Source of the DNA: Sodiomyces alkalinus F11 | Lineage: Eukaryota > Ascomycota > Sordariomycetes > Glomerellales > Plectosphaerellaceae | Reading direction: 5' to 3' | Length of the DNA stretch: 64,000 bases | NCBI RefSeq assembly: GCF_003711515.1 | Contig: NW_021167079.1 | Span: 547,471 to 611,470, forward strand | Shown here: positions 1 through 64,000 of the stretch, one piece after another | Layout of the letters: each line of letters opens with the position of its first letter | How positions within the stretch are numbered: the stretch's first letter is position 1 | Program-made: the position numbers and the translations under genes | Notes under the pieces: model-generated | Told to the model about the DNA's origin: nothing | What the model saw: only the letters and a program-made list of their open reading frames with translations | Database searches by the model: none

Positions 1-2
1 AG

Positions 3-1139
3 TTGGCAGGCCATGGCTCCGACCTCATCTCCCCGCTGCTACGATTGTTACAGACAGAGTACTGTATGGAAGCACTCCGGGTGTTGGACAACATCATGAC
101 CATGTCGGGGAGTGCCATGGACAAACAGCACCTGCGAATGAGCATGACGCGGTCGACGTCCAAGACGATCCGAAAGGAATACGAGCGTACGCAGAGTCTC
201 TTCGGTATCCCGGAGTCGTCTGGCTGGGCCATTCCCATGCCTGCAAAGAAGACGGACTCGACGCGTGCCAACATCCATGCCGCGTTTTACATGTGCCAGA
301 ATGCCGAGGGGACCATGGCCGACGTCTCCTCGACGCCGGATGTCGAGTTCCACGCCGACGACTTCACGTATGGCTACTTCCAGATGCTGCCCGATCGGAC
401 AGATACGATGGTGTCGGATGAGGGTCGGGGGAACGGAGGTATCATGGGCGACATTGTGAATAAGCTAGACAGTCTGGACGACTTCTTCGACGATCTAGGC
501 GTCAGCCCACCGCCGAGCGAAGGCCGGTCGTCGAGGACCGTGACCGAGTTCTCACCAGACACGTACGAGTCGGGGCCGCAGCTATACGACGAGCAGATTC
601 TCCCCATCCTCCACCAAGTCTCGGAGAACGCGACGTTCCAGAACGGATTCACCGACAGGCCCCCCTTTTCCAGGGAGCCGAGCATCTCCAACACCATGAC
701 GCCGGGTGCCTTCCAGGCGGCGGCGGCGGCGGCAGCGGCAGCGGCAGCGACGACGACGACAGCACCCCGGCCACCACTGCACACGAGGTCCATAACTTCG
801 CCTTCGGCGCCGGCGTCCTACCAGCCTCACATCAGCGAGTTCACGTCCGATGACGAATACAATACCGAGGACGTGTTCTCGGACGCCGACGACGAGAGGC
901 CGAACGCGGATAGTGGCGAGAGTTCGTTTTCCCTGGAGAGCATGATCCAGCCGATTGCGCAGAGCACGCGGACGCGCATCCGCCGCCTGACGGGTGGGAG
1001 GACGCGCGAGGCGGATCGGGCGCGCGAGCTGTTGCGGGCTGAGCGCGCGGCGCCCCCGACGCCGGTTCCCAAATTGCCGGCTAACCTGTTCACCTCTAAA
1101 CAGGCGCAGCCTCCGTATTCACAGGGGGCTATGTTATAG
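3..1139 (+). CDS. PAG1: Cell morphogenesis protein PAG1/Tao3 (Furry family), C-terminal end
   Basis: The reading frame is open to the left edge and ends at TAG, so this is only the last 378 or so residues of a much larger protein. The opening segment (ISPLLRLLQTEYCMEALRVL and the following MDKQHLRMSM stretch) is what I recognise as the conserved C-terminal region of fungal PAG1/Tao3/Mor2 proteins. These are very large HEAT-like scaffolds of the RAM/MOR (NDR kinase) pathway that control polarised growth and septation at the cell cortex. After about residue 150 the protein becomes low-complexity: acidic patches (DSLDDFFDDLG), an 11-residue poly-Ala run followed by Thr (about nt 718-762), and an Arg-rich tail. 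No intron is seen in this part. Codon use and GC content match the neighbouring gene, with no sign of RIP. The assignment rests on recalled family resemblance of the first 100 residues. Confidence 0.8.
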   Translation: MAGHGSDLISPLLRLLQTEYCMEALRVLDNIMTMSGSAMDKQHLRMSMTRSTSKTIRKEYERTQSLFGIPESSGWAIPMPAKKTDSTRANIHAAFYMCQNAEGTMADVSSTPDVEFHADDFTYGYFQMLPDRTDTMVSDEGRGNGGIMGDIVNKLDSLDDFFDDLGVSPPPSEGRSSRTVTEFSPDTYESGPQLYDEQILPILHQVSENATFQNGFTDRPPFSREPSISNTMTPGAFQAAAAAAAAAAATTTTAPRPPLHTRSITSPSAPASYQPHISEFTSDDEYNTEDVFSDADDERPNADSGESSFSLESMIQPIAQSTRTRIRRLTGGRTREADRARELLRAERAAPPTPVPKLPANLFTSKQAQPPYSQGAML

Positions 1140-1907
1140 GAGGCCGCGTATTTATCTGACTTGCGATCTCTCCGTGAGGACAACTTACGGGATATTGTAA
1201 TCGTGACTACAGGAGGATAGTATACGGGGGTGTCCGTCACGTCAAAGATGGAACTTCACATCTACTTGATCAGGGGCTCATAATAGCAGAATAATAGAGA
1301 TGCGGACATACACCGCGAGGAAAGCGAAGAGCTGGTACATTTCTTACTCGTGTCTGGTTTGGATTCACGGTAGCATGAAAAGGGGAGGGAGCTGTCCTTG
1401 GGATGAGGCGTTACCTTTTTTTTCTTTCTTTTCTTCTTTTTTTCTCCCGTGATTCCCTAGTAATGTCACGATTCTTGGTCATTTTCATGAGAAGTATTAA
1501 GTGGCGAAGAAATACCATTAATTAAAGTCCTGAGCTTGGTCACTGTCGGACGTTGATGGCCTCGAACACTGATATCGTGGAGGATTTAAGGGGGAGGACC
1601 ACCAGAATAAACCCCTTTAAAAAAGAAAAACAAAACAAAACAAAACAAAACAAAATAAAATAAAATAAAATCAATAACCAACCAGCATAAGGAACCCACT
1701 ATTACCCGCCTCACACTAACTCACATCGGGTCTTATCGAAAGCGGTCAATCCCGGCAGAATCTTTTTATTTTCCTTACATTAAATCGCATTTTCCCCAGC
1801 AGGTCCGGCCTCGTCCCTTAGGTGGGGATATTTTGCTATTTTTGCGAAGACATGCCACATCTTCAGATCACAGATATACCTGGCGGCACAAATTCAGTTC
1901 TTCTAGA
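1140..1907 (+). promoter_or_regulatory. Intergenic region: PAG1 3' UTR and URB1 promoter/5' leader
   Basis: There is no gene in these 768 bases. They must hold the terminator of the upstream gene and the promoter of the next, since both are transcribed rightward. Visible landmarks are a T/C-rich tract at about 1409-1447, typical of fungal promoters, and an A-rich pentanucleotide microsatellite at about 1620-1671. No clear TATA box can be singled out. Confidence 0.5.
1620..1672. repeat. (AAAAC)n/(AAAAT)n microsatellite
   Basis: A run of AAAAC units passes into AAAAT units, about ten in all, roughly 240 bp upstream of the URB1 start. It is a simple A-rich repeat in the promoter region; poly(dA)-like tracts of this kind tend to exclude nucleosomes. 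Confidence 0.85.
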
Positions 1908-4900
1908 ATGAGCAAGCGGCAACTCAGGGACGTCGATGGTCCGAACGGCGGCCGCAAGAGACAAAGATTGGTCCACGAGACGCCGACATTCGAGGAGATT
2001 CACACGGGTCGCCAATTGCGACAGCTCCTATCTTTCGACCAGGATCTGAAGCGAGCGAGGCATGGTAGGTCGAACAATCCCGTCTGCAAGGATGTGCTTA
2101 TTACTATGCTATCTCACATGGTATGGTATCGTATAACTAACTAATGCCCACCTACCTTCTTCTTCGCAGGCATCCAATCCCTCAAAGTCTTCCTAGATAA
2201 GTTCGCCTCCGACACGAACGAGAATAACCAACAACGCCTCGCCCTACTCAGGGAATACCTCGAATCAGAAAGACCCCGAATCGCGAGCGAAGATGCGGTG
2301 TATCTATCCGACCTCATGGAGACCTGGGCGTTCGGCTCCCAGGTCCACAACGACAGCATCACGGCCGCCGTGCCCGCCGTTCTCGCGCTGCTCCTCCAGA
2401 TCATCTCGGGGTCTCTAGACCTGCTACCCGACGCCACGGGCATTGCGCAGACTCTCCTCCAAGAGAGGCAACTGAAGCTCATAGCGAGGAACCTCTCGGC
2501 GTCCAAGGGGAGCGGCTTCATCATCTCGCCCACGCTGCGTCTCCTGCGCGAGGTCGCCTCGCTCGACGGCGGTGCGCTGGCAAGACGGCTGTTCAGGGCG
2601 CGGGATTTCACATTCGCCTCCTTCGCGCGGAACCTCGAGGTGCGGAACTCGACCGACAGCGGACCCGAGGACCCCACGAAGCCTTCGGTCCGGACGAATG
2701 CCATCAAGCTTTTCATGACGTGCCTGAAATTCCTGCCGGGGGACGCGAAGAAGGAGTTGCTGATGCAGAAGGAGGTCGTCTCGCATTTGACGTTCCTGCT
2801 CAAGGAGGATCCGGCTTACTTGATCGTCGACATGCTGCAGACGCTGAAGAAGCACGTCCTGATGGATGACGAGGTCGCCCGCGAGGCCAAATTCCGAGCG
2901 TTCGGGACCAAAACCCTGGATCGCCTGGCGGGTCTCTACAGCTACAGGCACGATGAGGAAGCGGAAGGTCGACCGTCGGTCAAAGACACGGTGCACGGTT
3001 TTCTCATTCACGCGTGCACGACCCCGGGCTCGGGGATTCTATACACGGGGACCGGGCTGTACCCCAAAGACGCCAAAGGCAGAGACGCGATTACGCAAGA
3101 CGTGAAGGACTCGGACGACTTTGCTCTCGAGAGGGTCGGCTGGCTGGACAAGTACAGGGATGAGGTGCCCGTGGCCAACTTCGTGCTGGACGAGTTTATC
3201 CAGAAGATGCGCCCGTGGTCGAGTCTGAGGCAGAGCGAGCTGATTGTGGCCATCTTCGCGGCGGCACCGGAGCTCGCCGCCAGCTACTTTCTGGCGAACA
3301 GTGCCTTTTCGTTCGAACCGAAGCTGTCCATGACGTGGATCGGATACGCGACGTTCATTTTCGACACGGTCCAGCTGCCGATACCCAGGTATTTCGGTAA
3401 CAGGTCGAGGTATCACCGGATCCCCCCCCCGACGTGGGTGCTCCTGGGCAACATCCTCCCAGCGCCGCTGAAGCAGAAGGATTTGGTTCGAAGTTTATCG
3501 AGCGACTCGAACCTCATATCCTTCTTCGCCACACGTATATTAATCCTGGCTCTGCAGAAGCTGAGGGAGGCCCTGCGGATGCACCGGGAGGCGGCCGACG
3601 GCGCCGCGAACAAGTCCATATGGGAAGCCGCGGCCCGTCGGCTTGTCGACGAGTTCTGCCAGAGGATACCGGACATGAAAGAGGTCACGAAATGCTACAA
3701 GGCCATCCCCGAGGAGGAGAACGTGCTGCAACGGGAAGCCGCGAGCCGGCTGTTGCTACTGTACTACGAGGTGATCCCGCAGATGGCGCTGATGGCCAAC
3801 TACGACGTGTCGTCCTCGCTCCTCGACGCGCTGGGCCGGCTCGAGAACATGAGGGAGGACCAGCGGGACCAGCAGGAGCAAGCGCTCGGGTTGATGGAGC
3901 TGGAGAACCTGCTCGCTATTGCGGGATACTCGCCCGGCATGCGGTGGTTCGCCAAGGCCGAGGGACTGGGCACTTCGCCGTTCGTCGCCCTGCTACGCGT
4001 GTACGCCGGTGTCTCCCAAGAACGGTCGCTGGCCAGGCTCCGAGAGGTGCTCGAGTTTGTTTCCACGCAGAACCAGGTGGTCCAGAGTAAAAATGGGCCG
4101 GGTTTGCTTTTCTGCGTGCCGCGGGAGGTAGGGAAGAAGCATGGGGACATGCTGTGGAAGTTTCTCGACAATTGCGTGAACAGGTGCGCCATCTCTCCTC
4201 TCAAGTATATGGACTTGATGGAGGAGATCATCGAGGCGGGGGGATCGCCGTCAAGGTCGCAGCCGCGCTCGCCTGTTAGCTTGGTCCTGGTGACGATGGT
4301 CGAGCAGGCCCCTTTTGCGGCCAAGGACGCGAGCGCTGAGCAGATGGAGGCACTCGTCAGAATCCTTTCATCGTTTTTGGGTTATGCCAAACGATCGGGA
4401 GAGAACGAACGGGTGATCGACGTCCTTGCGGAGAGGCTGAATACTCTGCTTCATGCTCCCGCTAAGGTCAAGCCACGGTTTAAAGCCGCTTTGCTTGATG
4501 CTGATGCTGATGCTGATGCTGATGCTGATGACGACGATTCCTCAAAATCCAACGACTCTGGCGTGAAGACCACTTCCTCCAAGGCTGACCACCACGCTGC
4601 TGAGCAGCCAACGACCAAAGCACTCGGCGATGGCCGTCTCGAAGCCATTCTTCAGGCGCCCTTGCACGCGGAAGAGGACAACTCGGCGCTCTCCAAGTGG
4701 GTCACCAAGTCCATTGACGACCTGGTGGACGGGGAATACATCCCGGCGCTGATGCGTCTGTTGTGGTCGGAGCATTTGAGCATCAGGCAAGAAGCACTCA
4801 CAAACCTGCTCAAGATGGCGGCCAAGATCAAAGAGTCGTCGTACGAGGAAAAGGACCAGCTCTGGCTCCTCCTCTCCGAGCTGGCCGAGTCGTCCAAGGG

Positions 4901-5489
4901 CCTCGTGCCATCGGGCCCCGTCGCGTCGCCGTTAGTGGCGTTCGCGCTCCATTCCGTCGACATCATCAAGAACCCGCTGCACTGCCTCTACCCGAAAGTC
5001 AACATGTACCTGACGCGGTCGCCGGTGTGGCCGGCCGACAAGATGCCGCTGGCGCACGACATCTTCCACGGCGAGCCGTCCCCGGACGACAGGTACTACA
5101 CGGAGGTCAGCTGGCTGCTGACGTACCTGCTCGACGGGCTCCGGACGCGGGCGGACCTGGCGGTGTTCCACCACAAGAAGTGGTTCGAGAAGGTGCTGGG
5201 CCTGGCGGCGAACCCGTACATGCGGACGAACCTCGTGACGAGGGTGCTGCGGGTCGTGTACCGGGCGACGGAGATTGAGGGGGGGAGCACGACGCTGGTG
5301 ACGAGGTTTGGGATCGTGAGCTGGTTGGAGGCGCAGGAGGCCGTGCGGATGGAGCAAGGGGGCGGGAGCGAGGAGGAGGCGCGGCTCCTGAGGGCGCTGC
5401 GGAGGAGGGTGTGGGAGACGTGCGATCAGGGGAGGGTAGGGAGGTGGAGCAAGGGAGAGATCAGTGAAGAGTCCATGAGAGCGGCTTAA
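1908..5489 (+). CDS. URB1: Nucleolar pre-ribosomal-associated protein 1 (URB1/Npa1)
   Basis: Two exons, 1908-2064 and 2170-5489, join in frame to give about 1158 residues ending at TAA. URB1/Npa1 acts in the nucleolus in early pre-60S particles and is needed for 25S rRNA maturation and snoRNP handling. The start at 1908 opens with MSKRQLRDVDGPNGGRKRQR, a basic nuclear-type N-terminus. The segment from about residue 90 to 430 (DLMETWAFGSQVHNDSI, then FMTCLKFLPGDAKKELL) fits the Npa1 N-terminal domain. The last 250 residues (PLHCLYPKVNMYLTRSPVW onward) fit the URB1 C-terminal domain. A poly(Asp-Ala) and acidic linker sits near residue 825-840. It is shorter than the 1700-plus residues of the yeast protein, as I would expect for filamentous ascomycetes. 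The gene is GC-rich and shows no RIP although the first transposon is only 229 bp downstream. Confidence 0.85.
2065..2169 (+). other. Spliceosomal intron of URB1 (105 bp)
   Basis: The 5' site reads GTAGGT, the 3' site CGCAG, with a pyrimidine-rich stretch before it and a branch site within ACTAACTAAT at about 2136-2145. Removing it joins ...KRARH with GIQSLKVFLDKF in one frame (phase 1), whereas the unspliced frame hits a stop at about 2142. The length and consensus sites are typical of ascomycete introns. Confidence 0.88.
4494..4536 (+). repeat. In-frame GATGCT microsatellite in URB1
   Basis: About six repeats of a GATGCT hexamer encode an Asp-Ala run followed by four Asp, between the helical repeat body and the C-terminal domain. 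It keeps frame, so it is probably a length-variable acidic linker. Confidence 0.85.
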
Positions 5490-5717
5490 AAAAGACGAAC
5501 CTTTATCTGTATCCCTATGGTGGGGATAAGGAGAAAATCAATCAATCAATAAATAAATAAATAAAAAATGAATGAAATATATTATCCAAGGGTTATTAGA
5601 CGGGTCGTCTTACCTAATAAGTGAGGTTGTCGCGGCTTCGACCACTCCTTCACCTTAGGGGTACCCTAGTGTACTTTGTAGGTCTGGTGGGTAAGGGCCA
5701 ACCAAGGTCACACAAGT
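5490..5717. other. URB1 3' flank and border of the repeat island
   Basis: This short unique stretch holds the URB1 3' UTR. It includes AATC/AATA tetranucleotide repeats at about 5535-5570 that could act in polyadenylation. It ends with the caagt target-site duplication (5713-5717) of the first retrotransposon. CpA and TpG are still common here and drop sharply at 5718. Confidence 0.7.
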
Positions 5718-5921
5718 TGTCAGATAAAGCGTAGTCAAAATCGTCGCAAAAATAGGTCAAAATTGATTAAGGCAATTGTGTACTCTTATAACTGTCTTAG
5801 ACTGTCAGGGAAACGCTGCCACCGTATTTTATATAGTGCAGATTCTATAAGCATCTACCCGGATTATACTCTTAGTAATCCGGCCTATTACATAACCGAA
5901 AAGACTATAGTCTACTCGATA
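5718..5921 (-). repeat. 3' LTR of element A
   Basis: This is the LTR next to the polypurine tract. Compared with the other LTR of A it is strongly mutated at its outer end (gtctactcgata here against gtctgttcgaca there), all C-to-T or G-to-A changes. Confidence 0.92.
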
Positions 5922-5998
5922 CACCCCCTAATCGCCCTAAACGTTAGTTAGGCGATTAAAGCTATTCGTAATCGGTAGATAATCTAGCTATATAATCT

Positions 5999-8900
5999 AT
6001 TCGCTATAGCCGCCCTTAAATTCATCCTCTAGGTCCTCTAAATATTCTATCCGGACTTCCTCTAGCTATTTCTGCTATAACCGTTCCCGTATATCCATCA
6101 CGCCTACCTAGGACCTGAATATCTTAAATTTCTCGCTATATAACGCCTTCGTTAATCCGTCTACCACTATTTCCACGCTCGTAATATACGTTATAAGTAT
6201 TTACCCTTATTTCTTTACTTAACGTAACTAGTGGCCGTGGATATCGATATAGCGGAGGCGTGTTATTAACGTGCTAATCTCTTAATTAACTAATCGAATC
6301 GTTTAGTTATTATCGTATAAGATCCTTAATTCCGGATCGTTAAATTCCACTCCTATACTAAGTAATAGGCGTTATATAAAGATACCCTCTTTTACACCTT
6401 ATACTAACGCTAATAGCTCTGCTTCCGTTATGGACGTTATAACCGTATCCTGCTTATTAGCGCGCCACGCTATTATACCGCTAAATAAGCGTATCACGTA
6501 TGCTTAACTGCTCTTTCGATTAAGGGTATTATCGGTAAATAAGGCGTTAGTATAGATTTCGATAGTATCGCTACCCCCTAGTTCTAACGTAAACGATTAG
6601 CTATTAATTAGATAAAGGATTAGATAATCGGCGGCCTTATAGTGAATAGGCACTGGATTAACGTTAAACCGGTATAGCCTAAATACTATAAACGCGATAT
6701 TAGGCCACGATATCACTACTACGTATAGTATAAATCCTATCTTCCGTTAATAGCTTTTAACGTTAGTTAAGGTCCCTGAATAGGGCAGTAGCTCTATAAC
6801 CTTAATTAGGTGTATTAGGCGATAGTTACTGCTATACTTACTATTCGGCTTTAATAGGCGTTCTAACTTAGTAACGTAGTCGTGTTATAATAGCTAGATT
6901 TTACGGGCGACGCGGTCGCGAATAAACTTAATACTAAGGAAGCACTATAGAGGATCGCCACCTTATAGGTTATAGTAGCATTATAGGTTATTAACGGCCT
7001 GCTTTATCTACGCCTTATATTATTCCTTATAAGTAATAACGATATCGTTAACGTAGAAGAATAGGATTAAACCGCGGCGTAGAAAATAACACGGTTCTTA
7101 TAGCATTATCTAGAAGCCGTCCGCTAAAAGGATAGCCGAGAAGTGCTTTTACTAAAATAGTAAAGACTCCTTAAGTCTATATAATGCCTTGTTTAGGTGT
7201 AAATAACTCCTAGGGGCTAGAAAGTCTGGCGGCGGGTATATAAAGATATTGTGGGAGAGGGGCGCGTATATAAACGCGTTTATAACGTTAAATTATGATA
7301 GCGTAAGGTTAAATCGGGCGGCGATAGCTATTAACGCGCGGAATGATTATCCGGCTAGTATTACTGCGTACGTCTCCTTAAGCGAGGATTAATACTGCTA
7401 ATCTCCTCGTACTATAAGCCTTACCTTATATTTATATAGAAATCTATGCTTATCGAACTTATATACTATCACCTATATCGAATTAAGAACCTAATATCTA
7501 TCTACTACGGACGCCGGTACCCGTATCTATGACCCTATCTCCTCGTGGCTCCGTAGGTGGTCTTCTTATACCTATCAGAATAGGTGGCCGTAAGGGTATA
7601 AGGGTATATCGTAAGGGTTCTTCGGAGGAGGAGGGAGGTCTTTACGGTAGATCTTTATGGCCGCCGGGGTAACCGCCGGAGTACCCGCCGAAGTAACCGC
7701 CGGGGTTATATTTCCCGAGATAGCCTCCTAGGATATGCTTCCGGTGGTTACCGCCGGGCCGTGGATTCGCGGGGTATTATTAAGCGTCGCTATAACGCTA
7801 TAGGCGTGGACCTTTTTAACCGTAATTTAGTTAGCGGAGTCCTATTTAATATATATATATTAGGTGCGTAACGGCTAGCGTTAAATACTATAACCTAATA
7901 GTCTCTTTTCCAGCTATCTCCTTACTTAATTAGTCGCGCTCCCTTATCTATAAGGAGCCCTATAGCTATAATTATAGGGGTATTATAGCACCGTGTTCCG
8001 TTATCCTAAAACCCTACGGCCGTAAGGGTATTATGGTTTTCTAATATAACGGCTGCTATTAGCGTTATAACCGATAACGGGGTTACTAGTAGAGTAGGAA
8101 GTAATAGATCGGGCGGATATAGATAGTGATTAGGCGCTATACCGGCTAAATCACACTATTCGTGACCTATATCTTATTCTAATTAACTTAAGATAGCCTC
8201 CTCCACCCCCTTACGGCCGGGTATTACGGACTATAACCTTAACGGTAAAGCCGTCGAGGAAGGGGACCCGGGGGCGTTTATCCCCGGATCTAATAATTTA
8301 AAATATGTAGTTATATAAAAGGGGGGGTCCTTAGCTTATACGTCCGTAAACGGCCGTAAATATCTAGCCCTCTCCTACTCGATCTAACTAATTAGGTCTT
8401 TTAATTACTCCTCGGTTAATTAACGGAGGTCGTCCTTAAAGGTGGCGATATCGCCGTTAAAGAAGGCGCGTTCGTTAAAATCCATATCGCGCGTTCGAAT
8501 AACGCGGTTATAGCGGCGTAGGCCAGGCACCCAGATACGGAAGATATTAGTAGAATCGTAGCCGATAAGGTAGCCGATATATACGCGTAGAGCGATACGA
8601 TTTAATAGCTTATTAGCCACCTTTTAGGCGTCCTTTATTATCGCGTACGCCTTATAGCCGTAGGCTTAAAGGTGTAATAAAATCGGCTTCTTTTTAAAGA
8701 GGACCTTATATAGCGTTTTCTAATCCTTATTATTATACTGCCTTTATAGCGTTCGGTTATAGACGTACGCGGCCATAGGAATAGCCGTAGGCTATATAAA
8801 CGGCGGCAGTTTTATATAGATATTCATCGCATAACCTTTTAAGATAACCACGGCAGTAGCGCGTTCGACACCCCCGTTCTACGCTTAAGTATCGGTAGTA

Positions 8901-11140
8901 GATACCTCTAAAAGGATACCCTCGTTATGCAGGAATTAGGTGATATCGTGGGATTAAGTTAGCTTGTTATCAGATTCGAAAACGCGCACCTTATAGCCTA
9001 ACTAGCAGTCTACCCAGGCGAGGAATTCCTTTATTATTACGAGGATATCCACTACTAGCTTACTCTTTATAACGTAGGTGGCCTTAAAACCACTATAACG
9101 GTCGGTGAAAAATATAAACCGCGAGTCTCCGTCGGATATTCGGTTAAAATCCGTGAAATTAATTGCCTACCGCTCCCCTATAGAAGCAGGTGCGTTATAA
9201 GGGTGCCTACTAACGTGCTGCTTTATCTTTATAAGCTCGTAGGCCTCGTAGTTAATAGTTATTAGTCCCTTGATTTTAAACCCCTGCGTCTGCTCTTCTA
9301 GGTGCCGAAGTGGTTTAGGGCCTACGTGCCCTAGCCGTAGATACTATAGGATGCCCTCTATAGTACTTAAATATCGTATCGTTAATTTATAGACGGCTTT
9401 TCGGGTAGTAGAAGAAGAAGAAGAGCCTAGAAAAGCAGCCGTAGATCGGTTAGAGGGCACGTATTTAATAACGGTTTAATCGAAGCGGTGACTTAGCTAG
9501 CATAGTATAGATCTATCGGAACGCCGAATACAGTTATTTAGTGGCTTCTAATCCTACTAGTATCCTCGAAGATATAGGCGTTAGTTAGAAATTAAATTAT
9601 AGGTAAAATCCTTATAGTATACGATATTTAATAGCCTGAAATCGAGGCCTCCTATTAGTCCGTTTAATCTCACGGTTATATTACCGTAACCTTTAATAGG
9701 CAAGGATAAACTGCCTACGACTACGTAGTCTCCTAGCGTAGCGGGTATAAAATCAGAAAAACGGGAAAAGTCGTTAAATATATAAATAGTAGCGCCGGAA
9801 TTAAGGATAGCAGAGGTTCGAAGAGGGTAACTAGTAGTAGTGCTAGCCGTAAAGGTGGCGGCGTGGGAGACGCCGTTATGGACGCTACTATAGTTAAGTC
9901 ACGCCTTTTTAAGCTATACAGAGTCCCGGCTTATATCCTTCTTCACCTTCTTTACGGCGCGTAGTTCTTCCACTTCCGCACATAGTAAGGGGTCGTATTT
10001 AAGGATCCGTTAGACGGTTATTTTAGTACTCTTAAAGGGTGTCTAATCGTTATATACCGTATCCGGGAATACATAGAAGTAGGCGTTAATATCGTGGCCA
10101 GGTATAGCGTATATGCGGTAGATCTAACCTCTTTATAGAGTAGATTAACGGCGTTTAGAAGAGGAACGGTTAGGTAAAGCAGCTAAAGGTATAGCTATAG
10201 ATACCGCGGTAGTAGGATTCTTAGCTTTATTCTTCCCACGGTCGCCCTTCTTACGGGGCTTAGCCGTGGCCTCTAAGGTATCTTTACCCTTTTCGCTTCC
10301 GGTATATAGTACAGGGAATACTATAGCGCGGTGGCTACCGCGTTTTTCTTAATCTTTAAGTCTAGTGTTAATATACTTCTAGCCGAGAGTGTGAAAGTCT
10401 TCGGGTATAACTACTTAGTTATCTATAAGGCGTCCCTCGGCCTTAGTCTAATCGCGGCCGGTATAGGGGCGTATACCTAAAGAAATCTATAACCTATATA
10501 TACGTGGCAGGCTTCGAACCGGTATCTTTATAGCTTTATAGCAGTAGCTACCACTTATCTAACCACTCCCCGAGCTTTTTAAGGCTATTTATAGGGTACC
10601 GTGCATGCTTAATATACTCTTCGTGGGTGTCGGTTTAGCGGGTGGCCAGGTATTAATCCGTATCGTATTTAACGGCTTCGTACACCTCATAAGGCGTGCC
10701 TCCTCGTAGTAGTTATCTACCGCTTTAGTCGATAGTATTAACCTGCTAGGTCAGTATGGCGTTAATCCCCTTTAGGTAGCTATCGTATTATATTTATAGG
10801 ATCTTCTAGCGCGCGATTTTAACATCGTATACTTTCTGGCCGGTGTCTATAAGGTCGAGATATTACGTAGGCGTATGCTTAGGTGTTATAGAGGGAAAAG
10901 AGCCGTAATCCGGTATTATAGGCTCCTCGGGGAACTAAGTCGGATCGACTAGGCAGAGAAACCTCTATATATTATTATAGATGGTAACCAATTCGTATAG
11001 GCGTCGCTAAAGCTCCTAATCCTTATAGGTTTTATACATAATAGGGCTAAGATACGATATCTTAATAGTTATTTATAGATTAACACGCTATATTGGCGTA
11101 GCTAGATAGCTTCTTAAATCGGTAGTAGTGGTAAAAGGGT
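5999..11140 (-). pseudogene. Decayed copia gag-pol polyprotein of element A
   Basis: Reading the - strand through TAG/TAA stops gives a copia order: gag at about 11140-10350, aspartic protease near 9850-9770, integrase core about 9250-8700, a post-integrase segment at 8620-8420, RT with its catalytic box at about 7050-7026 (FYVNDIVIT, one of the two Asp changed to Asn), and RNase H at about 6560-6050. The post-integrase piece (NIFRIWVPGLRRYNRVIRTR) is a clear copia signature. No intact frame longer than about 90 codons remains, so the element cannot make its own proteins. Domain borders are estimates made by eye. Confidence 0.85.
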
Positions 11141-11184
11141 AGGTAAAATAGGTATATCTTCACTTAGTAAGTAAGACTCTGAAT

Positions 11185-11388
11185 TATCAGATAAAGCGTA
11201 GTTAAAATCATCGTAAAAATAGGTTAAAATTAATTAAGGTAATTATATACTCTTATAACTGTCTTAGACCGTCAGGGAAACGCTGCCACCGTATTGTATA
11301 TAGTGCAGATTCTGTAAGCGTCTACCCGGATTATACTCTTAGCAATCCGGCCTATTACGTAACCGAAAAGACTGTGGTCTGTTCGACA
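11185..11388 (-). repeat. 5' LTR of element A
   Basis: This 204-bp LTR is inverted relative to the LTR of element B at 11459-11663. Its outer half, next to the spacer, keeps many CpA/TpG sites (actgtggtctgttcgaca) that are mutated in the partner LTR. Confidence 0.92.
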
Positions 11389-11458
11389 CAAGTCGCCCCC
11401 CTTCCAAAAGGATCTTTGCCCCTCTTGCCAAGGTACCGTACCTTAGGGTGCTGAGCTG
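11389..11458. other. 70-bp unique spacer between head-to-head elements A and B
   Basis: This is a remnant of the pre-insertion sequence. It begins with the caagt duplication of A and ends with the agctg duplication of B. It is not AT-shifted. It forms the loop of an inverted repeat at least 700 bp per arm, because the 5' ends of A and B face each other. Confidence 0.85.
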
Positions 11459-11663
11459 TGTCGAACAGACCACAGTCTTTTCGGTTACGTAATAGGCCGG
11501 ATTGCCAAGAGTATAATCCGGGTGGACGCTTACAGAATCTGCACCATATAAAATACGGTGGCAGCGTTTCCCTGACGGTCTAAGATAGTTATAATTATAC
11601 ATAATTGCCTCAATCAAATTTTGACCTATTTTTGTGACGATTTTGACTACGCTTTATCTGATA
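11459..11663 (+). repeat. 5' LTR of element B
   Basis: It starts TGTCGAACAG and ends CTGATA (from CTGACA). It is one of the least mutated LTRs here. Just inside, ATTAAGGGTCTTACTTAC is shared with element A and contains the small palindrome ACTTACTAAGT; a primer-binding site would lie here but I cannot name the tRNA. Confidence 0.92.
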
Positions 11664-11704
11664 ATTAAGGGTCTTACTTACTAAGTAAAGATATACCTAT
11701 TTTA

Positions 11705-12175
11705 CCCACCCTTTTACCTTTACTACTATCGATTTAAAAAGCTATCTAGCCGCGCCGATATAGCGTGTTAATCTATAAATAACTATTAAGATATTGTATC
11801 TTAGCCCTATTACGTATAAAACCTATAAGGATTAAGAGCTCTGGCGATGCCTATATAAATTGGTTACCACCTATAATAGCGTATAGAGGTTTCTCCGTCT
11901 AGTCGATCCGACTTAGTCCCCCGAGGAGCCTATAATACCGAATTACGACTCTTTCCCCTCTATAACGCCTAAGCGTACCTCTATATAATATCTCGACCTT
12001 ACGGATGCGGGCTAGAAAGCGTATAATATCGAAATCGCGTACTAGAAGATCCTATAAGCGTAATACGATAGCTACCTAAAGGGAATTAACGCTATACTAA
12101 CCTAGTAGGTTAATACTATTAACTAAAGCCGTAGATAACTACTATAAGGAGGCACGCCTCGCGAGGTATACGATA
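11705..12175 (+). pseudogene. Element B gag, N-terminal part
   Basis: Translation through TAG/TAA stops runs from about FTTIDLKSYLAAP to REVYD at 12174, where element C is inserted with a cgata/cgacg duplication. The frame resumes at 28049. This is the copia gag N-terminal region and matches the corresponding inverted part of element A (10672-11140). Confidence 0.75.
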
Positions 12176-12311
12176 TATTAAGGAATAGACTATAATACTA
12201 GGGAAAAGATACACTATAACGGATAGTATTATTCGGACTTTTTAGTCGTATATTATAAAGACTTTAACTTAAGGAGGAAAAGGGGACTTTTCCCCCTCTA
12301 CGCTAACATAG
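12176..12311 (-). repeat. 3' LTR of element C, left fragment
   Basis: These 136 bp match 27821-27956 of the intact LTR and stop exactly at the catag copy of the duplication of D. The remaining 87 bp are at 20516-20602. Confidence 0.9.
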
Positions 12312-12685
12312 TATTAGATAGGTAGTTATAAGGAGTGAGAAGGTAGTAGCGAGAGGGTCTAAAAGGGAATAGGCGTGGATTAAGTAGTGGTCACGGCTAG
12401 TCCGAACGTAGGTGGCCCTAAAGAATCAGAATAATCGCTGCCCTCTCTATACTAAGGAGGGGGCACTATATAAGCACTATATACTCCTAGGCTAACGCTA
12501 GGGTAGTTAAACGGATATCGTAAACGGATATCTACGCCTAAGCCTAGGCCACGGCCCTATATAGTGGTATCGGCCTAGGGCAGCCGTGGCCACGTTAAGC
12601 CGAGCGCCCGGTCTTATCTATACGGGAACCCGTCGTGGTCCCGTTATATATCCGGTCTCTATCTCCTAAGCAGGGGCACCTAATA
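12312..12685 (-). repeat. 3' LTR of element D
   Basis: It starts TATTAGATAGG (from TGTTAGATAGG) and ends CACCTAATA on the + strand. It contains a stem-loop at 12440-12464 (stem gccctctc/gagggggc), kept in the other LTR and in element E. Confidence 0.92.
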
Positions 12686-13452
12686 GGGCGACCTTCCCCG
12701 GAGTACTCCTATTCTTAGGAACGGCCGGTGCCGGATAGGGCTATTTTTCCCGATTATACCCGGCGTCGGCCTATCTTCCCACTATCCTTTTATTATTACT
12801 CCTATATACGACCCCGTAGTAATCCCGTCGTAGTCCTATCCTTAGTCCCTTGCTCTATTCCTATAGTCCTTTTATCCTTAATCCCGCACACTAACCCGTT
12901 ATAGTCCTATAATAGTCCTATTCTTAATCCCTCGCTCCTATACTATAGCTAGCGTCGGCCTCCCTTTAATCCGTATAAAGAACTAGCGCCGATATCCCTT
13001 TAATCTAAATAAAGAACCGCCGTTAATATCTCTTTAATCTAAATAAAAAGCCGGCGCTATTATATAATATATCTAAAAATAGAAATTCATCTCCTTCCTC
13101 TTATACTCCTTTTACCCTTATACCTTCTTTATAGGCAGGAACGGTAACTATATACCCCTTAAGGGGGATATCTTCCTTAACGCCTCTATAACTCTATTCT
13201 CTTCCGTTTTCCTTCTTCTTCACGCCTCCGATTTTCGATTTTTATCGATATCCGCCGCGTTCCGTAAGTTAACCCTTATAGTGTTTTCCTTATAGGGGCA
13301 GGGCTTAATAGTTATTAACGTGTTATAACTCCTTAATTTTCCTAATTTTTCCCTATTATCTTATAAGTATCCTTCTAATATCTCTCCGTCCTAGGGGAAA
13401 ATAACTTATATAGCTTCGCTAACTATCTTATATAGCCTCCTCCGCCGCTATT
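12686..13452. other. Non-coding 3' region of element D with tandem repeats
   Basis: This C/T-rich sequence lies between the LTR and the antisense ORF. It begins with the polypurine tract on the - strand (about 12686-12705). At about 12952-13054 there are three copies of a 34-37 bp unit containing CCCTTTAATC and ATAAAGAAC. I see no coding frame; it may hold the promoter of the antisense ORF. Confidence 0.55.
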
Positions 13453-14916
13453 ATACCTCCTAAGGAGACTAATAATAATAATAATAATAGTAGTAAGCGG
13501 CCGGTATCTAAGCTAATGGCTAGTAGCGCTTCTAAGAAGCGTAAGACCGCGACGACTATAGCGTTATCGTCGTTAACCACCCCTTATTAAGAGGTGGTGG
13601 ATATTAGGGAAGGGGCCTCCGGGGGCTTAACCCTTAAGGACCCTTATTCCCGCTACGCCGGCTAGCTAGCTAAGATCAATTTTAGTAATAAAACGTCTTA
13701 CCTACGGTTTAAGTCGTGCCGGCACTCTAGTATAACCTCCGCTAAGTATACTTTTTACTTTAGGTATAATAGTCGTCGTTATAATAAGCTTCTTACCGCG
13801 GGCTATAACGCGGCTATTTAGTTATAAAAGGTCCTTATCGTCGTCGCTATAAAGAATAGCCTTAATAATAGCCGTCGCGTAAATTCTTTTTAGGGGGGAA
13901 GCTAATATAGGCGTATATTAACCGTATCGTAGACTATAGCTATAGAGTACTAGAATATCCTTAAGGCCTCGCTAGGTAAGCTTAAGAGGGAGATAACCTT
14001 TACCGCCGCCGACGAGTCTTATACCGCTTATCGGGCGAAGGAAGAAGTTAACGACGCCCGCTAGAAAATAGTAGATAAAATCCTTAAGTCTCTCTAGAAT
14101 TTAGCGTTATCGCTTCGCCGGTATATCGATTAATAGGATTAATAGATAGCCGTGTAGGAATACCTCGCCGTCGCCTTTAAGAGGGTTACTGCTAGTATAG
14201 CGTATAACCCTCTAGTAGTCCCCCCTTTTAATATACTACTAACTTCTTTTCCTCTCCTACTATCTCTTCCCTAGCTAGATATCTCTCCTCCCGCCTTTAC
14301 GCCCTCTGACTTATTCGCCGACGATAATAACGACCACGACGGTATATACTACGGCCCTCTTAACCCCTATAATATCCCCGAGTCTAAGCCTATAACGCTT
14401 ACCCCGGCGCCGAAAAAAAAGGCGCCGGCTAAGAAGAAGGCTACGCCTAAGAAGATAACGCCTTTAATACCCATACCGAAAAAGAAGAAGAAACAGTAAA
14501 AGGCTAAGCCTCCTATTATTCTCTCGGATAATACGCTATCCATTAACGGGTAAAAGGTGGAAGGGAATAGTACCCACGTAAGTGGAAGCGTTACTACTAT
14601 AGGGTAGAGCGAGGTATATATAGAGGAAAACGGGGAGGGCCTTTAGGCACCTATATCCTTAGATTCGGAGTTAGAGAGTTACGCCGATAATCTATAACCG
14701 TAGTAGGTATCCTTAGGGGTTATACCGAGGATCTATAGCTATAGTAGGTGGTTAAAGGTATATACGGAGGATTAAGTAGGGGTTATATCGAGGATTTATG
14801 ACTATAGTAGGCGGTTAAAGGTATACAAGGAGGATTAAATAGGGGTTACACCGAGGATCTATAGCTATAGTAGGTGGTTAAAGGTATATATAGAGGACTA
14901 TTTTTTTTTAATATAA
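13453..14916 (+). pseudogene. Antisense accessory ORF of element D (487 codons, unknown family)
   Basis: One frame without indels runs from ATA at 13453 (probably a mutated ATG; element E has the same ATA-CCT context) to TAA at 14916, with only TAG/TAA interruptions. It lies on the strand opposite to gag-pol. Order along the protein: a Pro/Asn/Ser-rich N-terminus with a basic KKRK patch; a segment with VVDI, INFSNK and YTFYFRYNSRRYNK; a middle part with KEEVNDARQKIVDKI (helical); a Lys/Pro-rich region with APKKKAPAKKKATPKK; the motif SEVYIEENGEG; and a C-terminal array of three 21-residue repeats. The order and motifs match the antisense ORF of element E, so it is conserved at protein level. 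I recognise no domain; the basic patches suggest a nuclear or nucleic-acid-binding protein, which is inference. Confidence 0.7.
14716..14904 (+). repeat. Three tandem 63-bp repeats in the antisense ORF of D
   Basis: Units start at 14716, 14779 and 14842 and each encodes 21 residues containing PRIYSYSRWLKVY. The exact multiple of three keeps the frame open. Differences between copies are mainly transitions, as expected from RIP after duplication. Confidence 0.88.
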
Positions 14917-15119
14917 CTTATAGGGTACGCCCGCTCACCACTTTAATTATACCCCCTTAATAGTCCCGTCGTGACTTATAACCGTGTAACCGCCTAAGGG
15001 TAGGAGATAAAAAAGAGGGAAAAAGGGATAGAAGAAGGGAAACGCTTAACCAGTTAAGGGGGGCAGATTAAAGAAGAATAGAGAAGAAAGACTTAGCGGG
15101 TTAGTCGTGGTCCTACGAT

Positions 15120-18100
15120 ACTTCAGGTATATCGTGGTTCTATAGTACTCCCGCTATATCGAGCTTCTACTTAAAGTAGGTGTTAATAAGCTTATTCGGT
15201 ATATTACGTTTTAGCTCCTATATATTCTCCTCGTTATTATAGCCGACCTATTTAATAAGGTATTAGCGCTATCTCCACTAATAATAATAGTTTAAGATTA
15301 CTTCGACCTTATATTTATTAGAGTCCGGTTCTATATCGATATCCTATAGTTCGGGTATCTTTCTATTATAGGTCCTTTAAAATTCTAGTAAGGAGATAGG
15401 GAAGACGTTATAGATCCTTATAGTCTTCGAGAGGGCGAGTTAATATACTAGTCTATATGTGCCTATAACCTTAGTGATTTTATACGGTCCGATAAACTTA
15501 TCGCTAAGTTTCTTTACAGGCCTACGCTATCGGATATTCTTCGTGGAGAGTAAGACGTATTCGTTAACCGTAAATTATCTTTAGGTCCTCCTATTATTAT
15601 AGTATCGTTCGTATATTCCTTAGGCTTTTTAATTAAGTCTATAAGGGAGCGGCGGCTAGCCACAAGTTACTCGGCGTATATCTCGGCCTTAGCTAAATAA
15701 GCCTCCCCCGCCCTAGGTAATTAGATTTCGTTAAGGCCCCTCGGGTTATAACCTATTAGTATATCCGCGGGTATTCGTCGTATAGCGGAGTACCACGCCG
15801 TGTTATAAGTGAATTCCGTAAGGGCTAAGCGGTCTATCTAGTCGTTTTATTCCTAATAATAGAAAACCCTAAGGTAGTATTCCACGTTCTAGTTCTATCT
15901 CTTTATCTAGCTATTAGTCTACGGGTACTACGCTATAGATAAGCTTCGCTTAGTACCGAAGTAACGGTAAAGGGTAGCCTAAAAACGGCTTATAAATAAA
16001 GACCCTTAGTCGGATATAATCTTATTAGGGACTCTAAAGGCTCGAAAGATATAATACTATAATATATCCGTAAGTCCCTTAGTAGTAAGGCTACTACTTA
16101 TAGGGATATATAACGCGTACTTCATTAGACGGTATACGATAATGAGAATCGCGTCGCGTTTCCTGCCCCTATAATAGATAGGCGATAGTCCCGTAATAAA
16201 GTTAATTAAAATCTCCGCGAAAGGACGATCTAGAATAAAAAGACTCGCTAGCTCGCCGTACGGCTTATAATACCGCGGTTTTATTTATTAGTATACTACG
16301 CAGGTAGGTATAAATTCTCTAACGTCTTGAAGGAGGTAGTCCTAAAAGTAAAAGCCCGATACGCGCTTTACGGTATAGGCGACCCCGTAATAACTAGTAT
16401 TAGGTCTATCGTGGAAAGCTTATAGCACTTTATCTTATAGCCCCGAATAGTTTAGCACGAACACTCGTCCCTTAAAACGGAGGACGCCCTCGACGTCTCT
16501 AGACTAATATCCCTTTATAGCCACGTCGCTATAGACCTCCCGCTACTAGTTATAAAAGGGGTCTTCGGCTTACGCCTCGACAACCTCTTCTACTAGGGTA
16601 GGGTCGGTTAGCGCTATAGGTATATTTAGGTTCGTCGATACTATAAGCAGGGGTATATTAGGGTTTATCGATACTATAGGTATATCGGGGTCCTATACGG
16701 TTCCCGTGCTAATCACGGTAAGTATAAACTTCTTAAAAAATAACTTTACGGCGCGAGTCCGATTAGCGATTAAGGACTATTCGTAGGGGGTATACTACGG
16801 CTTCCGCGAGAGGCTTTTAACGGGGTTTAACGTACCGGGCCTATACCTAATCTCGAAATCAAAAGGGGCTAGTTCTTCTAGCTACTAGGCATACTATCCC
16901 TTAAGCTTTAGCTTATTAAAAAGGTGATAATAGTTTAGGTAGTCCGTTAAGACTATAACGGGGCTCTAACTATAAGCGATATAGTACCGCTATATCCGAA
17001 ACGATTTAATTATTACTATTAGCTTAGAATCGGGCGTATTATAGTTTAGCTCGGCGCTATATAACTTTTAGGATATAAACGCGACGGGTCTTTATAAACT
17101 ATCTTCTTACTAGCTTATTACCGCGCTGATAGCGAATATAAAGGTATCGGGTTTAACACGTATAGGTAGCATAGGATTAAAATATTATAGTACCGGGGCG
17201 TCCTAGAATATTAGTTTTAACCGTTCGAATACGGTATAGGCACGCGGGGATAGGCGTAGGAGTCCGGACTAAGCACCTTTTAAGAGGTCGGTATGGGGGG
17301 TAGCCGCTTTAGAATAGTTTTTAATAAAGCGCTTATAGAACCCAGTAAAACCGAGGAAGATTTAGATCTTCTTAATACTATTAGACGTTTCCTAATCCTG
17401 GATAGCCTTAACCCGCGCGGGATCTATATGTACCCTATCAGGGCTATAGATAAAACCGAGGAATTCTACGTCGCGAGTCTTAAATTCGTATTTATCGGGG
17501 TTAGCGTAGAGGGACTACTCCCGGAGCCTAGCCAGGACCTAATATACGTGCTTCCGGTAATCTTCTAAGCTATTACTATAGATAAGGATATTATCTAAGT
17601 ATATAATATAGATCGTATTAATATATCCGGCGAGGGCTTAGTTAATATACCGTTAAAAACTCGCGGGGGTATTAGTTAGGCTAAAGGGTATTACGAGGTA
17701 TTCGAAGTAGCCGTATTTTATACGGAACGCTGTTTTCTATTTATTGCTAGCGCTAATCCGGAGCCGGTAATAAGCGTCCTTAAGGTCTAGCTTAGTATAG
17801 TACTACGCTAAGGATAAACGGTCTAGAATCTTATAAATTAATAGTAGCGGGGTACGATCTTTAATAGTCACTTTATTTAATCCCCTATAGTCTATGTAAA
17901 GGCGTAACTTACCACTCTTCTTAGGGACGAATAGGATAAGAGCCCCGTAAAGACTAAACGATAGTCGGATCTAACCCTTACGGACAGCATCTTAGATATA
18001 ATAGCGGAGGACCTTAAGCTCTTATACGACTAGTAGGTAGATAGGGCCGAAAGGGGGCTTCTTCCCTTCCTCGATTTTAATTACGTGGTCCTATTATTAA

Positions 18101-20050
18101 TAGGCGGGGAGCCGTCCGGTATTATCGATATCGAATACGTTAGCGAAATCTTAGTATAGTTTAGGGAGGATAGCCGATTTAGGGGGGGGGTATTAGATTA
18201 ATATTAAGGCCTACCCTAGCTACGCGTTAGACTAATATAGAGGAGGATAGGGTTAAAACCGTTGCGGCCTCCCTTATAGCTTTCCGTAGTTCTTATCGGC
18301 TCGAGATAACGTGGAGGTCCGAGCGTTCTAAGGGGTAATTCTAGGTACTAGTTTACTAATCAATTATAGGGTTAACGGCTACTAGCTAAGGTCGTCCTAG
18401 GATCATTCAGGAGCCTTTAGGGTCTAGGTTTATAACGTGGAATTTAACGCGTTATACTTTTCTTCGTTTCTATCGGTTAGTCGCGAAGATAAGTCGAGTA
18501 ACGGAGCCGAGGGTGGATTTCTCTTATCCCTCCGTGATCTAGGATATAGGGAGGGGTAGTCTAAAGGGGACTTAGTCAGGACTTAGAAAGGATCGGTCTA
18601 AAACGTTAATATTGGCTCCCCTATCCAGGAGAGCCGGGGTCTATACCTATTCCTTACCTTAATAGAGGGAAACGCGCGCTTTTACTAGTATAGTAGTAGC
18701 GGCCGCCGCTTAAGGCGGGGTTAGTTCCTAGGCTATCTCGCCTACCACGCGACCTACTATCGGGCATATCGGCGAAATAGGCAGTTCGTTTAGATTAGCA
18801 CGAGTAGGGGAGGGGTAAATACTAGCGTAATAACCCTTCTAGTTATAGTTAAAGTATATAATAAGTTTAATTAGGGTACGAGGGGGCCTAGCCTAATCCT
18901 ATAGTTCTCCCGGGTTCTTAGCGGTTCTAGGGGGGTTCGAAGTCGCTATTATTCTAGGGAGGGTTCCTCGGCCACGGCTAGTACGGGGGGTATTCGGCTA
19001 CTATCCCTTTATTAGGGGCTTGATTTTTAGTTACTCGGCCCTCTTATATTCCTTATTATATTCTAGGTAGGTTTTCGGTATTCTATATATAGATAAGACG
19101 TGGTCCCGGATTAGGGGTAGGACTCGAGTAAAGACTATCTAGATCCGCTATTAGTCTAGTAGGCGACTAGGGAGTTCCGCTTCTAGGGCTTCCCACCGCT
19201 AGATAAACTTCGTAAAGGGTTCACCGGGCTTCTAGTTCGAACGGTTATTAGTTTATATATTAAGGGCGACCTTAAGTAAACGCGTATTATAATCCTTAAC
19301 TTATTCGCCTAACTAGGTTTCTAGGGCTCCCTAAATAACCCGGGACAAATTATTATCGTAGGCGTGCCGGAGGTAAGATTACTATCTTTCTTTAAGATAG
19401 TTTAGTAGGGAGGCTATAACGTAGTAGTTCTTCGAGGTGTTATTAGGAAGGCTATTAGGGTCGATTATAAACCGTTACTTTACCTCCTAAATAAATATCC
19501 GGTATTTTATCTATAACTCACCGTTCTACTTAGGGACTACGTAGTTAACCTTCGCCTATAAGGAATTAGCCCTAGATCTAGTAGAGGTCCGGGGGGGATT
19601 AGCCTTAACATGGCCTCGAATTATAGAAGAAGAGGGAATAAAGGACTAGGTATCTAGAACGGAGTGATAGGGCTCCGCGATACGTTATCGTATAATAGCA
19701 CGGCCGTTAAGGTCAGGATAAATCAAGGAATTAGTCCTAACGGCTTCGAGGGCGATAAGTCGGTCGAGTTTACGCTTCCGCGCCTCCGATACCTCGAACC
19801 ACTTAATCCGTTCCCTAACCTATACGTCGGTTAGCTAGTTATAGGGGATACCCTTATAAGGATAGGATAGGCGGGACGGGGTAGGGGTAATAGAGGGTAC
19901 TATACGCTAAGGGGACGGGGGGTAAGGGTTAAGGTCTATCTCCGTTTAGGGCATAGCTTAGTCACGTTATACCTATATCGTGGAGGCGCCTAGGCTAAAG
20001 GGATTATCGATATTTAGTAAAAGGTCGGAGAGGCTAGCTATATTATAGGT
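15120..20050 (-). pseudogene. Element D gag-pol polyprotein (chromovirus), decayed
   Basis: On the - strand the order is gag (about 20050-18860), CCHC zinc knuckle (about 18850-18790, FNYNQKGYYASIY with both Cys after the first mutated to Tyr), protease (about 18650-18450), RT (about 18300-17450, with SLTNTPASF and the catalytic box VYLDNILIYS at 17605-17577), RNase H, integrase (about 16800-15400) and a C-terminal chromodomain at about 15350-15190 (QYLIKQVGYNNEEN). Chromodomains of this class are thought to steer integration to histone-marked heterochromatin, which agrees with the nested insertion. Stops are TAG/TAA; the second catalytic Asp of RT is Asn. The element is not able to act on its own. 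Confidence 0.82.
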
Positions 20051-20136
20051 CTTATTATTCTCGTAGGAGGATATTATTTTCCTATCAGTACTCCTTAACG
20101 GTCCTTATGCCCTTTAGAAAGGTAGAGCGATTATTA

Positions 20137-20510
20137 TATTAGATAGGTAGTTATAAGGAGTAAGAAGGTAGTAGCGAGAGGGTCTAAAAGGGAATAGACG
20201 TGGATTAAGTAGTAGTCACGGCTAGTCCGAATATAGGTGGCCCTAAAGAATCAGAATAATCGCTACCCTCTCTATACTAAGGAGGGGGTACTATATAAGC
20301 ACTATATACTCCTAGGCCAACGCTAGGGTAGTTAAACGGATATCGTAAACGGATATCTACGCCTAAGCCTAGGCCACGGCCCTGCATAGTGGCATCGGCC
20401 CAGGGCAGCCATAGCCACGTTAAGCCGGGCGCCCGGTCTTATCTATACGGGAACCCGTTATAGTCCCATTATATATCCGGCCTCTATCTCCTAGGCAGGG
20501 GCATCTAACA
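20137..20510 (-). repeat. 5' LTR of element D
   Basis: This 374-bp copy differs from the left LTR almost only by transitions (for example tgcatagtggcatcgg here and tatatagtggtatcgg there), and both copies carry mutations the other lacks. The primer-binding region just inside, on the - strand, contains TAATCGCTCTACC, shared with element E. Confidence 0.92.
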
Positions 20511-20515
20511 CGTGG

Positions 20516-20602
20516 TAATTTAGTCTCGCTGAATACTCGGCGATCTGAGCGTATCTCCGATCCTATATAGTATTAATCTATAGTGCTACTTAGTTCCGTA
20601 TA
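20516..20602 (-). repeat. 3' LTR of element C, right fragment
   Basis: These 87 bp continue the C LTR after the insertion of D and end TTCCGTATA. The - strand polypurine tract follows at 20603-20616. Confidence 0.88.
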
Positions 20603-21369
20603 CTACCCCCTCTCTAATAGGGCTAGTCCCTTAGGCCTATTCTATCCCCCCCCCCCGGGGCAGAACGTGTATATAACTTTAGCCTTATACGAAGTCCGCT
20701 ATCCGGTTAGCGTTTATAATTAATCGGTACTTATAAGGCTATATACCTCCTTCTAAATATCACGACTTCTTTCCACGTATTATTAGGTAATCGGTAAACC
20801 GTTAGCGGTAATTATATAGCAGACTCGTTTACTAATTACTATTCCCTTTCTAGCGTCCTGTGTAATAGCCGGCGATTACTCGCCGTGTTTTATAATATCA
20901 CGCTCGTCGCTATACCTTCCTTTATTATTATAGTGTATAGTATTACTAAATTTATTCTTACCGTTCTTTATACTTACTCCCTCTCCGGCCGGATTTATAA
21001 CTAAGGCGACTATTCGCCTTATAGATAAAAGTTCCCGTGATTCCCCTATAGTTATTCTTCTCTTCTTCCTTTTTCTTATATAATCTTTATTCTTTATATT
21101 ACGTTTTAGTTTACTATATATTTATATTTACATTCACCTTATAGCCGAATAGTTGCTATTATTTCTATCTTATTTCTTAGTATCGAATAATCGCTAACAT
21201 ATCTTTTTTACTCGGTATTACACGAGAATTACGTTATATACCCTATAATACCGATAATAGGTGGCTAGGGAGCTTCTCTAATAATCCGCCTTACGGTTAT
21301 TATATAGCTTCCCTAGCTACTAATATTTATATAGATTATATTAACTAATCTAACTCTAATATATATAGG
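20603..21369. other. 3' non-coding region of element C
   Basis: The region lies between the C LTR and the recognisable part of the antisense ORF. It starts with the polypurine tract. The last 150 bases may hold the beginning of the antisense ORF in another frame (reading about SLATNIYIDYINQSN), but the frame is not continuous. Confidence 0.4.
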
Positions 21370-22378
21370 TGCGTTATTTATCTCCGCTCGTACTAGGCGT
21401 GTATATCTATAAGTTTATCCTTACCTTTACTGAGCGTTCGGCTTCTAAAGTATTTAGATTCTGGATAGTCTTTTAGGAGCTACCTAGACTATTTAATATA
21501 ATTACTACTAGCGTCCTCTAGAAGGAGGCCGACGAAAAGCTAACGCCGATCGGTTAGTATTATTTTTATTTACGGCTTTAGACCGTATATAAATAGTTCC
21601 GTAAAGCTTTAGATAAAGTCGTTTATCCCCCCGCCGCCGCTAATACTAACCGCCTTATACTCGATAAGCTATTATCGATTCGGTCTCTTTTAACTATTAA
21701 CCTAATAATACGGGTTTATACCTATTATTCGCTATCCGCTCGGCTTATACTAACCTCTTTTAGGTCGATAACCTTTAGGCTAATAAGGCCCGTTCCCTTA
21801 TAGGAATAGTTATGCCCCCTAGGGACTATAGCCTTATTACTTTTATCATGCTATAGCGTGCTATCCGTGAGCTCCGGGGCGTGGACGTTAAGGAGTATCC
21901 CGATAAGCGTTCGGCTTAAGCCGCCGGTCGTAACTAGCGCCGTATAACTTTATTCCCTCGTTTACAGGGTCTAGCCAGTACCCTTACTAGTATTAATAAG
22001 CCCCGCCGCCCCCTAAGATCCGTTACCTTTACCGGCCGCTATACCGCCGCCTATAGGCCCTAAGTTTATATCTAATCGGACGATAAGAACGGTATCGTTA
22101 AGTAGTCGCCGCCCTCTACTACTAGTATCGCCTCCCCCGCTATTAGCGTCGCCTCCCCCGCCGCCTCGCCTATTACCGCCTCGCCTATTACCGCTAATAG
22201 CCCTAAGGTTAGTGCTAAGTTATCGCCCGTGGCCGCCTTATCCGAGGAGGAGGAGGAGATAGAGGAGGAGGGTATTAAGCCCGACTCTAATAATATCGAT
22301 ATAAAGAGTACTAATCCCTCGGAGGAGGTTATCGTTATTAGTAACGATAATAACTCCTTTAAGGGTTTTAATAACTAA
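21370..22378 (+). pseudogene. Antisense accessory ORF of element C (unknown family)
   Basis: This frame is opposite to pol, in the same position as in D, E and I. The first part (about 21370-21720) reads FTERSASKVFRFW, then DEKLTPIGQYYFYLRL and FRKALDKVVYPP. After a change of frame near 21720-21750 a second part continues as MPPRDYSLITFIMLQRAIREL at about 21812 and ends with an Ala/Pro/Ser linker, an acidic stretch (SEEEEEIEEEG) and TAA at 22378. Stops inside the frames are TAG/TAA. By eye it is not similar to the D/E protein. The frame change could be an indel or a mutated intron. No domain recognised. Confidence 0.55.
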
Positions 22379-22559
22379 GGGATAGATTTTCCGGTAGCTG
22401 TAGGCGCTATATTAATAGGGTTAGGGTTAATCGTCTTATAATCGCCTTTTAGTATTATTACCCCGTATATAACTCTCCTTTACCTTATTTACTATTCCGC
22501 TATATAAGATAGTATTAATTTTCTACTTATAGTTTAATTTTATATACCGGCTATTCGGC

Positions 22560-25500
22560 ACTAGTAATTATCCTACTTCTTATATATATATTTCTTTTAC
22601 TTCCAGTAACGCTTTACGATAACCAGAGTATTCCCTAAGTAGTCCTCGGGCTCTTAGGTATTATACTCTACGGGCTAGCCCGTCTATTTTACGAGGTAGA
22701 ATTTCTATTCTTATTCCTCCTTATAGACTATAATATCTTCGACTTCCTACTTATCCTACTCTTCTACAAACGGTAGTAGGTTATTCGCCGAACCCTCGGC
22801 TATAAGCCCGTCTCTCCACGGTTCTAATAGCGATACCGAAAATATATTATATATCCTTAAGTATTATAGTAGTAAGCGAACCCTATACGCTAGCTCGCTA
22901 ATCCGCTCTAAAATCTCTACCCGGATATACCGCGGCGCGAGTTTTAAGCTAGCCTTAAAAGGGAAATTAATAGTAATAAGCCCTACGAATTCCCCCTTTT
23001 CGAAACTCCTAGGCTTATACCTTTTATTATAGTACTTAGCCTAGGTCTTAACCGCCGCCTCCTAATAGGCGCGGATCCGTTAGCGGATATCCGCTAACCG
23101 TTTAATATATTCCCTAACGCCTTATACCATAGTATTATCTCTAGGTTTAACATACTCTACTATCCTTAAGTAATACCCGTAGAGTGCCTTATATAAAGAT
23201 ACTCTAATATAACTATATAGGCAATTATTATACGTAAACTTAGCCTCTTATAACTAGATCGGCTAATAATCGGCGGCCTCCGCCCTTATCACCTTTAGGA
23301 ACTTAAGTAATATCTAGTATATCCGTTTAGTCTACCCGTTTATCTAAGGGTGGAATATAGTAGATAATCGGCGAGTAATCGCCCTCTCGCGGTAGAACTC
23401 CTCCTAAAACCGACTTATAATAAGCTTATCCCTATTACTATAATTCCCTTTAGACTCCTAAAACGATATTTAACCTCGCTATAGAGAATAGTAGCTAGCT
23501 AGGGTACTATAAGTGTTTTATAGGTTAGCACGAAAAGTATATACTTTATTAAGCGGTCGATAGTTACTAGTATAGTATTATAGGTTTAACCGTCCCTGCC
23601 CTTCGCGGGTAGGAAACCCGTAATAAATTTTATAGCGATCTTTTAAAACGGGTATAACGGTAATAGTAGCGACTATAGTTATCCGTACCGTTTATACCTT
23701 AATACCTAAGCGCCTTAATAAGCCGAGTATATAGCGATATATTCGCGAACGTCGTGCGCTAGGTTAACCTAATAAAATTTCCTCGATACTAGCTATAGTA
23801 TCTTATTCGCATCTACATACCCTATATAAGGGTTATCGTAGTATTAGCGTAGAATCTTAGTCTGAATTATCGCCTCCTCGGGGATTATTAGTCTTCCCCT
23901 ATAATATAGTATACCGTTTTTATTAAAAGAGTACCCCGTTCTCTTTCCGGTCTTTTATCGAATATTCGCTATTAAAGATATATAGTTAGTATTAATAGTC
24001 TATAGCCCTCTAACTAATTACTTAAACTCTTCGCTAGATATAAGACGATTTACTATTTTACCCCTAATAACCTCCTATATATATTAATCCGGGATTATAA
24101 TAACCTTAGCCTTAGTCTCCTCCTCCGGCGTATAGTTAGCGGAGGCCCGCTAGACTATTATATTATCACCGCGGGTCTTCTTAGCCCGTGTAATCGCTAC
24201 GATAACGATACGCGAGGTGCTATCCTCTAGGCTTAAAGGTAGCTATTACCCTTATCGCCCTACTCTAGAGCTTAGCTATACGATATCTTCGCTTAGTGGA
24301 GCGACCCGTTATCTTTTAGGTCTAAGGTCCTTCTCCTAAAATAACCTCTTAGCGGCCTATACGTATACGAAAAAAACCGCCTTCTCTAGGATAGCGTGGA
24401 TTTATACGATTTATCGGCGAACGCTTACCTATATATTATTAATTAGACTTAGCTTACTAAATAGGGTAAGGAGGATATTGCTATAGAATATTTCCCCCCC
24501 TATATAGTCTAGCCTCCTAGATAGACTATCCGTTAGGTTTATCTTTCCCGGGCAATACTATATTTCGAAATCGAAAGATATAAGCCGATATACCTATCTA
24601 GTAAGCCTTCCACGGAGGTCTCGCGCTAGCGTCCGTACCACGCCCTTTAGGGCTTTGTAGTCTATTAGGACTATAAATGCCTACCCTATACCTTTAAGGT
24701 AGTATCTCTAATACTCTAAGCTTTCTACGATAACTAATAACTTCTATTATTCTATAGCCTACTATTATTCCGTATTAGTGAGTTTTCGCGAATAGTAGGC
24801 GATTAATCGTTATTACAAGTTATACTTTTAACTTAAAATTCCGGATACTACTTTATCCGACACGTTTATCTTAACTCTAGAATCCAGTATAGGGTTCTAA
24901 TAGCGTAGGATAAGCGCTAAGCTAAAAGCGACCTTTAGTCTTTTAAAAGCTTCTTAAGCCTTTAGCGGAAAGTAGAATAGCCCTTTCTTTACACCGGCCT
25001 TACTACCCTTTAATAGCGCGGATAAGGGTATTATAACCTTTAAGTACCCCTTCATAAATCTCCTATAGAAATTCGCGAATCCTAGGAAGACTTATATATC
25101 CTTGAAAGATTCTAGCGCCGGCTAATCGGCTACTACTTATACTCTTTTTAGGTTTATCGTAATGCCCTTACGGCTTACTATAAACCCTAAGAAGTCTACC
25201 CGGTCCTTATAAAATTCGTACTTCGATAGTTTAGTATATAGTTAGTAACACTATAACCTTTCGAGGACTTATTATAGGTGCTTTATATATTCCTCCTTAG
25301 TGCGAGAGTAGATTAGGATATCGTTAAGGTATACGATATAGCAGATATTAAGTAAACTAGTAAGTACTCGATAAATATACGCCTAAAATGTCACGGGCAT
25401 ATTCGTTAACCCGAATAGTATAACCGTGTACTTAAAGTATCTATACCGTATTCTAAATACGGTTTTTTAGCGGTCCTCTTTCTTAATCCGGATCCTATAA

Positions 25501-27650
25501 TAGGCGTCTCAGATATCGACCTTCGAAAAGTACTAGGCGCCCGAAAGGCGATCTAGTAATTCCCTAATTAGTAGAAATAGGTACCGGTTCTTAATCGTAA
25601 CGGTATTTAGCCTATAATAGTTAATATATAGGCGGAGGCTATTATCCATTTTCGGTATAAATAGGATTAACGACCCTATTAGACTGTTTAATTTCTAAAT
25701 ACGACTACTTACTATACCTTCGGCGATATACTTTTTTAGCTCCTCGAGCTATATAGGTAATAGCGGGTATAAGGGCCTAAATAGAGGCTCCTTCCCCTTT
25801 TATAGGTTAATAGAATATTCTACGTCCTTTAATAGAGGTGGTTCCTTCGCTACTTCTTCCGAAAATATATCTTCAAATTATTATAGACTAAAAGGTAAAC
25901 GCACGCCTTTAGGCTATAGTTTATTATCGTCTACTAATAGAATCGTTATATCCGGGGCGCTACCCGTAATAGCGGTAGCTACCGTGATATATATAATATA
26001 CGCCTTCGCCCTCTCCTTTACTACCTCCCAGTCTAGGCCTCGGGTTCCGCGATAAAAAGCGGTCTAAAGCTAAATATTCGGCTAGCCGGGTCGATTAGGA
26101 TACTCTCCTAACCTATACTATTATTCGATAATAGTAAGTAACCTAACCCCTTTAGCTAGTCCGTGTACATAAATCCTCTCTTTAAAAGTCGGGGCCTCCC
26201 TTTAGAGTCTACTAAATAAAAAGCTAAGCCGTATACTCCGCGATTACTCGCCGCTTAGCTATTAAAGCCTTTTAGAGCCGGGGCCTAGATTCCGCTTAAC
26301 GGCTATAACTTTAACTATTCTACTAGCGTTAGGCTAATAATATCGACTTATATACCTGTATTAAGGTCGACACTAAGCTTAACCTCGCGCCCTTCTCGGA
26401 TAATATACGCTACTCCTCGCGTGACTTTACCGACTAGGACCTATTCCGGGGCTTCTACGGATATAATACTTACTTTTTATATTACGCTAATCCGTTTCCC
26501 GGGCTATTAAGGATCTCCGTAATCCGTATATCGTTATTAAATGCGGAATCCTCCTAAACCTAAATATTACTTATATTAACGCTTTTCTTCGCTAAACCCT
26601 TACCGCCGTCTTTATAGTCTTTACTATAGTAGTCCTTAGACTAATATCCCTTTTTACTATAGTTATAGTACTCCCTATTATAGGGTTTATTTAACCTAGA
26701 GGTCTTTTAGGTGTTAGGCGTGGTTATTAATAATAAAGATTTTATTGTTTATTACTACCCCTTTAAGGTGCTTTTTAACTATTTAGCGGACGGATACTAT
26801 CCCCTCTAAGATAGGTTATCCTTCTAATAGTAAGAGTAAGACCTCTTCCGGCTATCGGACCTATTATTTAGGGAGTATATCTCCTAAAGTAACTACGCCT
26901 TCTACGCTACTATATAAGCCTTTTTAAGCTTAACCCGTTATTCGCGAAGCTTATCGCGGAACCGTGCGGGTAATTATTAAAAATAGTCGTACGCACGCTC
27001 TTCGCTACTATACATCTTTTACCCCAATAGGTAATAGTAGTTATCCTATTATTCGAATAACTTTATCGGCGTTATCTTACCGATAATATATAACTTATAT
27101 AGCTCCTCCCGGTAATAGAAGTGCTATAAGTCGCGGGATAGGTATTCTCGCCGAATAAATACCTTAAAATCGTCCTATATAGACGATAAGAGTTTCCGTT
27201 TATAGCTCCGCCACGATATTTAGTAGTAGCGTTTTAGCTTAATTAAAGCCTATTTAATTAGCTAGAGTACGGGGGCCTTTACCCGAAAACGGTTCCCTGC
27301 CTTAACCGCGAATACCTAGTCGTTAATCTTAGTAATAGTCGTGTTCTCTCCTAGAGTCTTATAGTTATAGACCGGTAGCTTTTTATATTCGCGCTTTATC
27401 GCCGGATATTCGATAGGATAGCTTTATTCTACCTCTATATCCATTAGTTAAACTCTTACTACTATTATACCTAACGCGTTAGTAGAGCTAATAGATTCTT
27501 AGTAGTTATCGGGGATAATTCCCCTATATAGTTAGAGGACGTATAGCTCGCTAACCGTTTAGCGCTCCTCGCCCGCTTAATATTAAGCCTCCGTGGACGA
27601 CTATCTATAGATAATATCCGCGTTTGTACCGAACTAAGGGATAATAATAA
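22560..27650 (-). pseudogene. Element C gag-pol polyprotein (chromovirus), decayed
   Basis: Reading the - strand through TAG/TAA stops gives gag toward 27600, RT at about 25700-25200 (MDNSLRLYINYYRLN, then YLNDILIYSRT at about 25345-25310, with the first catalytic Asp changed to Asn), RNase H, integrase (about 24300-23100) and a chromodomain at about 22790-22610 (KFYLVKQTGQPVEYN and EPEDYLGN). It is a typical chromovirus layout and differs from D and E at sequence level. The extra antisense ORF begins just beyond the chromodomain end. Confidence 0.8.
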
Positions 27651-27820
27651 GGCTATATTGTTATTATTATCCTATTAGTCCTAATACTCTTCGGTACCTT
27701 AAATAGGCTCTTCCTATTACACGCCTATATCCGCCCGCTCGGCGTTAGTAATACTTCGTAAAGTTCGCTTTAGTGATATCTTCGGCCCGGTAACCTTATA
27801 AGTACAGAAGTTAAAGAATT

Positions 27821-28043
27821 TATTAAGGAATAGGCTATAATACTAGGGAAAAGATACACTATAACGGATAGTATTATTCGGACTTTTTAGTCGTATATTA
27901 TAAAGACTTTAACTTAAGGAGGAAAAGGGGACTTTTTCCCCCCTACGCTAATATAGTAATTTAGTCTCGCCGAACACTCGGCGATCTAAGCGTATCTCCG
28001 ATCCTATATAGTACTAATCCATAATACCACTTAGTTCCTTACA
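27821..28043 (-). repeat. 5' LTR of element C (intact copy)
   Basis: This 223-bp copy equals the sum of the two left fragments (136 plus 87). It starts TATTAAGGAA and ends TTCCTTACA, followed by the duplication cgacg. Confidence 0.92.
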
Positions 28044-28048
28044 CGACG

Positions 28049-29375
28049 CTATTAAACGCGATACAGATTAGTACCTAGCCACCCGCTAAACTAATACCTA
28101 CTAAGAGTATATTAAGTTCGCTTAGTACCCTGCGAATAGCCTTAAGAAGCTCGGGGAGTGGTTGGATAAGTGGCAGCTATTACTATAAAGCTATAACGAT
28201 ACCGGTTTAAAGCCCGCTATATATATATAGGTTATAGACTTCTTTAGAGATATACGCCCCTATACCGGCCACGATTAGACTAAGGCCAAGGGACGCCTTA
28301 TAGATAACTAAGTAGTTATACCCGAAGACCTTTATACCCTCGGCTAGAAGTATATTAATACTAGACTTAAAGACTAAGGAAAACGCGGTAGCCACCGCGC
28401 TATAGTATTCCCTGCACTATATACCGGAAGCGAAAAGGGTAAAGATACCTTAGAGGCCACGGCTAAGCCCCGTAAGAAGGGCGGCCGTGGGAAGAATAAA
28501 CCTAAGAATCCCACCGCCGCGGTATCTATAGCTATACCTTTAGCTACTTTAACTAACTATTCCTCTTCTAAACGCCGCTAATCTACTTTATAAAGAGGGC
28601 AGATCTACCGCGTATACGCTATACCTAGCCACGATATTAACGCCTACTTCTATCTATTCCCGGATATAGTATATAACGACTAGACGCCCTTTAAGAGCAC
28701 TAAAATAACCGCCTAACGGATCCTTAAATACGACCCTACGCTACGCGCGGAAGTGGAAGAACTACGCGCCGTAAAGAAGGTAAAGAAGGATATAAGCCGG
28801 GACTCTATATAGCTTAAAGAGGCGTGACTCGACTATAATAGCGTCCGTAGTATCCGTAACGGCGTCTCCTACGCCGCTAGCTTTATAGCAGGAACCGCTA
28901 TGACTAGTTACCCTCTCCGAGCCTCTGCTATCCTTAATTCCGGTACCACTATTTATATTTTTAACGATTTTCCCCGTTTATCTGATTTTATACCCGCCAC
29001 GCAGGGAGACTACGTAGTAGCCGGCAATTCGTCCTTGTCTATTAAAGGTTACGGTAACGTAACCGTAAGATTGAACGGACTAATAGGAGGCCTTGATTTC
29101 AGGCTATTAAATATCGTATACTACGAGGATTTTGCCTATAATTTAATCTCTAACTAACGCCTACGTTTTCGAGGATACTAGTAGGATTAAAAGCCACTAA
29201 ATAACTATATTCGGCGTTCCGATAGATCTATACTATACTAGCTAAGTTACCGCTTTAATTATACCGTTATTAAATACATACTCTCTAACTAATCTACGGC
29301 TAGTTTTCTAAGCTCTTCTTCTACCCGAGAAGCTATCTATAAATCGACGATACGCTATCCAAGCACTATGGAAAG
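28049..29375 (+). pseudogene. Element B gag (rest) and protease
   Basis: The frame continues the B gag after C: YLATRQTNTYQEYIKFA-like sequence, then GEWLDKWQLLL, typical of copia gag. An aspartic protease follows near 28930-28970 (ILNSGTTIYIFND, the catalytic Asp of DSG changed to Asn) and an open stretch to 29157. Similarity to element A continues to about 29375, where it stops abruptly in mid-gene at the integrase fragment of element I. Confidence 0.8.
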
Positions 29376-29720
29376 GGTAATTAGCCTATACGTAGTCGAG
29401 CTCGCTATACTATCGTAGATCTATCCGTAATTCTACGTGGACTTATTATATCGCGCGGGCGATAACCCCCTTCCGGGATAGGTAGTAGATAACCCTTAAC
29501 CACCGCTTATTCGAAAAATAACCGATAGTAAAGAATAGAAAGTCGAGGAAATCCTCTACGCGAAGATAAAAAGGCGAGGCAGGGGATTAAGACGTAAAGT
29601 ACTAGTATGATAGGTAGAATACTATAAGCCTATATAGGAACCTCTAGAACTATTAGCGTAAACGCGGGTATTTAATAAGTTTAAGAGGAAATTCGGCTTA
29701 GTAATAACGAATAATAGCCT
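29376..29720 (+). pseudogene. Element I integrase C-terminus and chromodomain
   Basis: Translation gives YVVELAIL-like and IYP-FYVDLLYRAGDNPLPG segments typical of the integrase C-terminal region. A chromodomain follows (VEEILYAKIKRRGRGLRRKV, then EPLELLA and FNKFKRKFG). Stops are TAG/TAA. The rest of pol is missing. Confidence 0.75.
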
Positions 29721-29843
29721 ATTAAATATCTTCGCGCTATCACGATATAGGAACTAATATATAAATAATCGTATCGCGATAATTAAAAAGGAGTAAGAGT
29801 CGGATTTAGTTTAGGCCGGATAGGCCCTACGCCTTAGCTACGC

Positions 29844-31190
29844 TTAATATAAGCCTAGATTGATATCCTTAGCCTCGAAATCGCTATCCTTAGGATTATT
29901 GACTTTCGTAAAAGTCTTACCCTTATCGCCCCGTTATAGGTTAAAGTCCGTCTCCTTAACCTTATCGTTATCTTTATCGTCGCTATTATCGGGGATTATA
30001 ACCGCGCTAACGATAATTATACCCGTAAGCGTAAAAGCCCGCCTACGCTCCGCATATTATTAGGGTTCGGAGATAATAATATTAGCGCGACCGACTACGA
30101 GTATCTCCCTAAATAGCCGAGTATACTCCCTTAGCTTTATAAGACTAAAGCGTCTAAAGTCTTTATCCGATAACGTTAACCCCGATAAAGAAGTAGGAGT
30201 AATAAGATAGGTGTTCTTTTCCGCTATAATATTAGGAGGGACTAAGCCTAAAACTACTACCTTACCTATGACCTTATAAGGAGGAGATAAGGCTAGCTAT
30301 TTCGCCCTAATAACGAGCTCCTCTAAAGGCGATACGTTTAGTCCCGATACTATCTCTTCTACGACCTTTAAAGAAGAAGGAAAGACTAGTATAACTACCT
30401 TATTAATAATCTTTATTACCGGAGGAAGCGAGGCTAGTTTAGCTACTTTATTAATAACCCTAGGAAAAGGTAATAAGGCTAACTACGGTGCTACCGCTTT
30501 TTAGACCTCTTAAGGAGGAGAAGGGGCTAGCGCGACTATTATACCGGGAGCCTCTGCGGGATATATAGCTATAGGTAACGTTACTGTTATCGCTTCCCTA
30601 GCTATAAGGGTATCCTAAAACACTGCGTAGGCGTTAAGATACGGTTCTTACTCCTAGAAGAAGAGTTAGCGATACTATTAGACCTCTTAAGGGGAAGGAA
30701 GTCTTATAGGGGCGTTCTCGTTATCGTCGCTAATAAGGGTAGCCGTCTTAAATAACCTCTACGCGTAGCCTTTAAGGTACGCTAGGAGAGGAGTATACTA
30801 GTATATCTTTATAGAGTATATATAGTATTTCTTCCCCCGATTAATCTAGCTATAATAAAGGCGCTTATACTTTCTATTAACGGTATTACGAGTATAAAGG
30901 AGGTATAGCTTAGTATAAATAGTACCGGGAGGGTGCTTAGAAGGCCAATTACCCGCCGATTTCTTCTTCTTAGGCCGCGGTAAGGGCGATAATATAAACT
31001 ATTATACGGTTAATATCGCCTTAAGAAGTAAGAGCGTTATATCTATATTATTATCGGCGGTATACTTACTATTATTATTACCCCTATTATCGCCGGGGGC
31101 TAGCGCCGTCTATAAAAATAATACAAATTAGTAAAAGGTTCTTAATAAACAGATCGTAAGCAAGAGACGGCTTATCTTAGACGGGGAACT
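29844..31190 (-). pseudogene. Antisense accessory ORF of element I (about 440 codons, unknown family)
   Basis: A single - strand frame without indels runs from near 31190 to a TAA at 29846-29844, opposite to the remnant pol. It reads through TAG/TAA only. Visible parts are an N-terminal hydrophobic stretch, a basic PRPKKKKSAGNWPSKHPPG segment, a Tyr/Lys-rich part (TVNRKYKRLYYS, KKYYIYSIKIY), a long Val/Leu-rich middle, then DKDFRRFSLIKLREYTRLF, and an acidic tail (PDNSDDKDNDKVKET). The start is not clear. I see no similarity by eye to the D/E or C versions. Position and orientation are the same as in those elements. Confidence 0.55.
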
Positions 31191-31573
31191 CTTAAACTAA
31201 CCGAGTATTACTATTATTATCTAAGGATAGGGGATATTAGAGGAATCGTCGTTATAAGAAAGAATAAGTATATATATAACCGCTATTACTATTATTATTA
31301 TTATTAAAGGTAAGGAGGGTAATAGAGGAAAAACGGGCCTATAAGGAAAACGAGGCTAATATATCTACGGATAGTATCTATAAGGGTGGCCTATATTATT
31401 ATTTTAGGTATATAAATAAAGGTTAGTAGACTACCTAAGATTTCTTTAATATTAAGGTAAGGGCGAGGTAAGATAAAAGGACACGACTATTCCTTTATCA
31501 CCGCGATATAAAGGGGAGCCGAACCACGATGGTACTACGCGGTTATATAACCCCCGGAGGGAGAGAAGGGGGA

Positions 31574-31781
31574 TAGTATTACGGGTTAACCCCGATATAG
31601 AGGATCCGGCTATACTCCGGATCTTCCTGACTACGCGCTTAGTTAACGGACCTATATCGCTAAGTTATCGCTACCTTATAGCTAGCCTAGCGCTATAGAC
31701 TTTTCTCCTTTTTCCTTCTTCCTTTCTTAGTTCTAGATAATCTATTATTATAACCTTACTTAGTGCTACGACCTGTGACCA
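31574..31781 (+). repeat. 3' LTR of element I
   Basis: It is placed by the polypurine tract just before it, the start TAGTATTACGGG (from TGGT) and the end CTGTGACCA, which form a TGGT/ACCA inverted end. Its partner LTR is deleted, so the borders are less certain than for the other elements. Confidence 0.65.
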
Positions 31782-34700
31782 GTCATTTATAATAGCGGGG
31801 AGTTACGAAATCCTATTAGTATAACCTTAGAGCGTTTTAATCCGCGTGGAGAGACGATAGTTATTCGATCCTTATATCCTTCCTACACCGGTAGCTAGTA
31901 GAAGAATATGCTAGTGTTAAATGCACTAAAATACTTCTTCCCTTAGAGACACTGAATAATCTTATCTTACGACGGGATCGGATATACGTTAAGGAGCACG
32001 GCGGCGTTAAGTTTTCGTAGATTAACGATTACTTTACCCTTACGCGTCCCGTTTATAGTGCGCTAGACTATAAACGCCGGATATACGAAAGGAGTAGGCT
32101 TACGAAACTAGGTTATTCTGCCGACTTTATATATATCGTTAAACTTACTATCTAAATAGCCTTTATCCTTAGCACTAAGTTAATATAGATAAGAGTATAG
32201 GCTTATACCTTACTAGTTATTAACTAGGTCGATGCGTATTCGCTTATCGGATAGCAGAGGAATAATTCCTTTATCATGCTATATATTCAATCCTTTAAGT
32301 AGTTTGTAGACTTATCGAGCCTTATCGGGCGTTATAGCGTAGATATATACTCCGTCCTTTATTTTAACTTTAGGTATATCGTTAGGCCGTTTAGGACTTA
32401 TAGTATTATATTTCTCTCTATCTGCTTTCGGCTTATCTTACTATCGCGGAATAGATTCCGCGATCCGTGAAAGCTTATAGTGCGGGGCCTTAAGGATACG
32501 ACGCGTTAGGTCTAATTCCTTAAATTCTTAGCCTTCGACCGCTATTAACGCGTCAGCGTTCGCCTATTTAACTAGCTCTGCTTTATCGTCGACCTATAAG
32601 TCTATAATATAGCCCACTCTATTATTCCGATATACTATATAGCCCGTATTATTATTATTTACGTAATAGACTATTTTAGGAGTATATATATCGTATATAT
32701 AACATAATATAGAATACTTAGGATCGGGTACGAAATAGTATTCGTGTTCTATAAGTAGACTAGTATAGCGTACCGGGATTAGAGTTAAGGATATTAGTAG
32801 AATAAATACTATCTACGCTGCTATTACTCTACGGATGTGATATCCTATAGACTTCTTCCGGTATCCCGAGATCGGAATCCTGATACCGTGGTTATCCTAT
32901 AACGCGTAGTTACCCTATAGAATAAAGGATATTAACACCGTAGGTGCTAAGGAATACCGCTCTAAGTAGTATTTTAGCCTCTAACTTATTAATCACCTAT
33001 ATCATTACTCTAAAATACCCTAGAATTAGTATATGTTGGATATAGCCGTCGATATAGAAATCGAATATCGTAATTTCCTTAGTAATAGTCTTCCTAGCAA
33101 TACTATATATCGGTTTTAGCTTTACTGCCTCGGCGAAATAAACGTTATACGCGTGGTTCTACAGCCACTATCTATCGACCATTATCGTGGTATAACCCGA
33201 GTTAACATAGATATTTATAGTTATCCCTAATAGCGTGAATTTTATCGAGATTTAGCAGTATATATACCGATTAAGGCTTCTAGCGACTAACGCCTAGGCG
33301 TTAACTATATCGTTTAGCTTAAAAGCGTAAAAGCTATATAGGGTATCTAGCTTAGGTAGCCTTAGCGGTCTATTATCTACTAATCCGTTAACAGACTCCT
33401 GTCTTAAGTCCTAACCTTATACCGATAGGTCCTCGGCCTATAGGTGCGCGGGTTCCGGTATCGCCGGTTCCTTAGCCTATATAACCGTAGATTACACGGC
33501 GGCCTGCTATACGTCCGCAAACTCTCGTACCAAAATAGATAGAGCGTTAGTCTAACCGACTTATTACCCGTAAATCCGATATAGACTCTATCCCTTAGGT
33601 TTTAGTTCCGTATACATGTTAGAATAGATATACCGAGAAAGCTAAGAGTTACTAAAGAAATATAGTATATATTTACGATAATAATACGTGAGGGGCTTTA
33701 TATCGGGATTTACGTGTAGTTTTATCCGCCTTAACGAGGTTTACTTATAAGTATTCGTCTATAATCTTATAGCCGCACGTCTAGAGGTTTAATAGGCTAT
33801 AAAGGATAACGTTTAAGAAGAAGAGAGACGGCCTATATAGCCTGTAAAATAAGAATAAGAAGAAGAGAGACGGCCTATATAGCCTGCAAAATAAGAATAA
33901 TAAACGTTAATTTCGTCAGAAACTACCTTATCGGTCTCGTAAAAGTATATCTTTTCTCCCTCGCTTAAAATTTCGTCGACAAACTTAAAACCTTTAGCGC
34001 GAAGGTCCTCTAACGATTAGTAATCTAGTCTTTAATAGCACATATAAAATCGTTAAAATATTTATCGATATCCGGGCGAGGGCAGATCTTATAAAACGAG
34101 GGATCGATACAGTTCTAGATTTCCTGCTATAATTCAACGTTCGTATAAACTATAGTAGCTAAAGCCTTATAGTAGTAAGCTACTCGGTTAGCCTATTCTA
34201 TGAATAATTTTCCGTCTAGAATATCGCGTACTATAAAACGTATATCGCTTTTCTTATTAGCTATAATCTCCAGTTTAAGTCGTTAACGTCTACGGAGCAG
34301 AGTATATATATTATTAAGGCTACGACGAACCTTATTACGCTATACGGCTATAATACTACTAACCTATTAGGTATTAGCTTTACCTAGGAAAAGTATATTA
34401 AGATTAATATAAGCCTCCTCCCTTAGCTCGGGAGTATAAGTAAATAGCTTTACCTTCTTAATAAACAGATCGATATTATACTAGATTACCTTATCTTTAA
34501 AGACTATCTATATCGCCGATAGATCCGAGGGGTTTACCGGTAAACTAAATTACCCGATTAAGCTTAGCTTACGGCGAATGGAGGATCGGCCGTCTCCTCC
34601 CGTGCTATTATAGCTAGCTTTACCGTTCTCTACGACCTAGATCAGGGTACTAAAGAGTATCTAGAATTAGTTATTCGTTAGTATCACTAAAGGGGCGGGG

Positions 34701-34965
34701 GCTTACGGCGCCGGCGGCTACTATAGGAACTAGGTCTACGGAATCTACTACTACGGAAATTAGAGAGTTTACTAGCGCTACCTATATTACTACGGGATAT
34801 ATCGCTACTTAGCTTACCGTCGCTATTACTCCGTATACCGTCGTTATTCTTCTACTAGCTACTACTAGCGTATAGTATACTATTACTCCTACATTACTTA
34901 CTACTAAGTCTACTACTACTAGCCCGAAATCGGCTATATAGCCTAAGTTACGTCTATATCTATAT
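31782..34965 (-). pseudogene. Element H gag, protease and partial RT
   Basis: On the - strand, gag starts near 34965 as a Gln-rich region, the protease lies at about 33215-33130 (IYVNSGYTTIMVDR, catalytic Asp changed to Asn), and the RT N-terminal part is at about 32300-31782, colinear with G 43080-43530. It has many TAG/TAA stops. It is truncated before the RT catalytic box. Confidence 0.75.
33814..33898. repeat. 42-bp tandem duplication in element H
   Basis: Two copies of a 42-bp unit containing GAGAGACGGCCTATATAGCC lie side by side and differ at one site (tgta against tgca). Element G has a single copy of the corresponding sequence near 41480-41520, so the duplication is specific to H. 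Confidence 0.85.
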
Positions 34966-34969
34966 CTAT

Positions 34970-36183
34970 AGAATTCTGCAGGATCGCGGCTAGCTTAGAA
35001 TCAATATTAGCACTCGGTTCCTAAGACCGATAAAGAGAGGGCGAGGATTACGGTAAATCAGAGTCCTATAATTATTTAACGCGAGGATATAATCTAAAAG
35101 GGATTTACGAATAAGGAATATTAACAGAATGTATCGGAGATACATAAGCGAAGCTAAAAGGCTTATAAGGGTAAGGTTCGAAGCGATAAGAAGAGTTCTA
35201 ACGCCTATATTTCTACTAAGAAAGCTATAACGCTTCACCTATTTATCGAGAAGACTATAATACTTTTAGAGGGGGAATCTACTATTCTCTAATCTTATAT
35301 TAGGGAAAAGACTAAGGCACTTCGCTTATCTACCGGGAAATAACTTTACTAGATAGCCTACTCCTAGTAATATTAAGAAACTTAAGGACTATAGTTAACG
35401 TTCCTCGTACTTACCACTAATCTATTAACTACGCTACGGGGAAGGTTAGACCGGAATCTAGCGATTAGCTCCTAGCGCGGTATTTAGCGAATCTTATAGT
35501 CGCCTATAATTACTAATACTCGGCCTTAACTCTCTGCTATAGAAGAGATCTTTCCTATTCCATAACTAATAAACTACCGTTAGGCAGGTCCTACTTCTAT
35601 ACCTAATTAGGATATTCCTGGATAAACTTATAAATATAGAATAACTCCTTCTCCTTAGAGGATAACGGGTCTATCTGCTATAGATTATAGGCAGGGGAGT
35701 GTAGGATAAAAACGCTATAAGACTATAGATAAGGTAAGAGGATCTAGAGCTAAGAATAAGGTTCGATATAGGGGTATAACTATCGTGTTATTAACTATTA
35801 ATAACTAGATAACGTTAAAGAAAAAGGGGTAAACACGATATAAATAAACGCCTCGTGCTCGTAAATATATAAAGGCGGATTATGTGATAATAAAGCGTTT
35901 AGGGCGTTTAAAAATTCATAATCGTTTAATCTTAAGTAAAAGAGAAATCTGTAAGGGTGCAGACGTATCGTTAAATTATCAGATTATAAGAAAAAACAGC
36001 TATAGGTGTGCAGCTTAGTGTTACTTATATGTATAGTTATAGGGATATATACCGGGGATCTACAGGACAGATGACAGATTTTAGTAACTTAGTCGATTAC
36101 GTTCAAAACGTGCGGAAATATAGATACGCAAAAACAAAACGGGTATAGTATCGTAAACGGTCGTAATAAACAGTTACTACTAT
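34970..36183 (+). pseudogene. Antisense leader ORF of element H (about 400 codons, unknown family)
   Basis: One frame on the strand opposite to gag-pol runs without indels from near the gag start to the 5' LTR, a distance of 1.2 kb, with only TAA/TAG stops. Typical segments are TDKERARITVNQSPI, KAYKGKVRSDKKSSNAYIST, LTTLRGRLDRNLAISS, KYIKADYVIIKRLGRFKIHN and GADVSLNYQIIRKNS. The composition is that of a soluble, rather basic protein. The sense reading of the same DNA looks far less protein-like. Gag and this ORF diverge from a common point near 34965. Element G has the homologous region. Start and stop are uncertain and no domain is recognised. Confidence 0.6.
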
Positions 36184-36361
36184 TAATATACCGGATACGG
36201 CGTTATAGGCGATATAAATAATCAGAGATATAAAGAAGTAAAGATAGTCTAGGCTCAGATATAAGCTCATAGAGCTCTATGGCAGAGGTATCTAATATAC
36301 CTCTGCTACTCGCTGACTTACCTGTCTATGATAATAGTAGTTATGTATATATACGTAGTAT
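36184..36361 (-). repeat. 5' LTR of element H
   Basis: It reads TACTACGTATATA to CCGGTATATTA in element orientation, with the same ends and central GAGCTCTATG/AGAGGTATATTAG blocks as the LTRs of G, but diverged. Its partner is deleted. Confidence 0.85.
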
Positions 36362-38130
36362 ATAACTCCGGCGGTTACCCCGGTGGCCGTAAAGATCAAC
36401 TGTAATGACTTCCCTCCTCCTCTGAAGAACCCTCGCGATATACCCTTATGCCCTTACGGCCACCTATTCCGATAAGTATAAGAAGACCACCTACGGAGCC
36501 ATAAGGAGATAGGGTTATAGATACGGGTACTGGCGTCCGTAGCAGATAGATATTAGGTTCTTAATTCGATATAGGTAATAATATATAAGTTCGATAAGTA
36601 TAGATTTCTATATAAATATAAGGTAAGGCTTATAGTACTAGGAGATTAGTAGTATTAATCCTCGCTTAAGGAGACGTACGTAGTAACACTAGCCGGACGG
36701 TTATTCCGCGCGTTAATAACTATCGCCGCCCGATTTAACCGTACGCTATTATAATTTAATATTATAAACGCGTTTATATATGCGCCCCTCCCCTATAATA
36801 TCTTTATATACCTGCCGTTAGGCTTTCTAGCCCCTAGGAGTCGTCTATATCTAAAAAAGGCGTTATATAGACTTAAGGAGTCCCCGCTATTATAGTAAAA
36901 GCACTTTTCGGCTATCCTATTAGCGGACGGATTCTAGGTAGTACCGTAAGAACCGTGTTATTCTCTACGATATAGTTTAATCCTATTCTTCTACGTCGAC
37001 GATATCGTTATTACTTATAAGAAATAATATAAGGCGTAGATAGAGTAGGCCATTAATAACCTATAATACTACTATAACCTATAAGGTAACGATCCTCTAT
37101 AGTAGTTCGTTAGTATCGAGGTTATTCGCGACCGCGTCGCCCGTAAAATCTAGCTCTTATAACGCGATTATATTACTAAGTTAGAACGCTTATTAAAGGT
37201 AAATAGTAATAGTAAGTATAGCAGTAACTATCGCCTAACGCACCTAATTAAGATCGTAGAACTACTACACTATTTACGGACCTCGACGGACGTTAAAAGC
37301 TATTAACGGAAGATAGGATCTATACTATATGTAGTAGTGATATCGCGGCCTAATATCGTGTTTATAGTATTCAGACTATACCGGTTTAACGTTAATCCAG
37401 GGCCTATTTACTATAAGGCCGCCGATTATCTAATTCTTTATCTAATTAATAGCTAATCGTTTACGTTAGAACTAGGGGGTAGCGATACTATTAAAATCTA
37501 TACTAACGCCTTGTTTACCGATAATACCCTTATTCGAAAAAGTAGTTAAGCGTACGTGATACGCTTATTTAGCGGTATAATCGCATAGCGTGCTAATAAG
37601 CAGGATATAGTCACGACGTTAATAACGGAAGCAGAGCTATTAGCGTTAGTATAAGGTATAAAAAAGGGTATCTTTATATAACGCCTATTACTTAGTATAG
37701 GAGTGGAATTAAACGATCCGGAATTAAGGATCGTATACGATAATAACTAAACGATTCGATTAATTAATTAAGAGATTAGTATATTAATAACGCGCCTCCG
37801 CCACGTTAATATCCACGGCTATTAGTTACGTTAAGTAAAAGCATAAGGGTAAATACTCGTAATATATGTTACGAGCGCGGAAATAGTGGTAGACGGATTA
37901 ATAAAGGCGTTATACGGCGAGAAATTTAAGATATTTAGGTCCTAGGTGGGTGTGATGGATATACGGGAACGGCTACAGCAGAAATAGCTAGAGGAAGTCC
38001 GGATAGAATATTTAGAGGGCCTAGAGAATGAATTTAAGGCGGCTATAGCAAATAGATTATATAGCTAAATTATCTACCGATTACGAATAGCTTTAATCGC
38101 CTAACTAACATTTAGGGCGATTAGGGGGTG
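36362..38130 (+). pseudogene. Element B RT and RNase H
   Basis: The sequence resumes at the point matching A 7680 and continues to the LTR. The RT catalytic box at about 36990-37010 reads FYVDDIVITYK, with both catalytic Asp kept, unlike most elements here. RNase H lies at about 37480-37840 (IYTNALF, KSSQAYVIRLFSG, ELLALV, VYDNN). The polypurine tract TTAGGGGGTG ends at 38130. Stops are TAG/TAA. Integrase and the start of RT were lost in the deletion. Confidence 0.82.
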
Positions 38131-38335
38131 TATCGAATAGACTATAGTCTTTTCGGTTACGTAATACGCCGGATTACTAAGAGTAGAATCCGGGTAGACG
38201 CTTACAGAATCGGCACTATATAAAATACGGTAGCAGCGTTTCCTTAACGGTCTAAGACAGTTATAATTATACATAATTACCTTAATCAAATTTTGACCCA
38301 TTTTTGTGACGATTTTGACTACGCTTTATCTGACA
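38131..38335 (+). repeat. 3' LTR of element B
   Basis: This 205-bp LTR starts TATCGAATAG (TGTCGAACAG mutated at TpG and CpA) and ends ATCTGACA. It is followed by the agctg duplication. Confidence 0.93.
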
Positions 38336-38340
38336 AGCTG

Positions 38341-38562
38341 TACGGTAAGGTACTACACCTCCACTAGGGTTTTAAAGGTTAGCTCGCGAATTCGCTCTAC
38401 GTCTTTATCGCTTATTAGATTAGCCTGCCGATCCGTACTTTCCCACCTATTTTGTATAGATAGGTATAAAGGTAAATATCACTACCCGACCCTGATATTA
38501 GGCTAATTAAAGCTATTACCAGGTATCACGACGTCCTGGACTCCTAACCAAAACACCCTAAC
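38341..38562. other. Remnant between elements B and G
   Basis: These 222 bp of non-element sequence precede G and end with its ctaac duplication. The original continuation is at 49028. No coding frame is recognised; it may belong to the left part of the mariner-type remnant or to older sequence. Confidence 0.45.
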
Positions 38563-38746
38563 TGCTACACATGCATACATACATAGGTATATAGCATTCT
38601 CATAGATATATAAGTTAGCAGGTAGTAGAGGTATATTAGTATCCTCTGCCACGGAGCTCTATAAGCTCACACTTAGATAGCTAATTATCTTCACTTCTTT
38701 GTATCTAATTATTCACACCGTCTATAACGCCGTATCCGGTATATTA
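38563..38746 (+). repeat. 5' LTR of element G
   Basis: It starts TGCTACACATGC and ends CCGGTATATTA (from TATCA). It contains GAGCTCTATAAGCTC, a near-palindrome. Confidence 0.92.
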
Positions 38747-39915
38747 ATAGTAGTAACTGTTTATTACGACCGTTTACTATACTATACCCCTTTTTCTATT
38801 ATTTTTACGTATCTATATTTTCCGCGCGTTTACTGATAACGTTGCCCGATCTATTATCTATCTCGTAGATCCTTAGTATATATCCCGTATCTCTGCAGTT
38901 ATATAGATAAGTAACGCTAAGCTATAGATCTATAGCCGTTTTCCTTATAACCCGATAATTTAATATCACGTCTACACCCTTTATAGATTTTCTCTTTTAC
39001 TTAAAGATTAAACGATTTCACACTTTTAAACGCCCTAGACGCTTTATTCCCACGTAATCCGCCTTGATATATTTACGAGTTTCTATCGTATTTACCCCTT
39101 TTTTTATTAACGTTATCCAGTTATTAAGTAATTAGTAATACGATAGTCACACCCCTATAACGAACCTTACCGTTAGCTATAGACTTTTCTTTCCTTCGTC
39201 TATAATCCTATAATACACTTATAGTCCTCTTTTCTCCTACCCTCCCCTTCTTATAGTAGATAAACCCGCTATCCTCTAAGGAGAAGGAGATATTCTATAT
39301 TTATAAGTTTATCCAGGAATAATCTAACTAGGTATAGAAGCAGGATTTACCTAACGGCAGCTTATCAGTTATCGAATAGGAAGGAGCTCTTTTATAGTAG
39401 AGAGCTAAAGCCGAGTATTAGTAATTATAGGCGACTATAAGATTTACTAGATACCGCGCTAGGAGTTAATCACTTAATTCCGGACTAACCTTCCCTATAG
39501 CGTGGTTAATAGACTAGTGGTAAGTACGAGGAACGTTAATAGTAGTCCTTAAGTTCCTTAATATTACTAAAAGCAGACTATCTAGTTAAGTTATTTCTTA
39601 ATAGACTAGTAAGGCACCTTAGTCTCTGCCTTAATAAGTATTATAGTCTTCTCAATAGATAGGTAAAGTGTTATAGTCTTCCTAGTAGAAATATAGACGT
39701 TAGAACTTATCCTATGACTTCGAACCCTACCCTTATAAGCTATTTAGCTTTACTCATGTATCTCCGATAAATTCCGTTCATATTCCTCGTTCGTAAATCC
39801 CTTTTAGATTATATCCTCGTGTTAAATAACTATAGGACTCTAATTCACTATAATCCTCGCCCTCTCCTTATTAGTCTTAGGAACCGTCTACTAATATTAA
39901 TTCCGAGCTAGCCGC
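38747..39915 (-). pseudogene. Antisense leader ORF of element G (homologue of that in H)
   Basis: The - strand from about 39915 toward the LTR reads TNKERARIIVN, GFTNEEYERNLSEIH, YISTRKTITLYLSIEKTII, then further segments such as RKYIKADYVGIKRLGRLKV that match the H ORF in order. Stops are TAG/TAA. The LTR-proximal third seems to need a frame change relative to H. It lies head to head with gag. Confidence 0.5.
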
Positions 39916-39924
39916 GATCCTGCA

Positions 39925-42900
39925 GAATTCTATAGATATAGATATAGACGTAACTTAGGCTACGTAGCCGACGTCGGGTTAGTAGTAGCAGACCTAGCAG
40001 TAAGTAACGTAGGAGTAATAGCACGTTATCCGCTAATAATAGTTAGTAGAGGAATAGCGACGATATACAGAGTAATAACGACGGTAAGCTAAGTAGCGAT
40101 ATATCCCGTAGTAATATAGACAGCGCTAGTAAACTCCTTAGTCCTATCTAGGCTTATAGTAGTAGATCCCGTAGACTTAATTTCCGTAATAGCCGCCGGC
40201 ACTATAGGTTCCCGTACCTTTAGTTATACTAACGAATAATTAGTTCTAGATACTCTTTAGTACCCTTATTCAGGTCGTAGAGAACGGAAAAGCCGGCTTT
40301 AGCAGTATAGGAGGCGATAGCAGATCCTCTTATCGCCGTAAGCTAAGCTTTATCGGTTAGTTTAGCCCCCGTAGCCTATCCCTTAAATCTATCTACGGTA
40401 TAGACTATCTCCGGCGATAAGATTATTTAGTACGACGTCGATCTCTTTATTAAGAAAGTGGAGCTATTTGTCTATACTCCCGAGCTAAGAGAGGAAGCTC
40501 GTATTAACCTTAACGTACTCTTTCTAGGTAAAGCTAATACCTAGTAGATTAGTAATATTATAGCTATATAGCGAAATAAGGTTCGTCGTAGCCTTAATAA
40601 TATATATACTCTGCTCTGTAGACGTAAAAGAATTAAACCGGAGGTCGTAGCTAATAAGATAAGCGATATACGTTTTATAGCACGCGATATTCTATATAGA
40701 AAATCTTTCGTAGAATAGGCTAATAAAGTGGCTTATTACTATAGAGCTTCGGCTACTATAGTTCGTACGAATATCGACTTATAGCAGGAAATCTAGAACT
40801 GTATTAATCCTTCGCTTCGGGAAATTTACCCTTATCCGGATATCGATAAGCACTTTAACGATTTTATACGCACTATCGAGGATTAGATTACTAACCGCTA
40901 GTAATCTCTATAATAGTAAGTTAAATATAGTATAATCCGCGTAGATATACTCGGAGGCCCGTCTAGTACTCTAGAGACCCGTATCCTACCTAATAATAGA
41001 CTGCTTATATACACTACGACGGATAAAGATATCGAAGCTAATACTGCTAATTAGGGCCGTTACGATAGTAGAGGCGGCTTTACTAACCGTTTCGATAATA
41101 GATTTACGGGTAATTAGTCTATAGGCGATCGTTTTAGTTCCGGCTAAGGCCGAGGTAACTAGAATAATCGAAGCCGTGGTACTTAGACTAATCGAGGATA
41201 TCGCGGCCGTGGAGGCCGTTAGGTTCGTAGAGGCGGTAGATTCTACCGCTAGGAATAACGTCTATACACTTATCGCATACGATAGTGGGTTAAGCCAGAA
41301 TACTCGAATAGTAATAAGCAGGTAGTCTACGTCGTAGTAGATAATCCTTATAGACTATAAGATAAGGACAAGCTTTATACCAAAGGCTTTAAGTTTATTA
41401 AAGAAGTTTTAAGCGAGGGAGAAGAAATATACTTTTACGAGACTGATAAGCTGGCTTCTAACTAAATTAACGTCTATTATTCTTATTTTATAGGCTATAT
41501 AGGCTATCCCTCTTCTTATTAGATATCTTCTATAGCCTATTAGACCTCTAGACGCGCGGCTATAAGATTATAGACGAATACTCGTAGGTAAACGTCGCTA
41601 AAGCGGGTAAGACTATATATAAACCACGATATAAAGCCACTCACGTATTAATATCGTAAATATACGATATATTTCCCTAATAACTCTTAGCTTTACCGGC
41701 ACGTTTACTCTAATACGTGTACGGAGCTAAAGCCTAAGAGATAAAGTCCGTATCGAGTTAGCGACTAATAGGCTAGTTACTTTACCATTTCGTAGCCACT
41801 TATATTATAGTCTATAAGCCTATAGGTTAAGGAACCAGCTATACCGGAACCCGTATATCTATAGTCTAATAAGATATTAGAGGAATACTAGACCGTATTA
41901 TCAGAACCTGCTAGCGGATCTATAGATAAAGACGGGCACTCTTCGTCGGATATATAACCGTAACGCCCACCTAAGTTAGAGGCTCTATATAGTTTTTCCT
42001 CTTTTAGACTAAACGACGTTGTTAATGTATAGGCGTCTATCGCTAGAAGTATCGACCGATATATATATTACTAAATCCCGATTGAATTCACCCCCTTAGG
42101 ACTATTCGTAGATATCTACGTTAATTCGGGTTATACTATAATTATAGTTAATAGACAGTGGCTGTAGAGCCATGCCTATAACGTGCGTTTCGCCGAAGCT
42201 ATAAAGCTAAGGCCGATATATAGTATCGCCGGAAAGACTATCGCTAAAGGAATTACCACTTTTAACTTCTATATCGACGGTTATATATAGAATATACCTA
42301 TTCTAGGATATTTCACCGTCACGGTATAGGTGGTTAACCGGTTAGAAGCCAGGATACTACTAGGAGCGGTGTTTCTTAGCACCTATAGTGTTAATATCCT
42401 TTATTCCTCCGGCTAGTTACGGATTATAGGATACCACAGTATAAGGATCCAGATTTCGTAGTATCGTAAGAAGTCTATAGGACGTTACGTCCGTAGGGTA
42501 ATAGTAGCGTAGATAGTGTTTATCCCACCGCTCTCTTTAACTCTTATCCTAGTACGCTATACTAGTCTACCTATAGGATATAAATACCACTTCGAGCCTA
42601 ATCTAAAGCACGCCGTACTACGTTATATATATAATGCCTATACTCCTAAGGTAGTCTGCTATGTTAATAATAGCGATAAGGGTTATATAGTTTATCGAAA
42701 TAATAAAGTAGGCTATATTATAGACTCCTAGGATAACGATAATATAAAGCCCGTTAAATAGGCTAACGCCTATACACTAATAGCGGCCGAAGGCGAAGAA
42801 TTCGAGGAATTGGATTTTACGCGGTGTATTTTAAACGCCCCTTATGATAAGCTCTCTCGTATCGCCGACTCTATAGTATAATAGCAGGCTAAGCCGAAGG

Positions 42901-45900
42901 CAGATAGAGAAAAGCATAGCACGATAAATCCTAAACGGCCTAACGATATCCCTAAGGTTAAAACGAAAGACGGAGTTTACGTTTATACTATAGAGCCCGA
43001 TAAGGCCCAGAGGGTCTATAAGTTACTCGAGGAGTTTAATATATAGCGCGATAAAGGTATTATCCCGCTACTACCCGATAAGCGAATACGTGTCGACTTA
43101 GTCGATAACTAGTAAGGTATAAGCCTATATTCTCGTTTATATTAGCTTAGTACCGATAATAAGGCTTGTCTTAATAATAAGTTTAACGATATATATAAGG
43201 TAGGTAGAATAATATAGTAATATAAGCCTAATCCTTTCGTATATCCCGCGTTTATAGTCTAGTGCACTATTAATAGGATACGTAAGGGTAGAGTGGTTAT
43301 TAATCTACAGAAGCTTAACGCTAACGTATTACCTAATATATATCTAATCCCTTTATAGGATAAGATTATCTAGTGCGTATAAGGGAAGAAGTGGTTTAGC
43401 GCTTTTAATACTAGCTTATTCTTCTATTAGCTATCGGGATAGGAAGGATATAAGGATCGGATAATTATCGTCTCTTTACGTGGGTTAGAACACTCTAAGG
43501 TTATACTAATAGGATTTCGTAACTCCCCGCTATTCGTATAACGCTTTATAGATTAATATCTATTTAAGTACAGGTATTTCTGCAGAGTATATATTAATAA
43601 TATTATTATCTTTTCTAATACATTTAAGGAGTACCTTAAATATCTACGGATTATTATAAAGCTATTTTAAGATATCCGACTCACGCTATCGCTAGTAAAA
43701 TCCTTCTATACGTATAACTCAGTGCGTCTACTCGGTTTTAAGGTTAATAAACTTAGTCTATATATAACCGCTAATCGTATCGAAGCTCTACGATAGCTTA
43801 AAATACCCGAAAAGCTATCCGATCTAAAGACCTACGTTAGTAAAATTAGTTTTCTTCGACGATTTATTCCGTGGTTTCGTGTTAAGGTCGATCCGCTATA
43901 GAAGCGTAAGACTATATTACTTAATAACGCTAAAGATTCCGGCCAGATTATATAGTTAGCTCCGAAATATCTAAGATAGCGATAAATAAGCAGATTAACG
44001 TATAAACCGATAGACGTTAAGAGATAAGCGTTTAAAATTATCTAGAAATAGGCCACGGAGGAGATACGACTATATTATTATAACCCTAACTAAACGATAT
44101 TTCTTAACTTAGATACTAGTGGAAGCAGACTAAGTATATTCTTTTTCTATTTATTAGTGCCGTAGGATAGAGGTAAAATCCTAGTTAACGTAATCTAACC
44201 GATCCTATTCCTATCTAGGAAGCTTATAGCTATAAAAGCACGATATAAGGCTATAGAACTAGAGATCTATGCCTTAGTCTAGGCCTATAAGATATTACGA
44301 ACCAGAATATAATCGTGCTATTAATCGGTAATAGTTCTAATAGACTACTAAGTAATATAAGGTATCGTCTATTAAATATCTCTAAAGACGATAGATACTA
44401 ATAAGTTAAACCCTTAATTAATAGCGGCTTCGACCTTTTTTAGCCAGTTCCGGCTAAAGGTACGCTATATTCCCGGTCGGCAGAACCTGGTTCTAGACGC
44501 TCTATCTAGACTGCCAGTCGTAGATAATAAGGACTCCTAGGAGTTAATAGGGTAAAAGAAAGCTAAGCGTATAGATAAAGTAAAGCTATTAGATACTAAT
44601 AAGTTAGACGATATTTAGATAGACTATACCGACGCTCTATAGGTATATATCACGTTAAGATATAGGATTTCGGATAAGTTTACTCTAACTTATATCGCGG
44701 TCGATTACGTGATACCTAACGATCTATAGGACGAGTTTCGATAGGTATACAAAGAAGATACGAAGTGTAAACCTATTATAAGCGAATTACGTGTATAGTA
44801 GGAGGGCGCTAAAAATTGGAGTGGTCGAAAACGGAAGATTCTACCCGCTTATCTTTAAAACGGGCTACTATATATAGTCGGTAAAGGCGATAGATTACGA
44901 TTAATCGTCCTATAGAAGCTAATACCCAGGATACTCTAGATAGTGCACGACGATAACTATTATTTCGGAGTTAAGCGGATAATCTACGCGTTAGATAGCT
45001 TTAGCTTTCGGGGAAAACTAGCTATAGTCACGGAATAAGTATAATACTATCTAGTATGTCTCGAAAATACTATAGATTGGTAAAAGCCTTTAGGCGAGCT
45101 ATAGCCGATTATACTACCGACTATACCTTTTTTAACGATTATAATTAATTTTATTATTAGATTACCGTTAGTTAAATACTAATATTTATTCTAGGCGCTT
45201 AAGGATAAGCCTATCGATAGGTTTAATATACTACTAATAGTCACCTATAAAACCAGTAAAAAGACTATATTAATACCGGGCCACTTAACCTATATAGCTA
45301 AGGTTTAGGCGAAGGTTTTTCTGCGGATACTATAACTAATAGATTAGGGTCTATTAGTTTATATTATCTCGGATTAAGATCCGAAATTCGTATTAGAATT
45401 TTAGTAGGAGTTCTAGAGGTGCTTAGGGGTATAGCTCGTGTTAGCTACGGTATAGCACTCGTAGACTAATAGCTTTTCGGAGCGAAAGGATTAGGTAGTC
45501 GAGATTATTCTATGATACTATATATCGATAAGCGATATTCCGTGGCCTAATATACTCTTAGCCGTATAGTATACGCTTAATTAGGCCTATATAGCGACGT
45601 TAAATACTTCTCCGAATAAGTTTCTATTAGGGTTTAAACCGTAATCTATAGCAAATATAATAGCGAATTAGGTTTACCTCCGATATTCGATAAGGAATAG
45701 ACTAACTATATTTAGTAGCTATACTATTAGGAGGCGGAGTATCTTATAGCGATCGTTATAGTAGATATAAAAAGACGTTACGATATTACACGTAGACTAT
45801 ATATATTTAAAGTTAACGAGTTAGTCTATCTACGGCTATATAGAGAATATAAACTACTAGGATAAACTAAGGACTCTCGAAAATAGTTAAAATAGCGCGT

Positions 45901-46640
45901 TAGGCCGTTCCGTATTATACGAGTAGTAAGTCCTTTAGCCTATAAGCTTTATTTTCCGTAGTTATAGCGGGTATATAGAGTTATCTTAATTATATAGCTT
46001 ATCCTAGCCCTGGTTAAAGATCTATTTAGTAGAGAACGGATAAAACTAGGCCTGATCGTCGTTAACGGAGATAATAACGAATAGTCCTCGTATAAAATCG
46101 AAAAGCTCCTAAAGCGGCGTATTATTAAGCGAGGAGAACGTCCGCACACCGAATATCTACTTTAATAGAAAGGATAGCCTGACTAGTATAATAAGTAATA
46201 CCCTTAATAACTTCTAATAGAAAATATAAGCGACCTTATCTACGAGTTCGAAAAACGATAGCCTATCACTACGGAAGAGCTAATAGGAGATAAGGAGGAT
46301 AGCGACGATTAAACGCTATTAGATAAAAGCCTAGCGAAATACTAAAGACCGGTAGAGGTGCAGATAATAAGGAGGCGACGAACGGATAATACGGAGTATT
46401 ATAAGTTCGACGATAAAGCCCTTTAACGTCCTACCTATTATTATAACCGTAAACAGAACTTAATAAAATTAGAACCGTTTATAGCTAGAGACTTTATTCT
46501 TAGGCCTCCCTTATATCCTTACCACTTTTTGCAGAACTTATATCCCAATCCCTACTATTAGTATAGGGCTATCTTACTTCACGTCTTAAAATACGATTTA
46601 CTTCTTTAATACAGGTTAGTAGACGTATTATTCTTTAACA
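39925..46640 (+). pseudogene. Element G gag-pol polyprotein (Ty3/gypsy), decayed
   Basis: Gag starts near 39925 with a strongly Gln-rich region (many CAG now TAG). Protease is at about 42100-42400 (DIYVNSGYTIIIVNRQWL, catalytic Asp to Asn). RT is at about 43080-43800, with RGLEHSKVILIGF and the catalytic box VYINNIIIFS (both Asp to Asn) near 43590. RNase H is at about 44050-44500. Integrase is at about 44650-46350, with the D-D-E positions near 45140, 45380 and 45480 (NSFSERKD). I see no chromodomain. An open piece at 42516-42731 belongs to the protease-RT linker. The gene is dead through many TAG/TAA stops. Confidence 0.82.
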
Positions 46641-46819
46641 ATAATATAGGGGATAATTATAATAAAAGAGGCTAGTATTATAACTTCCCTTTCTATTTTT
46701 CTTTCTTCCTTTTCCTTACTATATTCTCTATTTTAGGGAGTATTAACAGATAATATCTATTACTATAATCTTTCCTATTTTTAGTCTATATATATTATAT
46801 ATATACCACTACTCTCCTT

Positions 46820-48669
46820 AGCGCCGTTATTATTACCTAAAGATCGATAGTTTTTCTCTTCTTAGTAATAGCTTAAATCGAAACGTTAACTAGTAAGCCC
46901 TTAAGATAGCGCTATAGCTAATCGATCCCGTGGGTACTAACACGGCGATAGTCGATAAACGCTTACTAATTCTGAATATAATAAGAACTAATATTTAGCT
47001 ACTACGTAAAATTACTAAATTCCTATATAAGAATTATAGATAGTAAGAATAGTTCCACGATATACTACTATTCCTGTCCGTATAATAGTTACGTATAATA
47101 TAGGAGAAAGGCGTGACTACTATATTTTACTCTAGCTAGGCCGTAGTGGTGGGAAATAATAAGAATAAACTACAGAATCTTATACGAGATATAAGAGACG
47201 GATATTTTAGCCCTTATATACGTAAGGTATGGTAGGTGGTATACTATATATAGATAAAGGGGGAGGAGCGTAGATTTACAGGTTAGAAGGATAAGTAGGC
47301 TATAGTATAGTAACGTATTAATAATAAGGTTTACCTACTAGATAATATAAACGCTCTATAACTATTTAAGGGGGTATTAGTAGCTATAGCTAAATATCGT
47401 TATTAGGAAACGCTAGGTTTTATAGATACGAATTAGGATCCGATAACGGTAACGGAGGATAGGCGATAAAGGATACTAAAAGGAGGATTTATAATAAATA
47501 ACGAGAATAACCTTCTATACGGGGACGATAATTATAGTCTATATAAGCTTAATAGAATAGGAATTATAATCACGTAGTAGACACTATAGACTACTATACT
47601 AAAGCCTAATATACCGTAGATAAGCACGTAGATAAACGTTAATAATCTAGCAGTTAATAATATTAATAACCCGTCCGTTATAAAGCCATAGGTTATAACT
47701 ACTAACCTTATAGGAGGAAATACCACTATTACTATATAGATAGCCGCTATAGGAACGTAATTATAGTCAGATAAAACGGTAAAGCGTATATTCGCCGACT
47801 AGCGATTTACTATTACCGGTGCCGATAGATCTATCGATTAGTATCTAATTACTAGAGTTAATTAACTAATCGGATCTATACTATTCGACTAAACCGATTT
47901 AGTGGATAGACTAAAGGCTAAGATAGCGATAGGCAGTAAATTTCTAAAGTATTATATTATTACTTTAGCTGTACGAGATAGCGGTATAATCGGTATTAAC
48001 TAGCCGAATACCCCGAATCGAGATAAGATTATCCAGGAAGTAGTTAAATAGCAGGCTAAAGGCGTCCGTAATAGATAACGTAAAAGACTTTTATCGCCTA
48101 GCGACGATAATAGCTTTATAAATATATAGCTAAAACGATAATAGATAATTAGTAGCGGAGGTGTAGGTAGTACTCGTGTAAGTACCCCGGTATAGACCGG
48201 CACGAATATCTAAATAATATCGATACTAGTTTAAATTACGGTATACCCGGGCGCGACTATAGCTAACCTATTAGACCTCGAGAATAAATTAATAAATAAA
48301 ATCAGGTAGCTATAATAAAAACCCGACGATCTTAAGGTAATTATACGACGTAATTTCGTAGACTATTATAATAACTATATTCTAAAAATAGATAATACTA
48401 AAGCACTTATCGACGTAAATACGCAGAAGATATCTAATAAGCTATAGGTCATAGAATAGAGAATAGTCGACGTAGAGGCGTAATAGGCGGTTATATTAAC
48501 GGATATTACTTAGATCTGCGGCGACGTTAATAAGTTAATGCCTACGATCACGCTAGTATAATCTTAACTATAGTTATCGTAGCTATAGCCGTAGCCACTA
48601 TAATCGTAAACGTAATCTTCTTTATAGTAATTATAGCACGTAAAATAGATACTACTAAATAACGGTTAG
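46820..48669 (+). pseudogene. Extra sense ORF of element G downstream of integrase (about 615 codons)
   Basis: One frame without indels continues from about 46820 (start not certain) to TAG at 48667-48669, all internal stops being TAA/TAG. Segments include IDPVGTNTAIVDKRLLILN, EKGVTTIFYSS, NLIRDIRDGYFSPYIRKV, VDRLKAKIAIGSKFLKYY and TPNRDKIIQEVVK. Next comes a helical, coiled-coil-like stretch (NLLDLENKLINKI, then KALIDVNTQKISNKL) and a very Gln/Ser/Leu-rich tail. There is no signal peptide and no obvious transmembrane helix, so it does not look like an envelope protein. No domain recognised. The position after pol is where env-like genes sit in other LTR elements. Confidence 0.62.
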
Positions 48670-48843
48670 CTTAATAACTCCGAGTAAGGTTTAATTTCAG
48701 CTTTAGCTCTAATATACGATAGAAAATATCCACTATATTTTCCCCGACGTTAACTTTTCACCTTACTTTAGGATCGAGATACGGGGAACTTAGTCTAGAG
48801 AATAACAGTAATCGGGACGATTATATTTTTAGGGGGAGGGTAT

Positions 48844-49027
48844 TACTACACACGTATATATATATAGGTATATAGTATTCTTATAGATATATAAGTTAGT
48901 AGGTGGTAGAGGTATATTAGTATCCTTTGCCACAGAGCTCTACGAGCTCACACTTAGATAGCTAATCATCTTCACTTTTTCACATCTAATTATTCGTACC
49001 GTCTATAACGCCGTATCTGGCATATCA
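48844..49027 (+). repeat. 3' LTR of element G
   Basis: It starts TACTACACACG (from TGCTACACACG) and ends GGCATATCA, followed by the ctaac duplication. It differs from the 5' LTR mainly by transitions. Confidence 0.92.
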
Positions 49028-49700
49028 CTAACTTTAACCACTTATAACTTTACTAATTTTTCCATAATCCGTATTTTAAAGCTATCACTAGATTCCTCGA
49101 AAACAGCTCTTTCTAAGATAGCCTCTATTAACGCCTTACTACGCTTAAGCTCTCCTAAGATTCGCCGCCTATCTATACCACCTTTATAGCTTCGGCGTTT
49201 ACCTAAAGTCGATAAGTCCCCTAGTATTAGAGCCACTAGGCTCTACCCTCTTACCTCTCCTTATACCGAATAATAGAACCGTATTAATAACCGTTCTATA
49301 AAAGCCACTCGTTAAGACGGCCTTTTACTAGTCCTATGGGAATAGGAATAAACACTATAAAGTTCGTAACGCTAGCCACGATCTTTAAAGCTCTCTAGAG
49401 ATATAAGGCTAAAGCTTTAGGGCCTTCGCTATATTGTAGGCTAAACGTATAGTTAGATTACAGTATCTGCCTCTCGGACTATAGACTAGAGGATCACTAT
49501 ACGCTAAGTATAGCGTGCCTATTAGCAAGCTACGCCTTAGAAATTAAGGCTAAAGAAGAAGAAGATCTGCACGCCTTTACGATATCGGATATACGAGTAG
49601 ATTTAGGAAGAACCCCTTTATCGTATATATATATAGGGCGACTTACGCTAGCTTATACCTGGCCTTACCCTATATAGGGATATAGCTATATACTCTATAA
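49028..49700. other. Sequence between element G and the mariner-type transposase
   Basis: The + strand reads in pieces such as FSIIRILKLSLDSSKTALSK (about 49050-49120) and KALGPSLYCRLN (about 49400-49450), in different frames, with TAG stops. These could be the N-terminal part of the transposase described next or an unrelated older sequence. A 64-codon - strand frame at 49042-49236 exists but has no recognised product. I cannot decide. Confidence 0.35.
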
Positions 49701-50395
49701 TAAAAGATCTTAGGTATACGAGGAAGATCCGCCCCTGACGTATTTACCTAAAGGAAGAGTATAAACGTAAGCGTATATCCTTCGCTAAGGATATACTAGA
49801 ACTTCTTCCGACACCTGATAATTAGGGAAATAGCCCTATTATAATAGCTAATAAGACCTAGGCTATAAATAACCCCCTCTAGAAGTAATGGGTTATAATT
49901 AACGATATAGAGCGTTGTGAAGACTTCCCGCTCCTATAAAGGAAGCCCTAAGGGTGGATATTCTAGGGCTATATTATAGGGCGTATAAAGGGCCCCTGCT
50001 ATATCTAGCCTAAGGAGTATAGAGGCGTTAATAGGAATAGATTCGTTAAGTTTATCTGCCCTAAGATCCTCGGCTTTATAGAAGAGCGTCTTCTACATAA
50101 GATATATCAGCACGACAGGGCACCCTTCTATAAATCGCGGCTAGTTAAGAAGTGGCTTAAGGACCGCGATATTATCTTAATCGATTTCCCCCCCTACTCT
50201 CCCGATCTAGCTCCTATTAAGCACGTATGGTTTATAATAAAGAGCTGGATTAAGAGCTAGTATCTGTAGCTATAGTGGATAGGTAGTAAGGAACTAAAGG
50301 CCGCTATCGAGGCTATATGGGAGGCTATTAATAGAAGCTTTCTAGAGTCTTTAGTTCGTACGATACCTGCCCGCCTACGTTAGGTTTTTTAATAT
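49700..50395 (+). pseudogene. Tc1/mariner-type (DDE) transposase remnant
   Basis: The + strand reads KEEYKRKRISFAKDIL, then NDIERCEDF (first Asp region), GRIKGPCYI, YQHDRAPFYKSRLVKKWL (second Asp) and IDFPPYSPDLAPIKHVWF, the diagnostic end of the DDE domain of Tc1/mariner transposases, with the last acidic residue (normally Glu or Asp before HVW) changed to Lys. Internal stops are TAG/TAA. Terminal inverted repeats were not found, so the borders of the transposon are unknown. Confidence 0.8.
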
Positions 50396-51609
50396 TAATA
50401 TTATTACTAATAATATCCTTAATATCTTTCGAGTATATCCTTCGTACTCGAATAAAGGATATCTTCCCCGTAAGCCTAGACCGTTCTCTTTCGAGTCAGT
50501 TTATCTGTTACGAGTCAGACAAAGGATATAATAGATTACGATATTATTACGATATCGATCCTTTACAAAGAACAAAGGATATCAACCCGTTCCCTCGGTT
50601 CGGTTCTTCTTTTCTTTATTCTTTATTCTGAATCCTTAATCCTTAATCTCAATCCCTTTTTCGATCCTAAGAAGACACAATACGCGCGCAGAGATCCTAC
50701 CCTACAATCCCATTATTACCTTCTTTTTTTTCCCACTGCTTTTCGTGACTTTCGTCCCTTCCGTTTATCCGATATCGTCAGATATCTTCAAAAGGTTATA
50801 AGCCCGGAAAAGCTCGACTAAAGTCTCGAAATAACGCATTCCTCAATTGCCTACGGTCGCAAGCCAAAAAGAGAATCCCCCGATTCCAAACAACAGTCCT
50901 CATTCCTATCCGACATACCACTCCACATACTACCGACACTGCCTACCTTCCTACCTTCCTACCGACCTACATTCCTACATCTACGATCCTTCGCTTCGAT
51001 CGGTCGGTCGGCTTAGTCGTACGCTTACAAATCTACAAAATCTACAGAAAAATCACAAAAGCCTACGATTACGTGAATTAAACGGGTGCACTATTCTTTA
51101 CGTACAGATACTATAACCACTATACTACGAGGGCTATTCTAGTTATTAATACTAGGATATCTTTTATTCCTTATAAGTCTTTAGTTCTACCTGAGATTTC
51201 CCCTGTGTGTTTTCCGATCGTGGAATCCTATATAAATATCGTGTTTTCTACGCGACCGTGAATCCCCTCGCTACGCGAAGACCCACTTTAGGATCCTCGC
51301 GAACAAAGGAATTCAACCGGCCCCACTTTGGATCCGCCAGAATAAAGGATTACTATCTTTAAAAACAAAGAAATTCTGTTATCCGCACGTACGGGTATCG
51401 TTTTTCTTTATCTACGGAGCTGTTTTTCCTTTTTCAGAATAAAGAACTGTATACCGGTTCCACTTTAGACCCGCACGAATAAAGGTATCACTACGGTAAC
51501 CACGTCTATGCTTAGAATAAAGAAAATAATAAAGAAAAGGACTATTTTTCCTTATTTATAGTATAACTTCATCAGTTCTTATCCAAAATAAACAAAATAA
51601 ATACCGTTC
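50396..51609 (+). other. Leader/LTR region of element F with repeated AAYAAAG motifs
   Basis: Sequence character changes here: CpA and TpG are common again. The left LTR of F should lie in this region (a possible start is TGTTACGAGTCAG at about 50508), but its end cannot be fixed because the partner LTR is outside the window. Motifs of type AATAAAGG or ACAAAGGATAT occur at about 50451, 50518, 50571, 51302, 51341, 51439, 51479, 51516 and 51528. Three diverged copies of a repeat starting CCACTTT lie at 51283-51309, 51323-51348 and 51460-51485. A small frame at 50847-51116 is low-complexity and has no recognised product. Confidence 0.5.
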
Positions 51610-54593
51610 AGGAGCTCTAAAGATACCCGCCCAGGCTAAACTTAAGGAAATCAACGTAAAGAAGCTAAAAGGTAGTCAGGACTACTAAACCTGGACGATA
51701 ACTATACATGCTTACTTCGCACGTAAGGGAAAGCTTCTAAAAGAGCTTATAAAACCCCTGCCTAAAGATACCTCTAATAAGGCAAAAGAAGAAGATTTAA
51801 AGACTACTGGAGATCTACTCTCCGCTCTGTAAGACAGGCCCCTAACGCAGGTTTAGGACCTTAATTTTACTTCAGAAATCTAGGAAAAGCTAAAATCCCT
51901 ATACGAGAAAAAGGGTTTTTAAGCAGACTACGACGTCCTTACGTCGTTTTTCAACCTAGATATCTCAGAATTCCCCACGCTTAAGGACTTTCTATATAAA
52001 GTCTAAGAAAGGTTAATTATCCTTCAAGGAAAGGATATTATTCTACCAGATAAGGTGGTTTTTGCCTGGACTCTGAATCGCCTCGACGAGCGTTATAACG
52101 TAGTCACCTCGCAGATCACGCAGGCTCTTCGGCACGATATCGATAGCTATATATTCGATAAAATCGTTACTAAACTAATAGATACGTCGAGGAAAATCGA
52201 CTCTTCCACCTCGAAGGCCCTACTTATAAAAGCTCAGAAAAATCAGAAAAAACAGTCGAACGGAGGATAGCAGAAGAACCAGAAGAACCTCTTCTGTAGT
52301 AACTGCAAAAGATCGAGGCATCTACCGACGAACTATTTCTTTTTATACCCTGAAAAAGCCCCTGCTAGCTAGGTAGTTAAGGGAAATTCAGGCTCAAGGA
52401 AAAATACCTAAAATCGGGTAAATAAAAATAAAAAGCCTCCGAAGACCAAGACGGCACCGTCGAAGCTATTATTACGAGAGACGGAAATACTGAATTTCTT
52501 CCGTTACTACGAGTAACAGAAACTCCTAGGGAAAATAAGCAATGACGAAACTATTAATTTAGTTTCTGATTTACCCCCTACGGAGGAGCCTTTTTCGGAA
52601 GCTGATGCCGACGATGAAGCCGAAGAAGAAGAAGAATCAGAAGAAGAAAAAGAAAAAGAAGAAGAAGATTAGGAAGAAGAAGAAGACTCGGATAACGAGG
52701 CTCTTCTAGAAGACGTTCCTATTATAACCAAGGCCACACGTCTCCCTGACCCCCACGCGGAAGACCTGATAGATAGGAAGGTATTTATCCTTTAGAATAA
52801 ACCCTAAATTAATAAAGATACTAATATAAATATAGGACGGGTAGTGGAAAAGATCAACAGGATTTTTGATAGTTCAACTAAATTAGATTTGAATTTTTAT
52901 ATTAATAGTGGTGCTACAGCACACGTTATAGTAAATAAAACGCTCTTTTCTACGTATAAAACTACCGAAAGTACTGCTAGTTGGGGTGATGCAAATAAAA
53001 TAAAAATAACAGGTACTGGTGACTGTTGTATTAAATTCAGGGATTCAGGAAGAATAATACTACTTCAGAACTGTTTATATATTCCCGAATTAGGTATAAA
53101 TATTATCAGCCTTCCCGTCCTAGATAAGAAGAAAATCTACGGTCTTACAGGAAATAACCAGCTTATTCTATTCCAAAATAACCAAAATAAAACCACCGAC
53201 GTTGTTACTAGAGCCGTTTTACATAACGGCCTCTACTAGGCTTCGGCACGGGCCCTAATGTATAGGGGGGTAATAGGGTCGTCGTCACGGTCCTTAAAGC
53301 CCTATAATAGTGCTATAAATATAACAGGAACAAAGAAGACTGTTTTAGATAAAAGAAAAGAAATAAAGAAACAGATTCTAGGAATAAAGGAATAGTCAGG
53401 CATAAAGAACACGGTCTCAGAAAATACCCACTTAAAGACCCACTCTTCAGGGGCATAAAGGAATATACAGGTCGTAGAATAAAGAAAAGAACAATCTGTA
53501 GAACAAAGAACAGAACAAAGAGACCGAAATAACCGTCGGAAAACAACAAATAACAAAGAGAACATAACGCTATGGCACTGCAGGATGGGTCATATTAACC
53601 CCACTGCTTTAAAATATATAGATAAAGATACTATAAATATATCTAAAGAAGATATACTAGAAATACAGAGCTGTAAAGCCTGTAGAAAAAGCAAGTCAGC
53701 TACGCTTGCGAATAAAGAATCCATTAATAAATATAAGGATTTTTCCTACCTTGAAAAGGTTTATATGGATTTATACGGGCCTATCGACCTTATAACCTAT
53801 AATAGAAAGCGTTGGATTCTATTTATAATAGACCGTTCCACACGGTATCTATGGGCAAAACTGCTTGTAGATAAATCAGAAATAACTGTTATAAACGCAA
53901 TAAAAGAGTGGAAGATTCCCGTTGAAAATAATAAATATAATATACAAATAAAAGAAGTAGATACCGACGGTGGGAAAGAATTCACGAATGCCTCGTTTAA
54001 AGGACTGTTCGTCGGAATAAATCATAATATAAAACTCCCGTATACCCACGAGACTCAAGGCTCGATAAAACGGGTTATAAGGACTATAATAGAAAAAGTC
54101 CGTTATTTTCTTTTCCACTCAGGCCTACCAAAATACCTTTAGGGGGATACGGTTTATTTAGCCGTCTATACGTATAATAGAACACCTAATTCAGCAGTAG
54201 GGTTTCAAACGCCCTACGAATTAGTAGAAAATCGTAAACCTAATATAAATAATATTCGGGTTTGGGGTTCCGTTATATATTATAAAAACAACGACCCGAA
54301 AATGAAACTGGATCCAGGAGCACTTTAGGGTGCTCTAGTAGGTTATAACGATTATAACTATAAAATATATAATCTTCGATCTAGGAAGACTACCTGGTAT
54401 CGTGACGTTTATATTCTAGAAAATCAGTTTCTGACTTCTTCTTCAGATACTATAATTAATAAAAATAACCCTGTAACCCATATAAATAATAATAATAAGT
54501 CTCCTACTATAAATATACCGCAGGTAGAACCGGTTTCCGACCCCGAGTCTCATCTACTCGGCGAGTACTATAATAATACTAAACGTACGTTTA
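51610..54593 (+). pseudogene. Element F copia gag, protease and integrase (first part of pol)
   Basis: One frame (frame 2 of the window) runs the full distance with few stops, nearly all TAG. Gag reads LKGSQDY, YFARKGKLLKELIKPLPKD and EKLKSLYEKKGF. The CCHC knuckle is at about 52290-52335 (CSNCKRSRHLPTNY, last Cys changed to Tyr). An acidic Glu/Lys-rich spacer follows at 52590-52720. Protease is near 52890 (FYINSGATAHVIV, Asp to Asn). An insertion rich in NKE/RTE follows at 53310-53560. GAG-pre-integrase is at 53575-53690 (CRMGHINP, CKACRKSK), then the integrase core with DLYGPI and DTDGGKEFTN; the catalytic Glu before RVIRTI is Lys. A post-integrase part (YNRTPNSAVGFQTPYEL) ends at 54593, where E is inserted. 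It is much less mutated than the rest of the island. Confidence 0.88.
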
Positions 54594-54947
54594 TGTTAAA
54601 TAGGTAGTCGTAAAGAGTGAAAAGGTAGGGTTAAGTAAGGAACCAGGTATGATCACGATGGGATTATAATAGGGTCTGAACGTGGGTATAGCTAAAGAAT
54701 CAGATTAATCGCTGGCCTCCCTATCTAAAGGGGAGGCTCCTCCGCCCCTTAAGACTATATTCCGCTACTCCTTAAGGACTGTTTATTTGCTTCCTTGAGG
54801 GCTGCCTTATTTACTTCGAGAGACTATTCTGTTTACTGTGTAATAACTACTTTATTAATGCCTCGAGGGGTCTTAGACTAGCCACGCCTAGACCCCTATA
54901 GGTTCACACTAAGGACATTTTATAACTACTGCTATAGGCACCTGATA
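54594..54947 (-). repeat. 3' LTR of element E
   Basis: It starts TGTTAAATAGG and ends CACCTGATA on the + strand. It contains a stem-loop at 54715-54737 (gcctccc/gggaggc), the counterpart of that in D. Confidence 0.93.
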
Positions 54948-55623
54948 TGGCGACCTCCCCCAGATACTCCTGTTCTTAGGAGCGCCCGATCCGTGCCGGC
55001 CTCGCGGCTCCTCCGCTATTTAGCCTCCGCGCCTGTCTTTAAATCCCTTCGACGCCCTGAACTAGAGCCTTCCACGACGGGACCCTAATAGGTCCCCGCC
55101 GGGTTCCTATAGGGAGCCTCCCTCGGCCGTAGCTTTAACCCGGGTATATACCCCCTTCGTCCGTAAACTAAAAACCACTAAAGCTAAACCGCTAAAGCTA
55201 ATATCCTAATCGGGCTCCAAATAGATTCTAGGGTGGTTCCTTCCCGGCCCTTCGGATTTACCCCTTTATCCTTCTGGGTTATCCCTTTTATCTATCTATA
55301 AAGACTCCCTCGCGTGGTGTTATATAGGGCCCGATATTACTCCTTCCGTGAATTTCGTAGCTTCCTTCTTTATACTAAAAATAGGTGCTTATAGAACTGC
55401 TTTTTAGGGATATCTCGTAACCTGCCGTTATTCTCTTTTCCTGTTCTTTTCTTCCTCTTCTATACTTAATTTTCGATCGTGCTATTCTTCGTGAGTTTTC
55501 TCCTAATCTAAGATACTATATACTAACGTTTTATAGTCTTCTATTAATTAACTACTATCTTATAAGTGCTTCTCCGTCTCTAGTCTAGGATACTAGCTAA
55601 CCACGAGATATAGTATAGTTACT
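54948..55623. other. Non-coding 3' region of element E
   Basis: It begins with the polypurine tract (on the - strand) and is C/T-rich, like 12686-13452 in D. No frame is recognised. It precedes the antisense ORF and may contain its promoter. Confidence 0.5.
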
Positions 55624-57066
55624 ATACCTTCTTAGGAAGATAATAATAATAAACGCGCCGCTACTCCGGCGAGTGTAACGCGGTCCTTTAAGAGGATTAA
55701 GATTATGGTTACGGCGTTAACCTCGTAGTCCACTAGGTAGTTAGCCCCGTAGCTAGCTACGCTAAAGCCTCTTACTCCTACTACGGCTGCGTTATCGTTA
55801 ACTGCTACGCCGTCGGTTACTCCACGCTAAAGGGTAGTGGATATCGGTATAGGCGGGGATCTAAGGGCCTCCTATATACGTTATACGGGTAAACTAGTAG
55901 CGATTAATTTTAAAGAGAAGACGTATACTATTAAGGCCGTGACCTATCGATATACCGATAACGGTCGGCGTACTAATAAGTATTACTACTACTCTAAGTA
56001 TAATAGCCTAAAGTACCGCGTGGTAAGTTATATATCTTTATTACCACTTAATCCCTATAGTCCCTTCCTTTATAGACTACTCCGTAATCCTATTAGTCTA
56101 ATATATGTAATAGCTTCCTATTACCAGTAAGAACGCTACCGAGTAGCTATAAAAGGTTTTAGTTATCGCTATCGATAAAGGTGGCCTAAATAAGAGTCGC
56201 CGCGTAAGTATTACTATATCCTTTCGTTAATCCTATATAGTACCCTTACTAATCCTATATAGTGCTAATACTAGGCTATAGTAGTTCGATACTAGGTTAT
56301 CCTTAAAAAGGCTTTAGGTTAAGCGACGCTAGAGGTTAACCGGTCGTCTGCCGAGAAAGCTATAGCTACTCGGCGTTAAGCTAAGGAAGTTACCGACGCC
56401 TATTAGAAAATGGCGGAAGATATCCACGAGAGGCTTAATAGTATAGAGTCGATCCTTAAGTAATTTATCGGGCTATAGTAGTAGCGTTTAGCCGTCGAGT
56501 AGAAACGCCTTAATATTAAATAATAACGCCTTATATTACACGAGCGCGACCTCGTGGCCTAAGAGCGGACGGCTACTACTTTTAAGTAAATAGCTACTCT
56601 TAACCTGGCCTAGGCTTAGGCCTAAGAAGACCTGCCTATACCCTTAGGGCCTGCCTTAGCCCCCGCGGGGGTTAGCTTTACAGGCGACGATATATTTAGT
56701 GATAGTGGCTCTACGTAACCTTAAGGCTTCGTGCCGTAAGGTCCTTAGGGTCCCCCGGATCCTTACGAAGTGCCTGACGATAATAATATAGTACCGGCCT
56801 TATTAGTAAAGAAGGGGAAGAAGGCTTTAACGCCCTTAACCCCTTTATTAGGGAAGAAGAAGAAGAAGTAGCAGAAGGCGAAGACGCCTCTATCTTTTCG
56901 GCCTTCGATATTATCCGCGGGTGGTGGGTAAGAGGGGGTAACGGCTACTACCGCGGGGTAGAGCCAGGTATATATAGAGGATAATAACGGCGAGGTAGCT
57001 AGGCGGGAGCCTACCCCTTTAGACGATAAGTTAGTAGGGTTTAAGGACGCCCTAAAGGGGCCGTGA
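55624..57066 (+). pseudogene. Antisense accessory ORF of element E (480 codons, homologue of that in D)
   Basis: A single frame without indels runs from ATA at 55624 (context ATA-CCT, as in D; probably a mutated ATG) to TGA at 57066, opposite to gag-pol. Internal stops are TAG/TAA. Parts in order: Asn-rich and basic N-terminus; VVDIGIGGDLRASYIRYTGK and INFKEKTYTIK (uninterrupted for 97 codons at 55837-56130); YYYSKYNSLKYR; a helical part with KEVTDAYQKMAEDIHERL; an acidic and Pro-rich linker; a Lys-rich region (VKKGKKALTPL, GKKKKK); and SQVYIEDNNGE near the end. The order and many motifs match D 13453-14916. The 63-bp repeats of D are absent. Function unknown. Confidence 0.72.
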
Positions 57067-57329
57067 TAGTATATATAGAGGAACGGTTATTTTTTTTTCT
57101 AGGTTTTTTACTAGCCTTCGGATTAGGTTTTTCCTTTTTTTTTTAACTAGCTTTAGGGTATTCCTATCATGACCCTAACGGTCCCTAACTATACTCCTAT
57201 TATAATATAATCGTGTCCTTATCGTGACGGTTAATTAAGGGAATAGTAGAGGGAAATAAACTTTCAGGGCGATAAGCTATTATGCCTAAGGAATAAGAAC
57301 GGGGTCGGGGGCGGCGTTATACCCGAAAT

Positions 57330-60300
57330 ATAGAAGAATAGTAAACGAGGCGATAACCTCTAAAAGGAAAATAGAGATTAGGAGTAAAGTGCTTAAAAGG
57401 AAGAAAATAGTAACCGAGGTAATAATACCTATATAGTTCCCGTCTAGATTAAGGGGGGGTCCTTGCCCGAGAATTTATCTCTACGACCCATTAAAGGGTT
57501 TTACTAGGTTAATATAGCCGATTTATAGACCCTTACCTCTATTAGATCCTTATCGGGGATAGTATATAGTCTTATATAGTCCTTAGTAAGTCTCGCTTAT
57601 AAAAATACCGTCCGTAGGGGGGGAATATATAATAATAACCTTACGTTATCCCTATTAGGTCCCCTATAGGAATAGAGTAGGAACCCACTTAGTTCCCGGA
57701 TAGTCTCGCTTTAAAGTAGGCGTTAACGAGTTTATCGGGGATATTCCGTTTCGGCTCCTAGGTATTCTCCTTATCGCTATACCCTGCCTATATAATTAGG
57801 TATTAACGTCGCTTACCCTGATATCGGTGGGCCAGAATAGCTTCGACCTCGTACTTATCCGAATCTGGTTCGATATTAACTACGGGTGGCTCCGGCTATA
57901 ACCTATTGCGGGACCTTTATAGTTCTAGCAGGGAAACCGGAAAAACGTTATAAATCCTTATACCCTTCGGCAGTTCTAATTAGTAGGCTAGGCTATACGT
58001 GCCGACGATTTTAGTCACCTTATATAGTTAAATAAACTTATCGCTAAGCTTTTTTAACGGCCTTTTCTGTCGGATATTCTTTATAGATAACAGGACGTAC
58101 TCGTTTACCTTAAAGGAGCGCTAGGCATAACCGTTATTATAGTACCGTTCGTAGGAAGCCTGCGCTCTCTTAATAAGATCCGAAATAGACCGGCGTTAGG
58201 CTATAAGGTGTTCCGTCCGGGTCTCGGCTTCGGCGGCGCGGACCTCGCCTGCCCTCGGAAGCTATACTTTATTAGGTCCCCTTAGGTTATAGCCTATTAA
58301 GGTATCGGATAGGGTATAACATATCGTAGAGTGCTACGCTGTATTATAGGTGAATTCTGCTAATAGTAGCCGGTTAACTTAGTTATCCTATTCCTACGAG
58401 TAGAAGACGCGAAGATAGTGCTTAAGGTTCTGGTTCTACCGCTCCGTCTATCTATTAGTTTACGGGTACTACGCTATGGATAGGCGTTATATAGTACTAA
58501 GACACCGATATAAGGTTACCTAAAAACGACTTATAAATAATAAGCCTTAGTCTAATATAATGCCGTTAGATAGGCTAAAAGTGCGAAAAACGTAATACTA
58601 TAAGGACTTAGTAAGTCCCTCGGCCGTTAGGCCACTGCTTATAGGGATATAGATAGAGTACTTTGTTAGATAGTATACCACTATAAGGATAGTATCCCTT
58701 TTCCTATTTATAGCCGCGCTTTAAACCGGCGGTAGCCCCGTAATAAAGTTAATAGATATCTTTATAAAGGGGCGCTAAGGTATTAAAAGACTCGCTAGTT
58801 TGCTATATAGCTTATAGTGCCGCGGCTTAATGCGTTAATAGATAGTATAGGTGGGTATGAACTACCGGATATCCCTAGGTAAATAATCCTAGAAGTAGAA
58901 GTCCGAAATCCTCTTAATAGTCCTTATAACCCTATAGTATCCCACGCTAGGTCTATTATAGAAACACTAAAGGACCTTCTAACAGAGGCTAAAGTGGTTT
59001 AGTATAAAAACGCGATTCTTAAAACGAAGGATACTACTACTCTAAGACTAATATCTGTATATAGTATCGTTACCGTGGGCCTCGCGCTATCTAGTATAAA
59101 AAGGGTTATCCGCTTACGCCTCTACCACCTTTTCTAATAAGGTAGGGGAATTAGGAGCGGGAATATAATCGGGAGCGGTATAAGAACCCTGCTAATTCCC
59201 GATAAGGCCTAATATAAAACGCCTTAAACCAGGCTCTAAAAAAGAATTATTCGTTTACGTTTTAACCACTAACGTGGGAGAGGCGGGAACAAAAACTAGG
59301 GTAGTACGGGAACCACGTTAGTTCCCGGTATAGCCTAATATAAAATACCTCGAAAAGAACTCTAAGATAGAAGAAGGATTATCCGCTTATATCTTTACTA
59401 CCCTTTCCGGCAGGATAGGAGGAGTTAGGATAAAAGAGAGATTATCCGTTTATATCTTAACTACCACGGTAGGAGGGGCGGGAAAAATAGACTTAGGGGT
59501 ATTACGGGAACTACCCTGGTTCCCGGTATAGCCTAAAACATAACGCCTTAAGGAGTGCTCTAAGGCGGGAAAAGGGTTATCCGCTTATATCTTAACCACC
59601 TTCGATAAGGTAGGAGGAGCGGGAATAGAGAAAAGATTATCCGCTTACGTCTTAACCACTAAGGTAGGAGGAGCGGGAATAAAACCGGGGGTAGTACGTG
59701 AACCACGCTAGTTTCCTATATGCCTTACCACGAAACGCTTTAAAAAAGACTCTGCCGCCTTAGCCCGGTTAGTAACCAGGGCGCGCTTATAGGGCGTATA
59801 TTAGGGCTTTCTTAATAATCTATCCGCAGGGTTTAATATTCTTAGGCGGTGCCGAATCTTAAAATTAAACAGGGCGAGCTCCTTAAACTACCGTATATAC
59901 TATCCCTTAAGCTTCGGCTTATCTGATAGATAACGGTGGTTTAAATAGTCTGTTAGGACTATAATAGGGCTCTGACTATAGGCGATATAGTGCCGCCATA
60001 TACGAAAAGACTCGATAATAGCTATAAGCTCGGAATCGGGTATATTATAATTAAGCTTAGCTCTACGTAGCTTACGGGATATAAATACTATAGGGCGCTA
60101 TAGACTATCCTCGAGTTAACTAATAATAGCGCTAATAGTAAAGGCAGAAACGTCGGGCTCGATACGTATAGGTAGGGCGGGGTTAAAGTATCGTAGGACC
60201 GGTGCCTTCTAAAATAATAGCTTTATTTCTTCGAACGCGTCCCGGGCCTACTAGGAAAGTATAAGGATCCCTGCGTGGCTACCGGTGGGTCCTCCTTTAA

Positions 60301-63240
60301 GATAGTCTATAAGAGGGGTAGCGACCTTAGAGTAGTTCCGAATAAAATGTCTGTAAAATCCCGTAAAGCCTAGGAAGACCTGTATTTTCTTAATACTCTT
60401 AGAGAGCTCCTAATCGCGGATAGCCTTAACGCGGGATAGGTCTATATATACCCTATCTAGACTGCAGATAAAACTAAGGAATTCTATATCTCTAGTCTTA
60501 AATTCGCACTTATCGGGGTTAGTATATAGGGACTACTGCCTAAGCCTTATAAGGACCTCGCGGATATACACGCGGTGGGTGGCTAGGTCTTTACTATAGA
60601 TAAGGATATTATCTAGATAGACTATATAGATAGTGTTGATAAGACCCGTTAGCACCTAGTTAATATACCGCTAGAAATTTACGGGCGTGTTAGTTAGCCC
60701 GAATAGCATAACGAGGTACTCGTAATAGCCGTATTCTATACGAAACGCTATCTTCTACTTATCCCTAGCTTATATACGGAGCCGATAGTATATATCCTTA
60801 AGATCTAGCTTAGTGTAGTACTACGCCGATAATAACCGATCTAGGATTTCGTGGATTAGGGGCAGGGGGGTACAGTCCTTGACTATCACCTTATTTAATT
60901 CCCTGTAGTCGATATATAAACGTAGCTTACCACCTTTCTTAGGGATAAATAGGATAAGGGCGCTGGCCGGATTAGTGGATAGTCTAATCCACCCTTTCGT
61001 AACGGTATCCTATAGATACTAGCGTAGCACCTTAAGCTCTTATATAGCGAGGGGGTAAATAGGGCTATAGGGAGGCTTCTTCCTTTCCTCGACCTTAATA
61101 GCGTGGTCCTACTGCTAGTGTGTTAGTAGGCGGCCGGCGTTCTTAATGTTAAAGACGTTAGCGAAATCTTAATATTATTCCGGTAGTATAGTGGCGCCGG
61201 GGTCCTTATCTAGACTAAGGAGGGCCCCGTCTTCTAAGAATTTATTTTTATATCCTACTAAAGGGTTTTCTGCTAGGCCGACGTGGCTAATACGTGGGCC
61301 CTGCGTGGAACCTAGATAGGTTAGAGTAAGGATAGACTTAGCTTCTCTGACTGCCTTACATAGCTTTTTTAGGGATATAACTATACTAAGCTCCGTGTAG
61401 GATAAAAGATAAGTCCACGTGCTATACTGCTAATTAACGTTAGGGTTAACGGCTATAAGCTATAGCCTTCTTAGGATAATCTTCGCGCCCGTGAGATTTA
61501 TAATATAGAACTCGGCGCGTTATACCCTCTTTTAACTCTAATAGTCTATCGTGACGATAATCCTATAGGTGGACCTAAAAATGGTGGCCTTTATATATCC
61601 TTCCGTAATCCAGGATACCGGGATTAGGGACCCCTCGGGGACTTAACTGGGTCTTAGGAGGGACCGATCTAAAACGTTAATATCGGCGCCTCCGTTAAGG
61701 AGGGCTAATATCTACACCTATTCCTTACCTTAGTAAAGGGAAACGCGTGTCTTTACTAGTATAGTAGTAGGGGTAGTCCGAGGCGGGTATAGTTCTTAGG
61801 GCACCTCGCCCGTGACACGGCCAACCGTGGGGCGAGATATAGACACCGGTTAGGTATTCGGGTTACTATTACTTATGCTTAAGCGCTACGCCCGAGGGCT
61901 AGGGTATATAGTGGCGTAGTGCCCCTTTTAGTTATAATTATAGTAAGTGATAGAGTTAAGGTACGATAACGGCCTAGGGCATATAGGGTAGCTAGGAGTA
62001 GAGGCTGGTATAGGCGTAGGGGTAGACGTAGAAATAGGGGTAGAAGCAGGGGTATAAGGAGGGGCACGCGAGCGGTGGCGGCGTTATTAGGTAGCGGACT
62101 AGAAGTCTGCCTAAGCACCGGCTAGTCTGTTAGTAATAGTTAAGGCCTTAGCCCTACGATAGGCCGGGGCTAGGTCCTGGTAATCCTTAGGAACCCCTAT
62201 AGATACTATATAGTCCCGAATAGGCGGGAGTACCCTTATTAGCACTATCTAAATCCTTTATTAGTCTAGGAGCTTACCTGGTAGTTCCGACTCTAGGGCT
62301 TCCTACCATTATATAAACTTAGTGTAGGACTCGCCCTCTTTTTAGGATAAGATAGATTCGCTCTGGATCTATACCGCTACCTCCTATAGGCGGGTATCGT
62401 TATCGTTAACCTAGCGGGATAGCTAGGCTTATAGGGCGGCCTAGCTAACTCTATTAGAGTCGCTATTATACTTATATCGTAGCTCGGCCTGCTAGCGTTC
62501 CTTTAGATAGTGGGGGAGATACGATATAACGAAGTAGTTCTTCGCGGCGTCTATAGGGAAAGACTAAGAGTCTAGGTTAAACCGTTAATTTATCTCCTAA
62601 ATAAACGTGCGATACTTAGCCTAGGATACACTATCCTATTTTAGTAGGGGGAAATTAAACTTAGCCTATATAGCGGATCCGTGTATAGATAATATTATAG
62701 ATATATCGTGAGTATACTAGGATCCTAATAGGGTTACGATAATATAACGCCGAGGTTCTGCTATACGATAGTGGGTGATATCGGCCGGGTTAGGATTAAT
62801 AGCGGCGTTATTAGTAGTAGTAGTGGCGGCGGTAGTGTCCGCCTTTAGCTTAGTAAGGTACGCGGGCTTACGCTTACGGTGGTTCTATGCCTTTATCTAT
62901 TTAACGCGTTCGTTTAGTTATTCCTCCGTTAGCGTGGCGAGGTTAATGTTTATATACGGGGGCAGGTTAGGGTTATACGCGGGTCCCGTTATGGCTATAG
63001 GAGGAACGGGGATAGTAATAGGGGTAGAGGTAGTAGTAGAGGTAGTGCTAGCGATAGAAGTAGTGGTAGGTGTAGGAATAAGGGCGGGTGCAGGGGCAGA
63101 AATAGGTGCCGGTGCGGTGGTAGAAATAGGAGCCGTGTTAGTTCCCGGCGTATTCCTGTTATATTCCTTTTCGGCGTCCTCTATAAAGGCGGTCTCGCTA
63201 TCACGGGGCTATCGCTTAAACTAACTAGTAGCCTTATCGA
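57330..63240 (-). pseudogene. Element E gag-pol polyprotein (chromovirus), decayed
   Basis: On the - strand: gag about 63240-61950, rich in Pro/Ala/Thr (its antisense appears as Val/Gly-rich frames); CCHC knuckle at about 61945-61890 (YNYNQKGHYATIY with Cys to Tyr changes); protease about 61750-61500; RT about 61300-60500 with the catalytic box VYLDNILI at 60625-60597; RNase H about 60300-59900; a long repetitive linker at about 59800-59100 with recurring DVSG/VV-like blocks; integrase about 58900-57950; chromodomain about 57870-57730 (SDKYEVEAILAHRYQGKRR). Stops are TAG/TAA. It is similar in layout to D. Confidence 0.8.
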
Positions 63241-63334
63241 AATCGAAGGTAGGGTCGTTTATTTCGTGATAGTTAGATATCTTAGTGACTCTCCTTAACG
63301 GTCTTCGCGCCCTTAGAGGGTAGAGCGATTAAAA

Positions 63335-63688
63335 TATTAAATAGATAGTCGTAAAGAGTGAAAAGGTAGGGTTAAGTAAGGAACCAGGTATAATCACGAT
63401 AGGATTATAATAGGGTCTAAACGTGGGTATAGCTAAAGAATTAGATTAATCGCTAGCCTCCCTATCTAAAGGGGAGGCTCCTCCGCCCCTTAAGACTACA
63501 TTCCGCTACTCTTCGAGGACTGCTTATTTGCTTCCTCGAGGGCTGCCTTATTTACTTCGAGGGACTATTCTGTTTGCTGTGTGATGACTGCTTTGTTTAT
63601 GCCTTAAGGGGTCTTAGACTGGCCACGCCTGGACCCCTGTGGGTTTATACTGGGGACCCTTTATGACTACTACTGCAGGCACCTGATA
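63335..63688 (-). repeat. 5' LTR of element E
   Basis: This 354-bp LTR keeps more TpG/CpA in its right half (ctgctttgtttatgcc, ctgcaggcacctg) than the left copy. The primer region inside it, on the - strand, contains TAATCGCTCTACC, as in D. Confidence 0.93.
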
Positions 63689-64000
63689 GTTTATTTAGGT
63701 CTATCCAAACCGAAGAAGAAGATAAAGATAAGGATAAGGATAAAAATAAAAGACGAAAGGGTCTTCGAGCAGCGGGCGGTATTATTCCAGCCGAAAATAA
63801 TAATAAGGATAATATAACCGACCCGGTTAATAACGGCCTTAAATCCAGGTTAGAAATTCAAATCCCTTCTAAATCTTCGAAGGAAAAAGATAACGACTAT
63901 ATATCGTACGATGATAATAAGCGCTTATTATATATAACTGAAGATACTATACTCGGGAACCTACAGTTTCAAGAAGATCCCCACTTTCCTTTAACTGTAA
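63689..64000 (+). pseudogene. Element F pol continued after insertion of E
   Basis: After the second gttta copy the sequence reads FRSIQTEEEDKDKDKDKNKR, then GIIPAENNNKDNITDPV and QFQEDPHFPLTV, a hydrophilic linker between integrase and RT as found in copia elements. It runs off the right edge, so RT and RNase H lie outside the window. Its frame is offset by one base from the part before 54593 once E and one duplication are removed, so F carries a frameshift near the insertion site. Confidence 0.72.

What the first reader, a model, noticed from the sequence alone, without database searches (positions are those of the whole stretch)
13453..57066. Long reading frames antisense to gag-pol in every Ty3/gypsy element of the window
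Seen: in D (13453-14916), E (55624-57066), C (about 21370-22378) and I (31190-29844) a frame of 340-487 codons lies opposite to pol, between pol and the 3' LTR; in H (34970-36183) and G (39915-38747) another lies opposite to gag in the leader. D, E, H and I keep one frame without indels, with stops of TAG/TAA type only, and read as charged, protein-like sequence while the other strand does not. Known: antisense additional ORFs exist in some plant Ty3/gypsy elements of the Tat lineage; I do not know of a described family in fungal chromoviruses. Inference: these are real accessory genes acquired more than once, possibly expressed from the opposite LTR or an internal promoter, and possibly acting in silencing escape or in regulation of pol by antisense transcription.
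Basis: partly seen in the sequence, partly recalled or inferred. Interest (0 to 1): 0.88.

Follow-up and report, generated by a model that had tools for sequence, protein, structure and literature searches.

The report
Spliced antisense gene in fungal retrotransposons
Two related families of dead, mutation-riddled jumping genes in a fungal genome carry a real extra gene on the strand opposite to their own enzymes, complete with introns, which joins a small and poorly understood class of "backwards" accessory genes known from grey mould and some plants.

Summary
The claim holds firmly for two of the six named frames. In D and E (related Ty3/gypsy families; E has a chromodomain) the + strand frame between pol and the 3' LTR is a protein gene antisense to pol. 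In 30 aligned copies of each family (the window's own included), exon lengths vary but stay in frame (E 30/30, 29/30, 27/30; D 26/30, 25/29); spacers and introns do not (7/30 to 16/30). Most internal stops stand where other copies keep CAG, as RIP predicts, and E's terminal stop is kept in 30/30. Transversions favour synonymous change (omega 0.65 and 0.70; spacers 0.82-1.44). Spliceosomal introns are readable only on the antisense strand, and E exon 2 matches the D protein only in the spliced frame. C and I are suggestive only, with results against them; H is rejected; G is ambiguous.

The kind is known: brtn of Botrytis Boty, gene23 of maize Grande, Retand. Introns, and selection measured from RIPped copies, make this a variant. 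Most likely it is an accessory regulator made from its own spliced antisense mRNA. No protein relative was found; a weak Scd6-like Sm match is a lead only. There are no RNA data.

The parts
12312..12683 (-). D 3' LTR (element on minus strand)
   Evidence: 94.1% identical to 20137-20508; orientation from RT on minus
20137..20508 (-). D 5' LTR
13453..13878 (+). D antisense gene, exon 1 (start column ATG in 3/30 copies, ATA in 27/30)
   Evidence: length kept mod 3 in 26/30 copies
13879..13932 (+). D antisense gene, intron
   Evidence: GT 26/30, CTAAC 27/30, AG 26/30; length kept mod 3 in 7/30
13933..14697 (+). D antisense gene, exon 2 with probable stop TAA at 14695
   Evidence: kept mod 3 in 25/29 copies; TAA in 29/29 copies with letters there
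15161..18228 (-). D pol (RT at 17449-17928; SH3_Tf2-1 in 15161-16000)
54593..54947 (-). E 3' LTR
   Evidence: 89.9% identical to 63334-63688
63334..63688 (-). E 5' LTR
55624..56022 (+). E antisense gene, exon 1 (start column ATA 28/30, TTA 1, ACA 1)
   Evidence: kept mod 3 in 30/30 copies with 11 different lengths
56023..56113 (+). E antisense gene, intron 1 (absent from D)
   Evidence: GT 27/30, CTRAY 29/30, AG 30/30; kept mod 3 in 16/30
56114..56203 (+). E antisense gene, exon 2
   Evidence: kept mod 3 in 29/30; matches D protein only in the spliced frame (53 against 8-17)
56204..56274 (+). E antisense gene, intron 2 (same place as the D intron)
   Evidence: GT 19/30 plus ATAAGT 10/30, TAYTAAY 29/30, TAG 29/30; kept mod 3 in 14/30
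56275..57066 (+). E antisense gene, exon 3 with stop at 57064
   Evidence: kept mod 3 in 27/30; stop in 30/30
57710..57853 (-). Chromodomain at the end of E pol
   Evidence: residues 1816-1863 of the frame given; 30.2 bits, cut-off 25.1
60467..60946 (-). E reverse transcriptase
21815..22379 (+). C: candidate antisense frame, unproven
   Evidence: indels 3, 42 (net), 3 against one copy; against it: another + frame has fewer stops, omega 1.03
29844..31190 (-). I: candidate frame, unproven
   Evidence: beyond base 75 all indels but one are multiples of three against 3 copies; against it: omega 1.58, equally open opposite frame
34970..36183 (+). H named frame: rejected
38747..39915 (-). G named frame: ambiguous, cannot be told from the mirror of a sense frame with fewer stops

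Best explanation
D and E each carry a spliced, protein-coding accessory gene antisense to gag-pol in the region between pol and the 3' LTR. Shown: the gene is shared by both families, its exons were under protein-level constraint while the elements were active, and it holds spliceosomal introns whose signals read only on the antisense strand. Inferred: it was transcribed from a promoter in the 3' LTR or in the 0.7-0.8 kb spacer after it, spliced, and translated into a protein of roughly 400-430 residues with Lys-rich, coiled-coil-like and acidic stretches, probably nuclear, that regulates the element's own cycle in trans (transcription, RNA fate or integration), as has been proposed for plant antisense accessory genes. 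Because the RNA that is reverse transcribed is the sense strand, introns of an antisense gene are not removed by retrotransposition; that explains how a gene with introns persists in a retrotransposon. RIP later destroyed the copies seen here.
For: Antisense position between pol and 3' LTR. Exon lengths in frame: E 30/30, 29/30, 27/30, D 26/30, 25/29, against 7/30 to 16/30 in introns and spacers of the same alignments. In columns with at least 30% stops the other copies mostly hold CAG (87 cells in E, 35 in D); E terminal stop in 30/30. Transversion omega 0.65 and 0.70, lowest of six frames in each family; spacers 0.82-1.44. Donor, branch-like and acceptor signals on the antisense strand. E exon 2 matches D only in the spliced frame, 53 against 8-17, 0 of 2000 shuffles. 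D and E + frames are the best of 36 frame pairs, 279 against 200.
Against: No transcript or promoter was seen. The minus frame that shares the wobble position has nearly the same omega (0.68 and 0.77), so substitutions alone do not fix the strand. Omega is well above that of E pol (0.29) and like that of D pol (0.69). E shows ATG at the start column in 0 of 30 copies. The E intron 2 donor is GT in only 19 of 30. No relative outside this genome was found and no Pfam family is reached over its cut-off. Function and location in the cell are guesses from composition.
Confidence: 0.7

Rival explanations
1. The antisense RNA, not the protein, is what matters: a spliced antisense transcript regulates pol through double-stranded RNA or interference, and the protein is secondary.
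For: Spliced antisense transposon transcripts without coding capacity are reported in Blumeria hordei (PMC10648671, passages); the plant review keeps this possibility open (PMC7264820, passages).
Against: In-frame exon lengths, conserved stop and omega below 1 show that the reading frame itself was kept.
Confidence: 0.12
2. A host gene with introns was captured in antisense orientation and carried as a passenger, without a use for the element.
For: The gene has introns and no relative among retroelement proteins was found.
Against: It is shared by two families whose pol has diverged to about 60-65% protein identity in the RT and integrase parts and stayed under constraint during the spread of each family. 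Apart from the LSM14 search I did not look for a host parent gene.
Confidence: 0.1
3. The frames are chance products of RIP composition, with no gene.
For: True for the named H frame and possibly for G, C and I: TGA-free runs occur in all frames and stop counts do not separate named from unnamed frames.
Against: For D and E: RIP makes only transitions, so it cannot keep indels in frame or make transversions synonymous, and the intron and homology tests agree.
Confidence: 0.02

Closest known systems
brtn of Boty / BcGypsy1 (Botrytis cinerea, Sclerotinia sclerotiorum; Zhao et al. 2011, Virology 417:248, not held, known here through passages of PMC7264820, PMC8365987, PMC4227169, PMC5987419)
   Same: An additional antisense gene between pol and 3' LTR in fungal LTR elements whose polyprotein ends in a chromodomain.
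   Different: Sequence relation and intron content could not be compared: no BRTN sequence was at hand and the primary paper was not held.
Plant antisense additional ORFs (gene23 of maize Grande, rice RIRE2, Silene Retand)
   Same: Same place and orientation, present in many copies, no clear function; gene23 is described as nuclear and transcribed from its own promoter (PMC7264820 and PMC11963269, passages).
   Different: Retand is a non-chromovirus lineage and its antisense ORFs mostly carry TRP28; no such match here. The passages seen report no introns.
HBZ-type antisense genes of HTLV-like retroviruses
   Same: Antisense gene with its promoter in the 3' LTR region (passage of PMC7264820); splicing of HBZ is recalled, not read here.
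   Different: Retroviral, no relation in sequence claimed or tested; promoter of the fungal gene unknown.
Spliced antisense transposon RNAs of Blumeria hordei (PMC10648671, passages)
   Same: Spliced antisense transcription of fungal transposable elements.
   Different: Reported as non-coding; here the exons were under coding constraint and no RNA was seen.

Membership tests
Antisense additional ORF between pol and 3' LTR (aORF-3R) | Lies between pol and 3' LTR, antisense to gag-pol | tested here: met
   for D and E
Antisense additional ORF between pol and 3' LTR (aORF-3R) | Present and conserved in many copies of the family | tested here: met
   30 copies of each family aligned; only the best-scoring hits were taken, so the share of all copies is not known
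Antisense additional ORF between pol and 3' LTR (aORF-3R) | Transcribed antisense from its own promoter or the 3' LTR | not testable with these tools
   no RNA data
BRTN of Boty | Sequence homology to BRTN | not testable with these tools
   no BRTN sequence at hand; primary paper not held
BRTN of Boty | Host element has a chromodomain polyprotein | tested here: met
   E: over cut-off. D: chromodomain not reported in the piece scanned
Retand TRP28 antisense proteins | TRP28 domain (PF04195) | tested here: not met
   not among Pfam matches at E up to 1
Scd6/LSM14 proteins | LSM14 domain over the curated cut-off | tested here: not met
   best E 0.0063, 12 of 45 copies; 15.2 bits against a cut-off of 30 for one copy; profile comparison gave probability 2.2%

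The most novel reading that the evidence does not exclude
Fungal Ty3/gypsy chromodomain elements encode, on a spliced antisense mRNA, an Sm-fold RNA-binding protein related to the P-body factor Scd6/LSM14, through which the element steers its own RNA between translation, decay and packaging. Antisense placement is what lets such a gene keep its introns through retrotransposition, and other families in the same genome (C, I) evolved unrelated antisense genes in the same slot.
Probability: 0.1. Interest if true: 0.8.

Novelty: new variant of a known kind. Interest (0 to 1): 0.55.

Why it matters
Antisense accessory genes of LTR retrotransposons are known from plants and from Boty-like fungal elements, with unknown function. 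A graveyard of RIPped copies gives a clean test of whether such a frame was a gene, because RIP makes only transitions and no indels, so in-frame indels and transversions record earlier selection. Introns in the antisense gene, one shared by two families and one only in E, indicate that splicing of an antisense RNA mattered. They also illustrate a simple rule: an antisense gene can keep introns in an element that moves through its sense RNA. Gene finders would miss such genes in other RIP-active fungi, so the same test could be run widely.

Tried and rejected
Stop counts and absence of TGA as evidence: rejected. Simple counts of transversion-variable columns by phase in bins: weak, replaced by codon-based counts and block lengths. 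An earlier acceptor for E intron 2 at 56260-56262 was dropped: AG in only 17 of 30 copies against 29 of 30 at 56272-56274, where exon 3 also lines up with D. Searches used slightly wider exon bounds than the final model (E exon 3 from 56257; D exon 1 to 13884 and exon 2 from 13942 to 14700); the lengths were recounted with final bounds, the omega and stop counts were not.

H named frame rejected, G ambiguous. C: only one further copy could be fetched; in-frame indels, but a different + frame has fewer stops and the transversion test is flat. I: three further copies, the most divergent ones chosen; mostly in-frame indels, but omega 1.58, and a chromodomain-like stretch at about 29480-29700 + seen by eye was not reported by Pfam.

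Relatives: none for one D copy or for eight copies, none in viral contigs; a RIPped pol piece as control found 346. Two AlphaFold2 runs gave mean pLDDT 39.7 and 34.6, too poor for a fold search; none was run. LSM14: recurring but below cut-off. Single members also matched unrelated families as well or better (NTF2_YvbJ 0.0048 in 1 of 45, Glyco_hydro_4C 0.02 in 2 of 45). A profile comparison gave probability 2.2% over 16 columns; the script then failed, so its shuffle control never ran. Solved structures: one hit, E 0.15, taken as chance.
Full report
Setting. The window lies in an unnamed 43.4 Mb genome of 22 contigs. From about 6 kb on it is a nest of RIP-mutated elements: in 2-kb bins TA/AT is 1.25-1.9 and (CA+TG)/(AC+GT) 0.11-0.69, against 0.60-0.83 and 1.00-1.05 in the first three bins, where a gene with Npa1 and NopRA1 domains lies. 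D has LTRs at 12312-12683 and 20137-20508, E at 54593-54947 and 63334-63688. Reverse transcriptase is on minus in both. E has RVT_1, RNase H, SH3_Tf2-1 and chromodomain matches over their cut-offs; the D piece scanned has SH3_Tf2-1 only. The D and E frames are therefore antisense to pol, lie between its 3' end and the 3' LTR, and run tail to tail with it.

Chance. The arguments from the sequence alone are weak. TGA-free runs are long in all six frames, and stop counts in the named frames are not lower than on the other strand for E (35 against 32 and 33) and hardly for D (26 against 28). Copies decide. The genome search gave 60 match rows for D and 41 for E, the window's own copy included and several rows being pieces of one copy; only 40 candidates were scored in each (46 and 134 found). 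I took the first 30 rows of each, with flanks, and aligned them; the counts below include the window's own copy.

Frame. By the splice model below, E exon 1 keeps its length mod 3 in 30 of 30 copies although 11 lengths occur (396-444 bases), exon 2 in 29 of 30, exon 3 in 27 of 30. D exon 1 does so in 26 of 30 and exon 2 in 25 of 29. Non-coding blocks of the same alignments: E 5' spacer 11 of 29, intron 1 16 of 30, intron 2 14 of 30, 3' spacer 12 of 28; D 5' spacer 13 of 29, intron 7 of 30, 3' repeat region 11 of 27. The copies share ancestry, so these are not independent events, but the control blocks share the same ancestry. In a core of 300 bases in D, 27 of 30 copies have exactly that length (the other 3 were dropped by the filter on length); in E 29 of 30 have 213 bases and one 207.

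Stops and starts. In columns where at least 30% of copies have a stop, the other copies mostly hold CAG (87 cells in E, 35 in D; D also CGG in 12), the precursors expected under RIP. All copies have a stop in 7 of 426 codon columns in E and 2 of 390 in D, one of the two in D being the probable terminal stop. The E terminal stop at 57064 is present in 30 of 30 copies and begins TGA in 20; TGA occurs in 5 cells inside the E coding columns. The D start column reads ATG in 3 and ATA in 27 copies; E reads ATA in 28, TTA in 1 and ACA in 1, never ATG. ATG to ATA is a RIP change on the other strand.

Substitutions. RIP makes only transitions, so transversions alone were counted. In the antisense frame omega is 0.65 for D (103 synonymous and 263 non-synonymous; 70.6 and 279.3 expected; p 1.6e-4) and 0.70 for E (103 and 236; 76.1 and 249.9; p 0.0017), the lowest of the six frames each time. 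Pol gives 0.29 in E and 0.69 in D; three spacers give 0.82 to 1.44 over all frames. The p values treat codon pairs as independent and are rough. The minus frame that shares the wobble position comes second (0.68 and 0.77), so this test does not fix the strand.

Introns fix the strand. Out-of-frame indels inside the E frame fall mainly in two clusters. On the antisense strand these are bounded by donor, branch-like and acceptor signals: intron 1, 56023-56113 (GT 27/30, CTRAY 29/30, AG 30/30) and intron 2, 56204-56274 (GT 19/30 with ATAAGT in 10 more, TAYTAAY 29/30, TAG 29/30). D has one intron, 13879-13932 (GT 26/30, CTAAC 27/30, AG 26/30), at the place of E intron 2. D has no intron 1, which allows a test: E exon 2, read in a shifted frame by the model, aligns with the uninterrupted D protein at 53, while the other five frames give 8 to 17 and none of 2000 shuffles reaches it (maximum 35).

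One gene in two families. Over the whole region the D and E + frames give the best of 36 frame pairs (279; next 200, a minus pair), far below pol (2266). By the final bounds the product has 396 codons in D and 426 in E. Lys-rich, coiled-coil-like and acidic stretches were noted by eye.

What the protein is. Unknown. Two searches of 5.8 billion proteins found no relative (6026 and 7994 candidates), although a RIPped pol piece found 346. The family that turns up most often among weak Pfam matches is LSM14, the Scd6-like Sm domain: 6 of 25 copies, best E 0.022, 12 of 45, best E 0.0063, all below cut-off. A genome-wide search gives the host protein (88.9 bits) and six sub-threshold places: one lies inside a listed E copy, three lie about 4 kb from a listed reverse transcriptase in the antisense arrangement, and two have none listed nearby. 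These are copies of one sequence, not independent hits. A profile comparison gave probability 2.2%, and structure predictions failed.

Other elements. C: pol is on minus with RVT_1 and RNase H over cut-off, and SH3_Tf2-1 (29.7 bits, cut-off 30) and Chromo (18.4, cut-off 25.1) below it. The frame 21815-22379 has indels of 3, 42 (net) and 3 bases against one copy, a flat transversion test (omega 1.03), and more stops than another + frame. I: indels beyond base 75 of the frame are multiples of three against three copies, save one, but omega is 1.58. H and G: the named frames are not the same frame of homologous DNA. The H frame has omega 2.39; the G frame corresponds to an H frame with omega 0.47 (p 0.039), whose mirror on the sense strand has 0.55 and fewer stops, so a sense gene explains it as well.

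Known work. [quoted passage not shown] PMC8365987, PMC4227169, PMC5987419, passages). The brtn paper itself was not held. Retand antisense ORFs mostly carry TRP28 (PMC11963269, passages). Spliced antisense transposon RNAs judged non-coding are reported in Blumeria (PMC10648671, passages). In nine searches of open-access papers I saw, in listings and in the passages read, no report of introns in such an antisense gene; the brtn paper may contain one.

Mechanism. Most likely an accessory protein made from a spliced antisense mRNA and acting on the element's own cycle. Shown: the gene, its splice signals, its past constraint. Inferred: promoter, transcript, place in the cell and role.

Noticed in passing
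51077-54646 +, with ORF 53585-54142: A Ty1/copia-type element piece (Pol_BBD, SH3_retrovirus, gag_pre-integrs and Retrotran_gag_2 over cut-off) in the least RIPped stretch of the nest, with a 185-codon open frame that weakly matches the integrase core.
   Followed up: partly
10678-12173: An inverted repeat: the stretch matches its own reverse complement at 86%, and parts recur at 5717-5923 and 38129-38336.
   Followed up: no
28930-29178 +: A Pol_BBD match just under cut-off (24.4 bits, cut-off 27): a Ty1/copia piece next to the frame called I; 28043-29372 recurs inverted at 9357-10681.
   Followed up: partly
14698-15120 and copies of D: Downstream of the D gene, copies differ by units of 63 bases: a tandem repeat between the antisense stop and pol, as in Retand elements.
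   Followed up: no
G000:C4:1461941-1462693 (L001): The best reverse transcriptase match of the genome lies in a 987-codon frame without stops, unlike the other 149 matches listed, which hold stops. What it is was not examined.
   Followed up: no
1-5489: Ordinary, un-RIPped genes at the left edge: MOR2-PAG1_C (3-1136) and Npa1 plus NopRA1 (2298-5486).
   Followed up: partly
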